From positions 248,001 to 312,000 of the forward strand of contig NZ_VWNF01000045.1 in the NCBI RefSeq assembly GCF_008711175.1: a stretch of 64,000 bases of DNA, read 5' to 3'. The notes under the pieces were generated by a model. That model did not search any database. It saw only the letters and a program-made list of their open reading frames with translations, and had not been told where the DNA came from. This document shows, piece after piece, positions 1 to 64,000 of this stretch. Position 1 is the first letter of the stretch, and each line of letters begins with the position of its first letter. This DNA is from Nesterenkonia ebinurensis. GTDB lineage: Bacteria; Actinomycetota; Actinomycetes; Actinomycetales; Micrococcaceae. A program made the position numbers and the translations under genes.

Positions 1-1331
1 CCCAGCTCATCCTCAGTGGCGTCGATGATCAGCCAATTGACCCGGTCCTCGTCCAGGGTGCCGGCCAGCCCGGTGTAGCTGCGCTGAGTCAGGTGCGGTG
101 CTGCGGTGTCAGCGGCCTCCACGCAGGCACCATCGGGAATCAGGTCCACCGCCCGCTGGTGAGCCTCGGCTCGCTCATCGGCCTGCCAGTTCTGCCCGGT
201 GTAGGTCCAGTGCAGCGGGAAGATCTGCTGCTCCCGCTCAGTGGTGAAGTGCAGTACGGCCCCGCCTGCCAGGCTGAGCACAATAAGTCCCGCCGGCAAG
301 ACAGTCGCTGGACGGTACTCTCCCCTGCCCTTGCCTCGCCAGCGGCGGATCCGTCGCAGGGTGTCGAAGGCCGCCAACAGCAAGATCACGGCAATGATCG
401 CATCGTAGTGATACACCAATCCCCAGACGGTCAGCCGGTCATTGAACAGCCGGGAGAGCAGCAGCGGAGCGGCAATCAGCGCATAGGGCGAGAGCAGCGG
501 CAGCAGCCACAACGGAACCAGATGTGCGGTCAGCAGCGCGATCTTCAACGGGTGGTCCACCAGGATCGGCAGCGCGTTCCACGGCTGGGTGAGTAGAAAC
601 ACCGCGGCAGCCCCGGCACTGGGCCCCAACGCGGTGTAGTCCCAGTAGGAGAACTCACCGTCCAGAGCGAAGTAGGGCACGACGACGCCCACCACCAGCC
701 AGAAGCCCACCGCGCCGATGACTGCCAGCACGGCAGCCTGCACCCAGTGCCGCTTGATCGCCAGCACTGCCGCGACGGCCACCAGAACGGCTCCCATATC
801 CTCCCTGACCAGGAGCAGGACGGAAGCCAGGATGACTGCTGTCCAGGGGCGGCGTCGTTCGATGGCCCAGATCACCCAGCCGATCAGGGGGACTCCGAAG
901 GCAATCTCGTGGAAGTCCCAGTTGATGAAGGCTTGGAAGGGCCACCACAGCAGCATGGCGGTTGTCGCCAGCAGAGCGACGCGGTGGCTGAACCACTCGC
1001 GGACCACCAGGTAGGCCGGCAGCGCAGCGGAGACCAGCAGGACGATCAGTGCCAGGTTGATCATCCGGGGGTCGTCCCAGATCCAGTACAGCGGGGCCAG
1101 TACGGCGATGATCGGGTGGAAATGATCGCCCAGAAGGTGGAAGTCCTCGCCCTTGATAGGCACAATCGGTGCGTTGAACCGGGAGTACTGCCGGATCGCC
1201 TGGTCAAAGATGCCCAGATCGTAGCCGCGGGCCTCAAAATTGCCGAACCGCAGCAGCGAATGTGCCAGATAGAGCCCGGCGGCCGCAGCCATCACCGTGG
1301 CCAGGGTGAGCCAGTGCTTGAGCGGGATCAT
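1..1331 (-). CDS. DUF2079 family polytopic membrane protein (partial)
   Basis: The reading frame is open from an ATG at 1331 to the left edge, so about 443 N-terminal residues are present and the C-terminus lies outside. It begins MIPLKHWLTLATVMAAAAGL and has many hydrophobic segments, with a short conserved loop GYDLGIFDQAIRQYSRF near residue 40 and HLLGDHFHPI near residue 66, both typical of DUF2079 proteins. The family is thought to resemble lipid-linked-sugar glycosyltransferases of the GT-C fold, but its reaction is not established. The start overlaps the stop of the upstream mannosyltransferase-like gene by four bases (ATGA), so the two are probably translationally coupled and may act together in cell-envelope glycan assembly; that role is inference. 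Confidence 0.8.
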   Translation of the reverse strand, partial: MIPLKHWLTLATVMAAAAGLYLAHSLLRFGNFEARGYDLGIFDQAIRQYSRFNAPIVPIKGEDFHLLGDHFHPIIAVLAPLYWIWDDPRMINLALIVLLVSAALPAYLVVREWFSHRVALLATTAMLLWWPFQAFINWDFHEIAFGVPLIGWVIWAIERRRPWTAVILASVLLLVREDMGAVLVAVAAVLAIKRHWVQAAVLAVIGAVGFWLVVGVVVPYFALDGEFSYWDYTALGPSAGAAAVFLLTQPWNALPILVDHPLKIALLTAHLVPLWLLPLLSPYALIAAPLLLSRLFNDRLTVWGLVYHYDAIIAVILLLAAFDTLRRIRRWRGKGRGEYRPATVLPAGLIVLSLAGGAVLHFTTEREQQIFPLHWTYTGQNWQADERAEAHQRAVDLIPDGACVEAADTAAPHLTQRSYTGLAGTLDEDRVNWLIIDATEDEL

Positions 1332-2872
1332 GACTCGGCGTCCTCAGTCCGGCGCGGTCGGTCGAACCAGCCGCGCCGCCAGACCCAGTGCACGCTGGGA
1401 AGCAGGGCAATAAGCACCATGCTGATCACCGAGGTGGTCAGGCTCAGCTGGAGCATCTGCTCATCCAGGTCCAGGAACGCCCAGACGCTCAGCTGGTCCT
1501 GAGCGCCGTAGCAGATGAAGAAGCCCACGGTGAAGATGACCCATCTGGTCTGCCAGTCGTTGCGAATGCCGATCACCGCGAACAGCGGCAGCAGCCAGAG
1601 CAGGTACCAGGGGTGGATGATCGGAGAGAGCACCACCAGGGCGGTGAAGGCCCAGGTCATCCGGTGCATCAGGTGCTTGTCCTCACCGATGAACATCAGT
1701 GCCAGCACAATCACCACGCTCAGCGCACGGCCGGTGACCCGGATGGTGTCCAGGGTCCAGGAGGCGTCCTGGCCGAAGGCGTGCAGGGTGTTGGTCAGCG
1801 CGTCATTGAGGATGCCCATCGGGGACCAGAAGCTGGCTCCGGTGTCTCCGGTGCCGGCCAGCACCATCACCCAGCGCAGCCCGTAGCCGTTGATCCATCC
1901 CACCGTCAGCAGAACGGCTGCTGCGATGCCGGCGGTCGCTGCCCAGCAGATGAACCGCCAGACCCAGGCATGCAGCTGCGGATACCGCTGGTAGAGGTGG
2001 GCGGCCCAGATCAGTCCGATGAACGGCAGCAGCACCATGGAGATGATCTTCATGCCGATCGAGACGGTCACCAGCACCGCGGCGGCCACTCCCCTGGACC
2101 AGTGCTTATCCGCAGTCACGGCGAAGTAGATCCCGGCCAGGGCGAAGCCCATCATCAGCGCGTCATTATGGGCGCTGGAGATGAAGCTGATGATGAACAG
2201 CGGGTTCGCACTGGCCAGCCACTGGGCCCGGCCGCCGTGGATCCCGAAGGCTTGGGCGATCTTGGGCAGGTAGAACATGATGAGCACCACCCCGGCCACG
2301 CAGGCCAGCCGGAAGAGGAACACGGCGGTGTCCACATGGTTGTTGGTGACCTGCATGACCACTGCTTCGATCCAGAGGAACATGGGCCCGTAGGGGGTTT
2401 CGGACTGGGCCCACATGGGGTCGGTGCCGAAGTGGAACCAGTTGTCCAGCTCGGAGACCCCGTCCTGGTAGGGGTCGCGGCCGGCCAGCACCAGCCGCCC
2501 CTGGTTCACGTAGGCATAGACGTCCCGGGAGAAGATCGGCAGGCAGAACAGGTGGGGCACCGACCAGATGGCGGTGGCGATGTTGACCACCCGCAGGCTG
2601 CCGGGCTGCCAGGCCTTCCGGTCAGCCTCGCGCAGTGCGCGGCCCAGCAAGAGCCAGGCGTGGAACATCACCCAGCAGCCCAGGGTCAGCATCACTGTGG
2701 AGAGGCTGACGCCGGCGGGCTCGGTGCGCAGCGGGATCACCCAGGACCACCGGTTGATGGCCGAGGCATTGGCCAACCAGCCGACTCCGAAGGAGCCGAA
2801 GAGCACCAGGAGCGATCCCGCAAACCCCTGGATCAGGGCGCGCAGGATTGGCGGGGAACTCAGGCTGGGCAC
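1328..2872 (-). CDS. MptB-like polyprenol-phosphate-mannose-dependent mannosyltransferase
   Basis: A 514-residue integral membrane protein with about a dozen hydrophobic segments. The motif FSRDVYAYVNQGRLVLAGRDPY near residues 113-134, followed by TPYGPMFLWIEA, is characteristic of the actinobacterial alpha-1,6-mannosyltransferases of the MptA/MptB type (GT-C fold), which use polyprenyl-phosphate mannose outside the membrane to extend lipomannan or related glycans. The acceptor here cannot be told from sequence. The GTG start at 2872 is preceded at seven bases by TAGTTT on the minus strand and has no Shine-Dalgarno sequence, so the transcript may be leaderless. It is the first gene of a two-gene unit with the DUF2079 gene. 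Confidence 0.8.
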   Translation of the reverse strand: MPSLSSPPILRALIQGFAGSLLVLFGSFGVGWLANASAINRWSWVIPLRTEPAGVSLSTVMLTLGCWVMFHAWLLLGRALREADRKAWQPGSLRVVNIATAIWSVPHLFCLPIFSRDVYAYVNQGRLVLAGRDPYQDGVSELDNWFHFGTDPMWAQSETPYGPMFLWIEAVVMQVTNNHVDTAVFLFRLACVAGVVLIMFYLPKIAQAFGIHGGRAQWLASANPLFIISFISSAHNDALMMGFALAGIYFAVTADKHWSRGVAAAVLVTVSIGMKIISMVLLPFIGLIWAAHLYQRYPQLHAWVWRFICWAATAGIAAAVLLTVGWINGYGLRWVMVLAGTGDTGASFWSPMGILNDALTNTLHAFGQDASWTLDTIRVTGRALSVVIVLALMFIGEDKHLMHRMTWAFTALVVLSPIIHPWYLLWLLPLFAVIGIRNDWQTRWVIFTVGFFICYGAQDQLSVWAFLDLDEQMLQLSLTTSVISMVLIALLPSVHWVWRRGWFDRPRRTEDAES

Positions 2873-2879
2873 CTAAGAG

Positions 2880-2885
2880 AAACTA
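2880..2885 (-). promoter_or_regulatory. -10 TAGTTT, leaderless mannosyltransferase mRNA
   Basis: The hexamer ends seven bases before the GTG at 2872. No -35 of good quality is evident. Confidence 0.5.
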
Positions 2886-2898
2886 TCACCCGCGCCCG

Positions 2899-4338
2899 CT
2901 ACACCTTGGGAAACTTGGGCGGTTCGGACTGCGCGATGTGCTCAAGGACACGCACCACCTGGGCGGAGTAGCCGAACTCGTTGTCGTACCAGACGTAGAG
3001 GATGGCCTGTTTGCCGTTGACGATGGTGGCCAGCCCGTCGACCACACCGGCGGCGGTGGAGCCCACGAAGTCTGTGGAGACCACCTCGGCGGAGTCGATG
3101 TAATCCACCTGGGAGTGCAGCGGCCCCTCCAGGGATTCCCGGCGCAGGAACCGGTTGAGTTCCTCCTTGGTGGTCTCCCGCTCAAGTTCCAGGTTAAGAA
3201 TAGCCATGGAAACATCCGGGGTGGGCACCCGAATCGCGTTGCCGGAGAGCTTGCCGGCCAGTTCGGGCAGCGCCTTGGCCACTGCTTTGGCCGCCCCGGT
3301 CTCGGTGAGCACCATGTTCAGGGCAGCGGAACGGCCGCGCCGCTCACCCTTGTGGAAGTTGTCGATGAGATTCTGGTCGTTGGTGTAGGAGTGCACGGTT
3401 TCTACGTGCCCGTGATCGATGCCGTACTGGTCGGCCATGAGCTTAGCCACCGGGGTGATGGCGTTGGTGGTGCAGCTCGCCGCGGAAAGGAGGGTATCCG
3501 CGTTGTCGATCTGCCCATGGTTGACCCCGTAGACGATGTTCTTGATCTCTCCCTTGCCCGGAGCGGTGAGCAGCACCCGGCCCGCGCCCTTGGACTGCAA
3601 GTGTTGGCTGAGGCTCTCCTGATCACGCCAGATGCCGGTGTTGTCCACCACTACGGCATCGCTGATCCCGTGGGCGGTGTAGTCCACCTCCTGCGGGGAA
3701 TTGGCATAGATCACCTTGATATAGGTGCCGTTGGCGATGATCGCGCTGTTCTCCTCATCCACCCGGATGGAGCCGGCGAAAGGTCCGTGCACCGAGTCCC
3801 GGCGCAGCAGGGAGGCCCGCTTGGCCAGGTCATTGCCCTTGCCCTGACGCACCACGATGGCGCGCAGCCGCAGCCCGGTGGCAGAGGAGGCGTGGCCCAC
3901 CATGATCCGGGCCAGCAGGCGCCCGATGCGCCCAAAGCCGTAGAGCACCACATCCTGCGGCTCAGCACGGCCCTGGCCCTTCCTGCCCACCACCTCGGAG
4001 AGCTCCTCGCGGAGGAAGGCTTCGAGCACCGCGCTGCCTGAGGCTTTGAACTTACTGTTCAGCCGGGCCAGGTCGATGCTGGCGGCTCCGAGGTCCAGAG
4101 TGGTCAGGGCCTGCACCAGGGGGAGGGTCTCTGAGATGGGCAGCTCCACCTCGTCCACCTGGCGGGCGAACCGGTGCGCTTTGAGAATGTCGATGGCTGA
4201 CTGGTTGACCAGCTGCCGGCCGTAGATGCCGGTGACTACATTGTTCTCCCGGTAGAGCCGCCCGATGAGCGGGATCATGGTCTCGGCCATCGCTTCGCGG
4301 TCGATCCATTCGTTGAGGTGCTTGCTCACTTCGGCCAT
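2899..4338 (-). CDS. gap: Glyceraldehyde-3-phosphate dehydrogenase, long GapB type
   Basis: Catalyses oxidative phosphorylation of glyceraldehyde 3-phosphate or the reverse reaction. The product is 479 residues, about 140 longer than classical GAPDH, because of an N-terminal extension before the Rossmann motif (LYGFGRIGRLLARIM). The active-site segment ASCTTNAITP carries the catalytic cysteine. The length and extension match the second GAPDH of Corynebacterium and Arthrobacter, which in Corynebacterium works with NADP in gluconeogenesis; cofactor choice here is inferred from that likeness. The frame stays open upstream to 4464, but that reaches into the RNase P RNA 3' end. The ATG at 4338 has AAAGGA twelve bases upstream and yields the usual family N-terminus, so it was chosen. 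It lies directly downstream of rnpB on the same strand. Confidence 0.9.
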   Translation of the reverse strand: MAEVSKHLNEWIDREAMAETMIPLIGRLYRENNVVTGIYGRQLVNQSAIDILKAHRFARQVDEVELPISETLPLVQALTTLDLGAASIDLARLNSKFKASGSAVLEAFLREELSEVVGRKGQGRAEPQDVVLYGFGRIGRLLARIMVGHASSATGLRLRAIVVRQGKGNDLAKRASLLRRDSVHGPFAGSIRVDEENSAIIANGTYIKVIYANSPQEVDYTAHGISDAVVVDNTGIWRDQESLSQHLQSKGAGRVLLTAPGKGEIKNIVYGVNHGQIDNADTLLSAASCTTNAITPVAKLMADQYGIDHGHVETVHSYTNDQNLIDNFHKGERRGRSAALNMVLTETGAAKAVAKALPELAGKLSGNAIRVPTPDVSMAILNLELERETTKEELNRFLRRESLEGPLHSQVDYIDSAEVVSTDFVGSTAAGVVDGLATIVNGKQAILYVWYDNEFGYSAQVVRVLEHIAQSEPPKFPKV

Positions 4339-4420
4339 GCGGGTCTGAGGTCCTTTCACAGAGACGTCGTTGTCTTCAAACGAACATGAGTCTACCCAAG
4401 GTCCTTGGGGTGGGGTTGCG

Positions 4421-4783
<363 letters not shown>

Positions 4784-4813
4784 TGGTGACGAGAGTACAG
4801 CGCCGAAGGTTGT

Positions 4814-4819
4814 TAGGGT
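4814..4819 (+). promoter_or_regulatory. -10 TAGGGT, leaderless yaaA mRNA
   Basis: Ends six bases before the GTG at 4826, and no Shine-Dalgarno sequence fits in between. Confidence 0.55.
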
Positions 4820-4825
4820 ATTCCG

Positions 4826-5587
4826 GTGCTGATCCTGCTCCCGCCCAGTGAGGGCAAGACCGCCCCAGAGAACGACGAGGCCCCGCCGCTGAACCTGGCG
4901 CAGCTGACTCTGCCTGGGCTCGCCAATGCCCGCAGGCAGGTGCTTCAAGCGCTGGTGGAGGCCTCCGGTCGACAGGACGCCCAGCAGGTGCTCAAAGTCG
5001 GCGCCAAGGTCTTGGCCGAAGTGGCGGCCAACCGTCAGCTCGGCCATGCCGCGGCAGCCCCTGCCTGGCAGATCTACACCGGGGTGCTCTACGAGAGTCT
5101 GGGGACGGCGTCGTTGTCTGCTGAGCAGCTGGAGCGGGCGGCCGAGCATGTGCTGATCTTCTCCGGGCTGTTCGGGGTCACCGGATTCACCGACCGGATT
5201 CCGGCCTACCGCTGCGCGATGGATGTGAAGCTGCCGCCGCTGGGGAACCTGGGCACGTTCTGGAAGAATCAGCTGGCCCAGCCCCTGGGCGAGCTGGCTG
5301 AGGACCGACTGCTGGTGGACTGCCGTTCAGGGTCCTATCAGAAGCCCTTCCCCGGGGATCGGTCCCGCAGACTGCAGGTCAACAGCTTCACCGAGCAGAA
5401 CGGTCAGCGGAAGGTGGTCACCCACTTCGCCAAGGCCGCCCGCGGGGAGCTGACCGGGATGCTGCTGCAGGCTGGCACTGCGCCGGAGAGCATCGACGAG
5501 GTCGCCCACATCGCCTCCCGGCGATGGAGGGTCGAGGTTCGCCCCGCCGGGGGCAGAGACCCCCACCAGCTGGACCTGATCAGCTAA
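4826..5587 (+). CDS. yaaA: YaaA family peroxide-stress protein (UPF0246)
   Basis: A 253-residue protein opening [17 protein letters not shown], the signature N-terminus of the YaaA/DUF328 family. In E. coli YaaA limits iron-driven DNA damage during hydrogen peroxide stress, and the fold binds DNA. The middle has [17 protein letters not shown] and the end has [22 protein letters not shown], both family hallmarks. The stop overlaps the convergent cysE stop by four bases. It is divergent from rnpB and sits among sulfur and redox genes (cysK, cysE, msrA), which fits oxidative-stress work but is not proof. Confidence 0.88.
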
Positions 5588-6174
5588 ATGAACAGCGCAG
5601 GGTCCAGCTCGTAGTGAGCCGGGTCCACCAGCGGCTTATGCTCCTCCTCACGGCGCTTGCGGTCCTTGGCAGGCACGCCGATGAGCACCGAGTGAGCCGG
5701 TGCTGACTTCACCACCACTGCGTTGGCACCCACCGCTGAGTGCTCACCGATCTCCACCGGGCCCAGCACCTTGGCCCCAGCGCCGACGGTGACCCCGTCG
5801 CCGAGCGTGGGATGCCGCTTGGTCTGCTCCAGGGAGGTCCCGCCCAGGGTCACCCCCTGGTAGAGCATGCAGTCATCACCGATTTCAGCGGTCTCGCCGA
5901 TCACCACCCCCATGCCGTGATCGATGAAGAAGCGCCGGCCGATAGTGGCCCCGGGATGGATTTCGATGCCGGTAAGCCCTCGGGCAATCTGGGAGACCAC
6001 CCGTGCCGGGGTCTTCAGCGGCGGCACCTGCCACATCTTATTGGCCACCCGGTGCACCCAGACGGCATGCAGCCCTGAGTAGGCCAACACGATCTCGACG
6101 TCGGAACGGGCGGCGGGGTCGTGCTCACGGGCGGCGGTAATATCCTCACGCAGCCGCTTGATCATTTTTTTCAT
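5584..6174 (-). CDS. cysE: Serine O-acetyltransferase
   Basis: Transfers acetyl from acetyl-CoA to serine, the first step of cysteine synthesis. The 196-residue product is the short form lacking the N-terminal alpha domain extension seen in enterics. Left-handed beta-helix hexapeptide repeats run from about residue 70, with [20 protein letters not shown] and [17 protein letters not shown] forming the active-site region. The last residue is isoleucine (ALFI), the feature that lets CysE C-termini insert into the CysK active site to form the cysteine synthase complex. The start overlaps the cysK stop (ATGA), so the pair is co-translated with cysK first. An internal ATG at codon 4 is an alternative start. 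Confidence 0.93.
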
Positions 6175-7103
6175 CCGCGAATGTCTTCATAGAGCAGGGT
6201 GGAGATGTAGCGTTCGCCGAAGTCTGCGGCGATGGTGACGATGAGCTTGTCAGCCATCTCCTCTCGCGCTGCGATCTTCAGCGCGGAGGCCACCATGGCG
6301 CCGGTGGAGATTCCGCCGAGGATTCCCTCCTCAGTGCCGAGCCGGCGCGCGGTGGAGATGGCATCCTCCAGATTGGCCTGGACCACCTCGTTGTAGATCT
6401 CGGTGTCGAGCACCTCGGGCACAAAGTTCGGCCCGATGCCCTGAATCTTATGCGGGCCTGCCGCCCCGCCGGAGAGGATCGGGGAGTCCTCGGGCTCCAC
6501 AGCCACAATGTGCAGATCCGGGTTGTGCTCGCGCAGCTTCCGGCCGGCACCGGTGATGGTCCCGCCGGTGCCGATTCCAGAGACCAGCACACCCACGGTG
6601 CCGTCGGTGTCGCGCCAGATCTCCTCCCCAGTGGTGCTGTAGTGGATGGCGGGGTTGGCCTCATTGGCGAACTGCCGTGCCCAGATGGCGTTCTCGGTCT
6701 CTTCGACGATCTGCTTGGCCTTCTCCACCGCCCCGCGCATACCGTCTGCCCCGGAGGTCAGCACGATCTCAGCCCCGTAGGCACGCAACATGACCCGGCG
6801 CTCAGTGGACATCGTCTCAGGCATGGTGAGCACCACACGGTATCCTCGGGCTGCACCGACCATGGCCAGGGCGATGCCGGTGTTGCCGGAGGTGCCCTCC
6901 ACGATGGTGCCCCCGGGTTTGAGCACCCCGGCGGCCTCGGCTGCGTCGATGATGGCCGCACCGATCCGGTCCTTCACGCTGGAGGCCGGGGAGTAGAACT
7001 CCAGTTTGACCGCCACATTGCCGGGCAGGTCAGCGTCGAGCTTATTGAGCTTGACCAGCGGGGTATTGCCGATGGCCTCGGTGATGTTCTTCAGCAGGGG
7101 CAT
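6171..7103 (-). CDS. cysK: Cysteine synthase (O-acetylserine sulfhydrylase)
   Basis: Joins O-acetylserine and sulfide to give cysteine using pyridoxal phosphate. The PLP lysine is K44 in [11 protein letters not shown], the substrate loop is [11 protein letters not shown], and the phosphate-binding loop is [11 protein letters not shown]. At 310 residues it has the standard family length. The ATG at 7103 has GAAAGGAC seven bases upstream. A candidate -10 (TAGTCT, 7150-7155) gives a leader of about 40 bases. It is the first gene of the cysK-cysE operon. CysK and the isoleucine-ended CysE together should form the regulated synthase complex. Confidence 0.95.
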
Positions 7104-7149
7104 TGGTGCAGTCCTTTCAGTGGACGGGCGCTGTGTGCATCTTCAGCTA

Positions 7150-7155
7150 AGACTA
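7150..7155 (-). promoter_or_regulatory. -10 TAGTCT of cysK-cysE operon
   Basis: Lies 46 bases upstream of the cysK ATG, in the gap between msrA and cysK. No SAM, T-box or other riboswitch-like fold was recognised in the short leader. Confidence 0.4.
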
Positions 7156-7159
7156 TCGT

Positions 7160-7699
7160 TCAGACGGGGGTCTCTTGACCCAGCCATTGGCTCCAGCCGG
7201 CCCGAAGCTTGGCGATCTTGGGGTCGATGACAAAGTGACAGTAGCCCACCTCAGGACGGCGGGAGTGGAAGTCCTGGTGCTCCGGCTCGGCCTCAAAGAC
7301 CTCTCCCAGGGGCTCCAGTGCGGTGACGATGGGCTTGCTGAAGAGGGGCTGGGCGGCGTCGATGGCTTCCTGGAACTCCTGTTTCTCCGCCTCAGAGGTG
7401 TAGAACATGGCAGAGCGGTAGTGGGTGCCCACATCGTGGCCCTGCCGGTTCAGGCTGGTGGGGTCGTGGGTGGAGAAGAAGATCTCATAGAGCACAGCCG
7501 TAGGAAGCTCATCGGGGGTGAAGGTGATCTCCACGGCTTCTGCGTGGCCGGTGGTGCCGGAACAGACTGCCATGTAGTTCGCCGGGCCGGTGCCGCCGGT
7601 GTAGACGGAACGAACCCCGCTGACTCCGCGCAGCTTGCGGGCGATGGAGTCCAGGCACCAGAAGCACCCTGCGGCCAGCACAACCGTGCGTTCACTCAT
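7160..7699 (-). CDS. msrA: Peptide-methionine (S)-S-oxide reductase
   Basis: Repairs methionine S-sulfoxide in proteins. The catalytic motif GCFWCLD gives Cys12 as nucleophile, and GHAEAVEITFTP and GTHYRSAMF are the expected substrate-pocket segments. The 179-residue length is normal for the stand-alone form. It is divergent from nif3 and upstream of cysK on the same strand, 56 bases away, with a separate cysK promoter between. The stereo-complementary MsrB is encoded at 15818-16225. Confidence 0.94.
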   Translation of the reverse strand: MSERTVVLAAGCFWCLDSIARKLRGVSGVRSVYTGGTGPANYMAVCSGTTGHAEAVEITFTPDELPTAVLYEIFFSTHDPTSLNRQGHDVGTHYRSAMFYTSEAEKQEFQEAIDAAQPLFSKPIVTALEPLGEVFEAEPEHQDFHSRRPEVGYCHFVIDPKIAKLRAGWSQWLGQETPV

Positions 7700-7757
7700 A
7701 CCGGTGCAAACTCAGCACCTGCGCGGTTCATTCCTGGTAGGCCGGACTGACTGGCAC

Positions 7758-7763
7758 TAGATT
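7758..7763 (+). promoter_or_regulatory. -10 TAGATT, near-leaderless nif3 mRNA
   Basis: Ends seven bases before the ATG at 7771. The intervening GAGGAGC resembles a ribosome-binding site, so this one is ambiguous. Confidence 0.45.
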
Positions 7764-7770
7764 GAGGAGC

Positions 7771-8616
7771 ATGGTTCAGACTCCGACTCTGCAGGAGGTC
7801 CTCGACGTGGTCGAGGACCTGTGGCCCGCCAGCCTGGCTGAAGACTGGGACGCGGTGGGTCTGGTGACCGGGCGCCGAGACTCGCAGGTGGCCAAGATCC
7901 ACTTTGCGGTGGACCCGGTCTCCGCCGTGGTGGAGGAGGCCTGCACTGCCGGAGCGGACCTGCTGATCACCCACCACCCGCTGCTGCTGCGCGGGGTGCA
8001 CTCGGTGGAGGCCGGCACCTTCAAGGGCGAGGCAGTGCACCGGCTCATCGAGTCTGGCTGCGCCCTGCTGACCGCCCACACCAACGGGGACTCTGCCGTA
8101 GGCGGGGTCAATGATGTGCTCGGCGAGATCCTCGGCCTTCAGGATGCCCAGCCGCTGAAACCCACTGGGGACGGTCTTCCTGAGGAGGGGTTGGGACGCA
8201 TCGGCAGCCTGCCCCAAGGCACCACCCTGGGCGAGTTCGCCGCCACGGTGTTCGGCATCCTGCCCGCAGTGGCCGGTGGTGTGCGGGTGGCTGGTGACCG
8301 GGATGCCATCGTTCAACGGGTTGCGCTCTGCGGCGGTGCGGGAGATTCCTTGCTGGCCGCAGCCCGTCAGGCTGAGGCCGATGTCTACATCACCGCGGAT
8401 TTACGCCACCACCCGGCCTCTGAGGCCCGCGAGGCAGTGCGCGGAGGCCGTCCCTATCTGATTGATGTCTCCCACTTCGCCAGCGAATGGCTGTGGCTGC
8501 CGGCCGCAGCACAGACCCTGGACCGGGCCCTGAGTGACCGGGACTACCAGGTAGGGATCGCCGTCTCAGGCATCAACACCGACCCCTGGGATCTGGTCAT
8601 CACGCCAGGCCATTGA
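7771..8616 (+). CDS. Nif3-like dinuclear metal-centre hexameric protein
   Basis: A 281-residue member of the Nif3/YbgI/DUF34 family, widely conserved and related to GTP cyclohydrolase I-like metal proteins; the biochemical role is not settled. Metal-ligand motifs are ITHHPLLLRGV near residue 70, TAHTNGDSA near residue 104, and the C-terminal pair TADLRHH and DVSHFASEW. The frame opens at a TTG at 7762, but the ATG at 7771 gives the normal N-terminus. In many actinobacteria this gene is followed by a zinc-ribbon (CT398-like) gene and then an RNase H gene; here the zinc-ribbon gene is absent. Confidence 0.85.
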   Translation: MVQTPTLQEVLDVVEDLWPASLAEDWDAVGLVTGRRDSQVAKIHFAVDPVSAVVEEACTAGADLLITHHPLLLRGVHSVEAGTFKGEAVHRLIESGCALLTAHTNGDSAVGGVNDVLGEILGLQDAQPLKPTGDGLPEEGLGRIGSLPQGTTLGEFAATVFGILPAVAGGVRVAGDRDAIVQRVALCGGAGDSLLAAARQAEADVYITADLRHHPASEAREAVRGGRPYLIDVSHFASEWLWLPAAAQTLDRALSDRDYQVGIAVSGINTDPWDLVITPGH

Positions 8617-8623
8617 GCTTATG

Positions 8624-8640
8624 GCGTGCCTACGGCACGC
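8624..8640 (+). terminator. Hairpin after nif3
   Basis: GCGTGCC-TAC-GGCACGC forms a perfect seven-pair stem with a three-base loop, starting eight bases after the nif3 stop and followed by CCCTTCTAT. The U-run is weak, so termination efficiency is uncertain. It separates nif3 from the independent promoter of the RNase H gene. Confidence 0.45.
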
Positions 8641-8673
8641 GCCCTTCTATCGGGTCTCCTCTGTGGCACAGGG

Positions 8674-8679
8674 TAAGGT
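8674..8679 (+). promoter_or_regulatory. -10 TAAGGT, leaderless RNase H mRNA
   Basis: Ends eight bases before the GTG at 8688. It supports that GTG over the TTG at 8613 where the frame opens. Confidence 0.5.
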
Positions 8680-8687
8680 TTCTCATC

Positions 8688-9140
8688 GTGACTGATCTGA
8701 TTGTTGAGGCCGACGGCGGGTCCCGCGGCAACCCCGGGATCGCTGGGGCCGGTGCCCTGGTCCGTGATCCGCAGGGAGAGGTTCTGGCTGCCGCAGCGGT
8801 GCCGCTGGGCAGGCGGGCCAGCAATAATGTGGCTGAGTACACCGGGCTCATCGAAGGGCTCAAACTCGCCCGGGAGATCAACCCCGATGCCTATGTGGAG
8901 GTCCGCATGGACTCCAAGCTGGTGGTCGAGCAGATGAGCGGGCGCTGGAAGATCAAGCACGAGGACATGAAGCGGCTGGCTCAGGAGGCCAGCCAGATCC
9001 TCTCCCCGATGCAGGTCACCTACACCTGGATCCCCCGTGATGAGAACGGCGACGCCGACAGGCTCAGCAATGAGGCCATGGACGCCTCCGCAGCGGACAC
9101 CGAATGGGATCCCGCCGTCAGTGCAATTCAGCCAGGCTGA
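8688..9140 (+). CDS. RNase HI-like ribonuclease
   Basis: A 150-residue RNase H fold protein expected to cut the RNA strand of RNA-DNA hybrids. The four acidic residues are D9 (EADGGSRGNPG), E50 (NVAEYTGL), D75 (RMDSKLVV) and D124 (GDADRLSNEAMD). The N-terminal GGSRGNPGIAGAG marks the RnhA-like subfamily that in many actinobacteria is fused to a phosphoglycerate-mutase/CobC phosphatase domain (as in mycobacterial Rv2228c). Here the protein ends soon after the RNase H domain, so it is a stand-alone version. It follows nif3 but has its own promoter signal. Confidence 0.87.
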   Translation: MTDLIVEADGGSRGNPGIAGAGALVRDPQGEVLAAAAVPLGRRASNNVAEYTGLIEGLKLAREINPDAYVEVRMDSKLVVEQMSGRWKIKHEDMKRLAQEASQILSPMQVTYTWIPRDENGDADRLSNEAMDASAADTEWDPAVSAIQPG

Positions 9141-9184
9141 TCAGTAACTGGTCCCGCCGGCGCGCACATGGCGCACTCGGCTCC

Positions 9185-10648
9185 TCACACCTCGGTTTCG
9201 GTGCGGTCTTCAGACCAGCGGGTGTGGAAGGTACCAGGCTTATCGATGCGCTGATAGGTGTGGGCGCCGAAGTAGTCACGCAGCCCCTGGGTCAGTGCGG
9301 CCGGCAGCCGGTCCCGTCGCAGCGAGTCGTAGTAGGCCAGCGAGGAGCTGAACACCGGAGCAGGAACCCCGTAGGTGGCCGCCGCAGCCACCACCCGCCG
9401 CCAAGCCGGCAGGCACTCGCTGATCGCCTCAGTGAACTCTTCAGCCAGCAGCAGATTCGCCGGCTGCTGGTCCTGAGTCTCATAGGCCTTCATGATCGTA
9501 TCCAGCAGATCCGCCCGGATGATGCACCCGGCCCGCCACAGCGAAGCGATAGTCCGCATATCCAGGCTCCAGCCGTACTCTGCCCCGGCGGCGGTGAGCA
9601 TATCGAAGCCCTGAGCATAGGAGACCAGCTTGGAGGCATACAGCGCCTTGCGGATATCCTCCACAAAGTCCTGACGGGACTCCTCAGTGCCGTAGAACTC
9701 CTCAGCCGTGACCGCCTCATTGATACCGACGGGGAAGACATCAGTGGTGATCTCGCGCAGCTGAAGCTGCGAGGAGACCGAACGGGCGAAGACCGACTCC
9801 GCAATCGTGGTCACCGGGGAGCCGACCTCAAGACCAGAGATCACCGTCCACCGTCCGGTGCCCTTCTGCCCGGCAGCATCAACGATCACGTCCACCAGCG
9901 GACGGCCGGTCAGCTCGTCCTCCTGCTCCAAGACATCTGCAGTGATCGAAATCAGGTAGGAGGCCAGATCGGTGGTGTTCCACTCCCGGAAGACCTTTGC
10001 CTGAGCCTCGGGCTCAATCCCGGCCAGAGAGCGCATCAGGTCATAGGCCTCACCGATGACCTGCATATCGGCGTACTCGATCCCGTTGTGCACCATCTTC
10101 ACGTAGTGCCCGGCCCCGTCAGTGCCCACCCACGCGCAGCAGGACTCACCGTTGTACTGTGCTGCGATCTTCTCCAGCATCGGGCCCAAGCTCCGGTAGG
10201 ACTCCTCAGAGCCGCCGGGCATGATCGAAGGCCCGTTCAGGGCACCCTCTTCACCCCCGGAGACACCAACCCCTACAAAATGCAGGCCCTTCTCCCGTAG
10301 TGCAGCCTCCCGGCGGCGGGTCTCCTCGTAGAAGGAGTTACCGGCATCGATGACAATATCGCCTTCATCCAGCAGTGGGGTCAGCTCATCGATCACAGCA
10401 TCCACCGGGGCACCAGCCTTGACCATGATCAGCACCCGGCGCGGCCGCTCCAGAGACTCCACCAATTCCGTCAGGGTCTCAGTGCGGACAAAATTCCCTT
10501 CGGCGGAATACGAGTTGATCAGCGCATCTGTGCGAGCCGCCGTCCGGTTGTGCAGAGCCACCGTATACCCGTTCCGGGCCAGATTCCGGGCCAGATTCGC
10601 ACCCATCACGGCAAGGCCGGTCACTCCAATATCAGCACCCAATGGCAT
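9185..10648 (-). CDS. gnd: 6-phosphogluconate dehydrogenase (decarboxylating)
   Basis: Oxidatively decarboxylates 6-phosphogluconate to ribulose 5-phosphate with reduction of NADP, in the pentose phosphate pathway. The N-terminal Rossmann motif is GVTGLAVMGANLARNLARNG with NRT at the end of the second strand. The catalytic region has GVGVSGGEEGALNGPSIMPGG and KMVHNGIEYADMQ. At 487 residues it is the long (E. coli-like) form. The ATG at 10648 abuts TAGGAG with no spacing; a TTG two codons inside (10642) would give a six-base spacing and may be the true start. It lies 44 bases downstream of ppk2. Pathway partners tkt and tal are at the right end of the window. Confidence 0.95.
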   Translation of the reverse strand: MPLGADIGVTGLAVMGANLARNLARNGYTVALHNRTAARTDALINSYSAEGNFVRTETLTELVESLERPRRVLIMVKAGAPVDAVIDELTPLLDEGDIVIDAGNSFYEETRRREAALREKGLHFVGVGVSGGEEGALNGPSIMPGGSEESYRSLGPMLEKIAAQYNGESCCAWVGTDGAGHYVKMVHNGIEYADMQVIGEAYDLMRSLAGIEPEAQAKVFREWNTTDLASYLISITADVLEQEDELTGRPLVDVIVDAAGQKGTGRWTVISGLEVGSPVTTIAESVFARSVSSQLQLREITTDVFPVGINEAVTAEEFYGTEESRQDFVEDIRKALYASKLVSYAQGFDMLTAAGAEYGWSLDMRTIASLWRAGCIIRADLLDTIMKAYETQDQQPANLLLAEEFTEAISECLPAWRRVVAAAATYGVPAPVFSSSLAYYDSLRRDRLPAALTQGLRDYFGAHTYQRIDKPGTFHTRWSEDRTETEV

Positions 10649-10692
10649 CTCCTATGTCGAGGTCTCTGTGATCCTCGACCCATCCTATCGGC

Positions 10693-11625
10693 CTAGTCGC
10701 CCACGGCATCGCGGCCGCGCTGAACGATCAGCGGGTCTGGCTCCCCCACCACCTCATGGTCCTTGCCCTCGTACTCGAACTGGGAGAGAAAGTACCGCAT
10801 GGCATTGAGCCGGGCGCGCTTCTTGTCATTGGATTTGATGGTGATCCAGGGCGCATGGTCGGTGTCGGTGCGCAGGAACATCTCCTCCTTGGCCTCGGTG
10901 TAGGCCTCCCACCGGTCCAGGGACTCCAGGTCCATCGGTGAGAGCTTCCACTGCCGCACCGGGTCGATCTGCCGGATGGCGAACCGGGTGCGCTGTTCCT
11001 TCTGGGTCACCGAGAACCAGAACTTGGTCAGGTGGATGCCGGCGTCGATGAGCATCTTCTCGAATACCGGTGCCTGGTCCATGAAGGTCTCGTACTCCTC
11101 GTCGGTGCAAAAGCCCATCACCCGCTCCACCCCGGCTCGGTTGTACCAGGAGCGGTCGAAGAGCACCATCTCACCCGCCGTGGGCAGGTGGTAGATATAG
11201 CGCTGGAAGTACCACTGGCTCTTCTCCCGGTCGGAGGGTTTGTTCAGGGCTACCACTCGGGCGGTGCGCGGGTTGAGGTGCTCGGTGAAGCGTTTGATGG
11301 TTCCGCCCTTGCCGGCGGCGTCGCGCCCTTCGAACACCAGCACATGCTTGAGCCCGAAGTCCTCGGCCCAGTATTGGAACTTCAGCAGCTCCACCTGAAG
11401 GTGATACTTCTCGAGCTCGTAGAGGTCGCGGCTCAGCCGCTCCTGGTACGGGTAGTTCTCCTGCCAGGTCTCCACCGCATTGCCCTGCGGGTCAATGAGA
11501 TCCGGGTCCGGGGTGTGGCCGTCCTCCACCGTGTACCCGCCCTCGAGCAGCTGGTCGATGAACTCACGCAGGTTCTGCCGGGGCTTATTGGCCTCGATGC
11601 CCTCCCAGAGGTCCTGTTTGACCAC
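10693..11625 (-). CDS. ppk2: Polyphosphate kinase 2
   Basis: PPK2 enzymes move phosphate between polyphosphate and nucleotides. The Walker A loop is EGRDAAGKGGT (residues 99-109) and the lid/Walker B region is LFDRSWYNRAGVERVMGF. The C-terminal LSPMDLESLDRWEAYTEAKEEM is a PPK2 hallmark. The 310-residue single-domain form fits class I, which mainly makes nucleoside triphosphates from diphosphates, but class is inferred. The GTG start at 11625 has AGAAGGAG seven bases upstream, and the leader holds a GATGAC/GTCATC hairpin at 11649-11666. Confidence 0.92.
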   Translation of the reverse strand: MVKQDLWEGIEANKPRQNLREFIDQLLEGGYTVEDGHTPDPDLIDPQGNAVETWQENYPYQERLSRDLYELEKYHLQVELLKFQYWAEDFGLKHVLVFEGRDAAGKGGTIKRFTEHLNPRTARVVALNKPSDREKSQWYFQRYIYHLPTAGEMVLFDRSWYNRAGVERVMGFCTDEEYETFMDQAPVFEKMLIDAGIHLTKFWFSVTQKEQRTRFAIRQIDPVRQWKLSPMDLESLDRWEAYTEAKEEMFLRTDTDHAPWITIKSNDKKRARLNAMRYFLSQFEYEGKDHEVVGEPDPLIVQRGRDAVGD

Positions 11626-11718
11626 AGCTGTGCTCCTTCTCCCGGTGCCGATGACGCTGTTGTCATCGAACCAGGTCTGCGTAAATTCCAGATGAACTGT
11701 GACCTATCAGACTATCGC

Positions 11719-12789
11719 CTACAGAGCCTGCTCGCCCATCTGCCCGGCACGGGCCAGCGCGGTGAGTCGGGAGACAGTCCGGTAGTACTTCTTCATGTAC
11801 CCGCCGGAGAGCATCTCGGCGGTGAACAGCTCATCGAAGGGCACCCCGGAGGCAATGATCTTCACGTCCTGGTCATAGAGCCGGTCGGCCAGCACCACAA
11901 ACCGCAGTGCCAGTGACTGACCCTCAATGGTCTGCACATCCTTGAGCACCAGGACCTCCACCCCAGCGATCAGCTGCCGGTACCGGCTGGGATGAACCTT
12001 GCTGAGACGTTCGCACAGCGGGCCGAACTCATCAGCCACCCGGGTCTTCTCCGGATAGTGCTCAGCGGCGAAGGCCTCCAGCTGCCCGGTGCTCAGCGGG
12101 GGCGGCGCCTCAGGCAGTCCGCGGTGCCGGTAGTCCTCTCCGTCCACCCGGATCACCCGGAACTGACGGCTGAGCACCTGGATCTCGCGCTTGAAGTCGG
12201 TGGCGGCGAACCGGCCCTCACCCAGTGCTCCGGGCAGTGTGTTGGAGGTGGCAGCCAGCTTCACCCCGGCATCGGCCAGCTCGCGCAGCAGCCTCGACAT
12301 CAGGGTGGTGTCCCCGGCGTCGTCGAGCTCGAATTCGTCGATGCATACCAGCTGGTAGTCACTGAGGACCTCCACGGTTTTGCGGAAGCTCAGTGCGCCC
12401 ACCAGGTTGGTGTACTCCACAAAAGTGCCGAAGGCCCGCTTGTGCTCAGGCACTCCCCGCTCTCCTGCCGCGTGGTAGAGGGAGGCCAGCAGGTGGGTCT
12501 TGCCCACTCCGAACCCACCGTCTAAGTAGATCCCGGCCGGACCAGCCGGCTTGGACTTCCCTTTGAACAGCTTGCCCAGAAAAGACGACGACGTCTGCTG
12601 TCCCACGGTGCCGGAGAACTCGCGCAGTGCTGCCACCGCTTCAGCCTGGGAGGGGTGACCGGGATCGGGGATGTAGCTGTCGAAGGAGACTTCTGCGAAC
12701 CGGAATGAGGGACGCAGTCCGGCCAGCAGGTCCTCCACGGTGACCTGGGGTGTTCGTTCAGCAAGTGGTGCGGCAGGATCAGATGGCAT
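11719..12789 (-). CDS. zapE: AFG1/ZapE-family ATPase
   Basis: A 356-residue P-loop ATPase of the AFG1 family; E. coli ZapE acts at the division septum and mitochondrial AFG1 in protein quality control. Walker A is GGFGVGKTH (residues 91-99) and Walker B is LVCIDEFELDD. The frame extends upstream to 12897, but that would run through the divergent glycerophosphodiesterase start. The ATG at 12789 gives a normal N-terminus and has TAAGGT six bases upstream, with GGAG also present. The last residues (MKKYYRTVSRLTALARAG) match the family C-terminus. Confidence 0.9.
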   Translation of the reverse strand: MPSDPAAPLAERTPQVTVEDLLAGLRPSFRFAEVSFDSYIPDPGHPSQAEAVAALREFSGTVGQQTSSSFLGKLFKGKSKPAGPAGIYLDGGFGVGKTHLLASLYHAAGERGVPEHKRAFGTFVEYTNLVGALSFRKTVEVLSDYQLVCIDEFELDDAGDTTLMSRLLRELADAGVKLAATSNTLPGALGEGRFAATDFKREIQVLSRQFRVIRVDGEDYRHRGLPEAPPPLSTGQLEAFAAEHYPEKTRVADEFGPLCERLSKVHPSRYRQLIAGVEVLVLKDVQTIEGQSLALRFVVLADRLYDQDVKIIASGVPFDELFTAEMLSGGYMKKYYRTVSRLTALARAGQMGEQAL

Positions 12790-12795
12790 GGACTC

Positions 12796-12801
12796 CACCT
12801 T
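12796..12801 (-). promoter_or_regulatory. -10 TAAGGT, leaderless zapE mRNA
   Basis: Ends six bases before the zapE ATG. Only about 26 bases separate it from the opposing -10 of the diesterase gene, so the two promoters are back to back. Confidence 0.5.
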
Positions 12802-12827
12802 ACGCCTGCCGGGCACTGCGGTTTGGG

Positions 12828-12833
12828 TAGTAT
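12828..12833 (+). promoter_or_regulatory. -10 TAGTAT, leaderless GDPD mRNA
   Basis: Ends seven bases before the GTG at 12841. A TTG at 12823 lies upstream of this hexamer and is therefore an unlikely start. Confidence 0.55.
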
Positions 12834-12840
12834 CGAATGG

Positions 12841-13569
12841 GTGAGCAGACTTCCCGACTGGCTGACCGACCGCCCTATCACTCACCGTGGCCTGCATTCT
12901 GAGGACGTCCCGGAGAACTCCTTAGCCGCCTTTCAGGCCTCGATCGATGCCGGCCTGCCGATTGAGCTGGATGTCCAGCTGACTGCCGATGACCAGCTGG
13001 TGGTTCACCACGACGATCACCTGAAACGGCTCTTCGGCCGGGATGAGCTGGTGCGGGAGCTGACCCTGGGGGAGCTGACCGCACTGACCGTCACCGGTTC
13101 GGACCAGCAGCCGCTGAGCTTCGCCCAGACTCTGCAGTTTGTGGACGGCCGTGCACCGCTGCTGGTGGAGATCAAGACCGGGCAGCACCGGAATCTGCGC
13201 GCCCAGGCCACCGCCGCCGCGCTGCGGGACTATCAGGGAGAGTTCGCTGTGCAGTCCTTCGACCCGCTGATGATGGGCTGGTTCGCCAAGAACGCTCCTG
13301 AGCTGCTGCGCGGCCAGCTGGCCGGGAGCTTCGCGGAGAAGAAGGATATGTCGTGGGCGACCAAGAAGCTGCTGCAGAACCTGGGGCTGAACGGGATCTC
13401 CACACCGGATTTCGTGGCCTATGAGTACGGCTTCATCACCCCGCGTCGCGCCCACCTGATCTCTCGACGCTGGCCGCTGCTGCTGTGGACCATCACCAGC
13501 CAGCAGGATATGGACCGCGCCTATGAGCTGGGCGACAACGTGATCTTCGAGGGGTTCTCCCCGGCATGA
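12841..13569 (+). CDS. Glycerophosphodiester phosphodiesterase family protein
   Basis: A 243-residue single-domain GDPD of the PI-PLC-like TIM-barrel superfamily, which hydrolyses glycerophosphodiesters to glycerol 3-phosphate and an alcohol. Catalytic motifs are ITHRGLHSEDVPENS (His and Glu-Asn), ELDVQLTADDQLVVHHD (metal and general acid residues) and LLVEIK. No signal peptide is present, so it should act inside the cell. It overlaps the next gene by four bases (ATGA), forming a two-gene unit with the unknown membrane-anchored protein. Confidence 0.88.
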   Translation: MSRLPDWLTDRPITHRGLHSEDVPENSLAAFQASIDAGLPIELDVQLTADDQLVVHHDDHLKRLFGRDELVRELTLGELTALTVTGSDQQPLSFAQTLQFVDGRAPLLVEIKTGQHRNLRAQATAAALRDYQGEFAVQSFDPLMMGWFAKNAPELLRGQLAGSFAEKKDMSWATKKLLQNLGLNGISTPDFVAYEYGFITPRRAHLISRRWPLLLWTITSQQDMDRAYELGDNVIFEGFSPA

Positions 13570-14531
13570 CGGTAGACCTAGCCGCGGTGTGGAGCTTCCT
13601 GGTCAGCATCTGGACTGAGCTGCTGATTGTGCTGATCGTGATCGGGCTCCGTGTGGTGGGGGTGGACTTCTACCCCAAGCTGCTGCTGGCCTTCGACTGG
13701 ACCCGCACAGTGCTGCGCCGCGGGGTGGGCCGTCAGCGGCTGATCCTCTACACGGATGTGGATGATGCCGGGACCACCCGGATCAACCTCACCGAGGCAC
13801 TCTCCGATGTGCTGGGCCCGCATCGGATCAGTGTGATCGGGCTGCGCAACCCGGAGGAGATCCTGCGCTACCACCTGCACCCCGCCCAGACCCGCGGGGT
13901 GGCGATCCTGCTGACCGATGTCACCATGCTCAGCACCAACCGGCGGATCCGGCAGAAGATCCAGACCAAGCTGCTGCGCTATGCCCAGAACGGCGGGATG
14001 CTGATGCTGGGCCATGACACCCTGTACCGGCGTAGCCGCAACCACCTGCTGCAGAATCTGGCCGGCGGCTCCCTGGAGGAGTTCCGGCCGATCGCGGAAC
14101 CTGACAACGGCACACCTCGCCCCGGAGTGCAGTACCGGCTGAACCGTGCGGCCGCTGGGGAGCTTGGCGGTGAGTTTGCAGAACTCTTCGAGGAGCTTCC
14201 TGAGAATCCGCTGCTCGACGACGGCGAGTACGTCACCGGTACCTGGAATGAGGATGTGCTCTGGCTCTACACCACTGAGAAGCCTTTGGACGACGGCAGC
14301 ACCATCACTATTCCTACGCTCACCTACCGCCCGGCAGGCCGTGGTGCAGTCTGCTGGCTGCATTCTGGTGACCATAAGGCCAATGGCGGGCCGCTGCCGA
14401 TCAGCAAGCCTGATGAGAACTTCTTGGCGATCCTGCGTGCCCTGCTGCTCTATGCCCGGCCGCGGCATGGCTGGCGGGCCAAACGGTTGGCTAAGCAGCG
14501 CCAGGCTCAGGAAGAGCAAACAGCTCGGTGA
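13566..14531 (+). CDS. Membrane-anchored protein of unknown function
   Basis: A 321-residue protein I do not recognise. One hydrophobic segment near the N-terminus (residues 6-26, WSFLVSIWTELLIVLIVIGL) would anchor it, leaving a large soluble domain. The soluble part has RLILYTDVDDAGTTRINL, GVAILLTDVTMLSTNRR and GRGAVCWLHSGDHKANGGP, alternating hydrophobic strands and Gly/Asp loops that could be a Rossmann-like or ThuA-like fold; this is a guess. It is translationally coupled to the glycerophosphodiesterase, hinting at a role in membrane lipid or teichoic acid metabolism. Its 3' end overlaps the convergent hydrolase gene by 41 bases. Confidence 0.65.
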   Translation: MTVDLAAVWSFLVSIWTELLIVLIVIGLRVVGVDFYPKLLLAFDWTRTVLRRGVGRQRLILYTDVDDAGTTRINLTEALSDVLGPHRISVIGLRNPEEILRYHLHPAQTRGVAILLTDVTMLSTNRRIRQKIQTKLLRYAQNGGMLMLGHDTLYRRSRNHLLQNLAGGSLEEFRPIAEPDNGTPRPGVQYRLNRAAAGELGGEFAELFEELPENPLLDDGEYVTGTWNEDVLWLYTTEKPLDDGSTITIPTLTYRPAGRGAVCWLHSGDHKANGGPLPISKPDENFLAILRALLLYARPRHGWRAKRLAKQRQAQEEQTAR

Positions 14532-15747
14532 CCCAGTCGTAGACTGCTCTCTCCCAGCGCTGCGGGTCATAGTTCCACTCCCGGATGTGGTGGGCGCGGT
14601 GAAAGGGCACAAAGCTGACCAGGCTGTTGCGCTCGGCCAAGTCCCGGCTGGGCTGGTAGGGAACCACCTCGTCGTCGATGGTGTGCAGGATCAGGGTCCT
14701 GGTATGCAGCTGCTCGGAGCGGGAGACCCAGTTCAGCGCCTTGAGGTCCACCGGTGAGGCCAGTCCGGTGATTCGCCGCCCGGCCTCATGGGAGATCAGC
14801 CACTGGGCCAGTCGGCCCACCGGCTCCGGGATCCGATAGGACTTGGTCTGATAGCCCAGCACGTCCACCCAGTCGACCACCGGGCCGGTGAGCACCAGCC
14901 CTCGGATGCGTGTGGTCAGCGGGGACCGGTGGGCTGCCTGCAGGGCGATGGCCCCGCCCATGGACCAGCCGAAGAGCAGCACATCCTCGGCTCCGTTGTC
15001 CAGGGCGTACTGCACGGCCGCTTCGATGTCCTCCCACTCAGTCAGTCCCAGGGCGGAACGCCCATCCAGAGCGGTAGGGGCCTCCCCGTCATTGCGGTAG
15101 GAGACCACCAGGGAGTGCAGGCCCAAGTCAGCGGCGGCACCTAGCGCGTTGATGCCGTCCAGCCGGGTGCCGCTGCGCCCGTGCACCATCACTGCCCAGA
15201 TGTTCCGGCCGGCCAACGGTGCCTGCTTCTTCTGCGGCGGCACGTACCATGCGGGGGCCTGACCCACCGGCATCTGCAGGATCACATCCTGATAGTCGTA
15301 GCCGGCCTCTGCTGGGTTGCGGTGCAGTGCATTGCTGATCGCTCCGTAGCGTGTACGGCGCAGGTCCCCGCCGCGCACGCTGAGCACTCGCCGGGTGACC
15401 GTGCCCTGCTTGGGCTCCAGGGAGGTGATCTCCCCGATCTGGGCCAGTGCTTCCCCGGTGTTGAACTGCAGCCCGTAGGTACCCTCGATCACGGTGTCAT
15501 CGGTGACCGGCAGGATGACCTGGAAACCCTCTGAGTCTTCAATGACGGCCAGGATCTCCAGGTCCTCCACGCTCCGGTGGGCCGGGGTGACCACCATACG
15601 GGCCAGATAGGCCGAGGCGCTGGACATGATGCCGGCCAGCACCGTGCCTGCGGCCAGTCCAGTGGCCGCCCCCAGCAGCACGGATCGTATCCAGGGGGTG
15701 GGTTTGGGCTCCCGGCGGAGCCTGCGCAGCAGTTCCTCAGTGTCCAT
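14491..15747 (-). CDS. Alpha/beta hydrolase with N-terminal membrane anchor
   Basis: A 418-residue protein with a hydrophobic segment at about residues 21-47 followed by an alpha/beta hydrolase domain in the C-terminal half. The nucleophile elbow is FGWSMGGAIALQ, the oxyanion region is VMVHGRSGTR, and the acid and histidine fall in LILHTIDDEVVP and FHRAHHIREWNYD. The substrate is unknown. The start at 15747 has GGGAGG three bases upstream, with a TAGAGT hexamer about 30 bases upstream, so this transcript has a leader, unlike the divergent msrB. The C-terminus overlaps the convergent unknown gene. Confidence 0.85.
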   Translation of the reverse strand: MDTEELLRRLRREPKPTPWIRSVLLGAATGLAAGTVLAGIMSSASAYLARMVVTPAHRSVEDLEILAVIEDSEGFQVILPVTDDTVIEGTYGLQFNTGEALAQIGEITSLEPKQGTVTRRVLSVRGGDLRRTRYGAISNALHRNPAEAGYDYQDVILQMPVGQAPAWYVPPQKKQAPLAGRNIWAVMVHGRSGTRLDGINALGAAADLGLHSLVVSYRNDGEAPTALDGRSALGLTEWEDIEAAVQYALDNGAEDVLLFGWSMGGAIALQAAHRSPLTTRIRGLVLTGPVVDWVDVLGYQTKSYRIPEPVGRLAQWLISHEAGRRITGLASPVDLKALNWVSRSEQLHTRTLILHTIDDEVVPYQPSRDLAERNSLVSFVPFHRAHHIREWNYDPQRWERAVYDWVTELFALPEPGAA

Positions 15748-15805
15748 GGTCCTCCCACCGTGTTTGACCTGGCACTACTCTACGCCGGGCGCCTTGGTGC
15801 AGGCT

Positions 15806-15811
15806 TAGACT
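15806..15811 (+). promoter_or_regulatory. -10 TAGACT, leaderless msrB mRNA
   Basis: Ends six bases before the msrB ATG at 15818. Confidence 0.55.
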
Positions 15812-15817
15812 GGAACT

Positions 15818-16225
15818 ATGAGTGATGATCCGTTCCGCAATAAGCTCAGCGACGTCGAGTTCCATGTGCTGCGTCAGGGGGGAACCGAGCGGCCCTACAC
15901 CGGGGAATACTGGGACAATAAGGAGGCCGGCACATACTACTGCCGGGCCTGCGGGGACAAGCTGTTCGAGTCTGAGACGAAGTTCGACTCCCGCTGCGGC
16001 TGGCCCAGCTTCTACCAGCCTGCCGAGGGCTCCAATGTGACGTATCTGAAGGACACTTCGATGGGTATGCAGCGGATCGAGGTGCGCTGCGGCTCCTGTG
16101 AGTCCCATCTGGGGCATGTGTTCGAAGGTGAGGGGTTCTCCACCCCCACCGATCTGCGCTACTGCATCAATTCGGTCTCCATGACGTTCGAGCCGAAGAA
16201 TGACGACGCCGGGAAGACGGCCTGA
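15818..16225 (+). CDS. msrB: Peptide-methionine (R)-S-oxide reductase
   Basis: Reduces methionine R-sulfoxide, complementing MsrA at 7160-7699. The 135-residue protein has the zinc-binding pairs C42-x2-C45 and C91-x2-C94, and the catalytic Cys116 in RYCINSVSMTF. FDSRCGWPSFYQP and GHVFEGEG are the usual family segments. Its stop codon directly abuts the GTG start of the threonine aldolase gene, so the two are probably co-transcribed. Confidence 0.95.
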   Translation: MSDDPFRNKLSDVEFHVLRQGGTERPYTGEYWDNKEAGTYYCRACGDKLFESETKFDSRCGWPSFYQPAEGSNVTYLKDTSMGMQRIEVRCGSCESHLGHVFEGEGFSTPTDLRYCINSVSMTFEPKNDDAGKTA

Positions 16226-17284
16226 GTGGGAAAGCAGCGCGCCACAGGGGCTCACCTGGACCCCAGTTTCGCCTCTGATAATGTCTCAGGCATCTCCCCG
16301 GAAGTCCTTGAGGCGATCAGTGCTGCCAATACAGGTGCCGCCCTCCCCTACGGGGCCGATCCGGTCAGTGCAGAGCTGACTGACTGGGCCAAGGCCGAGT
16401 TCGGCCCGGCCGCAGAGATCTATCCGGTGTTCAATGGCACCGGGGCCAATGTGGTGGCCCTGCAGGGGCTTCTGCCCCGCTGGGGTGCGGCGATCTGCTC
16501 AGCCCAGGCCCATATCAACAATGATGAGGGTGCTGCCCCGGAGCGGGTAGGTGCGATGAAGCTGCTGCCCCGGCCCACCTCCGACGGCCGGCTGCGCCCG
16601 GAGGACATCACCGAGGAGCTGGGCGTACAGGGTTTTGTGCATGCTGCCCAGCCGCTGGCGGTCTCGCTCACCCAGTCCACTGAGCTGGGGACTCTCTATG
16701 CCCCGGAGCAGCTGTCGGCCCTGGCGAAGACCGCTCACGCCCACGGGCTGGCTGTGCACATTGACGGTTCCCGGATCGCCAATGCAGCCGCGGCCCTGAA
16801 CACCAGTATCGGCGATCTGGTGGCCGGCACGGGAGCTGATGTGCTCAGCCTGGGCGGCACCAAGAACGGCGCCTTGGCTGCGGAGGCTGTGGTGGTGATC
16901 AACCCGGAGCGGGTCTCCGGGCTGGGCTATATCCGCAAGTTCTCCATGCAGCTGGCCTCCAAGCAGCGGTTTGTGGCTGCTCAGCTGCTGGCCCTGTTCG
17001 GCACTGAGACCTGGCGGCGCAATGCCGAGTGCGCCAATGCTCAGGCGCAGAAGCTGGGCGAGCAGCTGGCTGCTCTGGAGGGTGTCAGCGTCTCCGGGCA
17101 GACCCAGGTCAACGCGGTGTTTCCGGAGCTGCCGGTGCAGATGGCGCAGCGGATCCAAGCCAGGTATCTGGCACATATCTGGAACACGGCGTCGTCGGGG
17201 AATCCGGTGCTGCGTCTGATGTGCTCCTGGCAGACCACTGATGAGCAGATTCAGCAGCTGGTGAACACAGCGGCTGGAGCCTGA
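16226..17284 (+). CDS. Low-specificity threonine aldolase (beta-eliminating lyase family)
   Basis: A PLP enzyme that splits L-threonine or allo-threonine to glycine and acetaldehyde. The 352-residue product opens with HLDPSFASDNVSGISPEVLEA and has GADPVSAELTDWAKAEFG, the family N-terminus. The PLP lysine lies in SLGGTKNGALAAEAVV, and the aspartate-histidine region is GLAVHIDGSRIANAA. The GTG start immediately follows the msrB TGA with no gap and no separate ribosome-binding site, implying coupling by re-initiation. Confidence 0.88.
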   Translation: MGKQRATGAHLDPSFASDNVSGISPEVLEAISAANTGAALPYGADPVSAELTDWAKAEFGPAAEIYPVFNGTGANVVALQGLLPRWGAAICSAQAHINNDEGAAPERVGAMKLLPRPTSDGRLRPEDITEELGVQGFVHAAQPLAVSLTQSTELGTLYAPEQLSALAKTAHAHGLAVHIDGSRIANAAAALNTSIGDLVAGTGADVLSLGGTKNGALAAEAVVVINPERVSGLGYIRKFSMQLASKQRFVAAQLLALFGTETWRRNAECANAQAQKLGEQLAALEGVSVSGQTQVNAVFPELPVQMAQRIQARYLAHIWNTASSGNPVLRLMCSWQTTDEQIQQLVNTAAGA

Positions 17285-17337
17285 ACCAGTCACGGGGGTA
17301 TGCGGCGTGCCTGAAGCGCTGTCCGTGCGCTGCTCCA

Positions 17338-17343
17338 TAGTCT
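17338..17343 (+). promoter_or_regulatory. -10 TAGTCT, leaderless DUF3000-rnd mRNA
   Basis: Ends six bases before the GTG at 17350. Confidence 0.55.
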
Positions 17344-17349
17344 GGACTG

Positions 17350-17964
17350 GTGAGCGTATTCGGCCCTCTGGCCGGCACCCCTGCCCGGCCGGCCTCCAGC
17401 ATTGACAGTATGCCTGCCGCCTTCCGCGGTGCGCTCGATCAGCTGCGCTCTGCCCGGCCCCGCCCTGAGGCGGTGGTCTCCGAGGTTCCGGCCCCGGCCA
17501 AACTGGCGCCTTTTGCAGTGGCTCTGGGCGCTGAGATCGGTGAGGAGACGGGGGAGCATATCGCCACTGGGCGGTTCATCCTGCTGCATGATCCGGCTGG
17601 CCAGGAGTCCTGGGGCGGAACATTCCGGGTGGTGATCTATATCCGCGCGGAGCTGGAGCCGGAGATGGGGAATGATCCGCTGCTGGCCTCGGTGGCCTGG
17701 ACCTGGCTGAGCGATTCGCTGGCCCAGCACGGGGTGCGGCATTCGCACGCCGGTGGTACGGCCACTCGCATTCTTTCTGAGTCTTTCGGCTCGCTGGAAT
17801 CGCGGCGGGCCAGCAATGATGTGGAGCTGCGCGCCTCCTGGACTCCGCAGGGGGCCGCCTTCGGTGCGAACCTGGAAGCCTGGGCGGATATGGTCTGTTC
17901 CTTCGCTGGTCTGCCTCCGCTGCCCGATGGCGTGGTGGCCCTGCCCCATATCCGCCGGAGCTGA
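17350..17964 (+). CDS. DUF3000 family protein
   Basis: A 204-residue actinobacterial protein of unknown function. The core AWTWLSDSLAQHGVRHSHAGGTATRILSESF and the C-terminal GANLEAWADMVCSFAGLPPLP match DUF3000 proteins, which almost always sit directly upstream of the ribonuclease D/HRDC gene, as here with two bases between stop and start. That constant pairing suggests a linked RNA-related role, but no catalytic motif is seen. Confidence 0.88.
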   Translation: MSVFGPLAGTPARPASSIDSMPAAFRGALDQLRSARPRPEAVVSEVPAPAKLAPFAVALGAEIGEETGEHIATGRFILLHDPAGQESWGGTFRVVIYIRAELEPEMGNDPLLASVAWTWLSDSLAQHGVRHSHAGGTATRILSESFGSLESRRASNDVELRASWTPQGAAFGANLEAWADMVCSFAGLPPLPDGVVALPHIRRS

Positions 17965-17966
17965 TC

Positions 17967-19187
17967 ATGGGAGATTCTGAGCTGCCGCTGTGTGCTGAGC
18001 CTGCTGGTGGTGTGCCCGCCGTCATTGATTCCCAGCGTGGGCTGCACCGGGCGGCTGAGTCACTGGCAGCAGGCGCCGGCCCGGTGGCGGTGGATGCTGA
18101 GCGGGCCTCGGGCATCCGGTACGGGCAGCGTGCTTTTCTGGTGCAGCTCAAGCGTGAGGGCGCGGGCATCTGGCTGATTGACCCCGAAGCGCTGGGCTCC
18201 TTGGAGCTTATTCAGCAGGCCCTGGGTGATGCGGAGTGGATTCTGCATGCGGCCACCCAGGACCTGCCCGGGTTGGCTGAGCTCGGGCTGACACCTCATG
18301 CGCTCTTCGACACGGAACTGGCCGCCCGAATGGCGGGCCTGCCTCGGGTGGGCCTGGGCTCGGTGGTGGAACAGCTGCTGGGTGTGCGGCTGGCCAAGGA
18401 GCATTCGGCCGCCGACTGGTCCAAGCGCCCGCTGCCCAAGGACTGGCTGCGCTATGCGGCCCTGGACGTGGAGCTGCTGATCCCGCTGCGGGAGAAGCTC
18501 TCCGTGCTGCTGGATGAGCAGGGCAAGACCGACTGGGCGGCCCAGGAGTTCGCCCATCTGTGCACTTTCACCCCTACGGTGGTCCCGCGTGCGGACCGTT
18601 GGCGGAAGACCTCCGGGCTGAGCAGGCTTAAGTCCCCGCGCAAGCTCGCGGTGCTGCGCGAACTCTGGGAGGCCCGGGAGTCACTGGCGCAGAAGCGCGA
18701 TGTCGCCCCCGGGCAGCTATTGCCGGACTCGGCCCTGGTGGCTGCCGCGGAGGCTGGCCCACGTACTGTCCCTCAGCTGCTGGCGGTGCCGGGATTCCAT
18801 GGCCGGGCTGCCAAGCGGGAGGCTCCGCGCTGGCTTCGCGCGGTGCAGGAGGGTGCGCGCACTGAGGATCTTCCCGGGCGTCCAAGCAGCACCGGAGTTC
18901 CTCCGCCGCCGCGGTCCTGGAAGGACCGCAACCCGGAGGCGTTCCGTCAGTTCCGCACTGCCCGGAACCGGCTGGCCCGCCGTGCTGAGGAGCTGGATCT
19001 GATGCCGGAGACCCTGCTGACCCCGGCGGTGCTCAAGCAGCTGTGCTGGACGCCCCCTGAGATAATCGACCCGGAGCATGTTGAAGCTGCGTTAGCCGAG
19101 CTGGGCGCTCGCCCCTGGCAGGTGGAGCAGACTGCCGCGATCATCACCGTGGCCATGCTGGACCCCGACCCTCTAGAGGATCTGTGA
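17967..19187 (+). CDS. rnd: Ribonuclease D (HRDC domain)
   Basis: A 406-residue 3'-5' exonuclease acting on tRNA precursors and other structured RNAs. The DEDDy exonuclease domain fills the first 190 residues: VAVDAERASG supplies the first acidic pair, HAATQDLPGL the next aspartate, and RYAALDVELL the Tyr/Asp pair. An HRDC helical domain follows, about residues 210-290 (ELWEARESLAQKRDVAPG), then a basic linker and a second HRDC-like region. Residues 304-336 (GRPSSTG to RNRL) are duplicated in diverged form at 19990-20088, downstream of an accessory insert. Confidence 0.93.
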   Translation: MGDSELPLCAEPAGGVPAVIDSQRGLHRAAESLAAGAGPVAVDAERASGIRYGQRAFLVQLKREGAGIWLIDPEALGSLELIQQALGDAEWILHAATQDLPGLAELGLTPHALFDTELAARMAGLPRVGLGSVVEQLLGVRLAKEHSAADWSKRPLPKDWLRYAALDVELLIPLREKLSVLLDEQGKTDWAAQEFAHLCTFTPTVVPRADRWRKTSGLSRLKSPRKLAVLRELWEARESLAQKRDVAPGQLLPDSALVAAAEAGPRTVPQLLAVPGFHGRAAKREAPRWLRAVQEGARTEDLPGRPSSTGVPPPPRSWKDRNPEAFRQFRTARNRLARRAEELDLMPETLLTPAVLKQLCWTPPEIIDPEHVEAALAELGARPWQVEQTAAIITVAMLDPDPLEDL

Positions 19188-19213
19188 TTTCAGCTTCAGC
19201 TCTGTCCTAATTG

Positions 19214-19593
19214 CTAATTATCAAGTTGATCGGGTTCTGCATCATCTTGGACTACTCTCACGTCATCTAAGCCGGTCGCAGCCTCGACACCTTCACGGTA
19301 GTTCTCAAGGTCATTATCTGGGATGCCCTCCCCTCCTGTGCGGATAGTGATGGTCATGCATTCATTGCTTGAGTCGTGACGTGCGGATGCGGACCACCCG
19401 CTACCTTCAATGTCCAACTCTTCCAGGGCGGCCACCTCAATGGACTGATCCCCCATTGCCTCGGGCGCTTCCTCAGGCAGCGGGACTCGGCACCAGATCC
19501 AGAGTCATCCCGATCTTGGATGCCCTCCTCACCGCACGCAGTCAGAGTGAGCAGAAGCACCGGGGGGGGGGGAACTGCCAGCGTGTGCCTCAT
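19214..19593 (-). pseudogene. Frameshifted small lipoprotein gene with C11 tract
   Basis: The ATG at 19593 starts a lipoprotein-type N-terminus (MRHTL, then PPPP, then LLLTLTACGEEG) with a clear lipobox cysteine. The PPPP is coded by an unbroken run of 11 cytosines (G11 at 19562-19572 on the plus strand). The frame then runs into an arginine-rich stretch (SRCLRKRPRQW), while another frame carries an acidic, protein-like sequence (PLPEEAPEAMGDQSIEV to DDAEPDQLDN, stop at 19214). One added base in the CCC run at 19482-19484 would join them into a lipoprotein of roughly 120 residues. Whether this is decay, a sequencing error or switchable expression cannot be told. The start overlaps the upstream secreted-protein stop (ATGA). 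No family was recognised. Confidence 0.6.
19562..19572. repeat. Homopolymer G11/C11 inside lipoprotein signal peptide
   Basis: Eleven consecutive guanines on the plus strand, a typical slippage-prone tract. Loss or gain of one base would switch the downstream lipobox in or out of frame. Confidence 0.95.
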
Positions 19594-19925
19594 TCTTCCG
19601 ATCCTATCGAGATACCAGCATCAGCACTGAAATAGTCTGAAAGTCCTTGTACTGGAGTAATGAGCGAGCCGGTGTCGGAACCTCCTGTATGGGTAGCCAA
19701 TGCTGTGTTCCCGCTAAACAGTTCTGCCAGATACCTCGAGAACTCTTCCGCTGGATTGAGAGCCTCCGATGGACCGTTCTCAACTAAGTGATGAACAACT
19801 GCGCCTTCTTCGTAACTTCCACTCGCGGTGGCCCCTGAAATCCCACTCGCGATAAGGAAAGTAACACCCGCACCGCACATTAGAGCCTTTCGTCCTGGTC
19901 CAACTCTGTTCGGCACGTCACGCAT
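19590..19925 (-). CDS. Small secreted protein of unknown function
   Basis: A 111-residue protein with an N-terminal signal peptide: basic MRDVPNRVGPGRK, hydrophobic ALMCGAGVTFLIASGISG, then a probable cleavage site near ATASGS. The mature part is acidic and Gly/Ser-rich (TGGSDTGSLITPVQGLSDYFSADAG) without recognisable motifs. Codon use is AT-richer than the flanking genes. Its stop overlaps the lipoprotein start, so they form a coupled pair. It is next to a histidine kinase pair, so a signal or sensor-accessory role is possible but speculative. Confidence 0.6.
   Translation of the reverse strand: MRDVPNRVGPGRKALMCGAGVTFLIASGISGATASGSYEEGAVVHHLVENGPSEALNPAEEFSRYLAELFSGNTALATHTGGSDTGSLITPVQGLSDYFSADAGISIGSEE
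19601..19606 (-). promoter_or_regulatory. -10 TAGGAT before lipoprotein ORF
   Basis: Ends seven bases before the ATG at 19593, inside the 3' end of the upstream secreted-protein gene. It suggests the lipoprotein can also be transcribed on its own as a leaderless mRNA. Confidence 0.4.
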
Positions 19926-19989
19926 TACACTTTTTTCCTAACACACAGAACTCTCCGCCTGTGACGACGATATCCAGCGACGCTTTGCC

Positions 19990-20088
19990 GGCCGGCCCAG
20001 CAGCACCGGCACTCCCCCGCCGCCGCGGACTTGGAAAGACCGCAATCCGGAAGCCTTCCGGCAGTTCCGCACCACCCGGAACAGGTTC
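19990..20088 (+). pseudogene. Diverged fragment of rnd (ribonuclease D)
   Basis: This 99-base stretch aligns without gaps to 18876-18974 within rnd. I count 80 identical bases; most differences are in third codon positions, and only four of 33 encoded residues differ (V to T, S to T, A to T, L to F). The same frame runs on to a TGA at 20116-20118. Both copies point the same way and bracket the secreted-protein/lipoprotein pair. The purifying-selection pattern shows the fragment came from a once functional rnd of a relative or paralogue. It marks a recombination joint. Confidence 0.85.
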
Positions 20089-20110
20089 TTTTCATCTGGC
20101 AGTTTTCAGA

Positions 20111-21340
20111 TCAGCTGATACGCATGTTGGTGACACGGAGGTGCCAGTTGCCGTCATTGTCAGAGCCTGCTTGTACAGCAGCCCCGTAGGCGGCGGCCCG
20201 TTCCTTGAGAATCTCAAGCCCGACACCAGCGGATGGGCTCTTTCGCTGACGTTCAGGATCGATCCTGTTCCTCACGCAGAGCTCGGCTCTGTCCTGCTCC
20301 ACAGCGAATCGAATATGACACGTGGGCTCCTCTTGAGAGCGGGCTCCGTATTTGATGACGTTCGTCACTGCTTCTTGCAGCATGCGGTACAGCGCCACCT
20401 GAGCTGTGGAGCCCAGGATGTCTTCCCCATTGGTGGCTTCCACAGAGGTGGGTACCCCGGCAGAGCACAACTCCATCCGGAACCGCTCCAGGCCTTCTGA
20501 GACTGTCGGAAGCATCTTATGCTCCGAGCTCTCTAGGGGCTCTCCCCCTCTGAGCAGCGTGATGATCCGGCCCAGCTGATCGATGGTTCCGCCAGCTCTG
20601 GAACGGATGCTCTCCAGGCGGGCAACCAGGTCTTCATCGGGATATAGCAGCTTCAAATTCTCAGCGGATGTGGAAATGAGGCTCAGATCAGTGACCGCGC
20701 TGTCATGGAGCTCACGGGCCAACAGCGCACGTTCCGCATTCAGGGACTCATCCACGCGCCGGAGTTCTCCGCGCGTCTTGTCGCGGTCCAGCTGCAGCTT
20801 CCTGATCGTCCGCCCTGTCAAATACGCCAGGCCTACCAGCACTGTCACGACAGCAGCTCCCAACACTACGAGCTGGATATCATCACTGCTGAAGAGCGGG
20901 CTGCTGAGCCATGGCAGCGCGAGTGCCGCGTAGCACCGGCGGAGCAGTTTACCCCCATAGGTGGCAGCGACGCCGACCATGAGTATCATGAACAGTTCCT
21001 GCTCCAGAGACGCGTACCCAAGAATCAGCCGTGGAACTGCGGACGCAATGACCGCAGCTAATACTGCGTGCTGGACACCGAGCCATAAGACAGCACTGCT
21101 GATCAGCCACAGTGCGGCCCCAATGTAAAACCGCCGTGTCAAAGGTTCATCGGTCAAGAGCGGTTGAGTAAACGCAGTAAAGGCAGCGATTGACCCACCC
21201 AGAAAGAGCAGGCCCCAGATAAGAGCCTGCGGTGGCCGTGTGCCAGCGAAACCACGCCTAACCGAAGACAACCAAGGATGGTCGCTCAGACCTAGCAGTA
21301 GGCCGGAAACCCGATCTCGCAGAGCCGCTCCCTCCACCAA
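20111..21340 (-). CDS. Polytopic NarL-family sensor histidine kinase
   Basis: A 409-residue sensor kinase. Five or six hydrophobic segments span about residues 38-176, followed by a HisKA_3 dimerisation domain with phospho-accepting H212 in ARELHDSAVTDLS, and a HATPase domain with N327 in LQEAVTNVIKYG and the glycine box SAGVGLEILKERAAAYG. The membrane part has no large extracellular loop, so the signal is probably sensed in or at the membrane. The start is TTG (21340) or the next codon GTG, with no proper Shine-Dalgarno; translation may depend on the overlapping short upstream ORF. Base composition is AT-richer than the neighbours. The partner regulator is divergent at 21582. Confidence 0.88.
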   Translation of the reverse strand: MVEGAALRDRVSGLLLGLSDHPWLSSVRRGFAGTRPPQALIWGLLFLGGSIAAFTAFTQPLLTDEPLTRRFYIGAALWLISSAVLWLGVQHAVLAAVIASAVPRLILGYASLEQELFMILMVGVAATYGGKLLRRCYAALALPWLSSPLFSSDDIQLVVLGAAVVTVLVGLAYLTGRTIRKLQLDRDKTRGELRRVDESLNAERALLARELHDSAVTDLSLISTSAENLKLLYPDEDLVARLESIRSRAGGTIDQLGRIITLLRGGEPLESSEHKMLPTVSEGLERFRMELCSAGVPTSVEATNGEDILGSTAQVALYRMLQEAVTNVIKYGARSQEEPTCHIRFAVEQDRAELCVRNRIDPERQRKSPSAGVGLEILKERAAAYGAAVQAGSDNDGNWHLRVTNMRIS

Positions 21341-21432
21341 GAGTCAGGGGTAACCTCCAAAGTCACCACAACATACAATTCAGAGACCGCCGCAGACAGC
21401 CCCACGAGTTGGATTCCAAATTCAATCAGCAT
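21292..21432 (-). CDS. Candidate 46-residue small protein overlapping the kinase start
   Basis: An ATG at 21432 with AGGGGAG at 21441-21447 (eight-base spacing) opens a 46-codon frame. The product has a hydrophobic first half (MLIEFGIQLVGLSAAV to VVTLEV) and a polar end with two cysteines nine residues apart (CEIGFPAYC at the C-terminus). It overlaps the kinase start by 49 bases in another frame. It may be a translational-coupling leader for the kinase or a real peptide; no family is recognised. Its ribosome-binding site is better than that of the kinase. Confidence 0.4.
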   Translation of the reverse strand: MLIEFGIQLVGLSAAVSELYVVVTLEVTPDSWWRERLCEIGFPAYC

Positions 21433-21460
21433 TTGTGCATCTCCCCTCATCGGTGGGGAC

Positions 21461-21466
21461 ATTTTA
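21461..21466 (-). promoter_or_regulatory. -10 TAAAAT for small ORF and histidine kinase
   Basis: An A/T-rich hexamer 29 bases upstream of the ATG at 21432, placing the ribosome-binding site inside the transcript. The -35 is not obvious. Confidence 0.4.
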
Positions 21467-21501
21467 TCTCTCGAACTATCCCGAGCCTTGTAGACAGTTC
21501 T

Positions 21502-21507
21502 TGACAC
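21502..21507 (+). promoter_or_regulatory. Candidate -35 TTGACA of response regulator gene
   Basis: A perfect TTGACA, followed after 18 bases by GCATAT as a weak -10. A second half-copy, TTTGACC, follows at once (TTGACAC-TTTGACC), which could be a direct-repeat binding site for the regulator itself. A TACTGT hexamer about 45 bases downstream is an alternative -10. Confidence 0.35.
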
Positions 21508-21581
21508 TTTGACCAAACAGCGGGGCATATGGCGGCTCTTCCTGCGTACTGTGGACCAGAGAGCAGGAAAGGAACGCAGCA

Positions 21582-22265
21582 ATGATTCGTGTGGGAGTGG
21601 TGGACGATCACCCGGTGATCCTTGAGATCCTCCAACAGTACATCGAGTCGGCTTCTGGTGTGGAGTGCGTGGGTACGGCCACCGACGGAGAGCAGGCCAT
21701 CCAGCTGGCACAGCAGTTCCGGCCTGATGTGATGCTCATGGACCTGAACCTGCCTCGCCGGGACGGACTCAGCGCCACCTATGAGATCACCCGATCCACG
21801 GAGGTGCGTGTTCTGGTCTTCTCCGCTCTGGAGGCCGAAGAAGACGTAATCCGTGCACTGCACTGCGGGGCCAGCGGCTATATGACCAAACGGTCGGGCT
21901 CCAAGGAAGTAATTCATGCTCTGCATCGCATTCACCGAGGTGAGATCGCATTCTCACAGCCTGTGGCAGAACTCCTGGAGGTCAAACCCTCAGTCCGCAG
22001 AGATGACATCAAGAGCGTGCTCAAGCGCTGGACCAAGGGGCCCCACCTCGCGCCCAGGGAGCTGAGCATCCTCAAAGCCGCCTGCCGCGGCCTGACCAAT
22101 GGGGAGATCGCCGCGGAACTGGTCATCGCGCAGAGCAGCGTCAACACCTACATATCCCGGATCTATGAGAAGCTCGGCGCAAACACTCGGATTGAGATGT
22201 ATCAGGCTGCCATCAAGCACGGCCTGGTCCCCGCACCAACCACCTCGGTCAGCAGTGAAAGTTAG
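21582..22265 (+). CDS. NarL/FixJ-type response regulator
   Basis: A 227-residue regulator with a receiver domain (acidic pocket D8-D9, phospho-acceptor D54 in MLMDLNLPRRDG, K103 in YMTKR) and a C-terminal LuxR-type helix-turn-helix at about residues 165-220 (LAPRELSILKAACRGLTNGEIAAELV, then SSVNTYISRIYEKLG). The ATG at 21582 has AAAGGA eight bases upstream. It is divergent from the polytopic kinase and presumably its partner. Targets are unknown; the adjacent secreted-protein and lipoprotein genes are obvious candidates. Confidence 0.92.
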   Translation: MIRVGVVDDHPVILEILQQYIESASGVECVGTATDGEQAIQLAQQFRPDVMLMDLNLPRRDGLSATYEITRSTEVRVLVFSALEAEEDVIRALHCGASGYMTKRSGSKEVIHALHRIHRGEIAFSQPVAELLEVKPSVRRDDIKSVLKRWTKGPHLAPRELSILKAACRGLTNGEIAAELVIAQSSVNTYISRIYEKLGANTRIEMYQAAIKHGLVPAPTTSVSSES

Positions 22266-22364
22266 GCATCTGTGAAGTCACTACCGCGCCGGATGGCGAC
22301 GACCCGCAGTACTATGCGACGTCATATTGGGAGTGCGCCTCCAGATTTCCCGAGTAGATCTTCT

Positions 22365-24485
22365 TCACCCGTGGAACGGTTTGCCGTTGACCTTCTGGCT
22401 GATGCCCTGCTGGTCCAGGTAGGGGGTGATGCCGCCGCGGTGGAAGGGCCAGCCGGCACCGAGGATCATGCACAGGTCGATGTCCTTGGCTGAGGCCACC
22501 ACCTCGTCGGCAAGCATCAGCCCGATCTCCTCGGCCAGAGCATCCAGCACAGTGCTCAGCACCTGCTCCGAGGACTGCGGGGCCTGCCCGAACTCCAGCA
22601 GTTCCAGGGTGGAGTCCTTGATGTGCTTGTTCCCGACCTCATCGGTGGACCAGATCCCTTTGACGCCGTTGTCGATCAGCGTCTGCAGGTTCTTGGACAC
22701 ATAGAACCGGTCTCCGAAGCTGGCGTTCAGCGATTCGGTGACATGCTGTGCCACCGGGATGCCCACCATCGCCAGCAGGTCGAAGGGTGACATCGGCAGC
22801 CCCAGGGGTTTCAGCGCCTGGTCTGCTGTCTCAGCTGGGGTGCCCTGGTCAAAGGTCTTCTGCACCTCGGCCATCAGCCGCAGCAGCACCCGGTTGACCA
22901 CGAACGCGGCGGTGTCCTTGGTCAGCACCGGGGTCTTACGCAGCTTGGCAGCCAGGTCGAAGGCGGTGGCGATCGGCTCATCGGCGGTCTCAGCGGTGCG
23001 GGCGATCTCCACCAGAGGCATCACCTGCACCGGGTTGAAGAAGTGGAATCCGATCACCCGCTCGGGGTGCTTGAGGTCTGCTGCCATTTCGGTCACCGAC
23101 AGTGAGGAGGTGTTGGTGGCCAGGATGGCCTGCGGGGAGACGATCTCCTCCAGCTCGGCGAAGACCTGCTTCTTCACGCCGATCTCCTCGAACACCGCCT
23201 CGATGATGAAATCAGCTTCGGCGTAGACCGACTTATCGGTGGAGCCGGTGACCAGTCCGGTGAGGGCCTCAGCCTGCTGCTGGCTCAGCCGGCCCTTCTG
23301 CACCTGCTTGGCGTTCTGGGCTGCGATGTACTCCAACCCCTTGTCCACCCGGGCCTGTTCGATATCGGTGATCACCACCGGGACCTGCAGCTGCTGGGCG
23401 AAGACCAGGGCCAGCTGGGAGGCCATCAGGCCAGCACCGACGACGCCGATCCGGTCCAGAGTCCGCGGGGTCGCCTGGGGCACCCCGGCTGGCTTCTTGG
23501 CCCGCTTCTGCACCAGTTCCATGAAAGCGTAGACCGTGTTCTTGAACTCGGTGCTCACCAGCAGCTCACCGAGCGCCTCCACCTCAAGCTTGCGGTCCTC
23601 ATCCCGTGAGTTCTGCGGCACCTGACGGAAGATCTCCAGGGCGCGCAGCGGCGCCGGGGCGGTCTCCCCGGTCTTGGCCGCCACCGTCTTCTCCGCCAGC
23701 TGCACGGCCCGGGTCCAGGCCTGATCACTGGTGTCATGATCACGGTGCTTCTCCAACTCTGCGGTGGTGGCGGCGTCGTGGTTCAGCACTTTGGCCGCCC
23801 AGGCCAGGGACTCCTGCTCAAAGCTGGATTCCTCGAAGAGCGCATCGGCGATGCCGAACTCGAAGACCTGCTGACCCTTGAGCGACTTATTGTTGTTCAG
23901 CGGGTTGGTGAAGATCACCTGGGCGGCGGCCTCAGGACCAATCAGCCGGGGCAGCCGGTAGATACCGCCCCAGCCGGGAACCAGGCCGAGGAAGGCCTCA
24001 GGCAGGCCGACCGCCTTGGTGGTAGCGGAAACAGTCCGGTAGTCGGCGGGCAGCGCGATCTCCAGCCCGCCGCCCAGTGCGGTGCCGTTGATAAAGGCGA
24101 AGGTGGGCACCGGGAAGTCCTCCACCAGGTTATAAGCGTCATGTCCGAGTTCGGCCAGCTCGATCCCGTGCTGGGATTCGGTGAGCTCCCTGGCTGAGAC
24201 GATGTCTGCACCGGCGGCGAAAACTCCAGGCTTGCCGATGATGCCCAGTGATGCGATCTCTCCGGATTCGGCCCGTGCGTACTGGCTGAGGACCGCTTCA
24301 CCGAAGGTGATGAGGGAGCCCGGGCCCAAGGTGTTGGGACGCTTGCCGAGCTGATTGTCCATGCGGATCAGCGCCATGGTGCCGGCACCCTCGGGCAGTT
24401 CGATGTCCTCCACCTGAGAGTGGGTGAGCTCCTCGTGGGGGAAGCTCTCGGTGAGGGGGCGGTAGCGGGAGAAATCAGTGGACAA
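22365..24485 (-). CDS. fadB: 3-hydroxyacyl-CoA dehydrogenase / enoyl-CoA hydratase fusion
   Basis: A 706-residue bifunctional beta-oxidation enzyme: hydration of enoyl-CoA in the N-terminal crotonase domain (GIIGKPGVFAAGADI, NGTALGGGLEIALPADYR) and NAD-dependent oxidation in the C-terminal half (Rossmann IGVVGAGLMASQLALVFAQQ, then ANTSSLSVTEMA and GFHFFNPVQVMPLVEI). The frame is open to 24530, but TTG at 24485 has a perfect AGGAGG six bases upstream, so it was chosen. A -10 (TAGGAT, 24531-24536) overlaps an operator shared with the thiolase/acyl-CoA oxidase promoter region. The thiolase partner lies in a separate operon at 28953. Confidence 0.93.
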   Translation of the reverse strand: MSTDFSRYRPLTESFPHEELTHSQVEDIELPEGAGTMALIRMDNQLGKRPNTLGPGSLITFGEAVLSQYARAESGEIASLGIIGKPGVFAAGADIVSARELTESQHGIELAELGHDAYNLVEDFPVPTFAFINGTALGGGLEIALPADYRTVSATTKAVGLPEAFLGLVPGWGGIYRLPRLIGPEAAAQVIFTNPLNNNKSLKGQQVFEFGIADALFEESSFEQESLAWAAKVLNHDAATTAELEKHRDHDTSDQAWTRAVQLAEKTVAAKTGETAPAPLRALEIFRQVPQNSRDEDRKLEVEALGELLVSTEFKNTVYAFMELVQKRAKKPAGVPQATPRTLDRIGVVGAGLMASQLALVFAQQLQVPVVITDIEQARVDKGLEYIAAQNAKQVQKGRLSQQQAEALTGLVTGSTDKSVYAEADFIIEAVFEEIGVKKQVFAELEEIVSPQAILATNTSSLSVTEMAADLKHPERVIGFHFFNPVQVMPLVEIARTAETADEPIATAFDLAAKLRKTPVLTKDTAAFVVNRVLLRLMAEVQKTFDQGTPAETADQALKPLGLPMSPFDLLAMVGIPVAQHVTESLNASFGDRFYVSKNLQTLIDNGVKGIWSTDEVGNKHIKDSTLELLEFGQAPQSSEQVLSTVLDALAEEIGLMLADEVVASAKDIDLCMILGAGWPFHRGGITPYLDQQGISQKVNGKPFHG

Positions 24486-24534
24486 CGGCGGCCTCCTGTG
24501 CTCGGGGATGAACAATGCGTTCCGCATCACATCC

Positions 24535-24546
24535 TACCGATGAGTA
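24535..24546. promoter_or_regulatory. Candidate fad operator upstream of fadB
   Basis: TACCGATGAGTA on the plus strand. Ten of twelve bases match the reverse complement of the site at 30271-30282. It overlaps the fadB -10 (TAGGAT, minus strand, 24531-24536), a position suited to a repressor. Confidence 0.5.
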
Positions 24547-24671
24547 ACCAAAGTGGCTACCGGGCTTATTCGGGAGTACGCGGATTGAAGGGTAGTTGGG
24601 AGGCAAGCGGGTCTGTCCCAACACTGATGCTGCTTATTAGCACCTCTTGCTCGACGGTTTCCCAAACAGCT

Positions 24672-26666
24672 CTACCGGGAGCGGAAGACGGGTATCTCTC
24701 CGGTGGGGAGGTCCTCGCCGGGCAGCCGCCGGGCGAAGGGAACCTTGGTGCCCAGCACCTGGGCCACGGTGTCCTGGGCGATCTGGGCCGAGGTGAGTCC
24801 CACCCGCTCGAAGACCTGGCTGCGGGTGCCGTGGGCCAGGAACTCCACCGGCAGCCCCACCTCGTTCAGTGCGGTGTCCACTCCGGCCTCGCGCATCACC
24901 TGGCGGATCCGTGCCCCTACTCCCCCGGCCTTCACACCGTCCTCGATGCACACCACGATCCGGTGCCGGGCAGCCAGGGCCACCACCGACTCCGGGACTG
25001 GCAGCACCCAGCGGGGATCCACCACAGTGGCGGTGATCCCCTGGTCCTCCAGCCGACGGGCCAGGTCCAGGGACAGCTCTCCCATGGCGCCCACTGAGAC
25101 GATCATCACGTCATTGGTGTAGGAGCCGTCGTGGTCCTTCTCACTGCTGGTGTAGAGCACATCCACACCGTCGGCCAGCCGCTCCAGGGCATCCAGCTCA
25201 TCGTTGACCGAGCCTCTGGAGAACCGCACCACTGTGGGGGCATCTTCCACCGCCACGGCCTCGCGCAGTTCCTCGCGCAGCCGGGTGGAGTCCCGGGGGG
25301 CGGCGATCTGCAGGCCAGGGACCAGCTGCAGCAGGGAGAGATCCCAGACTCCGTGGTGGCTGGGACCGTCCGGACCGGTGACTCCGGCCCGGTCCAGCAC
25401 AAAGGTCACCCCGGCCTTGTGCAGGGCCACGTCCATCAGCACCTGGTCGAAGGCCCGGTTGAGGAACGTCGCGTAGACCGCCACCACCGGATGCAGTCCG
25501 CCATAGGCCAGCCCGGCGGCAGAGGCCACAGCATGCTGTTCGGCAATCCCCACGTCCACCACCCGGTCCGGGTGCTTGGCGGCCAGGGTGCGCAGTCCCA
25601 CCGGGATGACCATCGCACCGGTCAGGGCCACGATGTCCTCACGCTCATCGGCGATCGCGGCGATCTCTTCCTCAAACACTGAGGTCCAGGAGCGGGATGA
25701 ACCGCGGGAGACTGGGTCTCCGGTCTCGGGGTCGATCACCCCCACGGCGTGGAACTGGTCGGCCTCATCGGCCCGGGCCGGGGCATAGCCGCGGCCCTTC
25801 TCGGTGATCACGTGGACGATCACCGGGCCCTCATAGCTGCGAGCATCCTCCAGGGCCTCCTCCAGGGCGCGCTGGTTATGGCCGTCCACCGGGCCGATGT
25901 ACTTCATGCCCAGGTCTTCAAACAGGCCCTGCGGGGCCCAGAAGTCCTTAGCGCCCTTCTTCATGGCGTGCAGGCTGCGGTAGGCCATCTGGCTCATCGG
26001 CCCGCCGCTGACCAACCGTCGCTTAGTGCCGTCCATCACGGATTCGTAGACCGGGTGGGTGCGAACTTTGTCCAGGACTCCGCGGCGCAGTTTGGAGAGC
26101 TGGTTGGCGATCCCGCCCACCGTGGGCGCGTAGGAACGGCCGTTGTCATTGACCACAATCACCACCCGCCGGTGCTTATCGGCGGCAATGTTGTTCAGCG
26201 CCTCCCAGGCCATGCCTCCGGTCAGCGCCCCGTCACCGATGATCGGCACCACGTAACGGTCGCCCTCGCCCTTCAGCGCCCGGGCCCGGGAGATTCCATC
26301 CGCCCAGGCCAGCGAGCTGGAAGCGTGGGAGGACTCCACAATGTCATGAACAGACTCGGAGCGGTCAGGATAACCGGCCAGTCCACCCTGCTGGCGCAAT
26401 GTGGTGAAGTTCTGGCGACCGGTAACCAACTTGTGCACATAGGACTGGTGTCCGGTGTCGAACACGATGGAGTCCCGCGGAGAGTCAAAGACCCGGTGCA
26501 CAGCCAGAGTGAGTTCGACCACGCCGAGATTGGGGCCCAGATGCCCCCCGGTGGCGGAGACATGGGTGATCAGGAACTCGCGGATCTCCTCGCCCAGCCG
26601 GTCCAGCTGCTCGGCGCTGAGCTTGGACAGATCCTGTGGTGAGCGGATCGTGTGCAGTATGCTCAT
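24672..26666 (-). CDS. dxs: 1-deoxy-D-xylulose-5-phosphate synthase
   Basis: A thiamine-diphosphate enzyme condensing pyruvate and glyceraldehyde 3-phosphate, the first step of the MEP isoprenoid pathway. At 664 residues it has normal length. N-terminal [18 protein letters not shown] and the TPP/magnesium motif [16 protein letters not shown] are clear, as are the second-domain [17 protein letters not shown] and the C-terminal transketolase-like domain. The ATG at 26666 lies six bases after TAGACT with no Shine-Dalgarno site, pointing to a leaderless mRNA. It stands between fatty-acid genes but with its own promoter. Confidence 0.96.
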
Positions 26667-26672
26667 CTGATC

Positions 26673-26678
26673 AGTCTA
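26673..26678 (-). promoter_or_regulatory. -10 TAGACT, leaderless dxs mRNA
   Basis: Ends six bases before the dxs ATG, between maoC and dxs. Confidence 0.55.
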
Positions 26679-26689
26679 CCGAGCCTGGC

Positions 26690-26709
26690 AGCTCACGGCA
26701 GCGTGAGCT
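26690..26709 (-). terminator. Hairpin at the end of the fadA-fabG-maoC operon
   Basis: AGCTCACG-GCAG-CGTGAGCT is a perfect eight-pair stem with a four-base loop straddling the maoC stop codon. No U-run follows, so it may act with Rho or protect the mRNA end. Confidence 0.4.
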
Positions 26710-27592
26710 CTCCGGTGAAGTGCGGCCGCGCCTTCCGCGGGTTCCAGCCAGAGAACCGCTGGGTCTTCTCATCGATCTGCTCAGCGGCGAAGGCCACCTT
26801 GCCAGGAAGTGTCACCGGGGCAGAGAACTCGATGCTCCAACGGTGCCCGGCAGTCTCAGGCTCCCGGCCCTCCAACATCCGGGCTGCCGAATACATCCCG
26901 TGCACAATGGCCCGCTTCTGGCCCAGGGCCTTGGCGGTGATCCCGGTGAGGTGGATGGGGTTGTAGTCTCCGGAGACTGCCGCATATTCACGGCCGGCAT
27001 CGGCACCCAGCGTCCACAGTGCGGTCTTGGCCGGTGGGAGGAACTCCTCCCGGGGCGCGGGGGCGGCCGCAGGCTTCTCGAACAGGTAGGTGCCGCGGCC
27101 CAAGTACACCGAAGTGCTGGTGTAGAGCACCTCACCCTCGGCGGAGACCTCCACCACGATGTCCACCTGTGTACCACGCCGGTGGGCGGTGAGATTCTCC
27201 GCCCGGGCCAGGATCTGCAGTGGCTGCCCGGCGGTGACCGGCTTACGGTGGTGGACCTGGTTGGACAGGTGCACCATGCCCAGCAGCGGCAGCGGGAAGT
27301 TGCGTTGGGACATCAGGGCCATCTGCACCGGGAACCCGGCGATGTGCACCAGTACTGAGGGCAGCGAGGTGCGGTGCACGCCGTCGAAGGCCTCGCCGTG
27401 CACCAGCTGGCGGTAGGCCTCGGCCTGCTCCTGGGTGATTCCAGGGTGGTCAGCCAGCACCGGCTGCTTCGGCAGGGCTTTGAGACTGCCGGTGGTGGAG
27501 AGTTTGGACTTCACGGCGTCCAGTACGGCTTTGCGGTAGAGCCTGCCGAGCTCGGGCAATGGGATCCGGCGGGGTTCTGTCACGGTGATCAC
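26693..27592 (-). CDS. MaoC-like dehydratase
   Basis: A 299-residue double hot-dog protein expected to hydrate trans-2-enoyl-CoA (or ACP) to the 3-hydroxy form. The hydratase-2 motif is in the C-terminal half: SGDYNPIHLTGITAKALG followed by AIVHGMYSAARML, giving the Asp/His pair. The GTG start overlaps the stop of the upstream FabG4-type reductase by four bases (GTGA). The stop falls inside a hairpin. With the reductase and thiolase it forms a three-gene fatty-acyl operon. Confidence 0.88.
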   Translation of the reverse strand: MITVTEPRRIPLPELGRLYRKAVLDAVKSKLSTTGSLKALPKQPVLADHPGITQEQAEAYRQLVHGEAFDGVHRTSLPSVLVHIAGFPVQMALMSQRNFPLPLLGMVHLSNQVHHRKPVTAGQPLQILARAENLTAHRRGTQVDIVVEVSAEGEVLYTSTSVYLGRGTYLFEKPAAAPAPREEFLPPAKTALWTLGADAGREYAAVSGDYNPIHLTGITAKALGQKRAIVHGMYSAARMLEGREPETAGHRWSIEFSAPVTLPGKVAFAAEQIDEKTQRFSGWNPRKARPHFTGELTLP

Positions 27593-28956
27593 GCCCCCAC
27601 CAGGTTCTGCCCGCAGACCCGCAGGGTCAGCCCGGAGGTGCCGGCTGCGGCTGGGGAGACCAGATAGGCGATGGTCTCGGCTACATCCTCAGGGCGTCCG
27701 CCCTGGCTCAACGAGTTGAGCCTGCGGGCCACCTCGCGGGTGGCTACGGGCATTTTGGCGGTCATCTCGGTCTCGATGAACCCGGGGGCCACCGCGTTGA
27801 TGGTGCCGTGCCGGGCTGCAAGCTGCGCCGAGGCCGCAGAGACCATGCCGATGACCCCGGCCTTGGAGGCGGCGTAGTTGGTCTGACCGCGGTTGCCGGC
27901 GATCCCCGAGGTGGAGGCCAGGGAGACGATGCGTGGACCCACCGTACCCTCAGTACGGCTGAACAGCTCGGAGTCCAGGAAGGCGCGGTTCATCCGCAGT
28001 TGGGATTCTATGTTCACCGCGATCACTGAGTTCCAGCGACCGGGGTCCATATTGGCAAGCAGCTTGTCCCGGGTGATGCCGGCGTTGTGCACCACGATGT
28101 CCAGTCGGCCGTAGTGCTGCTCGGCGTGGGTGAGGATCTTCTGACCGGCCTCATCCTCGGTGATATCCACCTGCAGGGCGGTGCCGGCGACTTCATTGGC
28201 CACTGCCGCCAGCTGTTCCCCTGCTGGGGGAATGTCTACCAGAATGACTTGGGCGCCGTCGCGGTACAGGGTGCGGGCGATGGCGGCACCGATCCCGCGG
28301 GCGGCGCCGGTGACCACAGCCACCTGTCCCGAAAGCGGTGCGGTCCAGTCCTCGGGCAGAGCACCATTGACCGAGTCCACGGTGATGAACTGCCCGGAGA
28401 CGAAGGCCGAGCGCCCGGAGAGCAGAAAACGCAGAGCACCAGCCACTGAGGGTGCTGCAGTCGCTAAGTCCTCGTGCAGGATCAGCCCGTTGGCGGTGCC
28501 GCCGGCACGCATCTCATGCGCCAGGGAGCGGGTCAGGCCCTCGATCCCCTTCCGCGCGGCCCGAGCTGCCGGGTCTTCAGTGTGCGCGGGGTTACGGAAC
28601 ACGGTGATCACCCGGGCTGAGGGCTTGAGCTGTTTGAGCAGCCCGCCCAGTTCCAGCACAGTCTCGGAGAGCTCCGCCGGGGTGTGGGCGGAGTCGAACA
28701 CTGCCACCACTGCGGCCACCTTCTCCTTGGGCCCTACATGGCGGCGTACGTCAAGATCCCAGCCCAGCAGGTGCTCGGCGATCAGATCGGAGGCTTCAGT
28801 GGCGCCCAGCAGCACCACCGGTCCCTCAATCAGCGGACCGGAGGGACTGTAGCGGCGCAGCTTGGCCGGCTGGGGCAGGCCCAGTGCTTTGGTGATCCTG
28901 CGGCCGAACCCGGTGTTGGCGAAATGGGTGTAGGAGTCCTTAGCCACTGGCCTCAC
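27589..28956 (-). CDS. High-molecular-weight 3-oxoacyl reductase, FabG4 type
   Basis: A 455-residue SDR-family reductase. The C-terminal half is a complete short-chain dehydrogenase: VVTGAARGIGAAIART, NAGITRDKLLANM, and catalytic YAASKAG with the upstream Ser in VSLASTSG. The N-terminal 200 residues are a degenerate flavodoxin/Rossmann-like domain (VVLLGATEASDLIAEHLLG), the hallmark of the HMwFabG (FabG4) group in actinobacteria. It interconverts 3-oxoacyl and 3-hydroxyacyl thioesters, probably CoA-linked and NADH-preferring by family likeness. GTGA overlaps join it to the thiolase upstream and to maoC downstream. Confidence 0.9.
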   Translation of the reverse strand: MRPVAKDSYTHFANTGFGRRITKALGLPQPAKLRRYSPSGPLIEGPVVLLGATEASDLIAEHLLGWDLDVRRHVGPKEKVAAVVAVFDSAHTPAELSETVLELGGLLKQLKPSARVITVFRNPAHTEDPAARAARKGIEGLTRSLAHEMRAGGTANGLILHEDLATAAPSVAGALRFLLSGRSAFVSGQFITVDSVNGALPEDWTAPLSGQVAVVTGAARGIGAAIARTLYRDGAQVILVDIPPAGEQLAAVANEVAGTALQVDITEDEAGQKILTHAEQHYGRLDIVVHNAGITRDKLLANMDPGRWNSVIAVNIESQLRMNRAFLDSELFSRTEGTVGPRIVSLASTSGIAGNRGQTNYAASKAGVIGMVSAASAQLAARHGTINAVAPGFIETEMTAKMPVATREVARRLNSLSQGGRPEDVAETIAYLVSPAAAGTSGLTLRVCGQNLVGA

Positions 28957-30242
28957 CGTCCTTCGATGATCGCGGTGATGCCTTGTCCGCCGGCTGCGCA
29001 GACCGAGATGAAGCCGAGTTTTCCGGGCTTGCCGTGCAGCAGCTTGGCCAGGGTGGCCACGATCCGCCCGCCGGTGGCGGCGAAGGGGTGACCAGCGGCC
29101 AGTGAGGAGCCGGTCACGTTGAGCTTGGACCTATCGATGCTGCCCAGTGGAGCATCCAGGCCCAGCTTTCCTCGGCAGAACTCCTCGGACTCCCAGGCCT
29201 TGATCTGGGCCAGCACCGTGGAGGCGAAGGCCTCGTGGATCTCGAAGTATTCGAAGTCCGCGAAGCTGAGGTTATTGCGCTTCAGCAGCCGGGCGGCCGC
29301 GTAGGCCGGGGCCATCAGCAGCCCCTCGGCCCCGCCCACAAAGTCCACTGCGCCCTGCTCATAGTCCACAAAGTTCGCCAGCTTGGGCAGGTCATGCTCA
29401 TCGGCCCACTCCTCGGTTCCCAGCAGCACCGCAGAGGCGCCGTCGGTCAGCGGGGTGGAGTTGGCCGCGGTCAGTGTGGCCTCCTCCCCTAAGTCCTTGC
29501 CGAAGACCGGGGAGAGCTTGGCCAGCTTCTCCACAGTGGAGTCACCGCGCATATTATTGTCCTTGGTCAGGCCCTTGAACGGGGTGACCAGATCGTCGAA
29601 GAAGCCTTCCTCATAGGCGGCGGCCAAGTTGCGGTGGCTGGCCACCGCCAGCTCGTCCTGCTCCCGGCGGGTGATCCCCCACTGGTGAGCGGTGATCGCC
29701 ATATGCTCACCCATCGACAGTCCGGTGCGCGGCTCCCCGGTGCCGGGGGCCTGCGGAGCCAGGTGGCCGGGACGAATCTTGGCCAGGGCCTTCAGCCGGG
29801 CACCTAGACTCCTGGCCCGGTTGGCCTCCATGAGGATGCCGCGCAGCTCGTCGGTGACCACGATCGGGGCATCGGAGATGGAGTCCACTCCGCCGCCGAT
29901 GGCCGAGTCGATCTGGCCCAGCCTGATCTTATTGGCCAGTGAGCCGATGGCCTCAGTGCCGGTGGCGCAGGCCATCTGCACATCGTAGGCCGGGGTCTTT
30001 GGGTCCAACGGGGTGCCCAGCACCGATTCGCGGGCTAAGTTGAAGTTCTTGGAGTGCTTGAGCACCGCACCGGCGGCCACTGCGCCCAGTTGCTGGCCCT
30101 GCAGCCCGTAGCGGGCCACCAGGCCGTTCAGCGCAGAGGTGAGCATGTCCTGGTTGGAGGACTTCGCATAGGCGCTGTGGGCACGGGCGAAGGGGATCCG
30201 GTTGCCGCCGATGATCACGGCGTCGCGCACTTTTTCTGCCAT
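28953..30242 (-). CDS. Acetyl-CoA C-acyltransferase (FadI-type thiolase)
   Basis: A 429-residue thiolase that cleaves 3-ketoacyl-CoA. The acyl-accepting cysteine is in VQMACATGTEAIG, the catalytic histidine in AAGHPFAATGGRI, and the second cysteine in ISVCAAGGQGITAI. The ATG at 30242 has GAAGGAGA with ideal spacing. A minus-strand -10 (TAAGAT, 30282-30287) gives a leader of about 33 bases and overlaps the shared operator. It leads the thiolase-reductase-MaoC operon and is divergent from the acyl-CoA oxidase gene. Confidence 0.93.
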   Translation of the reverse strand: MAEKVRDAVIIGGNRIPFARAHSAYAKSSNQDMLTSALNGLVARYGLQGQQLGAVAAGAVLKHSKNFNLARESVLGTPLDPKTPAYDVQMACATGTEAIGSLANKIRLGQIDSAIGGGVDSISDAPIVVTDELRGILMEANRARSLGARLKALAKIRPGHLAPQAPGTGEPRTGLSMGEHMAITAHQWGITRREQDELAVASHRNLAAAYEEGFFDDLVTPFKGLTKDNNMRGDSTVEKLAKLSPVFGKDLGEEATLTAANSTPLTDGASAVLLGTEEWADEHDLPKLANFVDYEQGAVDFVGGAEGLLMAPAYAAARLLKRNNLSFADFEYFEIHEAFASTVLAQIKAWESEEFCRGKLGLDAPLGSIDRSKLNVTGSSLAAGHPFAATGGRIVATLAKLLHGKPGKLGFISVCAAGGQGITAIIEGR

Positions 30243-30270
30243 GGGGTGTCTCCTTCAGACTTGGCTTTAT

Positions 30271-30282
30271 TACTCGTCAGTA
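30271..30282. promoter_or_regulatory. Candidate fad operator between divergent fad genes
   Basis: TACTCGTCAGTA has inverted TACT/AGTA arms. On the plus strand it lies in the spacer before a TAGACT -10 (30286-30291), and on the minus strand it covers the likely start of the thiolase transcript (TAAGAT at 30282-30287). A near copy lies upstream of fadB. Confidence 0.55.
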
Positions 30283-30285
30283 TCT

Positions 30286-30291
30286 TAGACT
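30286..30291 (+). promoter_or_regulatory. -10 TAGACT of acyl-CoA oxidase gene
   Basis: Forty-nine bases upstream of the ATG at 30341, with TTGGCT at 30261-30266 as possible -35. The operator sits between the two boxes. Confidence 0.5.
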
Positions 30292-30340
30292 ACTTGTGTT
30301 GACCATCACTGTCAGCCTCACAGTCTTTAAGGAGCACCCT

Positions 30341-32422
30341 ATGGGAGAGTACGACGACGCCGCCACCGGACCCATCAGCACCGCCTCAGTAGACACCGCT
30401 CACCTGGAGGAGATCCTGCTGGGCCGCTGGGCGCAGACCAAGCGGACCGCCCGCGAGCTGCTGAAGGACCCGCAGTTCCACAAGGCGGAGAACCTCACCA
30501 AGGAAGACCACCGGGAGCGCACACTCAAGCAGTCCCACGCCCTGGTGGAGGCCAATGCCGTGCACCGGGCCTTCCCCGAGGAGTTCGGCGGCGAGGCCGA
30601 CCACGGGGCCAATATCGCCGCTTTCGAGGAGCTGGTCACCGCTGACCCTTCCCTGCAGATCAAATCCGGGGTGCAGTGGGGGCTCTTCGGGGCTGCGGTG
30701 ATGCACCTGGGATCCCATGAGCACCAGAAGAAGTGGCTGCCGTCGATCATGGACCTCTCCGTGCCGGGCGCCTACGCCATGACCGAGATCGGCCACGGCT
30801 CCGATGTGGCCTCCATCGGCACTACCGCCACCTACGACGACGCCACTGACGAGTTCATCATCCACACCCCCTTAGACGCTGCCGTGAAGCGGTTCCTGGG
30901 CAATGCTGCCCTGCACGCCACCGCAGCAGTGGTCTTCGCCCAGCTGATCACCAAAGGTGTCAACCACGGGGTGCACTGTTTCTATATGGAGATCCGGGAT
31001 CCCGACGGCAATCCGCTGCCCGGGATCACCATTGAGGACGACGGCCATAAGGGCGGACTCAACGGTGTGGACAACGGCCGGATCCGGTTCCAGGAGGTGC
31101 GCATCCCGCGCACCAACCTGCTCAACCGCTACGGGGATGTGGCCGAGGGCGGGGAGTACAGCTCCCCCATCGAATCCCCCGGGCGGCGGTTCTTCACCAT
31201 GCTGGGCACCCTGGTCCAGGGCCGGGTCTCGCTGACCGGGGCTGCGGTGGCGGCCGCCAAACTGGGCCTGATCGGGGCGATCACCTACGGCAACCAACGC
31301 CGCCAGTTCAACGCCACCTCCACCACGGAGGAGGAGGTGCTGCTGGACTATCAGCTGCACCAGCGCCGGCTGATCCCCCGCCTGGCCAAGACGGTGGCGC
31401 TGGGCTTCGCCCATGACAAGCTGCTGGCCAAGCTGGACGATGTCTTCTCCGGCAAGGATGACTCCGATGAGAACCGCCAGGAACTGGAGACTCTTGCTGC
31501 CACCATCAAGCCGGTGGCCACCTGGCACGCCCTGGACACCCTGCAGGAGGCCCGGGAGGCCTGCGGCGGGGCCGGGTTCATCTCAGAGAACCGGTTCACC
31601 TCGCTGCGTGCAGATCTGGACATCTATGTCACCTTTGAGGGCGATAACAATGTGCTGCTGCAGCTGGTGGCCAAACGGCTGCTGGCCGACTATGCCGCCG
31701 AGTTCAAGAACGCCGATGTGGGGGCCCTGGCCAGCTATGTGGCCAACCAGGCCGGTGACACCGTGATGCACCGGTTCGGCCTGCGCAAAGCTCTGCAGGG
31801 GGTCCAGGACACCGGGGACGAACGGCGCAGCGCCAACTGGTTCAAACAGTCCGAGGTGCAGCGGGAGCTGCTGGCCGGCCGGGTGCGCCAGATGGTGGCC
31901 GATGCCGCCGGGGAGCTGCGCCATGTGGCCAAGCTGCCCGCCGAGAAGCAGGCCACCGTCTTCAACGAGCACCAGTACCAGATCATCAGTGCCGCCAAGG
32001 CCCATGCCGACCTGCTGCTCTGGGAGGCCTTCACCGAGGGCCTGGAACAGGTGGAGCACCCGGGCACCCGCCAGGTGATGACCTGGCTGAGGGACATCTA
32101 CGCGCTGAGCCGGATCGAGGAGACCCTGGACTGGTACCTGATCAACGGCCGGATCTCCACCCAGCGGGCCCGGACGCTGACCCCCTACATCAACCGGCTG
32201 GTCGCCCGGGTCCGTCCGCATGCCCAGGATGTGGTGGACAGCTTCGGCTATGCGCCTGAGCATGTGCGCATGGAGGTGGCCTCCAGGGCGGAGCAGTCCC
32301 GCCAGGAGGCGGCCAATGAGTACTACCGGAAGCTGCGGGCCTCCGCAGACGCCCCGGTGGAGGAGAAGACCCTCCTGGACCGGAAACGGGCCGAGGAGCG
32401 GGCCGCCCGCAAGAAGTCCTAA
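30341..32422 (+). CDS. Acyl-CoA dehydrogenase/oxidase (ACOX-like)
   Basis: A 693-residue flavoprotein for the first step of beta-oxidation. It is longer than ordinary acyl-CoA dehydrogenases (about 380-400) and follows the acyl-CoA oxidase layout: AYAMTEIGHGSDVASIGTTATYD at the flavin site, PGRRFFTMLGTLVQGRVSL, EACGGAGFISENRF, and the catalytic-base segment YVTFEGDNNVLLQLVAK, then a long helical C-terminal domain. Electrons may therefore go to oxygen rather than to ETF, but this cannot be decided from sequence alone. The ATG at 30341 has AAGGAG six bases upstream, so the earlier in-frame start at 30296 was rejected. It is divergent from the thiolase operon with a shared operator. Confidence 0.9.
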   Translation: MGEYDDAATGPISTASVDTAHLEEILLGRWAQTKRTARELLKDPQFHKAENLTKEDHRERTLKQSHALVEANAVHRAFPEEFGGEADHGANIAAFEELVTADPSLQIKSGVQWGLFGAAVMHLGSHEHQKKWLPSIMDLSVPGAYAMTEIGHGSDVASIGTTATYDDATDEFIIHTPLDAAVKRFLGNAALHATAAVVFAQLITKGVNHGVHCFYMEIRDPDGNPLPGITIEDDGHKGGLNGVDNGRIRFQEVRIPRTNLLNRYGDVAEGGEYSSPIESPGRRFFTMLGTLVQGRVSLTGAAVAAAKLGLIGAITYGNQRRQFNATSTTEEEVLLDYQLHQRRLIPRLAKTVALGFAHDKLLAKLDDVFSGKDDSDENRQELETLAATIKPVATWHALDTLQEAREACGGAGFISENRFTSLRADLDIYVTFEGDNNVLLQLVAKRLLADYAAEFKNADVGALASYVANQAGDTVMHRFGLRKALQGVQDTGDERRSANWFKQSEVQRELLAGRVRQMVADAAGELRHVAKLPAEKQATVFNEHQYQIISAAKAHADLLLWEAFTEGLEQVEHPGTRQVMTWLRDIYALSRIEETLDWYLINGRISTQRARTLTPYINRLVARVRPHAQDVVDSFGYAPEHVRMEVASRAEQSRQEAANEYYRKLRASADAPVEEKTLLDRKRAEERAARKKS

Positions 32423-32463
32423 TACACCGCGGGCTCACCAGCCTCACCCCACCTCCCGGGATT

Positions 32464-32527
32464 TGGTGTGTTGAAATCCTAAAAATGCCTGGTTACCTGA
32501 CGCCATTCAGAGGAATTCAGCACACCA
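32464..32527. repeat. Long-loop inverted repeat between convergent genes
   Basis: TGGTGTGTTGAA (32464-32475) and TTCAGCACACCA (32516-32527) are inverted copies with one mismatch, separated by 40 bases. They fill most of the 110-base gap between the acyl-CoA oxidase and pepN stop codons. It may be a bidirectional terminator or a relic of a small inserted element. Confidence 0.6.
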
Positions 32528-32532
32528 GATGT

Positions 32533-35130
32533 TCAACGAGCGGCGGCCTGGACGCGCAGGGCGCGCAGCAGGTGGTCCTGCTCCTCAAGGATCAGCCGGC
32601 GCAAGGCGGCCGGGGCCTCCGGGTGCTCGGCCAGCCACTGCTCAGTGCGCTCGGCGGCCGACTGTGACGGCTCCGGGAACAGGCCCTGCACCACACGAGT
32701 GGCCTGGCCCTGGGTCATCCGCTCCCATACATCGGTGAGCGCCGCAAAGTAGGCTTGGGTGTACTGCCCGGTCAGGCCGGTGGGATCGGCGTTGAATCCA
32801 TCGATAGTGGCGGTCAGGTGGTCGTTGGAGAGCTCCATGCCCTCAGCATCATGCCCGGCCAGCGCCTGCTGGAAGGCTGCTGCCTTGACGGCCGGGTCAG
32901 GCCGGGAGGCCAGGGCCAACCGGTGGGCAATCATCCCCCGAGCGGTGGTGCGGCGACTGATCTCAGCCTCCAGATCCGCAGCGCTGGTCTTCCGGTGGGC
33001 GGCCAGCGCCTGCAGGAACAGCCAGCGTAGCTCCTCATCGGTCTCCGATTCCAGGCGATCGGCCAAAAAGTCCAGCTGGCTGCCGTGTCTGCGGGAGAGC
33101 AATGCGAGCACCCGAGTAGCAGCAAGGGACGCATCGGCTTTGGGCGCGGAATCAATGAACGCTGCTAGTCCAGCAGCCAACTGAGCCTCCAGCTCCTCGC
33201 GCCGCCCTGCCGGGGTATAGAGCTCACAGGCCTGGTTAGCCTGACGCAGCAGGGACTGGACCACCGCGACCTCGGGGATCTGCAGGCCCAGCCGCAGCAC
33301 CGCCTCGACGAACCGGGCTGCCGGCAGCTGTGCGTCGCGGACCATGGACCACAGCGCCGCCCAGACGGTGGCCCGGGCCAGCGGGTCGCCCACCGGATAG
33401 GTCAAGGCCGCCTCTACGGACTCGGGGTCCAGCACCAGCTTGGCGTAGGTGAGGTCCTCGTCGTTGGGCAGGATCAGCCGAGGTGTCCCGGCCTGGGGGA
33501 GCTGCAGCCCCGGCACCGAGGTGAGCCCCTCCGGGGCCTCCGGGTCCAGCTCGGCGGGAACCGACTGAGCCCGGCTCAGGGTACCGGTGCCGTCCAGGGT
33601 GAACAGACCCACCTTGATCACATGTGGCCGGGCGATGGGCTGGCCGGTGGTGGGGTCAGTGCCGGTCTGGCGCACACTGATGGTGCCGGCGTCGTCGTGA
33701 ACTGTTTCCAGCACCGGGATGCCCGCGGTCTGCAGCCAAGCGGCGGACCAGGCGCGCATGTTCTTGCCGGTGGCCTCCTGAAGCACGCCCAGGAAGTCCT
33801 CCAGGGTGGCGTTGCCGAAGGCGAAGCGTTGAAAATAGGTCCGGGCGGCCGCTCGGAACGCCTCGGCACCAGCATAGGCGGCCAACTGCTTGAGCACGCT
33901 GGCCCCCTTGGCGTAGGTGATCCCGTCGAAGTTCTGATCGGCGGCCTCCAGGTCAGGGATATCGGCCACGATCGGATGCGTGGTGGGCAGCTGGTCCTGC
34001 ACATAGGCCCAGCCCTTGCGGGAGTTGGCGAAGGCCACCCAGGCGGTAGTGAACTCCGTGGCGGAGTCCACCCCGTAGGTGCCCATATAGTCGGCGAAGG
34101 ACTCCTTGAGCCAGAGATCGTCCCACCAGTGCATGGTCACCAGATCGCCGAACCACATATGGGCCATCTCGTGCAGAATGGTGTTGGCCCGGGTTTCGTG
34201 CTGGGCCTCGGTGGCCCCGGTGTCGAACACATAGCGTTCCGTGAAGGTCACCAGCCCGGGGTTCTCCATCGCACCCAGGTTGTACTCGGGGACGAACACC
34301 TGATCGTATTTCCCGTTACCGCCGGCCCCGCGTCCCCAGGGATAGGGGTAGCCGAACTCGGCGTGGAAGAAGTCCAGGCCCTGTTGGGTGATCCGGAACA
34401 GCTCCGCAGCGTCCAGATGCTCGGCCAGCGAGGCCCGGCACAGCAGTGCCAGGTCAATGCTGAACTCATCACCGCCGGGTACACCGCCGCGCCAGGTGTC
34501 CTCCACCAGATGGTAGGGCCCAGCCAGCAGGGCGGTGATATAAGAGCTCATCACCTCAGTCTCAGCGAACTCCACCCGTACGACGCCGCTGGCCACCTCA
34601 GTCCGAGAGATCTCAGCTCCATTGGAGCGCAGCTGCCAGTCCGCCGGACCGGTGATGGAGAACTGGAACCGGGCTTTGAGGTCGGGCTGGTCGAAGACGG
34701 GGAACACCCGCCGACAGTCAGCAGGCTCGTACTGGGTGTAGAGATAGACAGCCCCGTCGCTGGGGTCGGTGAACCGGTGCAGCCCCTCCCCTGATCGGGA
34801 GAATGCGGAGTCCGAGCTGATCTCCACGATGTTCTGGCCCTCGACCAGTCCGGGAAGCGGGATCCGGGCGCCGTTGAACTCGGCGTCGTTGTGCTCTGTG
34901 CCGTTGATGCGCACTGACCTGACCGAAACACCCGCGTAATCCAGGAATGGCACACTTCCGTCACTGGCCGCCGAGCTGAAGGATAACTCCACACGGGTCT
35001 GGACCGGATAGGTGGTGGCACCTTCCTCGGCGGCCGATGAGAGATCCACATGGACCTGGTAGGAGGAGACGCTGATGCTCCAGGAGCGGGAAGCCGCCTC
35101 ATCCCTGGTGAGGTTCAATTTTTCTGACAT
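32533..35130 (-). CDS. pepN: Aminopeptidase N (M1 family)
   Basis: A zinc metallopeptidase of about 865 residues that removes N-terminal amino acids from peptides in the cytoplasm. The substrate loop is [12 protein letters not shown], and the zinc motif is [24 protein letters not shown]-like (here ending [10 protein letters not shown]), giving HExxH plus the distal glutamate. The long helical C-terminal domain follows. The ATG at 35130 is preferred over a TTG at 35142; neither has a clear Shine-Dalgarno sequence. A TACTGT hexamer at 35158-35163 may be the -10. It is divergent, by 38 bases, from the ATP-grasp operon. Confidence 0.94.
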   Translation of the reverse strand: [865 protein letters not shown]

Positions 35131-35168
35131 AGTGGTATTCAAACAGACCCGGACAGAACAGTAGGAAT

Positions 35169-36830
35169 ATGGCAGATCTCTTTACTGACTATCCGAAGGC
35201 GATGCAGCGCTCCACTGCCTTCGACGAGATGTTCTCCCGCGAGTCCGGTCTGCGTCCGGACTACTCCGGGGTCAATGATGTGCTGCAGTCGCTGAACCTC
35301 TCTGATGTATCCGCCCGGGCCGAGACCATGGCTCGGACCTTCCTGGACCGCGGGGTGACCTTTGACTTCGCCGGGGAGGAGCGGGCCTGGCCGTTGGACA
35401 TTGTCCCGCGCATCATCCCCGGCGCGGAGTGGAACAGCCTCTCTGCCGGAGTGGCCCAGCGGGTCACCGCCCTGGAGATGTTCCTCAACGATGTCTATGA
35501 CCGGATGGAGATCGTCCGCGACGGGGTGGTGCCGCGTTCGCTGATCACCACCAGCGCACATTTCCACCGCGAGGTGCACGGCTTCCCCACCCCCGGCGGG
35601 GTGCGGGTGCATATCTCCGGGATCGATTTGGTCAGGGACGACGCCGGCACCTTCCGGGTGCTGGAGGACAATGTGAGAGTGCCCAGCGGCGTCTCCTATG
35701 TGCTGGAGAACCGCCGGGCGATTGCCAAGGGGCTGCCGGAAGCGTTCACCGGCACCTCGATCCGTCCGGTGGAGGAGTACCCGCGCCGACTGCTCTCCGC
35801 GCTGCGGCGCACCGCCCCTGAAGGCGTGGATGACCCCACTGTGGTGGTGCTGACCCCCGGGGTGTACAACTCCGCCTACTTTGAGCACACCCTGCTGGCC
35901 GGGATGATGGGGGTGGAACTGGTGGAGGGCCGCGACCTGGTCTGCCGCGGCAACAGGGTCTATATGCGCACCACCGAGGGCGAGCAGCGGGTGGATGTCA
36001 TCTACAAGCGGCTCGACGATGACTTCCTAGACCCTCTGCAGTTCCGGGCCGACTCGATGCTGGGGGTGCCCGGACTGGTCAATGCCGCCCGGGAGGGCAA
36101 CGTGACCATCGCCAACGCGGTGGGCAACGGGGTGGCCGATGACAAACTGGTCTACACCTATGTGCCGGAGATCATCCGCTACTACCTGGGCGAAGACCCG
36201 ATCATCCCGAATGTGGACACCTACCGGCTGGAGGAGCCGCAGGCACGTGAGGAGGTGATGGACCGGTTAGCGGATCTGGTGGTCAAGCCCGTGGACGGCT
36301 CCGGCGGCAAGGGTCTGGTGATCGGCCCGGCCGCCACGCCTGAGGAGCTGGAGGCGCTGCGCAAGAAGGTGCTGGCCGACCCGCGAGGCTGGATCGCCCA
36401 GCCGGTGCTGCAGCTGTCCACAGTGCCCACCCTGGACGGGGAGACCTTCGGACCCCGGCACGTGGATTTGCGTCCCTTCGCCGTCAACGACGGTGAGGAA
36501 GTCTGGGTGCTGCCCGGGGGGCTGACCCGAGTGGCGCTGACCGAAGGCTCCCTGGTGGTCAACTCTTCCCAGGGCGGCGGGTCCAAGGACACCTGGGTGG
36601 TGGACTCCGGCGGCAGCGAGCAGGCCCCGGCGGTACCCACCGCGGTGCCCTGGAGCACCCGGCGCAGCGCACGCTCCGCCCAGCGGGTCTGGCCCTCTGC
36701 CTTCCACAATCAGGGCAACCCCGCTGATCAGTACGACGAGCAGCAGCAACAGCAGAATCAGAGCTGTGTCGCGCCTTCGGCGCTCAAGCCAGCGTCGGGA
36801 AGGAGTTCTGATGCTCAGTCGGATCGCTGA
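35169..36830 (+). CDS. Circularly permuted ATP-grasp type 2 protein
   Basis: A 553-residue member of the DUF404/DUF407 family. Recognisable pieces are LDIVPRIIPGAEWNSL, GIDLVRDDAGTFRVLEDNVRVPSG, the ATP-grasp segment VVKPVDGSGGKGLVIG, and the C-terminal LPGGLTRVALTEGSLVVNSSQGGGSKDTW. Members occur with alpha-E and transglutaminase-like genes, as here, and are thought to make an unknown peptide or amide bond. The last 70 residues are low complexity and glutamine-rich (DEQQQQQNQ), as in relatives. The 3' end overlaps the alpha-E gene by 20 bases. Confidence 0.9.
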   Translation: MADLFTDYPKAMQRSTAFDEMFSRESGLRPDYSGVNDVLQSLNLSDVSARAETMARTFLDRGVTFDFAGEERAWPLDIVPRIIPGAEWNSLSAGVAQRVTALEMFLNDVYDRMEIVRDGVVPRSLITTSAHFHREVHGFPTPGGVRVHISGIDLVRDDAGTFRVLEDNVRVPSGVSYVLENRRAIAKGLPEAFTGTSIRPVEEYPRRLLSALRRTAPEGVDDPTVVVLTPGVYNSAYFEHTLLAGMMGVELVEGRDLVCRGNRVYMRTTEGEQRVDVIYKRLDDDFLDPLQFRADSMLGVPGLVNAAREGNVTIANAVGNGVADDKLVYTYVPEIIRYYLGEDPIIPNVDTYRLEEPQAREEVMDRLADLVVKPVDGSGGKGLVIGPAATPEELEALRKKVLADPRGWIAQPVLQLSTVPTLDGETFGPRHVDLRPFAVNDGEEVWVLPGGLTRVALTEGSLVVNSSQGGGSKDTWVVDSGGSEQAPAVPTAVPWSTRRSARSAQRVWPSAFHNQGNPADQYDEQQQQQNQSCVAPSALKPASGRSSDAQSDR

Positions 36831-37740
36831 GTCACTGTTCTGGATCGGACGCTATGTGGAGCGGGCCGATGGCACCGCACGGATCCTTGATGTGCACCTG
36901 GAGCGGCTGAATCAGCTGCCACTTGCCGAGCAGCGCACCGTTTCGGCCAATCTGCTGGCGGTGATGGGTGTGGACACTGAGGATGACGCCCCTGCTGGGC
37001 TGCCGCAGCTGCTGCGCAGGATGGCCTTTGACCTTGAGCAGGGAAACTCCATCGCCGGCTCGCTCTCCGCCGCCCGGGAGAACGCCCGGCGCGCCCGGGA
37101 GACCGTCTCCGCTCCAGTGTGGGAGTCGCTGAACGCCACCTGGAACGGGCTGACCAGTCACCGTCAGGACGTGGTGGGCACCTACCGGTTCTGCACCTGG
37201 GTGATTGAGCGCACCGCCACTGTGCAGGGCCTGGCCGACTCCACCATGAGCCGAGACGATTCCTGGCAGTTCATGGCCCTGGGCCGGGCCCTGGAACGGG
37301 CCGATATGACTGCCCGGATGCTGGCCACCGGTGATGAGGAGGCCTTCCGGCTCTCCTGGGCCAATATGCTGCGCTGCGCCGGAGCCTATGAGTCCTTCCT
37401 GCGCAGCCGCCGCGCCGCGTTCGGGGACTCCTACGCGGTGGAGTTCCTGCTGCTGGACCGGCTCTTCCCCCGCTCAGTGGTCTCCTCGCTGCGCCAGGTG
37501 GAGCAGGCGCTGATCGCCCTGGACCCGGAGTACACCCGCACCGGGAAGATGGACCAGGCCCGCAGGCTGGTAGGACAGGCCCGCACCTTCCTGGAGTATC
37601 ACCACTCCCAGGACCTCATCGCAGAGCTTCCTGAGCACCTGGAGCGTGTCCAGGCCGCCTGCGCGGGGGCCTCCGATGCGATCACCAGCAAGTACTTCGC
37701 GCAGGCCGCTGAGCAGGCCTGGACAGGAGAGCAGGTATGA
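36811..37740 (+). CDS. Alpha-E domain protein (DUF403)
   Basis: A 309-residue all-helical protein opening MLSRIAESLFWIGRYVERADGTARI, the family hallmark, with FLLLDRLFPRSVVSSLRQVE in the C-terminal half. The function is unknown, but it is consistently encoded with the ATP-grasp and transglutaminase-like proteins of this operon. The ATG at 36811 has AAGGAG at 36800-36805. The frame opens earlier (36766), but that start lacks a ribosome-binding site and lengthens the overlap. It overlaps the next gene by ATGA. Confidence 0.9.
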   Translation: MLSRIAESLFWIGRYVERADGTARILDVHLERLNQLPLAEQRTVSANLLAVMGVDTEDDAPAGLPQLLRRMAFDLEQGNSIAGSLSAARENARRARETVSAPVWESLNATWNGLTSHRQDVVGTYRFCTWVIERTATVQGLADSTMSRDDSWQFMALGRALERADMTARMLATGDEEAFRLSWANMLRCAGAYESFLRSRRAAFGDSYAVEFLLLDRLFPRSVVSSLRQVEQALIALDPEYTRTGKMDQARRLVGQARTFLEYHHSQDLIAELPEHLERVQAACAGASDAITSKYFAQAAEQAWTGEQV

Positions 37741-38591
37741 CCCGGCTGCATGTCACCCACACCACCGACTATCGCTACGGGGCCCCGGCCACCGTCTCCT
37801 ACAACGAGGCGCGGATGACCCCGCAGACCGATGCCGCCCAGGTGGTGCTGGAGACCGACCTGAAGATCTCCCCCTATGCCACCACCCTCTCCCACTACCG
37901 GGACTACTGGGGCACCAAAGTGCACACCTTCGACCTGCACTCCCGGCATGAGACGCTGCAGGTCACCGCCCAGGCCCTGGTGGAGGTTCACCGGTTTGAG
38001 AAGCCGCACGCTGCCGAGGGTCTGCTGGACTGGGCTGACCTGGCAGCTGATGAGAACTTTGAGCAGTTCAGCGACTATGTGCCGCAGTCCAAGCTCTCCG
38101 CTCCCGGGGACGAGCTTGCTGAGGCCGCACGTGACATTGCCTCCGGAAAGACCCCGCATGAGACCGCCCTGGCCCTGTTCGCCTGGCTGCGGGAGGAGAT
38201 GGAGTACCAGCCCGGGCACAGTCAGGTCAGCTGGGACGCGGAGACATCCTTCAAGACGCGCAAGGGAGTCTGCCAGGACCTCTCCCATGTGGCAGTGGGC
38301 GCACTGCGCTCACTGGGGATGCCGGCCCGCTATATCTCCGGGTACATCCACCCGGACCCGGAGGCTGCGATCGGCACTGAGGTGGCCGGGCAATCGCATG
38401 CCTGGCTGGAGTGGTGGGACGGACGCTGGCACTCCTGGGACCCCACCAACCATAAACCTGCCGGAGAGCATCACATCCTGGTGGCACGGGGCCGGGACTA
38501 TGCCGATGTCACCCCGTTGAAGGGCATTCTCTCCGGGGGCGGCCCGGAGACCACCCTCGAAGTCGATGTCAGGATTGTGCGTCAGGCCTGA
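37737..38591 (+). CDS. Transglutaminase-like cysteine protease family protein
   Basis: A 284-residue protein with the N-terminal beta domain often paired with bacterial transglutaminase cores (LHVTHTTDYRYGAPATVSYNEARM) and a complete Cys-His-Asp triad: GVCQDLSHVAVGALRSLGMPARY, SHAWLEWWDG and WDPTNHK. Such proteins cleave or transfer at amide bonds. As the third gene of the ATP-grasp/alpha-E operon it may process the product those proteins make, or a peptidic substrate; this is inference. The stop region overlaps the convergent tatC stop by 23 bases. Confidence 0.92.
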   Translation: MTRLHVTHTTDYRYGAPATVSYNEARMTPQTDAAQVVLETDLKISPYATTLSHYRDYWGTKVHTFDLHSRHETLQVTAQALVEVHRFEKPHAAEGLLDWADLAADENFEQFSDYVPQSKLSAPGDELAEAARDIASGKTPHETALALFAWLREEMEYQPGHSQVSWDAETSFKTRKGVCQDLSHVAVGALRSLGMPARYISGYIHPDPEAAIGTEVAGQSHAWLEWWDGRWHSWDPTNHKPAGEHHILVARGRDYADVTPLKGILSGGGPETTLEVDVRIVRQA

Positions 38592-39399
38592 GCAGCGCCT
38601 TCTGCCGGCGCTCCCTGCGTTTGTCGTTGAGTAGGCACAATCCGATGGCTACGGCGAAGAGCAGGGTCAGCGGGATCATGATGAAGAACATCGAGATCGC
38701 CATATCGCCGGGGGTGGCCAGGGCTGACATCACCGCGATCAGCATCACCACCCCCCGCCAGGAGCGCAGCACCTGCTGCCCGGTGATGATGCCCATCAAG
38801 TTGACCCCGACCAGGATCACCGGGATCACCATCGCGATCCCGCAGGCGATGAACAGGTGCAGCACAAAGGTGAAGTAGACATCCGGGGCAATAATGTTGG
38901 AGGTGCCCTCTGGGTTCAGGGAGAAGAAGAACTCCACCGCCCGCGGCAACAACGTATAGGCCATGAAGATCCCGGCCAGGAACAGCGGCACACTGGCGAC
39001 GATGAACCCCATCGCATACCGCTTCTCCTTCTTCTTCAGCCCCGGCATGATGAAGGCCCAGATCTGATACAGCCACACCGGGGAGGAGATCACCAGACCC
39101 ACGAACAGGGAGAGCCGGATCAGCAGATCCAGTGGCTGGCCGACAGCGTTGAACGCAATCGAGGTCAGCCGGGCATCCTCCCCACCACCATGCTCCAGCA
39201 CTGGGGCAGCCAGGGTGGCCACCAGCCAGTCATAGAGAAAGAACCCAGCGACAGCACCCAGCACAATGCCAGCAACAGCGATCAGCAGCCGCCGGCGCAA
39301 CTCGCGCAGATGATCCCTCAGCGACATCCGCCCCTCAGGATCACGCTTCTTCCGTCTGGATCCCCGCGGCGCCGGCCGCTCCCGTTCGGCCAGAGTCAT
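38569..39399 (-). CDS. tatC: Sec-independent translocase subunit TatC
   Basis: The twin-arginine signal receptor of the Tat translocase. A 276-residue protein with six hydrophobic segments; MSLRDHLRELRRRLLIAVAG (from residue 25) is the conserved N-terminal motif, and FYFSLNPEG-like FFFSLNPEGTSNIIAPDVYFTFVLH is the classic central loop. The first 24 residues are a basic, poorly conserved extension (RGSRRKKRDPEG), so the internal Met25 is a possible start. It follows tatA by five bases and is the last gene of the pupylation/Tat cluster. Confidence 0.95.
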   Translation of the reverse strand: MTLAERERPAPRGSRRKKRDPEGRMSLRDHLRELRRRLLIAVAGIVLGAVAGFFLYDWLVATLAAPVLEHGGGEDARLTSIAFNAVGQPLDLLIRLSLFVGLVISSPVWLYQIWAFIMPGLKKKEKRYAMGFIVASVPLFLAGIFMAYTLLPRAVEFFFSLNPEGTSNIIAPDVYFTFVLHLFIACGIAMVIPVILVGVNLMGIITGQQVLRSWRGVVMLIAVMSALATPGDMAISMFFIMIPLTLLFAVAIGLCLLNDKRRERRQKALLRPDAQS

Positions 39400-39404
39400 G
39401 CAGG

Positions 39405-39659
39405 CTACGAATTATTGGGGTGGTCGCGGCGTTCCCGGCTCTTATGCACATCCGCGGTGGGATCGGTCTGCTCGATAGCCCGGGGCTCGGAGGCGCGGTC
39501 ATCTGCAGGTTGGTCCTCCTCGCGGATGGTCTTCACCTCTGATTTGAAGATCCGAGCGGACTCGCCCAGCGAGCGGGCCAGCTTGGGCAGCTTGGTCGCG
39601 CCGAAGAGCAGCAGCAGGATACCGAGGATGATCAGCCACTGCCAGCCTTGAATTCCCAT
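39405..39659 (-). CDS. tatA: Sec-independent translocase subunit TatA
   Basis: An 84-residue pore-forming Tat component: short N-terminus, one membrane helix (residues 6-22, WQWLIILGILLLLFGATKL), a hinge, then the amphipathic helix KLARSLGESARIFKSEVK and a charged tail. The ATG at 39659 has AGGAAAGGA eight bases upstream, and TATCCT lies further upstream as a plausible -10, so this is a leadered transcript shared with tatC. No TatB is seen in the window. Confidence 0.94.
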   Translation of the reverse strand: MGIQGWQWLIILGILLLLFGATKLPKLARSLGESARIFKSEVKTIREEDQPADDRASEPRAIEQTDPTADVHKSRERRDHPNNS

Positions 39660-39703
39660 GAGAAAGTCCTTTCCTGATCCTGCACAAGGATACCTGGCCT
39701 GGC

Positions 39704-41650
39704 TCAGCGGGGGAAAACCAGCTGCTCCGCGGCACGCTGGGCGATCTCCCGGCGCAGATCCACCGGACGGATGAGCTCGATGTCCCCGCCGGCGCCCAGG
39801 CAGGTGCGGATGACTGCCTCACGGGTGCTGAAATGGGTGGAGATGGTCCGCGCACCGGTCCGCTTATCCGTATGCTGCCTGACGGGTTGGTACAAGGCAG
39901 CCTGGCCAGCGGCGAAGGGGGCGAAGCGCAGGATGACCTGCACTGAGCCCGCCGTGACCGGAACCTGCGGCCTAGGTGCCTCGCTGAGCTCGATCTGGGT
40001 GGCCTGCGCGGACTGCTCCTCATCAGCAAGGAGGTTCAGCTGCAGGATACGGTCCAGACGGAAGAACCGTTCGCCCTGCTCCCGGCGGCACCAGGCGCGC
40101 AGATAGGTATGCGGTCCGTCGTAGAGGATCTGCACCGGATCAATAGTCCTGTCTGAAGAGATGTTGCCGGAGGCGTCCTCATAGTCCAGGCTCACCGCGT
40201 GCTGGGCGGCGATGGCCTGCTGAGCGATGCGCAGCAGGCTGCCGTCGGCCGGGGTGCGGGCCAGTGACATGCTGTTCGCGGCCTGGGCGATGGACTCTGG
40301 AACAATATCGAGAATCTTTTGCTGGAGCTGCTCAGCGGCTGCCGCTATATGCTCCTCCCCCGGCGGGCAGACATCGATCAGTGCCTTCAGTGCGATCATC
40401 AGGCTCAGCGCCCCAGGTTTGGTCAGCGAGACCGGTTTGTCCAGGCTGTTAGTCCCGGCGCGGAGCACGATCGGCTCATCGGCTGCGAGATACTCGGCGA
40501 CGAACAGCTCGTCATTGGGCTCCGGGTAGGGATGGAGGTCCAAGGTATCGGGGAACCCGTCGGTGTTGACCTGGGCGATGCTCAGCAGGTCACGCAGCAG
40601 CTGCGCAGGGGTGATGGCGTATTTGACCAGCAGCTGGCTGGGCGGCACACCCTCCGGCCTGGAGAGCAGCAGGGCCACCATGTTGATGACCCGTTCAGTC
40701 TTGGTGGCGGCGTCGTCCTTGCGCAGATTGGCCGGCAGGGTGGTGAGCTTGGGCAGGGTGTGCGGTGCTGTGCGCTGGTGGGCCTGCCTGGCGCCTTCCA
40801 GCGCTGCCCGGGCATCTGGGCGGCGTCCGGTGCTGTTCAACACTTCGCTGATATCCAGATCCTGGTAGAGCCCCTGCCGGATCTGTTCCAGCTGCACGGC
40901 ATCTTCAGAACTGAGCCGGCTGCTGGGAAGCGTAGTGACCGAGCCGTGCACCCGGTCCAGTCGGTAGAGGCGGCGTTGACCCCGGTCCAGGTCATGGCCC
41001 ACCAGATACCAATGGGCGCGGGCCCCGGTGCCCAGCGGCACCACCCGGCGGGGTTCGGCGGATTCTCGTCCGTAGCCGGTATAGCGAAAGGTCACCGGAG
41101 TCCCGGTGCCGCTCCGGGCCAGATCGATCAGTGTGGCAATCTCCGCATCGGAGCCGATGGAGGCCTGCAGGGCTTGGGGTTCATCAGCTGAGCTGATCCC
41201 CTCCGCATTCGGGTTGACCGCCCAGAGGGCGTGCTGCAGTCCGGCAATGTTGTTATTGGCAAACAGCAGCTGTGCCCGGTAGAGGGCCATCTGCTCCTCC
41301 GGACTGAGGCGGAGATCCGGCAGCCCGTACTGGCTGCGCGAGACCCGGTAGCGGTAGTCCTGCTCAGCGGTGGGTTCAGCCAACTCGATCCCGCAGCTGC
41401 GCAGGTGTTCCTTGTCATGTCCGAAGAGTTTGTCCAAGGCATCCTGTGCTCGCTGCCGCTCCGTGCCGTGCAGCTGCTCCAGGGCCTGGTGTCTGCTGCG
41501 GTAGAGCTCCACCTGCTCGAAGATCTCGGTGCGGGTCAGGCCGCCAGGCCGATTGAGCAGGGTGGCGGCCAGGGAGAGTGCACGGACCACACCGTCCTCG
41601 GCGTGGGCGGTCTGCTCGGGCCAGTACGGTTCGGCGTCCCCCTGCGGCAT
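39704..41650 (-). CDS. Fused PafB-PafC-like WYL regulator
   Basis: A 648-residue transcriptional regulator formed by two repeats, each with a winged helix and a WYL domain. The first helix-turn-helix is near residues 20-50 (RALSLAATLLNRPGGLTRTEIF) and the second near 327-365 (RVINMVALLLSRPEGVPPSQLL). WYL domains are around 170-240 (ARAHWYLVGHDLDRGQRRLYRLDRV) and 490-540 (GPHTYLRAWCRREQGERFFRLDRI). In mycobacteria separate PafB and PafC activate a LexA-independent DNA-damage regulon and lie beside pafA; here they are one polypeptide. TACCTT ends seven bases before the ATG, starting right after the upstream FKBP stop. Confidence 0.88.
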   Translation of the reverse strand: MPQGDAEPYWPEQTAHAEDGVVRALSLAATLLNRPGGLTRTEIFEQVELYRSRHQALEQLHGTERQRAQDALDKLFGHDKEHLRSCGIELAEPTAEQDYRYRVSRSQYGLPDLRLSPEEQMALYRAQLLFANNNIAGLQHALWAVNPNAEGISSADEPQALQASIGSDAEIATLIDLARSGTGTPVTFRYTGYGRESAEPRRVVPLGTGARAHWYLVGHDLDRGQRRLYRLDRVHGSVTTLPSSRLSSEDAVQLEQIRQGLYQDLDISEVLNSTGRRPDARAALEGARQAHQRTAPHTLPKLTTLPANLRKDDAATKTERVINMVALLLSRPEGVPPSQLLVKYAITPAQLLRDLLSIAQVNTDGFPDTLDLHPYPEPNDELFVAEYLAADEPIVLRAGTNSLDKPVSLTKPGALSLMIALKALIDVCPPGEEHIAAAAEQLQQKILDIVPESIAQAANSMSLARTPADGSLLRIAQQAIAAQHAVSLDYEDASGNISSDRTIDPVQILYDGPHTYLRAWCRREQGERFFRLDRILQLNLLADEEQSAQATQIELSEAPRPQVPVTAGSVQVILRFAPFAAGQAALYQPVRQHTDKRTGARTISTHFSTREAVIRTCLGAGGDIELIRPVDLRREIAQRAAEQLVFPR

Positions 41651-41657
41651 GCTGTCT

Positions 41658-41663
41658 AAGGTA
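41658..41663 (-). promoter_or_regulatory. -10 TACCTT, leaderless pafBC-like mRNA
   Basis: Ends seven bases before the ATG at 41650 and begins directly after the TGA of the FKBP gene. Confidence 0.45.
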
Positions 41664-42068
41664 TCAGCCGGTCTTGTTCACCTTCACCAGATCCACAATG
41701 AAGATCAGGGTTTCGTTGGGCCCGATGGCAGCCCCGGCACCAGTTTCACCGTAGGCCAGGTGGGGTGGGATCTCTAGACGACGCCGGGCGCCCTCCTTCA
41801 TGCCGATCAGGCCCTGGTCCCAGCCCTGGATGACTTGGCCGATGCCTGCAGTGAAGTCCAGGGGCGCACCGCGGTTCCAGGAGGCGTCGAACTCCTCACC
41901 GGTGGACCAGGAGACTCCTACATAGTGGCAGGAGATCTGGTCCCCGGGTGCTGCCTCAGGCCCGCCGCCGGGGATGATCTCTTCGATGACCAGCTCCTCG
42001 GGCGGGGTGTCGCCGGGGAAGTCCACCTCGGGACGGGTGCGGTCATAGCTGCGCTGTCCGAAACTCAT
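41664..42068 (-). CDS. FKBP-type peptidyl-prolyl isomerase
   Basis: A 134-residue cytoplasmic isomerase, one FKBP domain: GDQISCHYVGVSWSTGEEFDASW, then IGQVIQGWDQGLIGMKEGARRRLEIP and PNETLIFIVDLVKV. This gene sits in the actinobacterial pup cluster between a lipoprotein FKBP and the PafBC regulator in many genomes; its link to pupylation is only positional. It lies five bases downstream of the lipoprotein gene, so the two are likely co-transcribed. Confidence 0.92.
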   Translation of the reverse strand: MSFGQRSYDRTRPEVDFPGDTPPEELVIEEIIPGGGPEAAPGDQISCHYVGVSWSTGEEFDASWNRGAPLDFTAGIGQVIQGWDQGLIGMKEGARRRLEIPPHLAYGETGAGAAIGPNETLIFIVDLVKVNKTG

Positions 42069-42073
42069 CTGGC

Positions 42074-43348
42074 TCAGTCCTCGTCCTCTTCGGTGTCGCT
42101 GTCCTGGGGGTCGTCTTCGTCGCCGGCGTCGTTCTCCGGTTCCTCGCCCTGGAGGATGCCCTCCAGCTCCTCAATCGGGATCCCCATCTGTATGAACATC
42201 TCCAGCTCTTCCACCGAGACTCCGTGCTCCTGGGCGAGGTCCTCCAGTTCGGCGAGTTCCTCTTCGCTCAGCTCGGGGGCTACCGGCTGCTCCGGCTGCT
42301 GGGCGCCCATCTGAGCCTCGAGGTTGGCCATCATCGCCTCACCGTCGATGACCCGGACAATGTCGATCACAAAGATCAGGGTGCCGCCGGGGCTGCCTCC
42401 TTCGGTGAGGCCGGTCTCCTCATCATCGATCTCTCCATAAGCCTGCTCCGGGGGAACGATCAGCAGGATCCGGTCACCCACATGGTGGCCCTGCACGCCC
42501 TGGCTCCAGCCGTCGATGACACCGCGCTGCAGCATCTGCGCCAGCTCTTCTCCGACAGCGAACTCAAAGGGATTGCCGGCGGTGCCGTCATCGCTCCAGG
42601 AGGCATCGAACTCCTCCCCGTTGGTCCACTGCCAGCCACGGTACTGGGCGAAGACAAAGTCCTCAGGACCGATCTCCTCGCCCTCGCCGGCGATGAGCAC
42701 CTCGGAGGTCAGCTCCTCGGGGGGCTCAGACTCGGGATCGTGGTCACCCAGCTCGGGGGCGGTGCCGATCTCCGAATCGATCTCCGGTAGGTCCCCGGAC
42801 TGTTCCTGCTCCTCACCGTCGGCGTAGGTGGGGCTCTGGTCCAGGATCTCGAAGATGTACAGGGTGTCTGCGTTGACCCCCTCCGCCGGGTTGGCCAGAA
42901 GGTAGAAGGCCACCTCGGATCCGACGGTCACTCCTTGGGAGGTGAGCCCCTCGGCGAAGAACTGCTCGGTCTGCGCCTCGGAGGCGCTGAGTGCCGGCAG
43001 GGAGAGGAACGGGGCCAGCGGCTCCTCATGGGTGCTCTGCAGTACGGAGGCATCCTCAGGGTCCACCACGGTGAGGTGGTAGTCGATAAACCAGTCGTTG
43101 TTGAGCTGCTCGCCGCTGCCCTGGTTGACCACTTCGGCGGAGTTCTCGTCTGCCTCGAGCTCCTCGTAGATGGTGACCTCCGGCTGCTCACCGTCACCGG
43201 GGGCGTTGATCTCCAGGCTGTCGAAGACGCTGGTGTCCCCCAGGCCTCCTTCTGAGCCGGTCCCACCGTCCTCACCGCAGGCGGTGAGCAGCAGTGCTGC
43301 TGCGGCTGAGAGGGCGAGGGGGACTCTGGCGGTACGGTGGTTGTGCAT
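42074..43348 (-). CDS. FKBP-type isomerase lipoprotein
   Basis: A 424-residue exported lipoprotein: a signal peptide ends in the lipobox LLTAC with Cys24. The mature protein has a degenerate FKBP-like domain (about residues 90-185) and a fuller one at about 215-340 (FAQYRGWQWTNGEEFDASWSDD, VIDGWSQGVQGHHVGDRILLIVPPEQAYG). The C-terminus is strongly acidic (DDEDDPQDSDTEEDED). It probably assists folding of exported proteins at the membrane surface. TAGAGT lies seven bases before the ATG and no Shine-Dalgarno is present. Confidence 0.88.
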   Translation of the reverse strand: MHNHRTARVPLALSAAAALLLTACGEDGGTGSEGGLGDTSVFDSLEINAPGDGEQPEVTIYEELEADENSAEVVNQGSGEQLNNDWFIDYHLTVVDPEDASVLQSTHEEPLAPFLSLPALSASEAQTEQFFAEGLTSQGVTVGSEVAFYLLANPAEGVNADTLYIFEILDQSPTYADGEEQEQSGDLPEIDSEIGTAPELGDHDPESEPPEELTSEVLIAGEGEEIGPEDFVFAQYRGWQWTNGEEFDASWSDDGTAGNPFEFAVGEELAQMLQRGVIDGWSQGVQGHHVGDRILLIVPPEQAYGEIDDEETGLTEGGSPGGTLIFVIDIVRVIDGEAMMANLEAQMGAQQPEQPVAPELSEEELAELEDLAQEHGVSVEELEMFIQMGIPIEELEGILQGEEPENDAGDEDDPQDSDTEEDED

Positions 43349-43355
43349 CGGGGGA

Positions 43356-43361
43356 ACTCTA
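43356..43361 (-). promoter_or_regulatory. -10 TAGAGT, leaderless FKBP-lipoprotein mRNA
   Basis: Ends seven bases before the ATG at 43348, in the 33-base gap after pafA. Confidence 0.55.
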
Positions 43362-43381
43362 CTCTGCTGTCTGCTGATTTG

Positions 43382-44884
43382 TCAGATTACTGGGGGCTCG
43401 GCAGGCTCAGCCTGGGCGGCAAGGGCGTACTTATCACTCAGAGCCAGGCTCACTGCGCGCTGGCTGCGTTCCTGGATGCTCAGCTCACGCAGCTGGGTGC
43501 TGCGGTCGCCGAGCTTGTCCAGCAGGCTCTCCACGCGTTCATCGCGGACGGGGAAAGGGTCTTTGACCATCACGGCCTCCAAGGGCCGGTCAATGAGTTT
43601 GTGGTGCACCCAGTCCACCGTGGTCTCCGCACCGAAGGCCCGTGCGGTGGAGAGGAACTCCCCGCGCACCGCGGCCCGGGTGGACGGCGGGGTGATCAGC
43701 GCCTCCTCTACCTTCGCCTCGGTGAGGATCTCCTGGGCGCGTCGGCGGCGGACCAGCAGGTGGAAGAGTCCGCGCTCCGGATGTACATCGTGGTAGGCCA
43801 TATCCAGCTGTTCTAGCCGCGGGTGGCCCATGGCCAACCCGCGCTGGGCGGCGACTTCGTCCACCAGTCGCTTTTTGATGGCCCAATCAATTTCGGTATC
43901 GATCAGATGGTGTTCGCCGGTCTCCACCGCGGTCAGGGCCCGTTCCCAGAGCTCCAGGACCTGCCCCACGTGCTCGTGGTGGTCGCCCTGTTCGGCCACG
44001 AAGCGCTGGATCCGTTCCAGCAGGCCACGCTGAATCTGCACCGCGGTCATCTCTTCCCCGCCGCGAATACGGACCCGGGCCTGACCGGTGAGGTCATGGC
44101 TGATCTGCCGGATGGCGCCGATCGGGTTCTCCAGCTCGAAATCCCCCACCGGGACACCGGCCTCAATCATCCGCAGCACCAGGTCGGTGGAGCCGTAGCG
44201 CAGCAGGCTGGTGGTGGAGGACATATTGGAGTCCCCGACGATCACGTGCAGCCTGCGGTGGGTGGCAGCGTCGGCGTGCGGCTCGTCCCTGGTATTGATG
44301 ATCGGCCGGGAGCGGGTAGTGGCCGAGCTGATGCCCTCCCACATATGGTCTGCCCGCTGGCTGAAGGCGAAGTGCGGCGGCGTCTCCTCATCCCCCGGCA
44401 CCACCCGGCCGGCCCCGGCGATGATCTGCCGGGTGATCAGGAAGGGCAGCAGGATGCCGGAGAGTCTGCGGAAGTGGGTGGTGCGCGGGATGAGGTAGTT
44501 CTCATGGCTGCCGTAGGAGTTGCCGGCGGAGTCCACATTATTCTTCAGCACGTAGACCTGGCCGGTGAACCCGTCGGCGGCGATGCGCTGCTCAGCGGCC
44601 AGCGCCAGGTGGTGCATGATCATCTCACCGGCCCGGTCGGAGGCGATGAGGTCGATCAGGTCATCACACTCAGCGGTGGCGTACTCCGGATGCGAGCCCA
44701 CGTCCAGGTAGAGCCGTGAGCCGTTGGGGATGAAGATATTGGAACTGCGGCCAAACTCCACCACTGGGCGGAAGAGGTAACGGGCCAGCTCGTCCGGTGG
44801 CAGTCCTCGGCCGGGCAGCTGGTCGCTGGCTGGCCGGTGGATGAGGCCGAATTCGGTCTCGACCCCGTATATCCGGCGGTCCAC
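43382..44884 (-). CDS. pafA: Pup-protein ligase PafA
   Basis: Couples the C-terminal glutamate of Pup to lysines of target proteins, with ATP. The 500-residue product opens MDRRIYGVETEFGL, the glutamine-synthetase-like motif of the family, and has NSYGSHENYLIPR, GDSNMSSTTSLLRYGSTDLVL, and the C-terminal WVHHKLIDRPLEAVMVKDPF. The GTG start lies three bases after the pup stop, so pup and pafA are directly adjacent. In many actinobacteria prcB and prcA stand between pup and pafA; here nothing does. Confidence 0.95.
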   Translation of the reverse strand: MDRRIYGVETEFGLIHRPASDQLPGRGLPPDELARYLFRPVVEFGRSSNIFIPNGSRLYLDVGSHPEYATAECDDLIDLIASDRAGEMIMHHLALAAEQRIAADGFTGQVYVLKNNVDSAGNSYGSHENYLIPRTTHFRRLSGILLPFLITRQIIAGAGRVVPGDEETPPHFAFSQRADHMWEGISSATTRSRPIINTRDEPHADAATHRRLHVIVGDSNMSSTTSLLRYGSTDLVLRMIEAGVPVGDFELENPIGAIRQISHDLTGQARVRIRGGEEMTAVQIQRGLLERIQRFVAEQGDHHEHVGQVLELWERALTAVETGEHHLIDTEIDWAIKKRLVDEVAAQRGLAMGHPRLEQLDMAYHDVHPERGLFHLLVRRRRAQEILTEAKVEEALITPPSTRAAVRGEFLSTARAFGAETTVDWVHHKLIDRPLEAVMVKDPFPVRDERVESLLDKLGDRSTQLRELSIQERSQRAVSLALSDKYALAAQAEPAEPPVI

Positions 44885-44887
44885 GCC

Positions 44888-45091
44888 CTACTGGCCACCC
44901 TTCTGCACGAAGCCCTTGACGAACTCTTCGGCATTGGCCTCCAGAACGGTGTCGATCTCATCGAGCAGACTGTCCAGCTCCTGGGCCCGCTCGGCTGACT
45001 GCGGGTTTCCCTTGACCTGGCCAGAGTCTGCGGATTCGGGGGTCTCCTCCCCGCCGGGGCGGTTCGGCTGCTTCTGCGGCTGTGCTGACAT
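44888..45091 (-). CDS. pup: Prokaryotic ubiquitin-like protein Pup
   Basis: A 67-residue intrinsically disordered modifier. The C-terminal half (LDSLLDEIDTVLEANAEEF then VKGFVQKGGQ) is the ARC-binding helix and attachment end. It ends in GGQ, so Dop must deamidate the glutamine before PafA can attach it. TAAGAT ends six bases before the ATG, making the transcript leaderless and independent of dop. The position arc-dop-pup-pafA is the standard order minus the proteasome subunits. Confidence 0.96.
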   Translation of the reverse strand: MSAQPQKQPNRPGGEETPESADSGQVKGNPQSAERAQELDSLLDEIDTVLEANAEEFVKGFVQKGGQ

Positions 45092-45097
45092 GGTTCT

Positions 45098-45103
45098 ATC
45101 TTA
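45098..45103 (-). promoter_or_regulatory. -10 TAAGAT, leaderless pup mRNA
   Basis: Ends six bases before the pup ATG, in the 29-base gap after dop. It would let Pup, needed in excess, be made independently of the enzymes upstream. Confidence 0.55.
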
Positions 45104-45120
45104 TCGTGGGAAGGTGAACC

Positions 45121-46770
45121 TCAACTGAGCAGGTTCTGCAGGCCTGCCACCAGCTGTGCGTCCCCGGTGGCCTCGTTCAACACGGATTCGGCCTGTGCTC
45201 GGGTGCCGGAGAAGGGGTCGGAAAGATGCAGACGGACCGGCGGGGCGGCCGGGTCTGGTCGCAGCAGCACCTGGTCCCAGGAGGCCCCGGCCACTGCCTG
45301 GGAGTGCTGGCTGACCAGCTGACCGCGCAGCCAGGCTCGGGTCTCCTCCGGCGGATGCTGCGCGGCCCAGGCGATCTGATCATCGGTGAACAGCCGGCGC
45401 ATCCGTCCGGCCCGGGCAAGCCGGTAGTAGAGCCCCTTCTCTTCCCGAAGGTCGTGGTACTGCAGGTCGATCATGCCCAATCGAGGCGAGTCCCAGTCCA
45501 GGCCGTCGCGCCGTCGGTAGGAGTCCAGCAGCTGCAGTTTGGCCACCCAGTCCACCCGGTCAGCCCCCAGAGCCGGATCCTGGCCCAGGTCGCTGAGCAG
45601 CTGCTGCCAGGCCTCAACCACCTCAGCAGTCTCAGTGTCCGGGGCGGTGGGCGGCAGCTGGTCCAGCACAGCTTCCAAATACTCCTGCTGAATCTGCAGT
45701 GCGGTCATCGCCCCGTGGTTGGTGTGCACCGTGGCGGTCAAGGTGGGGTCATGGGAGATGGTCCTCAGCGCCTGCACCGGATCGTAGAGGCGGATTCCGG
45801 GCGCCTTGCCCGCCTCGATGAGGTCAAGCACCAGGGCGGTGGTACCCACCCGCAGCCAGGCGGAGTACTCGCTCATATTGGCGTCGCCGATGATGACATG
45901 CAGCCGGCGCCAGGAGTCGAAGTGGGCGTGCGGTTCGTCCCTGGTGTTGATGATGGGGCGGCGCACCGTGGTCTCCAAGCCCACCTGCTCCTCGAAGAAG
46001 TCGGCCCGCTGACTGATCTGGTACCCGGTGACCTGGTTCCGCTGCCCGATGCCCACCCGGCCGGCGCCGCAGATGACCTGCCGGGTGGTGAAGAACGGCA
46101 GCAGCCCCTCCACCAGCTGGTCGAAAGGCAGGCTGCGCGGCACCAGATAGTTCTCATGCGCCCCGTAGGAGACGGATTTGTTGTCTGTGTTGTTCTTGTA
46201 CAGCAGCACCTCAGGCGCCTCGGGCTCCTGGGAGAGCCGGGCAGCGGCAGCACGGGCTACGACGTCGCCGGCCACGTCATACAGCACAGCCCGCTTTGGG
46301 CCCACCGTCTCAGGGGCCGAGTACTCGGGGTGGGCGTGATCCACATAGAACCGGGCACCGTTGCCCAATACGAGATTCATCAGCAGCTGCGGCTGACCCT
46401 CTTTGAGCTCGAAGAAGTCTCCGCGCCAGTGGGCTGAGCCCGGCGGGTTGAACTCCTGCTCTGCTAAGTCGGCGGGGCTGGGGTCCCCGCCGGTGATATT
46501 GCCCAGCGCGTCCCGGATGGCATGCGGATCATCGGTGAGCTGGCTGGGGTGGGCGGCCGAACGCGGCAGCACCCAGCCGCGGGCGTCCACCAGCGGGGAC
46601 TCCGACTGGTAATCCCATTCAGTGCCGGCCACCGCTCCCCCGGACTCGGTCACCTGGGCGGCATAGGCGTTGATCAGCTCGATGGACAGGGCCACATGGC
46701 TGGCCCGCGGGTTGGCTGGGGCATGGATTCCGTACTCGGTCTCCATGCCGATCAGGCGGCGCACGCTCAC
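45121..46770 (-). CDS. dop: Pup deamidase/depupylase Dop
   Basis: Converts the C-terminal glutamine of Pup to glutamate and removes Pup from tagged proteins. The 549-residue protein opens MSVRRLIGMETEYGIHAP and shares the PafA fold: SYGAHENYLVPRSLPFDQL, IIGDANMSEYSAWLRVGTTALVL, and FDSWRRLHV. The insertion after the first strand (residues 38-80, the Dop loop region, including AGTEWDYQSESPL) distinguishes it from PafA. The GTG start overlaps the ARC stop (GTGA). Confidence 0.95.
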   Translation of the reverse strand: MSVRRLIGMETEYGIHAPANPRASHVALSIELINAYAAQVTESGGAVAGTEWDYQSESPLVDARGWVLPRSAAHPSQLTDDPHAIRDALGNITGGDPSPADLAEQEFNPPGSAHWRGDFFELKEGQPQLLMNLVLGNGARFYVDHAHPEYSAPETVGPKRAVLYDVAGDVVARAAAARLSQEPEAPEVLLYKNNTDNKSVSYGAHENYLVPRSLPFDQLVEGLLPFFTTRQVICGAGRVGIGQRNQVTGYQISQRADFFEEQVGLETTVRRPIINTRDEPHAHFDSWRRLHVIIGDANMSEYSAWLRVGTTALVLDLIEAGKAPGIRLYDPVQALRTISHDPTLTATVHTNHGAMTALQIQQEYLEAVLDQLPPTAPDTETAEVVEAWQQLLSDLGQDPALGADRVDWVAKLQLLDSYRRRDGLDWDSPRLGMIDLQYHDLREEKGLYYRLARAGRMRRLFTDDQIAWAAQHPPEETRAWLRGQLVSQHSQAVAGASWDQVLLRPDPAAPPVRLHLSDPFSGTRAQAESVLNEATGDAQLVAGLQNLLS

Positions 46771-48326
46771 TGCGCCATCCCAATCCCGACGGCCATGGCG
46801 CGTTGCTCGGCAAGCTCCTGTTCGACGGCCTCGTGCAGGTGAGCCTCGGTGATTCCCTTGATCTCATTCTGCTCCGCACCGGCCAGGAACTCCTTGATGG
46901 CCAGCTTCTTGGCCCGGTCCACAATATTGCTCAGCACAGCCCCAGACATGAAACCGGCCTGCTCCGGGTAGAGTCGCTTCACCACCGTGTCGATCAGCGC
47001 ACTGCGGGCCTCGGCGTGGCCGCCGTGCTGCTCTATCAGGGCTGGCCGCAGCGGCACCGAGGCCCCCAGGTGGATCTTCAGGATCTGGCGGGCACCATCT
47101 GCTGAGGGCCGCTGCACGCGGATCTTGACGTCCAGCCGCCCGGGCCGCAGGATGGCCGGGTCGATCATGTCCTCGCGGTTGGAGGCGCCGATGACAATCA
47201 CATTGTCCAGGGACTCCACTCCGTCGATCTCGGCCAGCAGCTGGGGGACGATGGTGGTCTCCACATCGGAGCTGACTCCGGTGCCGCGGGTGCGGAAGAG
47301 AGCCTCCATCTCATCGAAGAACACCACCACCGGGGAGCCTTCGGAAGCCCGTTCCCGGGCCCGGGAGAAGATCACCCGGATATGCCGTTCGGTCTCTCCC
47401 ACATATTTGTTGAGCAGCTCGGGGCCCTTGATGTTCAGGAAGAAGGCACCATTGCCGCTGTCATCCGCAAGGGAGGTGGCTACTGCCTTGGCGATCATGG
47501 TTTTGCCACAGCCGGGTGGCCCGTAGAGCAGAATGCCCTTGGGCGCTCGCAGCCCGTGCTCTCGGTAGAGCTCAGCATGCAGGAAGGGCAGCTCCACGGC
47601 ATCGCGGATCTGCTCGATCTGCTCGGCCAGCCCGCCGATCTGCTGGTAGGAAATATCGGGAGTCTCCTCCAGCACCACATCCTCCACCTCGGAGAGCGGC
47701 ACCACCTCGGTGGCGGTGCCTGTGCGCAGGTCCACCACTACCGCATCGCCGATCCGCACTGCCCGGTCCCCCTCGGCGGCCTGCACGGCTGCCGAGGAGA
47801 GCCGGACCACCCGCTCATCCTCACCGCGGGAGAGGATCACCAGGCGACCATCGGGCAGCACCTCCTTGACCCGGGCAATCTCACCGGTGCCCTCAGGCTC
47901 CAGCACCGCGATGATGGTGTAGTTCTCGTTGAGCAGCACCTCGTTGCCGGGGACCAGCTGCTCAGGCTTAATGAGCGGGGAGACCGAGACGCGCAGTTTG
48001 CGCCCGGAGTGCAGCACATCGCAGCCAGCGGCAGTGGCCGCGGCGATCTCCTTGCCCTCGGTGCGATCGCGGGCCTCCCGGTAGCCGATCACCGTGGCGA
48101 AGGTGAAGGGCGGCTGCCCGTCGGCCTCCAGTGCCTGCTTGAGCTGGTCGATCTGGCCGCGGGTGGCTTCCAGCAGGCCTTTCATCCGGTCGTTATTGCG
48201 TCCGGCAGCCTGAAGCTGATGATCCAGGTCCCGCTGGCGGGCACGCATGGTGTCTAACTGCCGGTGTGCCTGCTCCAGGCGGCTCTGCAGCGCTTCGGCG
48301 TCCTTCTGGGTGTCAGTGTCGGTCAT
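46767..48326 (-). CDS. arc: AAA+ ATPase ARC (Mpa homologue)
   Basis: The 519-residue ring ATPase that captures pupylated proteins. An N-terminal coiled coil covers residues 1-65, then tandem OB domains to about 210, then the AAA domain with Walker A GPPGCGKT (269-276), Walker B VVVFFDEMEALF and NVIVIGASNRED. The C-terminus is EQELAEQRAMAVGIGMAQ. In actinobacteria with a 20S proteasome the last residues are usually a GQYL-type gate-opening motif; it is missing here. GGAGG lies nine bases before the ATG. The start overlaps the trmI stop by 14 bases. Confidence 0.95.
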   Translation of the reverse strand: MTDTDTQKDAEALQSRLEQAHRQLDTMRARQRDLDHQLQAAGRNNDRMKGLLEATRGQIDQLKQALEADGQPPFTFATVIGYREARDRTEGKEIAAATAAGCDVLHSGRKLRVSVSPLIKPEQLVPGNEVLLNENYTIIAVLEPEGTGEIARVKEVLPDGRLVILSRGEDERVVRLSSAAVQAAEGDRAVRIGDAVVVDLRTGTATEVVPLSEVEDVVLEETPDISYQQIGGLAEQIEQIRDAVELPFLHAELYREHGLRAPKGILLYGPPGCGKTMIAKAVATSLADDSGNGAFFLNIKGPELLNKYVGETERHIRVIFSRARERASEGSPVVVFFDEMEALFRTRGTGVSSDVETTIVPQLLAEIDGVESLDNVIVIGASNREDMIDPAILRPGRLDVKIRVQRPSADGARQILKIHLGASVPLRPALIEQHGGHAEARSALIDTVVKRLYPEQAGFMSGAVLSNIVDRAKKLAIKEFLAGAEQNEIKGITEAHLHEAVEQELAEQRAMAVGIGMAQ

Positions 48327-49377
48327 CTGTGGGGACCTCCTTGGCTGCGTCAGCGTGCTTGATGGCGTTGGCGGCGGCGCGGCGGGCCTTCTTCTTGGAT
48401 ACCATGCGGGTCTTCAGGCTTTCTTCATCCCAGGTGGGTGGGGCGTCCTGATCAGCGGTGCCGGGCCAGGCTCGGGTGTCCTCCGGCGCCGGCTCGGAGA
48501 CTTTCTCACGCCTCTTCAGCTCAAGCGGCAATTGGCTATCGGCCAGTCGGCGGGTCGAGAGCAGGAACCCGGTGTGGGCGACCATCCGGTGGTCGGGGCG
48601 CACGGCCAGACCGTCCAGGTGCCAGGTGCGCAGCATGGTCTCATGAGCTTCCGGCTCGGTGAAGCCTCCCGAGGAACGGATGGCCTCGGTGAGCCTGGAG
48701 AGCTGTGTCACGGTGGCCACGTAGCTGACCCATACCCCGCCGGGGGTCAGCACAGTCCGCACTGCATCCAGGCACTCCCAGGGGGTGAGCATATCAAGCA
48801 CCACCCGGTCCACTCCCCCGGGGCTCTCAACCTCCAGGGGCTTCTGGGCGGCATCGCCGATGTGGATCTGCCAACCGGGGTGGGGCTGCCCGAAGAAGGC
48901 CTCCACGTTGCCGCGGGCGATCTCGGCGAACTCCTCGCGCAGCTCATAGGAGTTCAGGGTGCCGAAGTCCCCCACCGCACGCAGCAATGAGATGCTCAAC
49001 GCCCCGGAGCCGACCCCTGCCTCCAGCACATGGGCACCGGGGAAGACATCGGCGACCTGCACAATCTGGGCGGAGTCCTTGGGATAGACCACTGTCGCCC
49101 CGCGCGGCATGGAGAGCACAAAGTCGTTCAGCAGCGGGCGCAGCACCTGGTACCGGTATCCCGCGCTGTTCTCCACCACGATGCCTTCTGGCTGGCCGAT
49201 GAGCTGGTGGTGGTGCAGCACGCCTTGATGGGTGTGCCACTCACCGCCCTCAGTCAGAGTGATGGTGGACTTTCGGCCCTTGTAGTCGGTCAGCTGCACC
49301 CGCTGGCCGGCCTTCAGCGGCCCGGTGCGCATGTGCTTGCCGATGGGCCGCTGGCCCGTGTCCGATCCCCCGCTCAT
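48313..49377 (-). CDS. trmI: tRNA (adenine-58-N1)-methyltransferase
   Basis: Methylates A58 of the tRNA T-loop using S-adenosylmethionine. The SAM-binding region is VLEAGVGSGALSISLLRAVG, followed by DRVVLDMLTPWECLD and GGVWVSYVATVTQLSRL. The N-terminal GPLKAGQRVQLTDYKGRKSTITL is the family's small beta domain. The ATG at 49377 overlaps the HAD gene stop by four bases, so it was chosen over an upstream start at 49458 that runs deep into that gene. The result is 354 residues with a basic C-terminal tail (SKKKARRAAANAIKH). It lies upstream of arc, as in many actinobacteria. Confidence 0.93.
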   Translation of the reverse strand: MSGGSDTGQRPIGKHMRTGPLKAGQRVQLTDYKGRKSTITLTEGGEWHTHQGVLHHHQLIGQPEGIVVENSAGYRYQVLRPLLNDFVLSMPRGATVVYPKDSAQIVQVADVFPGAHVLEAGVGSGALSISLLRAVGDFGTLNSYELREEFAEIARGNVEAFFGQPHPGWQIHIGDAAQKPLEVESPGGVDRVVLDMLTPWECLDAVRTVLTPGGVWVSYVATVTQLSRLTEAIRSSGGFTEPEAHETMLRTWHLDGLAVRPDHRMVAHTGFLLSTRRLADSQLPLELKRREKVSEPAPEDTRAWPGTADQDAPPTWDEESLKTRMVSKKKARRAAANAIKHADAAKEVPTDDRH

Positions 49378-50072
49378 ACGGCGGGAACCGGGTCGCGGAC
49401 CAGCAGCTGGCGCAGATGCTCCACCCGGGCGCCGTCGAGGGTGTCGAAGACGTGCCACTGCCCAGTCTCCGGCAGCGGGGTGTAGTGCGGAATCGCGAGG
49501 GTGACCATGCCTGAGGCAGTTGCGGCAGCGGTGCCGGGCACGGAGTCCTCAATGGCGATGCAGCGGCTGCGCTGAAGCGGTGCACCGGTGCGCTCGGCGT
49601 GATCGGCGGCCATCTTGTCGAAGGCCAGGTGGTAGGCCTCGGGGTCCGGTTTGCCTGCGCTGACCATATCCCCGGTGACGATGAACTCCAGCTGCCCGGC
49701 CGGCAGTGCCTGGTGGATGGCCCGGGCCAGCGGGGTGAAGCTCATGGTCACCAGGGCCGCCCGGACCTGCTCGGCCTGCAGTTCGGCCAGCAGGTCACGG
49801 GCCCCGGGCCGCCAGGGAATGCTCTCAGCGCATTTAGCCACCACCTGGGCGGTGAGATGGTCGATGATCTGCTGGGCGCTCATCTGCACCCCGGCCTCCT
49901 GGAGGATGCCGGCGGAGTAGCTCAGCGCCTGGCCCACCAACAGGTGGGCTTTCTCCTCGTTCCACGTCCCGCCATGTGCTTTGACCAGCTTGTATTCGGA
50001 TTCGATCCAGTAGGGCTCAGTATCGACCAGGGTGCCGTCCATATCCCAAAAAACGGCCTGCAGTTCTGACAT
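49374..50072 (-). CDS. HAD-superfamily phosphatase
   Basis: A 232-residue haloacid dehalogenase-type hydrolase of the beta-phosphoglucomutase/phosphatase group. Motif I is FWDMDGTLVDTEPYW, with the two catalytic aspartates, motif II is LVTMS, and motifs III/IV are GKPDPEAYHLAF and CIAIEDSVPGTAAATASGM. A small helical cap lies between motifs I and II. The substrate is unknown. The ATG at 50072 has TACGAT seven bases upstream; a second ATG at 50081 falls inside that hexamer. It is co-translated with trmI by an ATGA overlap. Confidence 0.87.
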   Translation of the reverse strand: MSELQAVFWDMDGTLVDTEPYWIESEYKLVKAHGGTWNEEKAHLLVGQALSYSAGILQEAGVQMSAQQIIDHLTAQVVAKCAESIPWRPGARDLLAELQAEQVRAALVTMSFTPLARAIHQALPAGQLEFIVTGDMVSAGKPDPEAYHLAFDKMAADHAERTGAPLQRSRCIAIEDSVPGTAAATASGMVTLAIPHYTPLPETGQWHVFDTLDGARVEHLRQLLVRDPVPAV

Positions 50073-50079
50073 GCCCACC

Positions 50080-50085
50080 ATCGTA
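50080..50085 (-). promoter_or_regulatory. -10 TACGAT, leaderless HAD-trmI mRNA
   Basis: Ends seven bases before the ATG at 50072. It faces the PAC2 -10 about 27 bases away. Confidence 0.45.
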
Positions 50086-50111
50086 CGCTTCCACCTGCCC
50101 GGTGTTCCTAC

Positions 50112-50117
50112 TAGTGT
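50112..50117 (+). promoter_or_regulatory. -10 TAGTGT, leaderless PAC2 mRNA
   Basis: Ends seven bases before the GTG at 50125. The frame is open further upstream, but those starts would precede this promoter. Confidence 0.55.
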
Positions 50118-50124
50118 GAGAAAT

Positions 50125-51078
50125 GTGAGCGAGGATTACCGAGCATCGGACCCCACGGACCCAGACGCCCCCGCCGAGAGTGTGGACCGGGCGGAGCTGC
50201 TGGCCGCTCACCTGCGCAGACTCTCAGCGGCCAATGGTGATGCTGCAGGCAGGCCCACGGTGATGGTGCTGGCTTTTGAGGGCTGGAACGATGCCGGCGG
50301 TGCGGCCTCGGCTGCGGTGCGCACTGTGGCCCAGGCGTTCAGCTCTGAGCTGGTGGAGAAGCTCACCGATGAGGAGTACTACGATTTCCAGTTCTCCCGC
50401 CCCAAGGTGGTGCGCAACTCCAGCGGACGGGAGATCATCTGGCCCTCCACCACTATTCTGCATGCCGCTCTGCCCTCTGCCGAGTTCGATCTGCTGTTCG
50501 TCCATGGGGTAGAGCCCAGCTTTCGTTGGCAGGCCTATACTGCCGATCTGCTCACCAAAGCCGCGGAGCATAATGTAGCCGCTGTGGTGCTGGTGGGTGC
50601 CCTGCTGGCCGATGTGCCGCATACCCGGCCGATCCCGGCGTCGTTCTCCTCCGAGGACGCTGAGATCCAGGAGCTTCTAGAAGTTGACGAACCCACCTAT
50701 GAGGGTCCGGTGGGGATTGTGGGGGTGCTGGCGCATACCGCTTACCAGGTGGGGATACCGTCGATCTCACTGTGGGCGGCCGTGCCGCACTATGTGGGTC
50801 AGGCACCCTCGCCCAAGGCGCAGCTGGCGCTGATGCGCAAACTCGAGGAGCTGCTCGGCGTTCCCCTGGACCCACAAGAGACCGAGGAAATCGCCGAAGA
50901 CGCTGCGGCCTGGGAGCGCGGGGTGGATGATCTGGCCGAAGAGGACGCCGAGATCGCTGATTACGTCAAGCGCCTGGAGGAGGCCACTGACACCACTAAT
51001 CTTCCGGAGGCCTCCGGGGAGGCGATCGCCGAGGAATTCGAGCGCTACCTGCGCCGCCGCAAGCCGCCTGAGCGGTGA
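50125..51078 (+). CDS. PAC2 family protein
   Basis: A 317-residue homologue of the PAC2 family, related to the eukaryotic proteasome assembly chaperone 2 and to archaeal PbaB. Visible landmarks are VMVLAFEGWNDAGGAASAAV, DLLFVHGVEPSFRWQAYT, LVGALLADVPHTRP and GIPSISLWAAVPHYVGQAPSPKA. Its role in bacteria is not established. It lies three genes from the pupylation cluster, as in other actinobacteria. The C-terminus is rich in Glu/Asp. It is convergent with mshC. Confidence 0.88.
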   Translation: MSEDYRASDPTDPDAPAESVDRAELLAAHLRRLSAANGDAAGRPTVMVLAFEGWNDAGGAASAAVRTVAQAFSSELVEKLTDEEYYDFQFSRPKVVRNSSGREIIWPSTTILHAALPSAEFDLLFVHGVEPSFRWQAYTADLLTKAAEHNVAAVVLVGALLADVPHTRPIPASFSSEDAEIQELLEVDEPTYEGPVGIVGVLAHTAYQVGIPSISLWAAVPHYVGQAPSPKAQLALMRKLEELLGVPLDPQETEEIAEDAAAWERGVDDLAEEDAEIADYVKRLEEATDTTNLPEASGEAIAEEFERYLRRRKPPER

Positions 51079-51091
51079 CTACCCGGGCTAG

Positions 51092-52372
51092 CTAGCGCTC
51101 TGCCAGGTCCAGACCCAGCAGTGCCAGCACGACGTCGCGGGCACGGGTGACGCTGGTGGCAGCGGCAAGGTGCCCGCTGGCCCACATATCCAGGGCGCCC
51201 AGGGCGGCCGGTGCGTTGAGATTATTGCCGAGAGCACTCATCAGGGCATACTGCAGGTCCTCAGGTGAGCCGGCGCCGTCGTGATTCTCTGGGGTATGAG
51301 TCAGTGCCTGCTTCCACCCTGCCAGCCGCTGTTGGGCCTGCTGCAGTTCGGACTCGGTGTAGTCCCAGTCCGCCCGCCAGTGGTGGGAGAGGATGAGAGT
51401 GCGGATCACCTGCGGGTCCACTCCACGCTCGCGCAGCCCGGAGACCAGCACCAGGTTGCCGCGGGACTTAGACATCTTCTCCCCCTGAAGCCCCACCATT
51501 CCGGTGTGCATATAGCGCTCTGCCAGTGGCACCCCATCAGCGGCGGTGGCATGTGCGGCGGAGAATTCATGATGCGGGAACCGCAGGTCCGATCCCCCGC
51601 CCTGCACCGTGAAGGGGGCAGGCAGATGACGCCGGGCGATCACGGAGCATTCGATATGCCAGCCGGGGCGGCCGGGCCCCAGCTCACCGCCGGGCCACTG
51701 CGGCTCCCCCGCACGGGCGGCGCGCCAGAGCAGCGGGTCCAACGGGTCGCGCTTACCGGGGCGCTGTGGATCACCGCCGCGCTGCGGGAAGAGTTCCTCC
51801 ATGGTGGGTCGGTCGTAGCCGCCCACGCTGCCCAACCGCCATTCGGCGTGCTGCTGGGCTGCGGCGATGTCGAAGTAGTAGTCCGGGGTTCCAGCACCCT
51901 CGGCGTCAGCGGAGACCGGATAGGCCACACCCACCTCAACCAGCCTTTCCACGTCCTCCACTACGGCGGGGATCATCTCGACCGCGCCGAGGTAATGGGT
52001 GGGTGGGATCACGCGCAGCGCTTCCATGTCCTCACGGAAGAGCTGGACTTGGGATTCTGCCAACTGGCGCCAGTCCACTCTGGTGGCGGTGGCGCGCTCC
52101 AGCAGGGGGTCGTCGATGTCGGTGACGTTCTGTACGTACTGCACATCCAATCCGCAGGCCCGCCAGTAGCGCACCAGCAGGTCGAAGTGCACGTAGGTGT
52201 TGGCGTGTCCCAGGTGGGTGGCGTCATAGGGGGTGATTCCACAGACGTAGAGGGAGGCGATGCCGCCCCTGGAGGCGGTAGCTGCTGTGGTCCCGCTAGG
52301 GGTATCGTAGAGCTCGAGCGTTTCGGGCACCGGTGGCAGGTCGGGTACTGCAGGTAAGCTCCACGATTGCAC
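51092..52372 (-). CDS. mshC: Cysteine:1D-myo-inosityl glucosaminide ligase (mycothiol synthesis)
   Basis: Joins cysteine to GlcN-Ins with ATP, the third committed step of mycothiol synthesis. The 426-residue protein is a cysteinyl-tRNA synthetase paralogue: LYVCGITPYDATHLGHANTY (zinc Cys44 and the HIGH-equivalent), a zinc cysteine in GWHIECSVIA, and GEKMSKSRGN. It lacks the tRNA anticodon-binding domain. GRPGWHIECSVIARRHL followed by GSDLRFPHHEFSAAHA is typical of MshC. The GTG start has AAAGGA seven bases upstream. It shows that the organism uses mycothiol as its main thiol. Confidence 0.94.
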   Translation of the reverse strand: MQSWSLPAVPDLPPVPETLELYDTPSGTTAATASRGGIASLYVCGITPYDATHLGHANTYVHFDLLVRYWRACGLDVQYVQNVTDIDDPLLERATATRVDWRQLAESQVQLFREDMEALRVIPPTHYLGAVEMIPAVVEDVERLVEVGVAYPVSADAEGAGTPDYYFDIAAAQQHAEWRLGSVGGYDRPTMEELFPQRGGDPQRPGKRDPLDPLLWRAARAGEPQWPGGELGPGRPGWHIECSVIARRHLPAPFTVQGGGSDLRFPHHEFSAAHATAADGVPLAERYMHTGMVGLQGEKMSKSRGNLVLVSGLRERGVDPQVIRTLILSHHWRADWDYTESELQQAQQRLAGWKQALTHTPENHDGAGSPEDLQYALMSALGNNLNAPAALGALDMWASGHLAAATSVTRARDVVLALLGLDLAER

Positions 52373-52431
52373 GCATTGATCCTTTCACGGGCGGACGGTC
52401 CAATCAGGGGTCAACCCGCCCAAGCGGTGGA

Positions 52432-52695
52432 TCATTCCTCGTCGAGGTCCTCTTCAAGATCATCGTCGAGGTCCTCATCTATATCCTCTGAGTCCTCGTC
52501 GTAGAGATCCAGGGGTGTGACTTCCCCGGTGGCGGCGAAGAGGGCATCCTCATAAGCCTCGAAGGCATCGGCGATGCCGTAGAAGGTGGTCTCCACCGCT
52601 GGGTCGTCCTCTCCGCGGCGGTTCACCGCAGCGGAGAGGTGTTCCTCGAGGGCGTCGGTGAGCGCATTGAGTGCGGTGCGAGGATCGATGTTCAT
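52432..52695 (-). CDS. Small acidic conserved protein
   Basis: An 87-residue protein with an alpha-helical first part (RTALNALTDALEEHLSAAVNRRG then TTFYGIADAFEAYEDALF) and a very acidic tail (EDIDEDLDDDLEEDLDEE). Similar short proteins occur in Micrococcales genomes and are sometimes labelled primosomal protein without experimental support; I would not adopt that name. TACTGT ends six bases before the ATG at 52695. It stands upstream of mshC on the same strand, 60 bases away. Confidence 0.7.
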   Translation of the reverse strand: MNIDPRTALNALTDALEEHLSAAVNRRGEDDPAVETTFYGIADAFEAYEDALFAATGEVTPLDLYDEDSEDIDEDLDDDLEEDLDEE

Positions 52696-52701
52696 AGCCT
52701 C

Positions 52702-52707
52702 ACAGTA
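52702..52707 (-). promoter_or_regulatory. -10 TACTGT, leaderless mRNA of acidic protein
   Basis: Ends six bases before the ATG at 52695. Confidence 0.5.
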
Positions 52708-52776
52708 TCAACGCCCCAGCCGCCACGGTACCCCTCGCTGGCACGGCTTCGGTGCGGAGCGCTTGACGGGTGTTTG

Positions 52777-52782
52777 TAAGGT
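52777..52782 (+). promoter_or_regulatory. -10 TAAGGT, leaderless DUF5703 mRNA
   Basis: Ends seven bases before the ATG at 52790. A TTGACG lies only eight bases upstream, too close to be its -35. Confidence 0.55.
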
Positions 52783-52789
52783 GGTCTGC

Positions 52790-52996
52790 ATGATCGAGAC
52801 AGACACGCGCGGACGCACGTGGGAGTACCTGGTGATCACCTGCCAGCCGCGCGAGTCGCTGGCTGAGGCGCGCCGGAAGGTGATCGACCATGCCGAGTAC
52901 GGCCGCTGGGAGCTGCGCCGCTCGGCGATCTACATGGGTGGGATTCGCAAGTACTGGCTGCGCCGCCGGATCATGAAGGTGGAACGGACGTTCTAG
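52790..52996 (+). CDS. DUF5703 family small protein
   Basis: A 68-residue basic protein with WEYLVITCQPRESLAEARRKV, EYGRWELRRSAIYMGGIRKYWLRRRIMKVERTF, matching DUF5703, a small actinobacterial family of unknown function. The frame is open for about 200 bases upstream, but the ATG at 52790 gives the family N-terminus and sits behind the -10. It is convergent with the M20 peptidase gene, one base separating the stops. Confidence 0.85.
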   Translation: MIETDTRGRTWEYLVITCQPRESLAEARRKVIDHAEYGRWELRRSAIYMGGIRKYWLRRRIMKVERTF

Positions 52997-52997
52997 C

Positions 52998-54287
52998 TCA
53001 CTGTTCCAGCAGGAAGCGGTGCAGGGTGCGGGCACCGAACTTCAGCGATTCGACGGGGACTCGCTCATCGACGCCGTGGAACATCCCGGTGAAGTCGAGA
53101 TCTGCCGGCAGCTGCAGTGGGGCGAACCCGTAGCCGGTGATGCCGAGCTTGGCCAGGTGCTTATTGTCGGTGCCGCCGCCGAGCATATAGGGCACCACCA
53201 CCGCCTCGGGGTCCTCTTCCTTGAGCGCCTGGATCATCTGCTCCACCAGGGTTCCGGAGAATGGGACCTCCAGGGCGGGGCCTTCGTTCATCAGTTGGAA
53301 TTCCACGTTCTGCCCGGCAAGCTCCCGCAGTGTGGCGGCAACTTTCTCGTCCTGCTCGGGCAGGGTGCGGGCGTCCACCAGCGCCTCGGCCTGTCCGGGC
53401 ACCACATTGTGCTTGTACCCGGCGGCCAGCAGGGTGGGGTTGGAGGTGTTGCGCAGTGTGGCGGCGATGAACTTCCCTGCCGAACCAGAGGCTTCGATGA
53501 GCTCGGAGGGGTCCTCCGGGTTGAAGGGGATGCCGGTGACCTCTGCAAGCTGCTCGAAGAGCGCCCGGGTGGTCTTGGTGTACTCGATGGGCCACTGATG
53601 GGCACCGATTGCCGCAACGGCCTCCGCCAGGTGCACCACAGGGTTGTCCCGGTGGATCGCTGAGCCGTGGCCCGCGGTGCCGTGGGCGATCATCTTGGTC
53701 CAGTGGATGCCCTTCTCCGCGGTCTGGATCAGGTAGGTCCTGGTACCGGCGATATCAGCTGAGAATCCGCCGACCTCGCTGATCGCCTCGGTGGCGCCGT
53801 CGAACACCTCGGGGTGGGTGTCGGTGAGCCAGCGGGCGCCGTAGCCGCCGTTGTCCTCCTCATCGGCGAAGAAGGCGAAGATGATGTCTCGTTTGGGCTG
53901 ATGGCCGTCCTTGGCCATCTGCAGCAGGGAGGCGAGGATCATGGCGTCCATGTCCTTCATGTCCACTGCCCCGCGGCCCCAGATCATGCCGTCCACGATT
54001 TCTGCGGCGAAGGGGTCCACCTGCCAGTCGGCGGCCTGGGCGGGGACCACATCCAGGTGTCCGTGCACCACCAGTGCACCGGCCTCAGGGTCGGAGCCCT
54101 GCATACGCGCCACCACGTTGGTCCTGCCCGGCTTTCGCTCGTAGAGCTCCGGTTCAAGGCCTGCCTGACGCATGATGTCCGCGCAGTACTCGGCAGCGTC
54201 CCGCTCACCGTTCGACTTCCCCTCGCCCCAGTTCTGGGTGTCGAATCGGATCAGGTTCCGGCAGAATTCAACAACATTGTTCTCCAT
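52998..54287 (-). CDS. M20/M25/M40 family metallopeptidase
   Basis: A 429-residue two-zinc amidohydrolase or dipeptidase. Metal ligands are visible in VVHGHLDVVPA (His, Asp), WGRGAVDMKDMDAM (bridging Asp), FADEEDNGGYGARW (catalytic and metal Glu) and the C-terminal LGGGTDNKHLAKLGITGYGF. The central dimerisation domain contains TAGHGSAIHRDNPV. The substrate is unknown; cytoplasmic peptides or acylated amino acids are typical. The ATG at 54287 has TAAGGT seven bases upstream; a start three codons earlier (54296) would begin inside that hexamer. Confidence 0.92.
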   Translation of the reverse strand: MENNVVEFCRNLIRFDTQNWGEGKSNGERDAAEYCADIMRQAGLEPELYERKPGRTNVVARMQGSDPEAGALVVHGHLDVVPAQAADWQVDPFAAEIVDGMIWGRGAVDMKDMDAMILASLLQMAKDGHQPKRDIIFAFFADEEDNGGYGARWLTDTHPEVFDGATEAISEVGGFSADIAGTRTYLIQTAEKGIHWTKMIAHGTAGHGSAIHRDNPVVHLAEAVAAIGAHQWPIEYTKTTRALFEQLAEVTGIPFNPEDPSELIEASGSAGKFIAATLRNTSNPTLLAAGYKHNVVPGQAEALVDARTLPEQDEKVAATLRELAGQNVEFQLMNEGPALEVPFSGTLVEQMIQALKEEDPEAVVVPYMLGGGTDNKHLAKLGITGYGFAPLQLPADLDFTGMFHGVDERVPVESLKFGARTLHRFLLEQ

Positions 54288-54294
54288 GCTTCTC

Positions 54295-54300
54295 ACCTTA
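54295..54300 (-). promoter_or_regulatory. -10 TAAGGT, leaderless M20 peptidase mRNA
   Basis: Ends seven bases before the ATG at 54287. Confidence 0.55.
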
Positions 54301-54461
54301 TCTGGCCCAAGGGCGCTATTGAGTTGTCAAGCTGCGTGCCCGTGCCTGCCGTGGCAGGGGGCTGAGGAAGCGGTGGGGTCAGTGCTCTGACTGGGTGGGC
54401 AGCCTCGGGCAGCCTGAACCGGCACCCCTCCGGCTCACCAGGAGCGATGAAGGCGCAGGGA

Positions 54462-56042
54462 TCAGACCGCTTCACCGAGTGCCCAGTCGGGAGGCCGGTC
54501 AGGCTGGGTGCCCTCCCTGTCGTGGCGGGTCGGTGTGGGTGAGGCCCGGGCTTGTTCCGGTTCCTCTGACCGATCAGTACTGGGCTGCAGTTCTGGGAGG
54601 AGTCCGTGGCTTTTCATCTCATGATGGTGGTGGCAGAGCACCTGAGCATTCGCGGCGTTGGTGGCACCACCGGTTTCGTAGCTGGTTTTGTGGTCGATGT
54701 CGGCCCGAAACCCGGGCTCGGTGCACCCGGCGGTTTGGCAATGCCCATCGCGCAGCAGCACTGCGGCACGCAGGTTACCGGTGACAAACCGGGAAACTGA
54801 TTCTGCTTCTAGAAGGTTCTTGCCCTGAGTGAGCTTCCCGGCCAAGACCCGGGTGGTGGCCTCCGCGCACTCCGCGGCATCGAGGCCCTGCACCCCGGTC
54901 AGGGGGTTGGACTTACCGAGTTTCACGATCCGCACCGGCCGCGGCTTCCCCTCAGCGGTGGTCTTCGTGCCGGTGAGGTAGAAGGTCTTCTCCACCTCCG
55001 GGTCACCAGTGATCCGGCGTGCCTCAGCTGCGGGAAGGATGAACCGCCCATCAGTACTGACCGCGGGGGCATCCGAAGCGCCGGTGAGGGTGTCCAGGGG
55101 GATGGTGATATTGACGCCCGCAGCCTTGACCGGCGCACGCCTCCCCGCCCCACTCGTGATCCTCCCTGGGTCGGCGGTCTCTCCTTGTGCTCCGATGGTC
55201 AGCCAGTCGGCGAGAATATCGGCCATCCTGTTGTAGTAGGTGGCTTCCTGCGACTGCCCCTCGGCGTTCTCCCTTTTACGTGATGTGTTACCGGCCAGGG
55301 TATGCAGTTGCTGCTCCACCGGCTCCAGCACATCCCAGGACAGTTTGGCCTTCAGGGTGGTCATCCCGTCATCATGCCGGGTGAAAGACACATAACGTTT
55401 GGTCTTCGCGATCTCGTAGCGTCGCTGATGCCCCTCCGTGTCTAACCCTGCGACGGTGTTGCGGACTTTACGGGCCAGGGTGTTCCGGTTCTCCCCCGCT
55501 GTCACCTGGGCGCACTCGTCATCCAGGGCACCTGTAAGCTCCCGCTGCACATCAGGCTTACCAGTGTTGGTCTCGATCAGGTCCCGGACGCCCTCAGCAA
55601 TCTTCTGAACCCGGTCCAGATCGATGCGCCCGGCCTGGTAGGCCTTCCAAGTCTTCGGCAACCATTCCTGGGCTGTTTCAGCGGTGGTGAGCATCCGGCG
55701 CACCTGCCCCTCGGGCACACCCAGCATCAAGGCAGCCTCACGGTGCACGGCCTTCAGAACAGCCTCCCGGCTGAAAGTGTGCTGCGGCTCCTCCTGAAGC
55801 AACCGACGCTCGCGATAGTCCACCAGCAGCTGGATCTTCCGAGCCTCAGCCCGACGGATGACCACCTCTTCCTCCCACGCGGCAACCAGTTCAGGCTCCC
55901 GGGTCAGGTGGGCATACCCCTCAGGCAACACTGGGCACACAGACGAGCCGACGTCGTCGTCATGTCCCCTCGACCCCGTACCCGTCCCAGGACCGCCGGG
56001 GGTTACCGGCATCTGGGGTGTTGTGGTGGGGCGTGTGTTCAT
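54462..56042 (-). CDS. DUF222-HNH endonuclease-like protein (13E12 repeat family)
   Basis: A 526-residue protein of the large actinobacterial DUF222/HNH group (REP13E12 relatives), multi-copy and mobile in some mycobacteria. The DUF222 helical region covers about residues 60-330 (EAALMLGVPEGQVRRMLTTAE, AYQAGRIDLDRVQKIAEGV). The HNH motif is near the C-terminus: HCQTAGC, DIDHKTSYETGG and NAQVLCHHHHEMKSHG, so zinc ligands and the catalytic histidine are present. No Shine-Dalgarno is seen; TATAGA lies three bases before the ATG. It occupies an accessory-looking stretch beside a decayed tag gene. Function is unknown; a selfish or anti-phage nuclease role is only conjecture. Confidence 0.85.
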   Translation of the reverse strand: MNTRPTTTPQMPVTPGGPGTGTGSRGHDDDVGSSVCPVLPEGYAHLTREPELVAAWEEEVVIRRAEARKIQLLVDYRERRLLQEEPQHTFSREAVLKAVHREAALMLGVPEGQVRRMLTTAETAQEWLPKTWKAYQAGRIDLDRVQKIAEGVRDLIETNTGKPDVQRELTGALDDECAQVTAGENRNTLARKVRNTVAGLDTEGHQRRYEIAKTKRYVSFTRHDDGMTTLKAKLSWDVLEPVEQQLHTLAGNTSRKRENAEGQSQEATYYNRMADILADWLTIGAQGETADPGRITSGAGRRAPVKAAGVNITIPLDTLTGASDAPAVSTDGRFILPAAEARRITGDPEVEKTFYLTGTKTTAEGKPRPVRIVKLGKSNPLTGVQGLDAAECAEATTRVLAGKLTQGKNLLEAESVSRFVTGNLRAAVLLRDGHCQTAGCTEPGFRADIDHKTSYETGGATNAANAQVLCHHHHEMKSHGLLPELQPSTDRSEEPEQARASPTPTRHDREGTQPDRPPDWALGEAV

Positions 56043-56297
56043 GGGTCTATACTTTCGAATCTGTATGTGTTCTGTGTCTTTTGGTGTTGTGATATTTCTT
56101 ATGTTCCAGTCTAGCGGCAGGCACGGAGACGCTAAATATCCGATAGAGCTCAGAGGGCGGCGTGGTACCTGAATCTCAAGAGAGCGCGAGGAAGCCTCTC
56201 CGCCTGATCACCCGCTGCGCCACCGGAAGCACCGGGAAGAGCCCCTGAATCCGCCGCGGATCTTGACCTGCCAGCTCAACACATCCTGCACAGCCGG
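56043..56297. other. Non-coding stretch, no recognised gene
   Basis: About 255 bases upstream of the HNH gene. The first 60 are AT-rich (cttttggtgttgtgatattt) and probably hold the HNH promoter. Short open frames here resemble no family. Together with the tag remnant it makes the longest stretch without an intact gene (56043-56625). Confidence 0.6.
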
Positions 56298-56516
56298 ACC
56301 ACCGGAGACATACCTCGATCTAATGCATTGACCCCCACTACCGTCTTCGCCTTCATGCAGGCCATGGGCCTGATCAGCGACCACATCCAGGACTGCACCG
56401 TGCGCGCCGCTGTAGAAGATGCCGACGGCGGATTCACCCAGCCCTCGCGCTCCACTTCCAAACACCCACCAACCGCCAATAGGTTAAGCGAGGGATATGA
56501 AAGCTTCTCCCCATGA
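56298..56516 (+). pseudogene. tag: C-terminal remnant of DNA-3-methyladenine glycosylase I
   Basis: The plus-strand frame reads TTGDIPRSNALTPTTVFAFMQAMG, then LISDHIQDC, closely resembling the Tag C-terminus, in which an (E/D)IP segment is followed by about 20 residues, GPTTVYAFMQA-G-(V/L)NDH and a zinc cysteine. Those 20 intervening residues, including the conserved lysine-rich helix, are missing, and the N-terminal 120 residues with the active-site tryptophan and glutamate are absent upstream. The frame then continues into unrelated sequence to a stop at 56516. This is a decayed fragment, not a working repair enzyme. Confidence 0.7.
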
Positions 56517-56625
56517 TGGTGGCCACAGCACTTCCGCGCGAAGTGGAGGATGCCGATGGCCTGGTCCGTGCTCCGTCCGCAGCCGTTTGTGACACCCTTT
56601 GTGACATGCTGCAACGCCTGACGAT

Positions 56626-57093
56626 CTATGTGCTGACGGGTGGAACGATGGCCCGGTGCTCCACCGGGGTTGAGTAGACCACGCTGGTCGAGACTGCCCC
56701 GAGTGTTGCCAGTTTTGCGTTCGTCCTTTCCAGCTCGGCCATGGAGGCGGCATGGACTTTGAGGATGAAGCAGTCCTCTCCGGTCACATGATGCGCCTCG
56801 GTGACCTGTGGCAGATTTTCCATCAGATCATAGAACGGCTTGTAGTACCCGGAGGGATAGCGCAGTCGCACGATGGCCAGGATGGGCAGCCCCACCGCCT
56901 CGGGGTCCACCACGGCACGGAATCCGCGAATCACTCCGCCCTCTGTCAGACGGCGCAGACGCTCGGCTGTGGAGCTGGCAGACAGGTTGATCCGCCGTGC
57001 CAGCTCTGCAGTGCTGATACGGCCGTCCTCCTGCAGAGCGTTGAGGATTCGGGAATCTGTCTCATCGAGCGCAGGGTAGGTATTCAACGGCAT
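56626..57093 (-). CDS. Lrp/AsnC family transcriptional regulator
   Basis: A 155-residue regulator. The N-terminal helix-turn-helix (ETDSRILNALQEDGRISTAEL, then INLSASSTAERLRRL) is followed by the RAM ligand-binding domain (VVDPEAVGLPILAIVRLRYPSG, VTEAHHVTGEDCFILKVHAAS). Family members sense amino acids. TAGTAT ends seven bases before the ATG at 57093. The divergent rhodanese gene 93 bases away is the likeliest target, since autoregulation and control of a divergent neighbour are usual in this family. Confidence 0.92.
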   Translation of the reverse strand: MPLNTYPALDETDSRILNALQEDGRISTAELARRINLSASSTAERLRRLTEGGVIRGFRAVVDPEAVGLPILAIVRLRYPSGYYKPFYDLMENLPQVTEAHHVTGEDCFILKVHAASMAELERTNAKLATLGAVSTSVVYSTPVEHRAIVPPVST

Positions 57094-57100
57094 AATGTGG

Positions 57101-57106
57101 ATACTA
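57101..57106 (-). promoter_or_regulatory. -10 TAGTAT, leaderless Lrp-type regulator mRNA
   Basis: Ends seven bases before the ATG at 57093. Confidence 0.55.
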
Positions 57107-57174
57107 GCGGGGATTCCACGGCGTCAGAGCCCAACTTCCGTGCATTGGTTATTCATCCCGTGTAGCGTGAGTCA

Positions 57175-57180
57175 TAGGGT
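57175..57180 (+). promoter_or_regulatory. -10 TAGGGT, leaderless rhodanese mRNA
   Basis: Ends six bases before the first of two tandem ATG codons at 57187. Confidence 0.55.
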
Positions 57181-57186
57181 TGAAAC

Positions 57187-57597
57187 ATGATGACTGCTGA
57201 AGAGTTTTTCCTTGCTTCCCTGGCCTTCAAGACCGACCCTTCGGATCTCGGTGAAGCGCGGATGAGGGGCGAGGGGCCCGTCGTCGTCGATGTGCGTAAC
57301 CAAGCAGCCTGGGACCAGGGGCACATCCCAGGTGCGCTGCATATCCCGCGGGCTGAGATGCCTGACCGCCTACCTGCCCTAATCCCAGAGCAGAGCACCG
57401 AGATTGTTCTCTACTGCTGGGGGCCGGGCTGCAACGGCAGCACCAAGGCTGCGCTGGACCTCACCAGGGTGGGCTATACGAGCGTGAAGGAACTGCTGGG
57501 CGGCTACGAATACTGGGCCAGGGAGGGCCTTGCCATCGAAACAGCGAAGGGACGTACCCGCCGCCCCGTGGACGAGCTGACCGCCCCAGTGAGCTAG
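57187..57597 (+). CDS. Rhodanese-like domain protein
   Basis: A 136-residue single-domain sulfurtransferase-like protein. The N-terminal motif is VVVDVRNQAAWDQGHIPGALHIPR, and the active-site loop is LYCWGPGCNGSTKAA, with C77 at the usual catalytic position and C82 as a second cysteine. The loop is that of the small group found beside Lrp-type regulators rather than of classical thiosulfate sulfurtransferase. The sulfur acceptor is unknown. Divergence from the Lrp gene suggests amino-acid-responsive control. Confidence 0.9.
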   Translation: MMTAEEFFLASLAFKTDPSDLGEARMRGEGPVVVDVRNQAAWDQGHIPGALHIPRAEMPDRLPALIPEQSTEIVLYCWGPGCNGSTKAALDLTRVGYTSVKELLGGYEYWAREGLAIETAKGRTRRPVDELTAPVS

Positions 57598-57604
57598 ACG
57601 CCAG

Positions 57605-57647
57605 AAACCCGGTCTGGGCCAGGAAAAGTCCTGATCAGGCCGGGTTT
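57605..57647. terminator. Bidirectional hairpin between rhodanese and tRNA-Leu
   Basis: AAACCCGG near 57605 pairs with CCGGGTTT ending at 57647, with an inner CCAGGA/TCCTGA stem. Terminal AAA/TTT gives a short U-run in both directions. It can end both the rhodanese and the oppositely directed tRNA transcripts. Confidence 0.65.
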
Positions 57648-57655
57648 AGCGGCTG

Positions 57656-57743
57656 TGCGCGGAGCGGGACTTGAACCCGCACCTCCGATAAGTTGGAGAC
57701 TAGCACCTCAAGCTAGCGCGTCTACCTATTCCGCCACCCGCGC
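57656..57743 (-). tRNA. tRNA-Leu (anticodon GAG)
   Basis: An 88-base class II tRNA. The acceptor stem is GCGCGGG/TCCGCGC with discriminator A, the anticodon stem is CTAGC/GCTAG enclosing loop TTGAGGT (anticodon GAG, reading CUC/CUU), the long variable arm is CTCC/GGAG, and the T arm is GCGGGTTCAAGTCCCGC. The 3' CCA is not encoded. It lies between the rhodanese terminator and rpmE2. Confidence 0.96.
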
Positions 57744-57850
57744 AGGTGGTTGGCTGCTCACTTCTGGAGCCAGGAAACTCTAGCACGTGAGCAGCCGATG
57801 AGCCGAACCGTCCGGCACAAACCTGAGCCGGCGGCGTCGTGCTCGGAAAG

Positions 57851-58108
57851 CTACTTCTTGCCGCCGAAGCCTGCGAAGCGCTTGTTGAACTTGTCCACAC
57901 GCCCTGCGGAGTCCATGATGCGCTGCTTACCGGTGTAGAACGGGTGCGATGCGGCAGAGATCTCCACATCGATCACCGGGTAGGTGTTGCCGTCCTCCCA
58001 CTCCATGGTCTTCTCAGAGGTGGCGGTGGAGCGGGTGAGCACCTTCTCGCCGGAGGAGAGGTCGTTGAAGATCACCAGCTGATAGGTCGGGTGAATGTCA
58101 GTCTTCAT
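57851..58108 (-). CDS. rpmE2: Ribosomal protein bL31, type B (zinc-free)
   Basis: An 85-residue large-subunit protein opening [16 protein letters not shown], with [25 protein letters not shown]. It has no cysteines, so it is the C-minus (type B) form. In many bacteria type B L31 is Zur-repressed and used under zinc limitation, but no clear Zur palindrome is visible in the 107 bases upstream, so it may be constitutive here. The ATG at 58108 has AAAGGA upstream. Confidence 0.96.
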
Positions 58109-58215
58109 TAGTGTCAGTGTCCTTTTCTTGCGCCGCTGATCCCCGGAACCCCGAGGCTGCCAGAAGCTTGGGAGACATAAAAGTGTGCGGGCCGCAGCAC
58201 GGCCAACGATCTATC

Positions 58216-59112
58216 CTACACGATGGTGAAGAGATTGTTGAGCATCACGCCCAGGGCCACTAGGCCTAGGGTGATGATCACTGCGCGCAGCACCAGCGGG
58301 GAGAGTCTTCGGCCAACCCAGGCGCCGATCAACCCACCCACAGTAGAACCCACCGCGATGATCGCCACCACACCCCAGAGAATCACCCGGTCATCGGGAT
58401 CACGGATCAAATAATCAACCACCACATAGCTGATCGCCGCAATCAGGTTCACAAAGGCCACCAGCAGGTTCTTCACCCCATTGGCCTGCTGCATAGTCGC
58501 AGCCAGCAACACCCCCATAATCCCCATCAGCAGGATCCCCTGGGCAGCCACGAAATACCCACCATAGATCCCGGCCACAAACACCAGCAGAATCAACGGG
58601 GCACCCACCGAATCAGCAGCCTTACGTGCCACCACCTCCGGGGAATCCTCCTCCTGAGGAGTCGCCGGATCATCATCTTCGACCCGCTCAGCGGCCCGAC
58701 GCCTGACCCAGGCCGAGAGCTTCGGCTGGACGATCACCAACCCCAGGGAGACCACAATGAGCGCCGGGGCCACCATCCCGAAAATCTCCTCCGGCAAAGT
58801 AATCAGCAACGTCGCCCCGATCACCCCGCCCAAAAACGAGGCAGGCACCAGTTTGGCCAGCACCGAACGGACCTGGACGATCTCCCGCCGATACCCCCAA
58901 GCCCCGGTGAAGTTCCCGGCGATCAGCCCCATCGCATTCGACACCGTCGCCGAAACCGGCGGCACCCCCATAGCCACCAACACCGGGAAAGTCACCAAGG
59001 TCCCAGAACCCACCACCGCATTAATCGCACCAGCCCACACCCCAGCCAACAGGATCAGCAGCAGCAGACCCAACCCCAAGCCATGCAGCTCAAACTCGAG
59101 AAGCGCCTCCAC
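58216..59112 (-). CDS. TauE/SafE family sulfite or organosulfur exporter
   Basis: A 298-residue membrane protein with about eight hydrophobic segments arranged as two similar halves. The N-terminal motif GAINAVVGSGTLVTFPVLVAMGVPPVSATVSNAMGL is the family signature; the second half has GNVGGxxG-like VGSTVGGLIGAWVGRRLSPLVLR. A central cytoplasmic loop is acidic (EDDDPATPQEEDSPE). The transported compound is not predictable. It lies two bases downstream of the ABC ATPase gene. Confidence 0.88.
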   Translation of the reverse strand: MEALLEFELHGLGLGLLLLILLAGVWAGAINAVVGSGTLVTFPVLVAMGVPPVSATVSNAMGLIAGNFTGAWGYRREIVQVRSVLAKLVPASFLGGVIGATLLITLPEEIFGMVAPALIVVSLGLVIVQPKLSAWVRRRAAERVEDDDPATPQEEDSPEVVARKAADSVGAPLILLVFVAGIYGGYFVAAQGILLMGIMGVLLAATMQQANGVKNLLVAFVNLIAAISYVVVDYLIRDPDDRVILWGVVAIIAVGSTVGGLIGAWVGRRLSPLVLRAVIITLGLVALGVMLNNLFTIV

Positions 59113-59114
59113 GT

Positions 59115-59900
59115 TCAGCTCTTCTTGAAGGCGCTGTAGCGGCCCTCGCGCTCCGTCAGCTCCAGCGGCAGATCGAAAGTCTCCGACAGGTTCTCAGAAG
59201 TCAGGGTCTCCCCCAGCGGGCCGGCGGCCACCAAATCACCGTCACGCAGCAGCAGCACATGGCTGAAGCCCGGCGGAATCTCCTCCAGATGGTGAGTGAC
59301 CAGCACAGTGGCCGGGGCCTCCTCCCAGTCCACCAGCTCGGCGATCGAGGAGACCAGCTCCTCCCGTCCGGCCAGGTCAAGCCCGGCACCGGGTTCGTCC
59401 AGAAGCAGCAGCTCGGGATCAGTCATCAGCGCCCGGGCGATCTGCACCCGCTTGCGCTCCCCCTCACTGAGCGTGGAGAAGGGCCGGTCGAACACGGTGC
59501 CCACTCCCCAGGCGTTGAGCAGCCCGAAGGCGCGGCGCTCATCAAACCGTTCATAAGCCTCACGCCACCGCCCAGTCACCCCATAGGCGGCAGTGAGCAC
59601 AGTGTTCAGCGCGGTCTCATGGCCGGGGATGGAGTTGGCCACCGCATTGGAGCACAGTCCGATCCGCGGGCGCAGCTCAAAGACATCCACCTTGCCGAGG
59701 GTCTCATCGAGCACCTGGGCACTACCAGTGGTGGGGAAGAGTCGGGCGGCAGCGATCTGCAGCAGGGTGGTCTTGCCCGCCCCGTTGGGGCCCAGGATCA
59801 CCCAGCGCTGACCCTCCTCGATCTGGAAGCTGACGTTGTTCAGCAGCAGTTTGCGGCCGCGGCGCACGGTGACGCCCTGGAGATTCAGCACGGGACTCAT
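59115..59900 (-). CDS. ABC transporter ATP-binding protein
   Basis: A 261-residue ATPase with Walker A GPNGAGKTT (residues 37-45), signature LSEGERKRVQIARAL, Walker B LLLLDEPGAGLD and the H-loop LVTHHLEEIP. No permease of the ABC type is adjacent; the neighbour is a TauE/SafE protein, which does not use ATP. The layout (one ATPase, iron-siderophore-like architecture, alone) resembles the ModF/YlmA-like soluble ABC proteins, whose partner is unclear. The frame is open to 60125, but the ATG at 59900 has TAGTGT seven bases upstream and excludes overlap with serB. Confidence 0.87.
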   Translation of the reverse strand: MSPVLNLQGVTVRRGRKLLLNNVSFQIEEGQRWVILGPNGAGKTTLLQIAAARLFPTTGSAQVLDETLGKVDVFELRPRIGLCSNAVANSIPGHETALNTVLTAAYGVTGRWREAYERFDERRAFGLLNAWGVGTVFDRPFSTLSEGERKRVQIARALMTDPELLLLDEPGAGLDLAGREELVSSIAELVDWEEAPATVLVTHHLEEIPPGFSHVLLLRDGDLVAAGPLGETLTSENLSETFDLPLELTEREGRYSAFKKS

Positions 59901-59907
59901 GAGCTCA

Positions 59908-59913
59908 ACACTA
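59908..59913 (-). promoter_or_regulatory. -10 TAGTGT, leaderless ABC-TauE mRNA
   Basis: Ends seven bases before the ATG at 59900. Confidence 0.55.
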
Positions 59914-59933
59914 CCGAACCGGTCCGGCGGATA

Positions 59934-59939
59934 TAGGCT
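59934..59939 (+). promoter_or_regulatory. -10 TAGGCT of serB
   Basis: Ends ten bases before the serB ATG at 59950, so the leader would be only a few bases long. Confidence 0.4.
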
Positions 59940-59949
59940 GAGACTCGCT

Positions 59950-60963
59950 ATGCCTGATCTGCCTGCCGGAGCTGTGGCGATGATCGCCGCTGAGACGCTC
60001 AACCCCGCCCTGATCCGTTCCCTCACCGCTGAGTTCGAACGCCGCGGCCACATGCACGCCGCCCAGTCCGCCGAGTTCAGCACCGGCAGCGGTACTGTGC
60101 AGGCTGCCCGGTGGGCGGTCTCCATGGCGGACTATGACGATCCCTCCGGAAGTGACTGGCTGGGCTCCCTGCTGGAGACTGCCGCAGACCAGCTCGACGC
60201 CGCCACCGTCACCACCACTGTGGTGCCCGCCGCCCAGCGGCCTCCTTTAGGCGTGGACGCCGGGGCCACTGCACCCGGCCGAGAGCCGAGCGGGGTTTGC
60301 CCGCCGGCGGGACCGACGCCTCCCGCGATGCTCGTGATGGATGTGGACTCCACCCTCATCGACCAAGAGGTCATCGACCTACTCGCCGCCCATGCCGGGC
60401 GCCAGGCGGAGGTGGCTGAGGTCACCGAGCGGGCCATGCGCGGTGAGCTGGACTTCACCGAGAGCCTGCACGCCCGGGTGGCCACCCTGGGCGGGCTTCC
60501 GGAGTCGGTGCTCCAAGAGACCTTCCAGAAAGTGACCCCGACCTCAGGCGCCCGGGAGCTGATCAGCGCCTGGCGGCGTCGTTCCTGGCCGGTGTATGCG
60601 GTCTCCGGGGGGTTCGTGCAGATTCTGGCTCCGCTGGCCGCCGAGCTGGGTCTGACCGGCTTCCAGGCCAATACCCTTGAGCTGGCCGAGGGTCAGCTCA
60701 CCGGGCGGGTCACCTCAGATGTGGTGGACCGCTCAGTCAAGCAACAGCGACTGCTGGAATGGGCTCAGCAGCACAGCGTCCCTGTTCAGAATGTGGTCGC
60801 GGTAGGCGATGGGGCCAATGACCTGGATATGGTGAGAACAGCCGGTATGGGAGTGGCGTTCTGCGCCAAGCCGGCCCTGGCCGAGCAGGCGGATCTGGTC
60901 ATCAGGCACCGCAGTATGGAACTGATCAGCTACGCGCTCGGCTTAGCGCCGGACCAGGACTAA
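59950..60963 (+). CDS. serB: Phosphoserine phosphatase
   Basis: Final enzyme of serine synthesis. The catalytic HAD domain begins at residue 127: motif I VMDVDSTLIDQEVIDLLAAH (Asp131 nucleophile), motif II YAVSGGFVQIL, and motif IV VVAVGDGANDLDMVRTAGMG. About 125 residues precede it, partly ACT-like (LIRSLTAEFERRG) but with a proline/glycine-rich linker, so amino-acid feedback sensing may be reduced. The ATG at 59950 was chosen over the upstream open frame, which overlaps the divergent ABC gene. Serine feeds CysE at the left of the window. Confidence 0.92.
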   Translation: MPDLPAGAVAMIAAETLNPALIRSLTAEFERRGHMHAAQSAEFSTGSGTVQAARWAVSMADYDDPSGSDWLGSLLETAADQLDAATVTTTVVPAAQRPPLGVDAGATAPGREPSGVCPPAGPTPPAMLVMDVDSTLIDQEVIDLLAAHAGRQAEVAEVTERAMRGELDFTESLHARVATLGGLPESVLQETFQKVTPTSGARELISAWRRRSWPVYAVSGGFVQILAPLAAELGLTGFQANTLELAEGQLTGRVTSDVVDRSVKQQRLLEWAQQHSVPVQNVVAVGDGANDLDMVRTAGMGVAFCAKPALAEQADLVIRHRSMELISYALGLAPDQD

Positions 60964-60978
60964 ATCAGCGGCAGCCGG

Positions 60979-60984
60979 TAGGGT
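60979..60984 (+). promoter_or_regulatory. -10 TAGGGT of tkt-tal operon
   Basis: Leaves a leader of about 80 bases before the tkt GTG, with small potential stems (GGGTGTGCCTCCACCC) but no recognised riboswitch. Confidence 0.35.
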
Positions 60985-61071
60985 GGTGAGGGAGCTCACG
61001 GCACAAGGGTGTGCCTCCACCCCTGAGAGCCACTGCATATATGTCGAACACCACTTTGGAGGACATTCACC

Positions 61072-63180
61072 GTGACCGAAATCTTCACCGACCTCGACAA
61101 GAAGGCCGTGGACACCCTGCGGGTGCTGGCCGCAGACGCCGTCGAGAAAGTCGGATCCGGCCACCCCGGCACCGCGATGAGCCTGGCCCCGGCCGCCTAC
61201 CTGCTGTTCCAGAAGGTCATGCGCCATGATCCCGCCGACCCAGAGTGGATCGGCCGTGACCGGTTCATCCTCTCCCCAGGTCACACCTCCCTGACCCTCT
61301 ACCTGCAGCTGTACTTCTCCGGCTACGGGGTGGAGCTGGAGGATATTGAGGCGCTGCGCACCTGGGGCTCCAAGACCCCCGGCCACCCCGAGTACGGACA
61401 CACCGACGGCGTGGAGATCACCACCGGGCCGCTGGGCCAGGGCCTGGCCTCCTCGGTGGGCTTCGCCTATGGGCAGCGCCGGCTGCGCGGGCTGCTGGAC
61501 CCCGAGACGGCCCCGGGAGAATCACCCTTTGACCACCACGTGTGGGTGATCGCCTCTGACGGCGACCTGCAGGAGGGCGTGACCTCCGAGGCCTCTTCGC
61601 TGGCCGGGCACCAGGGCCTGGGCAACCTCAACGTGATCTGGGACGACAATAAGATCTCCATCGAGGACGACACAGACATCGCCTTCACCGAGGATGTGCT
61701 GGCCCGCTACGAGTCCTACGGCTGGCACGTGCAGCGAGTGGACTGGCTGAAGACCGGCAACTACGCGGAGGATGTGGCCGAACTCGCCCGCGCCCTGGCT
61801 GCGGCCAAGGCCGAGACCACCAGGCCCAGCCTGATCGACCTGCGCACCATCATCGGCTGGCCCGCTCCGGCTAAGCAGAACACCGGCGGCATCCACGGTT
61901 CCAAGCTGGGTGCTGAGGAACTGGCCGCCACCAAGGAGATACTCGGCTTCGACCCGCAGGCGCACTTCAACGTGGCTGATGAGGTCATCGCCCATGCCCG
62001 TGAGGTCAAGGCCCGCGGTGCGCAGGCCCGCGCCGAGTGGGAGAAGTCCTACCAGGGGTGGCGAAAGGACAACGACGCCGCCGCCCAACTTTTGGACCGC
62101 CTGCTCGAAGGTGCTCTGCCGGCCGACTGGGAGGAGTCCCTGCCTGAGTTCCCCGCCGGGGAGGCTGTGGCTACCCGCGCTGCCTCCGGCAAGGTGATCA
62201 ATGCGGTGGCCCCGGTGCTGCCAGAGCTGTGGGGCGGCTCCGCCGACCTGGCCGGGTCCAACAACACACTGATCGCCGGTGAGGACTCCTTCGCCCCGGA
62301 GGGTCGGTCCACCAAGAAGTTCCCGGCCAACTCCTACGGGCGCAACCTGCACTTCGGCATCCGTGAGCACGCCGCTGCTGCGATCACCAACGGGATCCAG
62401 CTCTCCGTGCCGCTGCGCACCTACAACGGCACCTTTCTCATCTTCTCCGACTACCAGCGCCCGGCCGTCCGGCTGGCCGCGCTGATGGGCATAGGCTCCA
62501 TCTTCGTCTGGACTCACGACTCCATCGGTCTGGGTGAAGACGGCCCCACCCACCAGCCGGTGGAGCAGCTGGCCAGCCTGCGCGCTATCCCCGGACTGGA
62601 TGTGACCCGTCCGGCCGACGCCAATGAGGTAGCTGTGGTCTGGCGCGAGGTGCTCAAGCGCACCAAGAAGCCGGCCGGGATCGCCCTGACCCGTCAGGGC
62701 GTGCCGACCTTTGCCCGCGGCACGGGCGAGGCCACGGCAGAGGAGTTCGGCTCAGTGGAGGGAGCTGTCAAGGGCGCCTATGTGCTGGCAGAAGCGGTGG
62801 CCGACGGCGTCGTGGTCAATCCTGATGTGATCCTCATCGGCACCGGCTCCGAGGTGCAGCTGGCCGTACAGGCCCGTGAGACCCTGGCGGAGCAGGGTGT
62901 GGCCGCTCGGGTGGTCTCTGCGCCCTGCCTGGAGTGGTTCGCCGAACAGGACCAGACCTACCGCGAGCATGTGCTGCCCCCCGCTGTGAAAGCCCGGGTA
63001 GCGGTGGAGGCCGCCCACCCTCAGTCCTGGCACCAGTACGTAGGCGATGCCGGCCGGATCGTGGGACTGGACCATTTCGGCGGATCAGCCGACTACAAGG
63101 TGCTCTACGAACAGTTCGGCATCACAGCTGAGGCTGTCACCGCCGCCGCGCAGGAATCCATTGCTGCAGCCTCCAGCTGA
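61072..63180 (+). CDS. tkt: Transketolase
   Basis: A thiamine-diphosphate enzyme moving two-carbon units between sugar phosphates in the non-oxidative pentose phosphate pathway. The 702-residue protein has [40 protein letters not shown], the TPP motif [18 protein letters not shown], and the pyrimidine-domain [18 protein letters not shown]. The GTG start has GGAGGA upstream (TTGGAGGACATTCACC). It lies 32 bases upstream of tal, the usual actinobacterial order. Confidence 0.96.
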
Positions 63181-63212
63181 GACCTCGAGATTTTACGACT
63201 ATAGGAGCAACG

Positions 63213-64000
63213 ATGACCGCCGAAACCACCACTACCGGCAACCCGAACACCAAGGCGCTCTCTGATGTGGGCGTCTCCATCTGGCTGGACGACCTCTCCC
63301 GGGAGCGACTTCATTCCGGGTCCCTGGCCAATCTCATTGAGTCCCACCACGTGGTGGGCGTGACCACCAACCCCACCATCTTCGAGTCCGCAGTGGGCTC
63401 CGGGGACTCCTACGAGGCCCAGCTGGCCGAGCTGGCTGCCAAGGGGGCCGACGCCGAGCAGGCAGTCTTCGAGATCACCACCAGCGATGTGCGCGAGGCC
63501 TGCGATGTCTTCGCCGGAGTCTACGCCGCCACTGACGGGGTGGACGGCAGGGTCTCCATCGAGGTGGACCCGCGGCTGGCCCGCAATGCCGATGCCACCA
63601 TCAAAGAGGCCAAACGCCTCTACGAGGCGGTGGACCGAGAAAACGTGATGATCAAGATCCCCGCCACCGTGGAGGGGATCGAGGCGATCGCCGCAGTGCT
63701 GGCTGAGGGCATCAGCGTCAACGTGACCCTGGTGTTCTCCCTGGAGCGCTACCGCGCGGTGATCAACGCATTCATGCTGGGCTTGGAGAAGGCGCATGCC
63801 GACGGGCTGGACATCTCCAAGATCCACTCCGTGGCCAGCTTCTTCGTCTCCCGAGTGGACACCGAGGTGGACAAGCGCCTGGAGCTGGCCGCAGAGGAGG
63901 GCAAGCCCAGCACCGAGAAGCTGAAGTCCAAGGCGGCCATCGCCAACGCCCGGCTGGCCCACCAGATCGCCGCCGAGTCCTTCAGCTCTGAGCGCTGGCT
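63213..64000 (+). CDS. tal: Transaldolase (partial)
   Basis: Moves a dihydroxyacetone unit between sugar phosphates. The first 262 codons are in the window; the end is cut by the right edge. Landmarks are [27 protein letters not shown], and the Schiff-base lysine in [12 protein letters not shown], followed by [16 protein letters not shown] and [16 protein letters not shown]. The ATG at 63213 has AGGAG six bases upstream. It is the second gene after tkt, so with gnd at 9185 much of the pentose phosphate pathway is in this window. Confidence 0.95.

Follow-up and report, generated by a model that had tools for sequence, protein, structure and literature searches.

TANNNT hexamers 6 to 8 bases before start codons as probable −10 boxes of leaderless mRNAs in Nesterenkonia ebinurensis

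Many genes of Nesterenkonia ebinurensis carry a TANNNT hexamer 6 to 8 bases before the start codon, and it is very likely that these hexamers are −10 boxes driving leaderless mRNAs. The housekeeping sigma factor would use the hexamer as its −10 promoter element, RNA polymerase would initiate on the purine 6 to 8 bases downstream, the opening base of the ATG or GTG codon, and ribosomes would begin on this codon at the very 5′ end of the leaderless mRNA, with no Shine-Dalgarno (SD) site. Two classes of initiation would coexist in the genome: promoter-adjacent (TA-led) genes, and SD-led genes, which include most of those overlapping their upstream neighbour.

The starting point was a window of 64,000 nucleotides; all positions are numbered within it. 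The initial annotation had placed TANNNT 6 to 8 bases before at least 21 starts, and direct inspection of the sequence verified all 21 (Table 1). Each start is an ATG or GTG, and both strands are represented. The spacing is 6 bases at seven starts, 7 at thirteen and 8 at one, and the hexamer takes the form TAGNNT in 13 cases, TAANNT in five and TACNNT in three.

Table 1 Hexamers upstream of the 21 starts in the window, with the spacing (bases) from hexamer to start codon and the state of the site in relatives
Start	Codon	Hexamer	Spacing	Hexamer position	Strand	Gene or product; remarks	Relatives
2872	GTG	TAGTTT	7	2880..2885	-	MptB-family mannosyltransferase; coding score alone favours start 66 bases further in	
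4826	GTG	TAGGGT	6	4814..4819	+	YaaA-like	N. muleiensis TAGGCT at 6
7771	ATG	TAGATT	7	7758..7763	+	Nif3-like	N. muleiensis without hexamer
8688	GTG	TAAGGT	8	8674..8679	+	RNase HI-like	N. muleiensis TAGAGT at 7
12789	ATG	TAAGGT	7	12797..12802	-	ZapE	N. muleiensis TAGAGT at 7
12841	GTG	TAGTAT	7	12828..12833	+	glycerophosphodiester phosphodiesterase-like; divergent from 12789	N. muleiensis without hexamer
15818	ATG	TAGACT	6	15806..15811	+	MsrB	N. muleiensis TACACT at 7
17350	GTG	TAGTCT	6	17338..17343	+	no NCBIfam match	N. muleiensis TAGGCT at 6
19593	ATG	TAGGAT	7	19601..19606	-	short putative lipoprotein ORF; weakest gene among the 21; no NCBIfam match	
26666	ATG	TAGACT	6	26673..26678	-	dxs	N. muleiensis TAGAAT at 6
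41650	ATG	TACCTT	7	41658..41663	-	no NCBIfam match	N. muleiensis without hexamer
43348	ATG	TAGAGT	7	43356..43361	-	FKBP-type isomerase-like	N. muleiensis TAGAGT at 7
45091	ATG	TAAGAT	6	45098..45103	-	pup	N. muleiensis TAGGAT 7 before its start
50072	ATG	TACGAT	7	50080..50085	-	HAD-family hydrolase	identical hexamer and spacing in G012 and N. muleiensis
50125	GTG	TAGTGT	7	50112..50117	+	no NCBIfam match; divergent from 50072	kept in G012 and N. muleiensis
52695	ATG	TACTGT	6	52702..52707	-	no NCBIfam match	kept in three relatives
52790	ATG	TAAGGT	7	52777..52782	+		N. muleiensis and G042 without hexamer
54287	ATG	TAAGGT	7	54295..54300	-	M20 peptidase-like; near tie with weak SD match	N. muleiensis TAGGGT at 7; G012 none
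57093	ATG	TAGTAT	7	57101..57106	-	Lrp/AsnC-like regulator	TANNNT at 7 in N. muleiensis, L178, L179 and L180
57187	ATG	TAGGGT	6	57175..57180	+	rhodanese-like	
59900	ATG	TAGTGT	7	59908..59913	-	ABC-type ATPase-like	kept in three relatives

Starts were picked under two schemes, one using the coding score alone and ignoring upstream signals, the other a joint model using them. Eighteen of the 21 starts fall in genes found by the gene caller. The gene finder made no call at the remaining three (19593, 45091 and 57187); the protein at 45091 scores above the cut-off of the Pup model, and that at 57187 matches rhodanese models below their cut-offs. In the called genes the coding score alone gave the same start in 13 of 18 and was off by 9 to 66 bases at the other five (2872, 12789, 50072, 50125 and 59900). 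The joint model gave the same start in all 18 and a TA-led call for 17, 54287 being a near tie with an SD call at 0.53. Under this model 18 of the 53 genes called in the window are TA-led, 30 are SD-led and 5 are neither. The density of hexamers in the window had been thought worthy of note, but it is ordinary for the genome: 17 full 64-kb tiles of the wider sample, two of them overlapping the window, each hold 9 to 21 TA-led genes among 40 to 60.

That sample spanned 1.59 Mb, or 43% of the genome, and for the counts that follow its starts were picked with upstream signals ignored. TANNNT was present at 6 to 8 in 168 of 1216 genes; 100 dinucleotide-keeping shuffles of the upstream regions gave 22.1 (s.d. 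5.0, maximum 38). By offset, 88, 56, 25 and 11 of 1219 starts had the hexamer at 6, 7, 8 and 9 respectively; of the remaining 36 offsets within 0 to 39, 30 have fewer than 10 hexamers and the highest has 16. No peak was seen at 3156 out-of-frame start-like codons, where the hexamer occurred at 6, 7 and 8 in 0.54, 0.48 and 0.73% of cases. As these control rates and the shuffle counts are so low, only about one of the 53 window genes is expected to carry the hexamer by chance. A sharp peak at 6 to 8 over shuffled controls, named at the outset as the pattern that would support a leaderless reading, is therefore present across 43% of the genome. The TA-led share is about 14% by the strict count, on starts chosen without upstream signals, and about 28% by the joint model.

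The base before the start codon (−1) depends on the spacing. At offset 7 it is a purine in only 6 of 56 genes, compared with 481 of 1037 genes without a hexamer (p = 4e-8), and A at −1 is found in 4/88, 1/56 and 0/25 genes at offsets 6, 7 and 8, compared with 198/1037. For base −2 at offset 8 the count is 5/25, a trend only (p = 0.06). The −1 pattern fits what transcription starting on the start codon would predict. Together with the peak at 6 to 8, it supports the earlier proposal that leaderless transcripts would arise from an adjacent −10.

Other properties of the class were compared with 973 genes without a hexamer and 75 with TANNNT at 14 to 29. An SD match of at least 5 bases was found in 1 of 168 hexamer genes, against 334/973 and 24/75, a scarcity that is partly forced, since the hexamer takes up the same bases; matches of at least 4 bases are still present in 35 of the 168. 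Overlap with the upstream gene by 4 bases or 1 base is seen in 132 of 540 co-directional SD-led genes and 6 of 184 TA-led ones. TTG starts are absent from the 168 hexamer genes, compared with 22/973, a difference that is not significant (p = 0.06), and make up 1/366 TA-led starts in the joint model, which penalises TTG. A divergent neighbour is present at 84/168 hexamer genes against 278/973, and at 36/75 of those with TANNNT at 14 to 29, which does not differ from the hexamer genes (p = 0.78). TTG avoidance and divergent neighbours, at first taken to support a leaderless class, thus proved weak once tested. TA-led genes may be the first of their transcription units, as the rarity of overlaps would fit, but divergent neighbours do not set them apart from genes with TANNNT at 14 to 29. 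A clear −35 box was not found: matches to at least 5/6 bases of TTGACA occurred in 10/228 cases at spacers of 16–19, against 1 to 6/228 in four other spacer ranges. A strongly conserved −35 is thus absent, as in the promoters of Cortes et al., with a weak excess at spacers 16–19.

The hexamer is conserved in close relatives. In N. muleiensis it is present at 14 of 18 comparable starts from Table 1, the exceptions being 7771, 12841, 41650 and 52790. Among orthologues with a start codon, those of TA-led genes bear the hexamer in 12/17 cases in N. muleiensis, 15/21 in G012 and 7/10 in G042, against 1/28 (the near tie at 54287), 1/39 and 1/20 for SD-led genes. The putative leaderless class thus appears mostly retained in the close relatives tested. 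The sorting by gene that the initial annotation had described holds at this range and breaks down deeper: for pup, 29 of 30 fetched loci, all except that of N. ebinurensis itself, lack the hexamer and have an SD-like stretch, and dxs has no hexamer at its aligned start in any of the 24 loci from Micrococcaceae other than Nesterenkonia.

Could the hexamer be no promoter at all, merely an AT-rich, unstructured patch aiding ribosomes, or chance? In GC-rich genomes start regions are often AT-richer, which would favour such a patch. The excess over dinucleotide-keeping shuffles is against it, as is the fitted profile, with T at 75%, A at 96% and T at 99% at positions 1, 2 and 6 and three loose inner bases (the fit was seeded with TANNNT and is not independent). 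Orthologues also hold TANNNT while the three inner bases vary, and this explanation is highly improbable. It is rather less improbable, but still doubtful, that the mRNAs are only near-leaderless, transcription beginning one to five bases before the start codon. As offsets range from 6 to 9, a fixed distance from hexamer to start would misplace some starts by one or two bases, and the 11 genes with offset 9 mostly have a purine at base −3, contrary to the −1 rule. Against such short leaders stand the avoidance of purines at −1 at offset 7 and the rarity of A there at offsets 6 to 8.

A third possibility, unlikely though the most plausible of the alternatives, is that the hexamers are real −10 boxes and that many genes have stronger promoters further upstream, the leaderless mRNA being a minor isoform; this is compatible with the preferred explanation. 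In seven of the 40 divergent TA/TA pairs the starts lie over 300 bp from each other, which leaves room for more promoters. Most divergent TA-led pairs, however, are close: for the pairs under 600 bp the median start-to-start distance is 80.5 bp for TA/TA (38 pairs), 143 bp for SD/TA and 177 bp for SD/SD. These shorter distances also fit transcription that begins on the start codon. The dependence of the −1 base on spacing and the partly forced rarity of strong SD matches at hexamer starts also argue against leaderless mRNAs being minor products. Leaderless mRNAs from the adjacent −10 boxes are the preferred reading. The sequence itself shows the hexamer with its spacing, excess and conservation and the scarcity of purines at −1, whereas the role as a −10 box, the point of transcription start and the translation of a leaderless mRNA are inferred.

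Several further patterns were considered and rejected. At 16 co-directional TA-led genes the TAG or TAA of the upstream gene forms the first half of the hexamer, but a passive null, in which three frames were read into divergent TA-led upstream regions, matches this (0.21 expected, 16/75 found within 45 bases; 0.29 and 16/55 within 30), so it was not taken as a special arrangement; no report of such sharing was found in passages of the Deinococcus paper (PMC12340547). TAG at offset 6 is also unlikely to serve as an in-frame stop, as it is equally common in divergent (68/113) and co-directional (74/115) genes (posterior over 0.8); it looks like a promoter preference. Pairing of divergent leaderless promoters was also rejected, with 40 TA/TA among 199 divergent pairs and near 39 under independent assignment. 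A Pfam scan took in 110 TA-led proteins out of 137 that were eligible and 110 SD-led ones out of 284 (60–480 aa, four contigs with each gene within one fetched stretch, posterior of at least 0.8). TetR_N was found in 6 TA-led and 2 SD-led proteins; ABC_tran had 7 SD-led members and does not appear in the list of 25 families for the TA-led set, which is cut short among the one-member families. These differences are too weak for any claim of functional sorting.

Earlier papers describe similar systems. Zheng et al. (2011, PMC3160421) reported that in 86 of 89 actinobacterial genomes around 20% of genes carry TAnnnT about 10 bp before the start, TA-led and SD-led genes coexisting and class switching being proportional to 16S distance. 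The genes described here are like these in kind; TAG is the most frequent opening triplet in N. ebinurensis, and the present analysis also broke down the −1 base according to spacing. In M. tuberculosis (Cortes et al., 2013, PMC3898074) and mycobacteria (Shell et al., 2015, PMC4633059) a TANNNT −10 without a conserved −35, a mostly purine start, C or another pyrimidine at −1 and RTG at +1 were described, leaderless genes being about a quarter of those with a primary start. In Deinococcus-Thermus, another phylum, TANNNT with the same placement directly before ORFs was reported as the −10 region for leaderless mRNAs and tested experimentally (PMC12340547). Features are shared with both; 5′ ends were measured in Mycobacterium and experiments done in Deinococcus-Thermus, whereas sequence alone was used here. 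No paper on leaderless genes in Nesterenkonia was found in the open-licence PMC literature, where titles on Arthrobacter and Micrococcus luteus gave no evident start-site map of Micrococcaceae.

A more tentative proposal, for which the balance is slightly unfavourable, is that selection on −1 depends on spacing, a purine there, which would be preferred as the start, being nearly excluded at spacing 7 so that the exact start-codon register is protected, and that single genes have switched recently to leaderless expression (pup within the genus, perhaps dxs). If so, such switches would be natural paired alleles for testing the worth of a leader. The −1 pattern would offer a sequence-only readout of start-site precision, testable with RNA data, and pup, which switches class among relatives within one genus, is a ready-made test case. 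As the coding score alone gave a start other than that of the initial annotation in 5 of 18 called genes, our results suggest that start annotation in Nesterenkonia should weigh the −10 besides SD sites. Leaderless messages are well known in actinobacteria; the case made here is ordinary yet clear, and extends the sequence evidence for leaderless expression to a genus of the Micrococcaceae.

The proposed -10 box, TANNNT, stands before all 21 ATG or GTG starts cited in the initial annotation, with 6 (n = 7), 7 (n = 13) or 8 (n = 1) bases between hexamer and start codon; direct reading of the sequence thus confirmed every one of the 21 distances. The window spans positions 248001-312000 on a contig of 339 kb, one of 50 in a 3.74-Mb assembly. 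Its dxs matches the Nesterenkonia muleiensis gene at 93% identity, followed by Arthrobacter and kin at 73-75%. A genome sample of 1,592,571 bases in stretches (43% of the genome) was searched with a hexamer coding model, which called 1227 genes, starts being chosen from coding score and start-codon weight, with upstream signals ignored. The coding density of the calls, 0.79, implies that genes were missed, three short ones of the cited 21 among them.

TANNNT ended 6, 7, 8 and 9 bases before 88, 56, 25 and 11 of 1219 usable starts chosen in this way; among the remaining 36 offsets within 0-39, 30 had fewer than 10 cases and the maximum was 16, at offset 1. Hexamer rates at 6, 7 and 8 were 3.65, 3.52 and 1.14% for in-frame candidate starts (n = 3068) and 0.54, 0.48 and 0.73% for out-of-frame start-like codons (n = 3156). 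A count against shuffled controls, proposed in the initial annotation, was clearly positive on this part of the genome: a hexamer at 6-8 preceded 168 of 1216 starts (those no closer than 120 bases to the 5' end of the joined stretch), whereas 100 shuffles preserving dinucleotides gave 22.1 (s.d. 5.0, maximum 38).

By this strict count the class comprises 14% of genes. Modelling coding score jointly with the TA and Shine-Dalgarno (SD) signals gave 28% TA, 58% SD and 14% neither, with 366 genes assigned to TA, 228 of them at a posterior above 0.8; as the model was seeded from TANNNT hexamers and may have added weak members, the class size is quoted as a range, 14-28%. According to PMC3160421 (in excerpt), such TA-led genes make up about 20% in 86 of the 89 actinobacterial genomes. 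The density remarked on earlier is not special to the window, which has 18 TA-led among 53 called genes: in the sample, 17 full tiles of 64 kb, two of them overlapping the window, hold 9-21 of 40-60.

A strong Shine-Dalgarno match was found in 1/168 hexamer genes versus 334/973, and in 24/75 genes with TANNNT at 14-29; the scarcity is in part built in, since a hexamer at 6-8 takes up the bases where such a match would lie. TTG starts (0/168 versus 22/973, p = 0.06) and divergent neighbours (84/168, no more than the 36/75 of genes with TANNNT at 14-29) are weaker or confounded as signs of a leaderless class. No clear -35 box was found for the class. Rfam at gathering thresholds yielded only RNase P RNA and one tRNA in the whole window, so no library leader element contradicts the leaderless reading.

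Divergent pairs under 600 bp apart (2 TA/TA, 6 SD/TA and 8 SD/SD longer ones excluded) had median start-to-start distances of 80.5 bp for TA/TA (38 pairs), 143 for SD/TA (77) and 177 for SD/SD (39), as if each leader occupied some room. TA/TA differed from SD/SD at p = 6e-5 over all pairs and p = 0.015 over those with posterior above 0.8 (18 and 13); the SD/TA (118-167) and SD/SD (119-207) intervals overlap. An overlap of 4 or 1 bases with the upstream gene was seen in 132/540 co-directional SD-led genes versus 6/184 TA-led, these counts and the spacings resting on joint-model classes and starts.

The hexamer's own TAG or TAA serves as the stop codon of the upstream gene at 16 co-directional TA-led genes. 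TAG is the favoured hexamer start regardless of the neighbour, and incoming reading frames therefore often stop there. Frames entering divergent TA-led regions 15, 20, 30, 45 and 60 bases upstream, taken as a passive null, stop in the hexamer at rates of 0.38, 0.36, 0.29, 0.21 and 0.16; the observed rates are 0.44, 0.39, 0.29, 0.21 and 0.18. These match, making selection for the overlap needless as an explanation.

Orthologues of genes of one contig (at least 45% identity, match beginning within the first 12 residues) were compared in N. muleiensis (75 kb) and the relatives' genomes G012 (one contig) and G042 (a complete contig plus 40 kb of a second one). A hexamer at 5-9 precedes 12/17, 15/21 and 7/10 TA-led orthologues and 1/28, 1/39 and 1/20 SD-led ones, respectively, leaving out those with no start codon near the aligned position (TA-led 2, 3, 3; SD-led 2, 3, 5) and neither-class genes (3, 6, 2). 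The SD-led exception in N. muleiensis is 54287; in both G012 and G042 it is 59950. Among the cited starts comparable in N. muleiensis, 14/18, pup included, keep the hexamer and 7771, 12841, 41650 and 52790 lack it; 2872 yielded no row, and 19593 and 57187 lay outside the called set. Inner bases vary while TANNNT stays (TAAGGT to TAGAGT, TAGACT to TAGAAT, TAGTCT to TAGGCT).

The sorting by gene that had been suggested thus mostly holds in close relatives, but deeper the class changes, in pup and perhaps in dxs. The hexamer precedes pup in this genome and in N. muleiensis. Thirty Micrococcaceae pup loci were compared (61 of 61 genomes had a match), and the 29 besides our own, of which two belong to the same genus, lack the hexamer and show a Shine-Dalgarno-like stretch 4 or more bases long. 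For dxs, with families taken from database entry names and N. muleiensis the sole other Nesterenkonia covered, a hexamer at the aligned start occurs in 0/24 Micrococcaceae loci outside the genus and 21/55 remaining loci. Of five lrp loci compared among 30 fetched, our own and three relatives' (L178, L179 and L180, 58-62% identity) have TANNNT at 7, and L181 (44%) has it at 6, before a shifted ATG. Class switching of this kind, linear with 16S distance, is described by Zheng et al. (PMC3160421, in excerpt).

Coordinates of features in the window
Feature	Position	Strand	Remark
RNase P RNA (RF00010, full length)	4421-4779	-	5' end 47 bases from divergent leaderless-type start 4826
11-G run (C on coding strand)	19562-19572		in signal-peptide part of the 19593 ORF
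Putative short lipoprotein (from translation)	start 19593	-	
dxs	start 26666	-	
pup	44888-45091	-	
lrp (Lrp/AsnC-like)	start 57093	-	
Possibly near-leaderless start	59950	+	divergent from 59900; TAGGCT at 10, TANNNT at 9 in G012 and G042

The G run is one of only five G or C runs of at least 9 in the 1.59-Mb sample. Past the lipobox region of the 19593 ORF an acidic coding-like stretch runs on in another frame, so the ORF may be broken or a product of misassembly; nothing similar was found in the 75 kb of N. muleiensis DNA.

Base -1, just ahead of the start codon, depends on the spacing, a sign that transcription would begin on the start codon itself. With starts picked without upstream signals, a purine at -1 was found in 6/56 genes at offset 7 versus 481/1037 genes without the hexamer (p = 4e-8), in 6/25 at offset 8 (p = 0.04) and in 31/88 at offset 6 (p = 0.045); A at -1 fell to 4/88, 1/56 and 0/25 at 6, 7 and 8 versus 198/1037. 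These p values are uncorrected, and the offset-7 purine result survives correction for the 18 upstream-base comparisons made. Base -2 at offset 8 shows a trend only (5/25, p = 0.06), and at offset 9 (11 genes) base -3 is mostly purine, contrary to the -1 pattern. Mapped mycobacterial starts favour a purine at +1, preceded at -1 by a pyrimidine and especially by C (PMC3898074, PMC4633059, both in excerpt). On the reading proposed here, a purine six bases past the hexamer would capture the transcription start, giving a one-base leader.

That transcripts of the hexamer genes would be leaderless is well supported at the sequence level, by the offset peak, by base -1 and by the comparison with orthologues. 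Leaderless genes with an adjacent -10 box are of an already known kind, mapped in mycobacteria; a limited literature search found no earlier report of them in the genus Nesterenkonia. The one feature judged worth following up is the dependence of base -1 on spacing.
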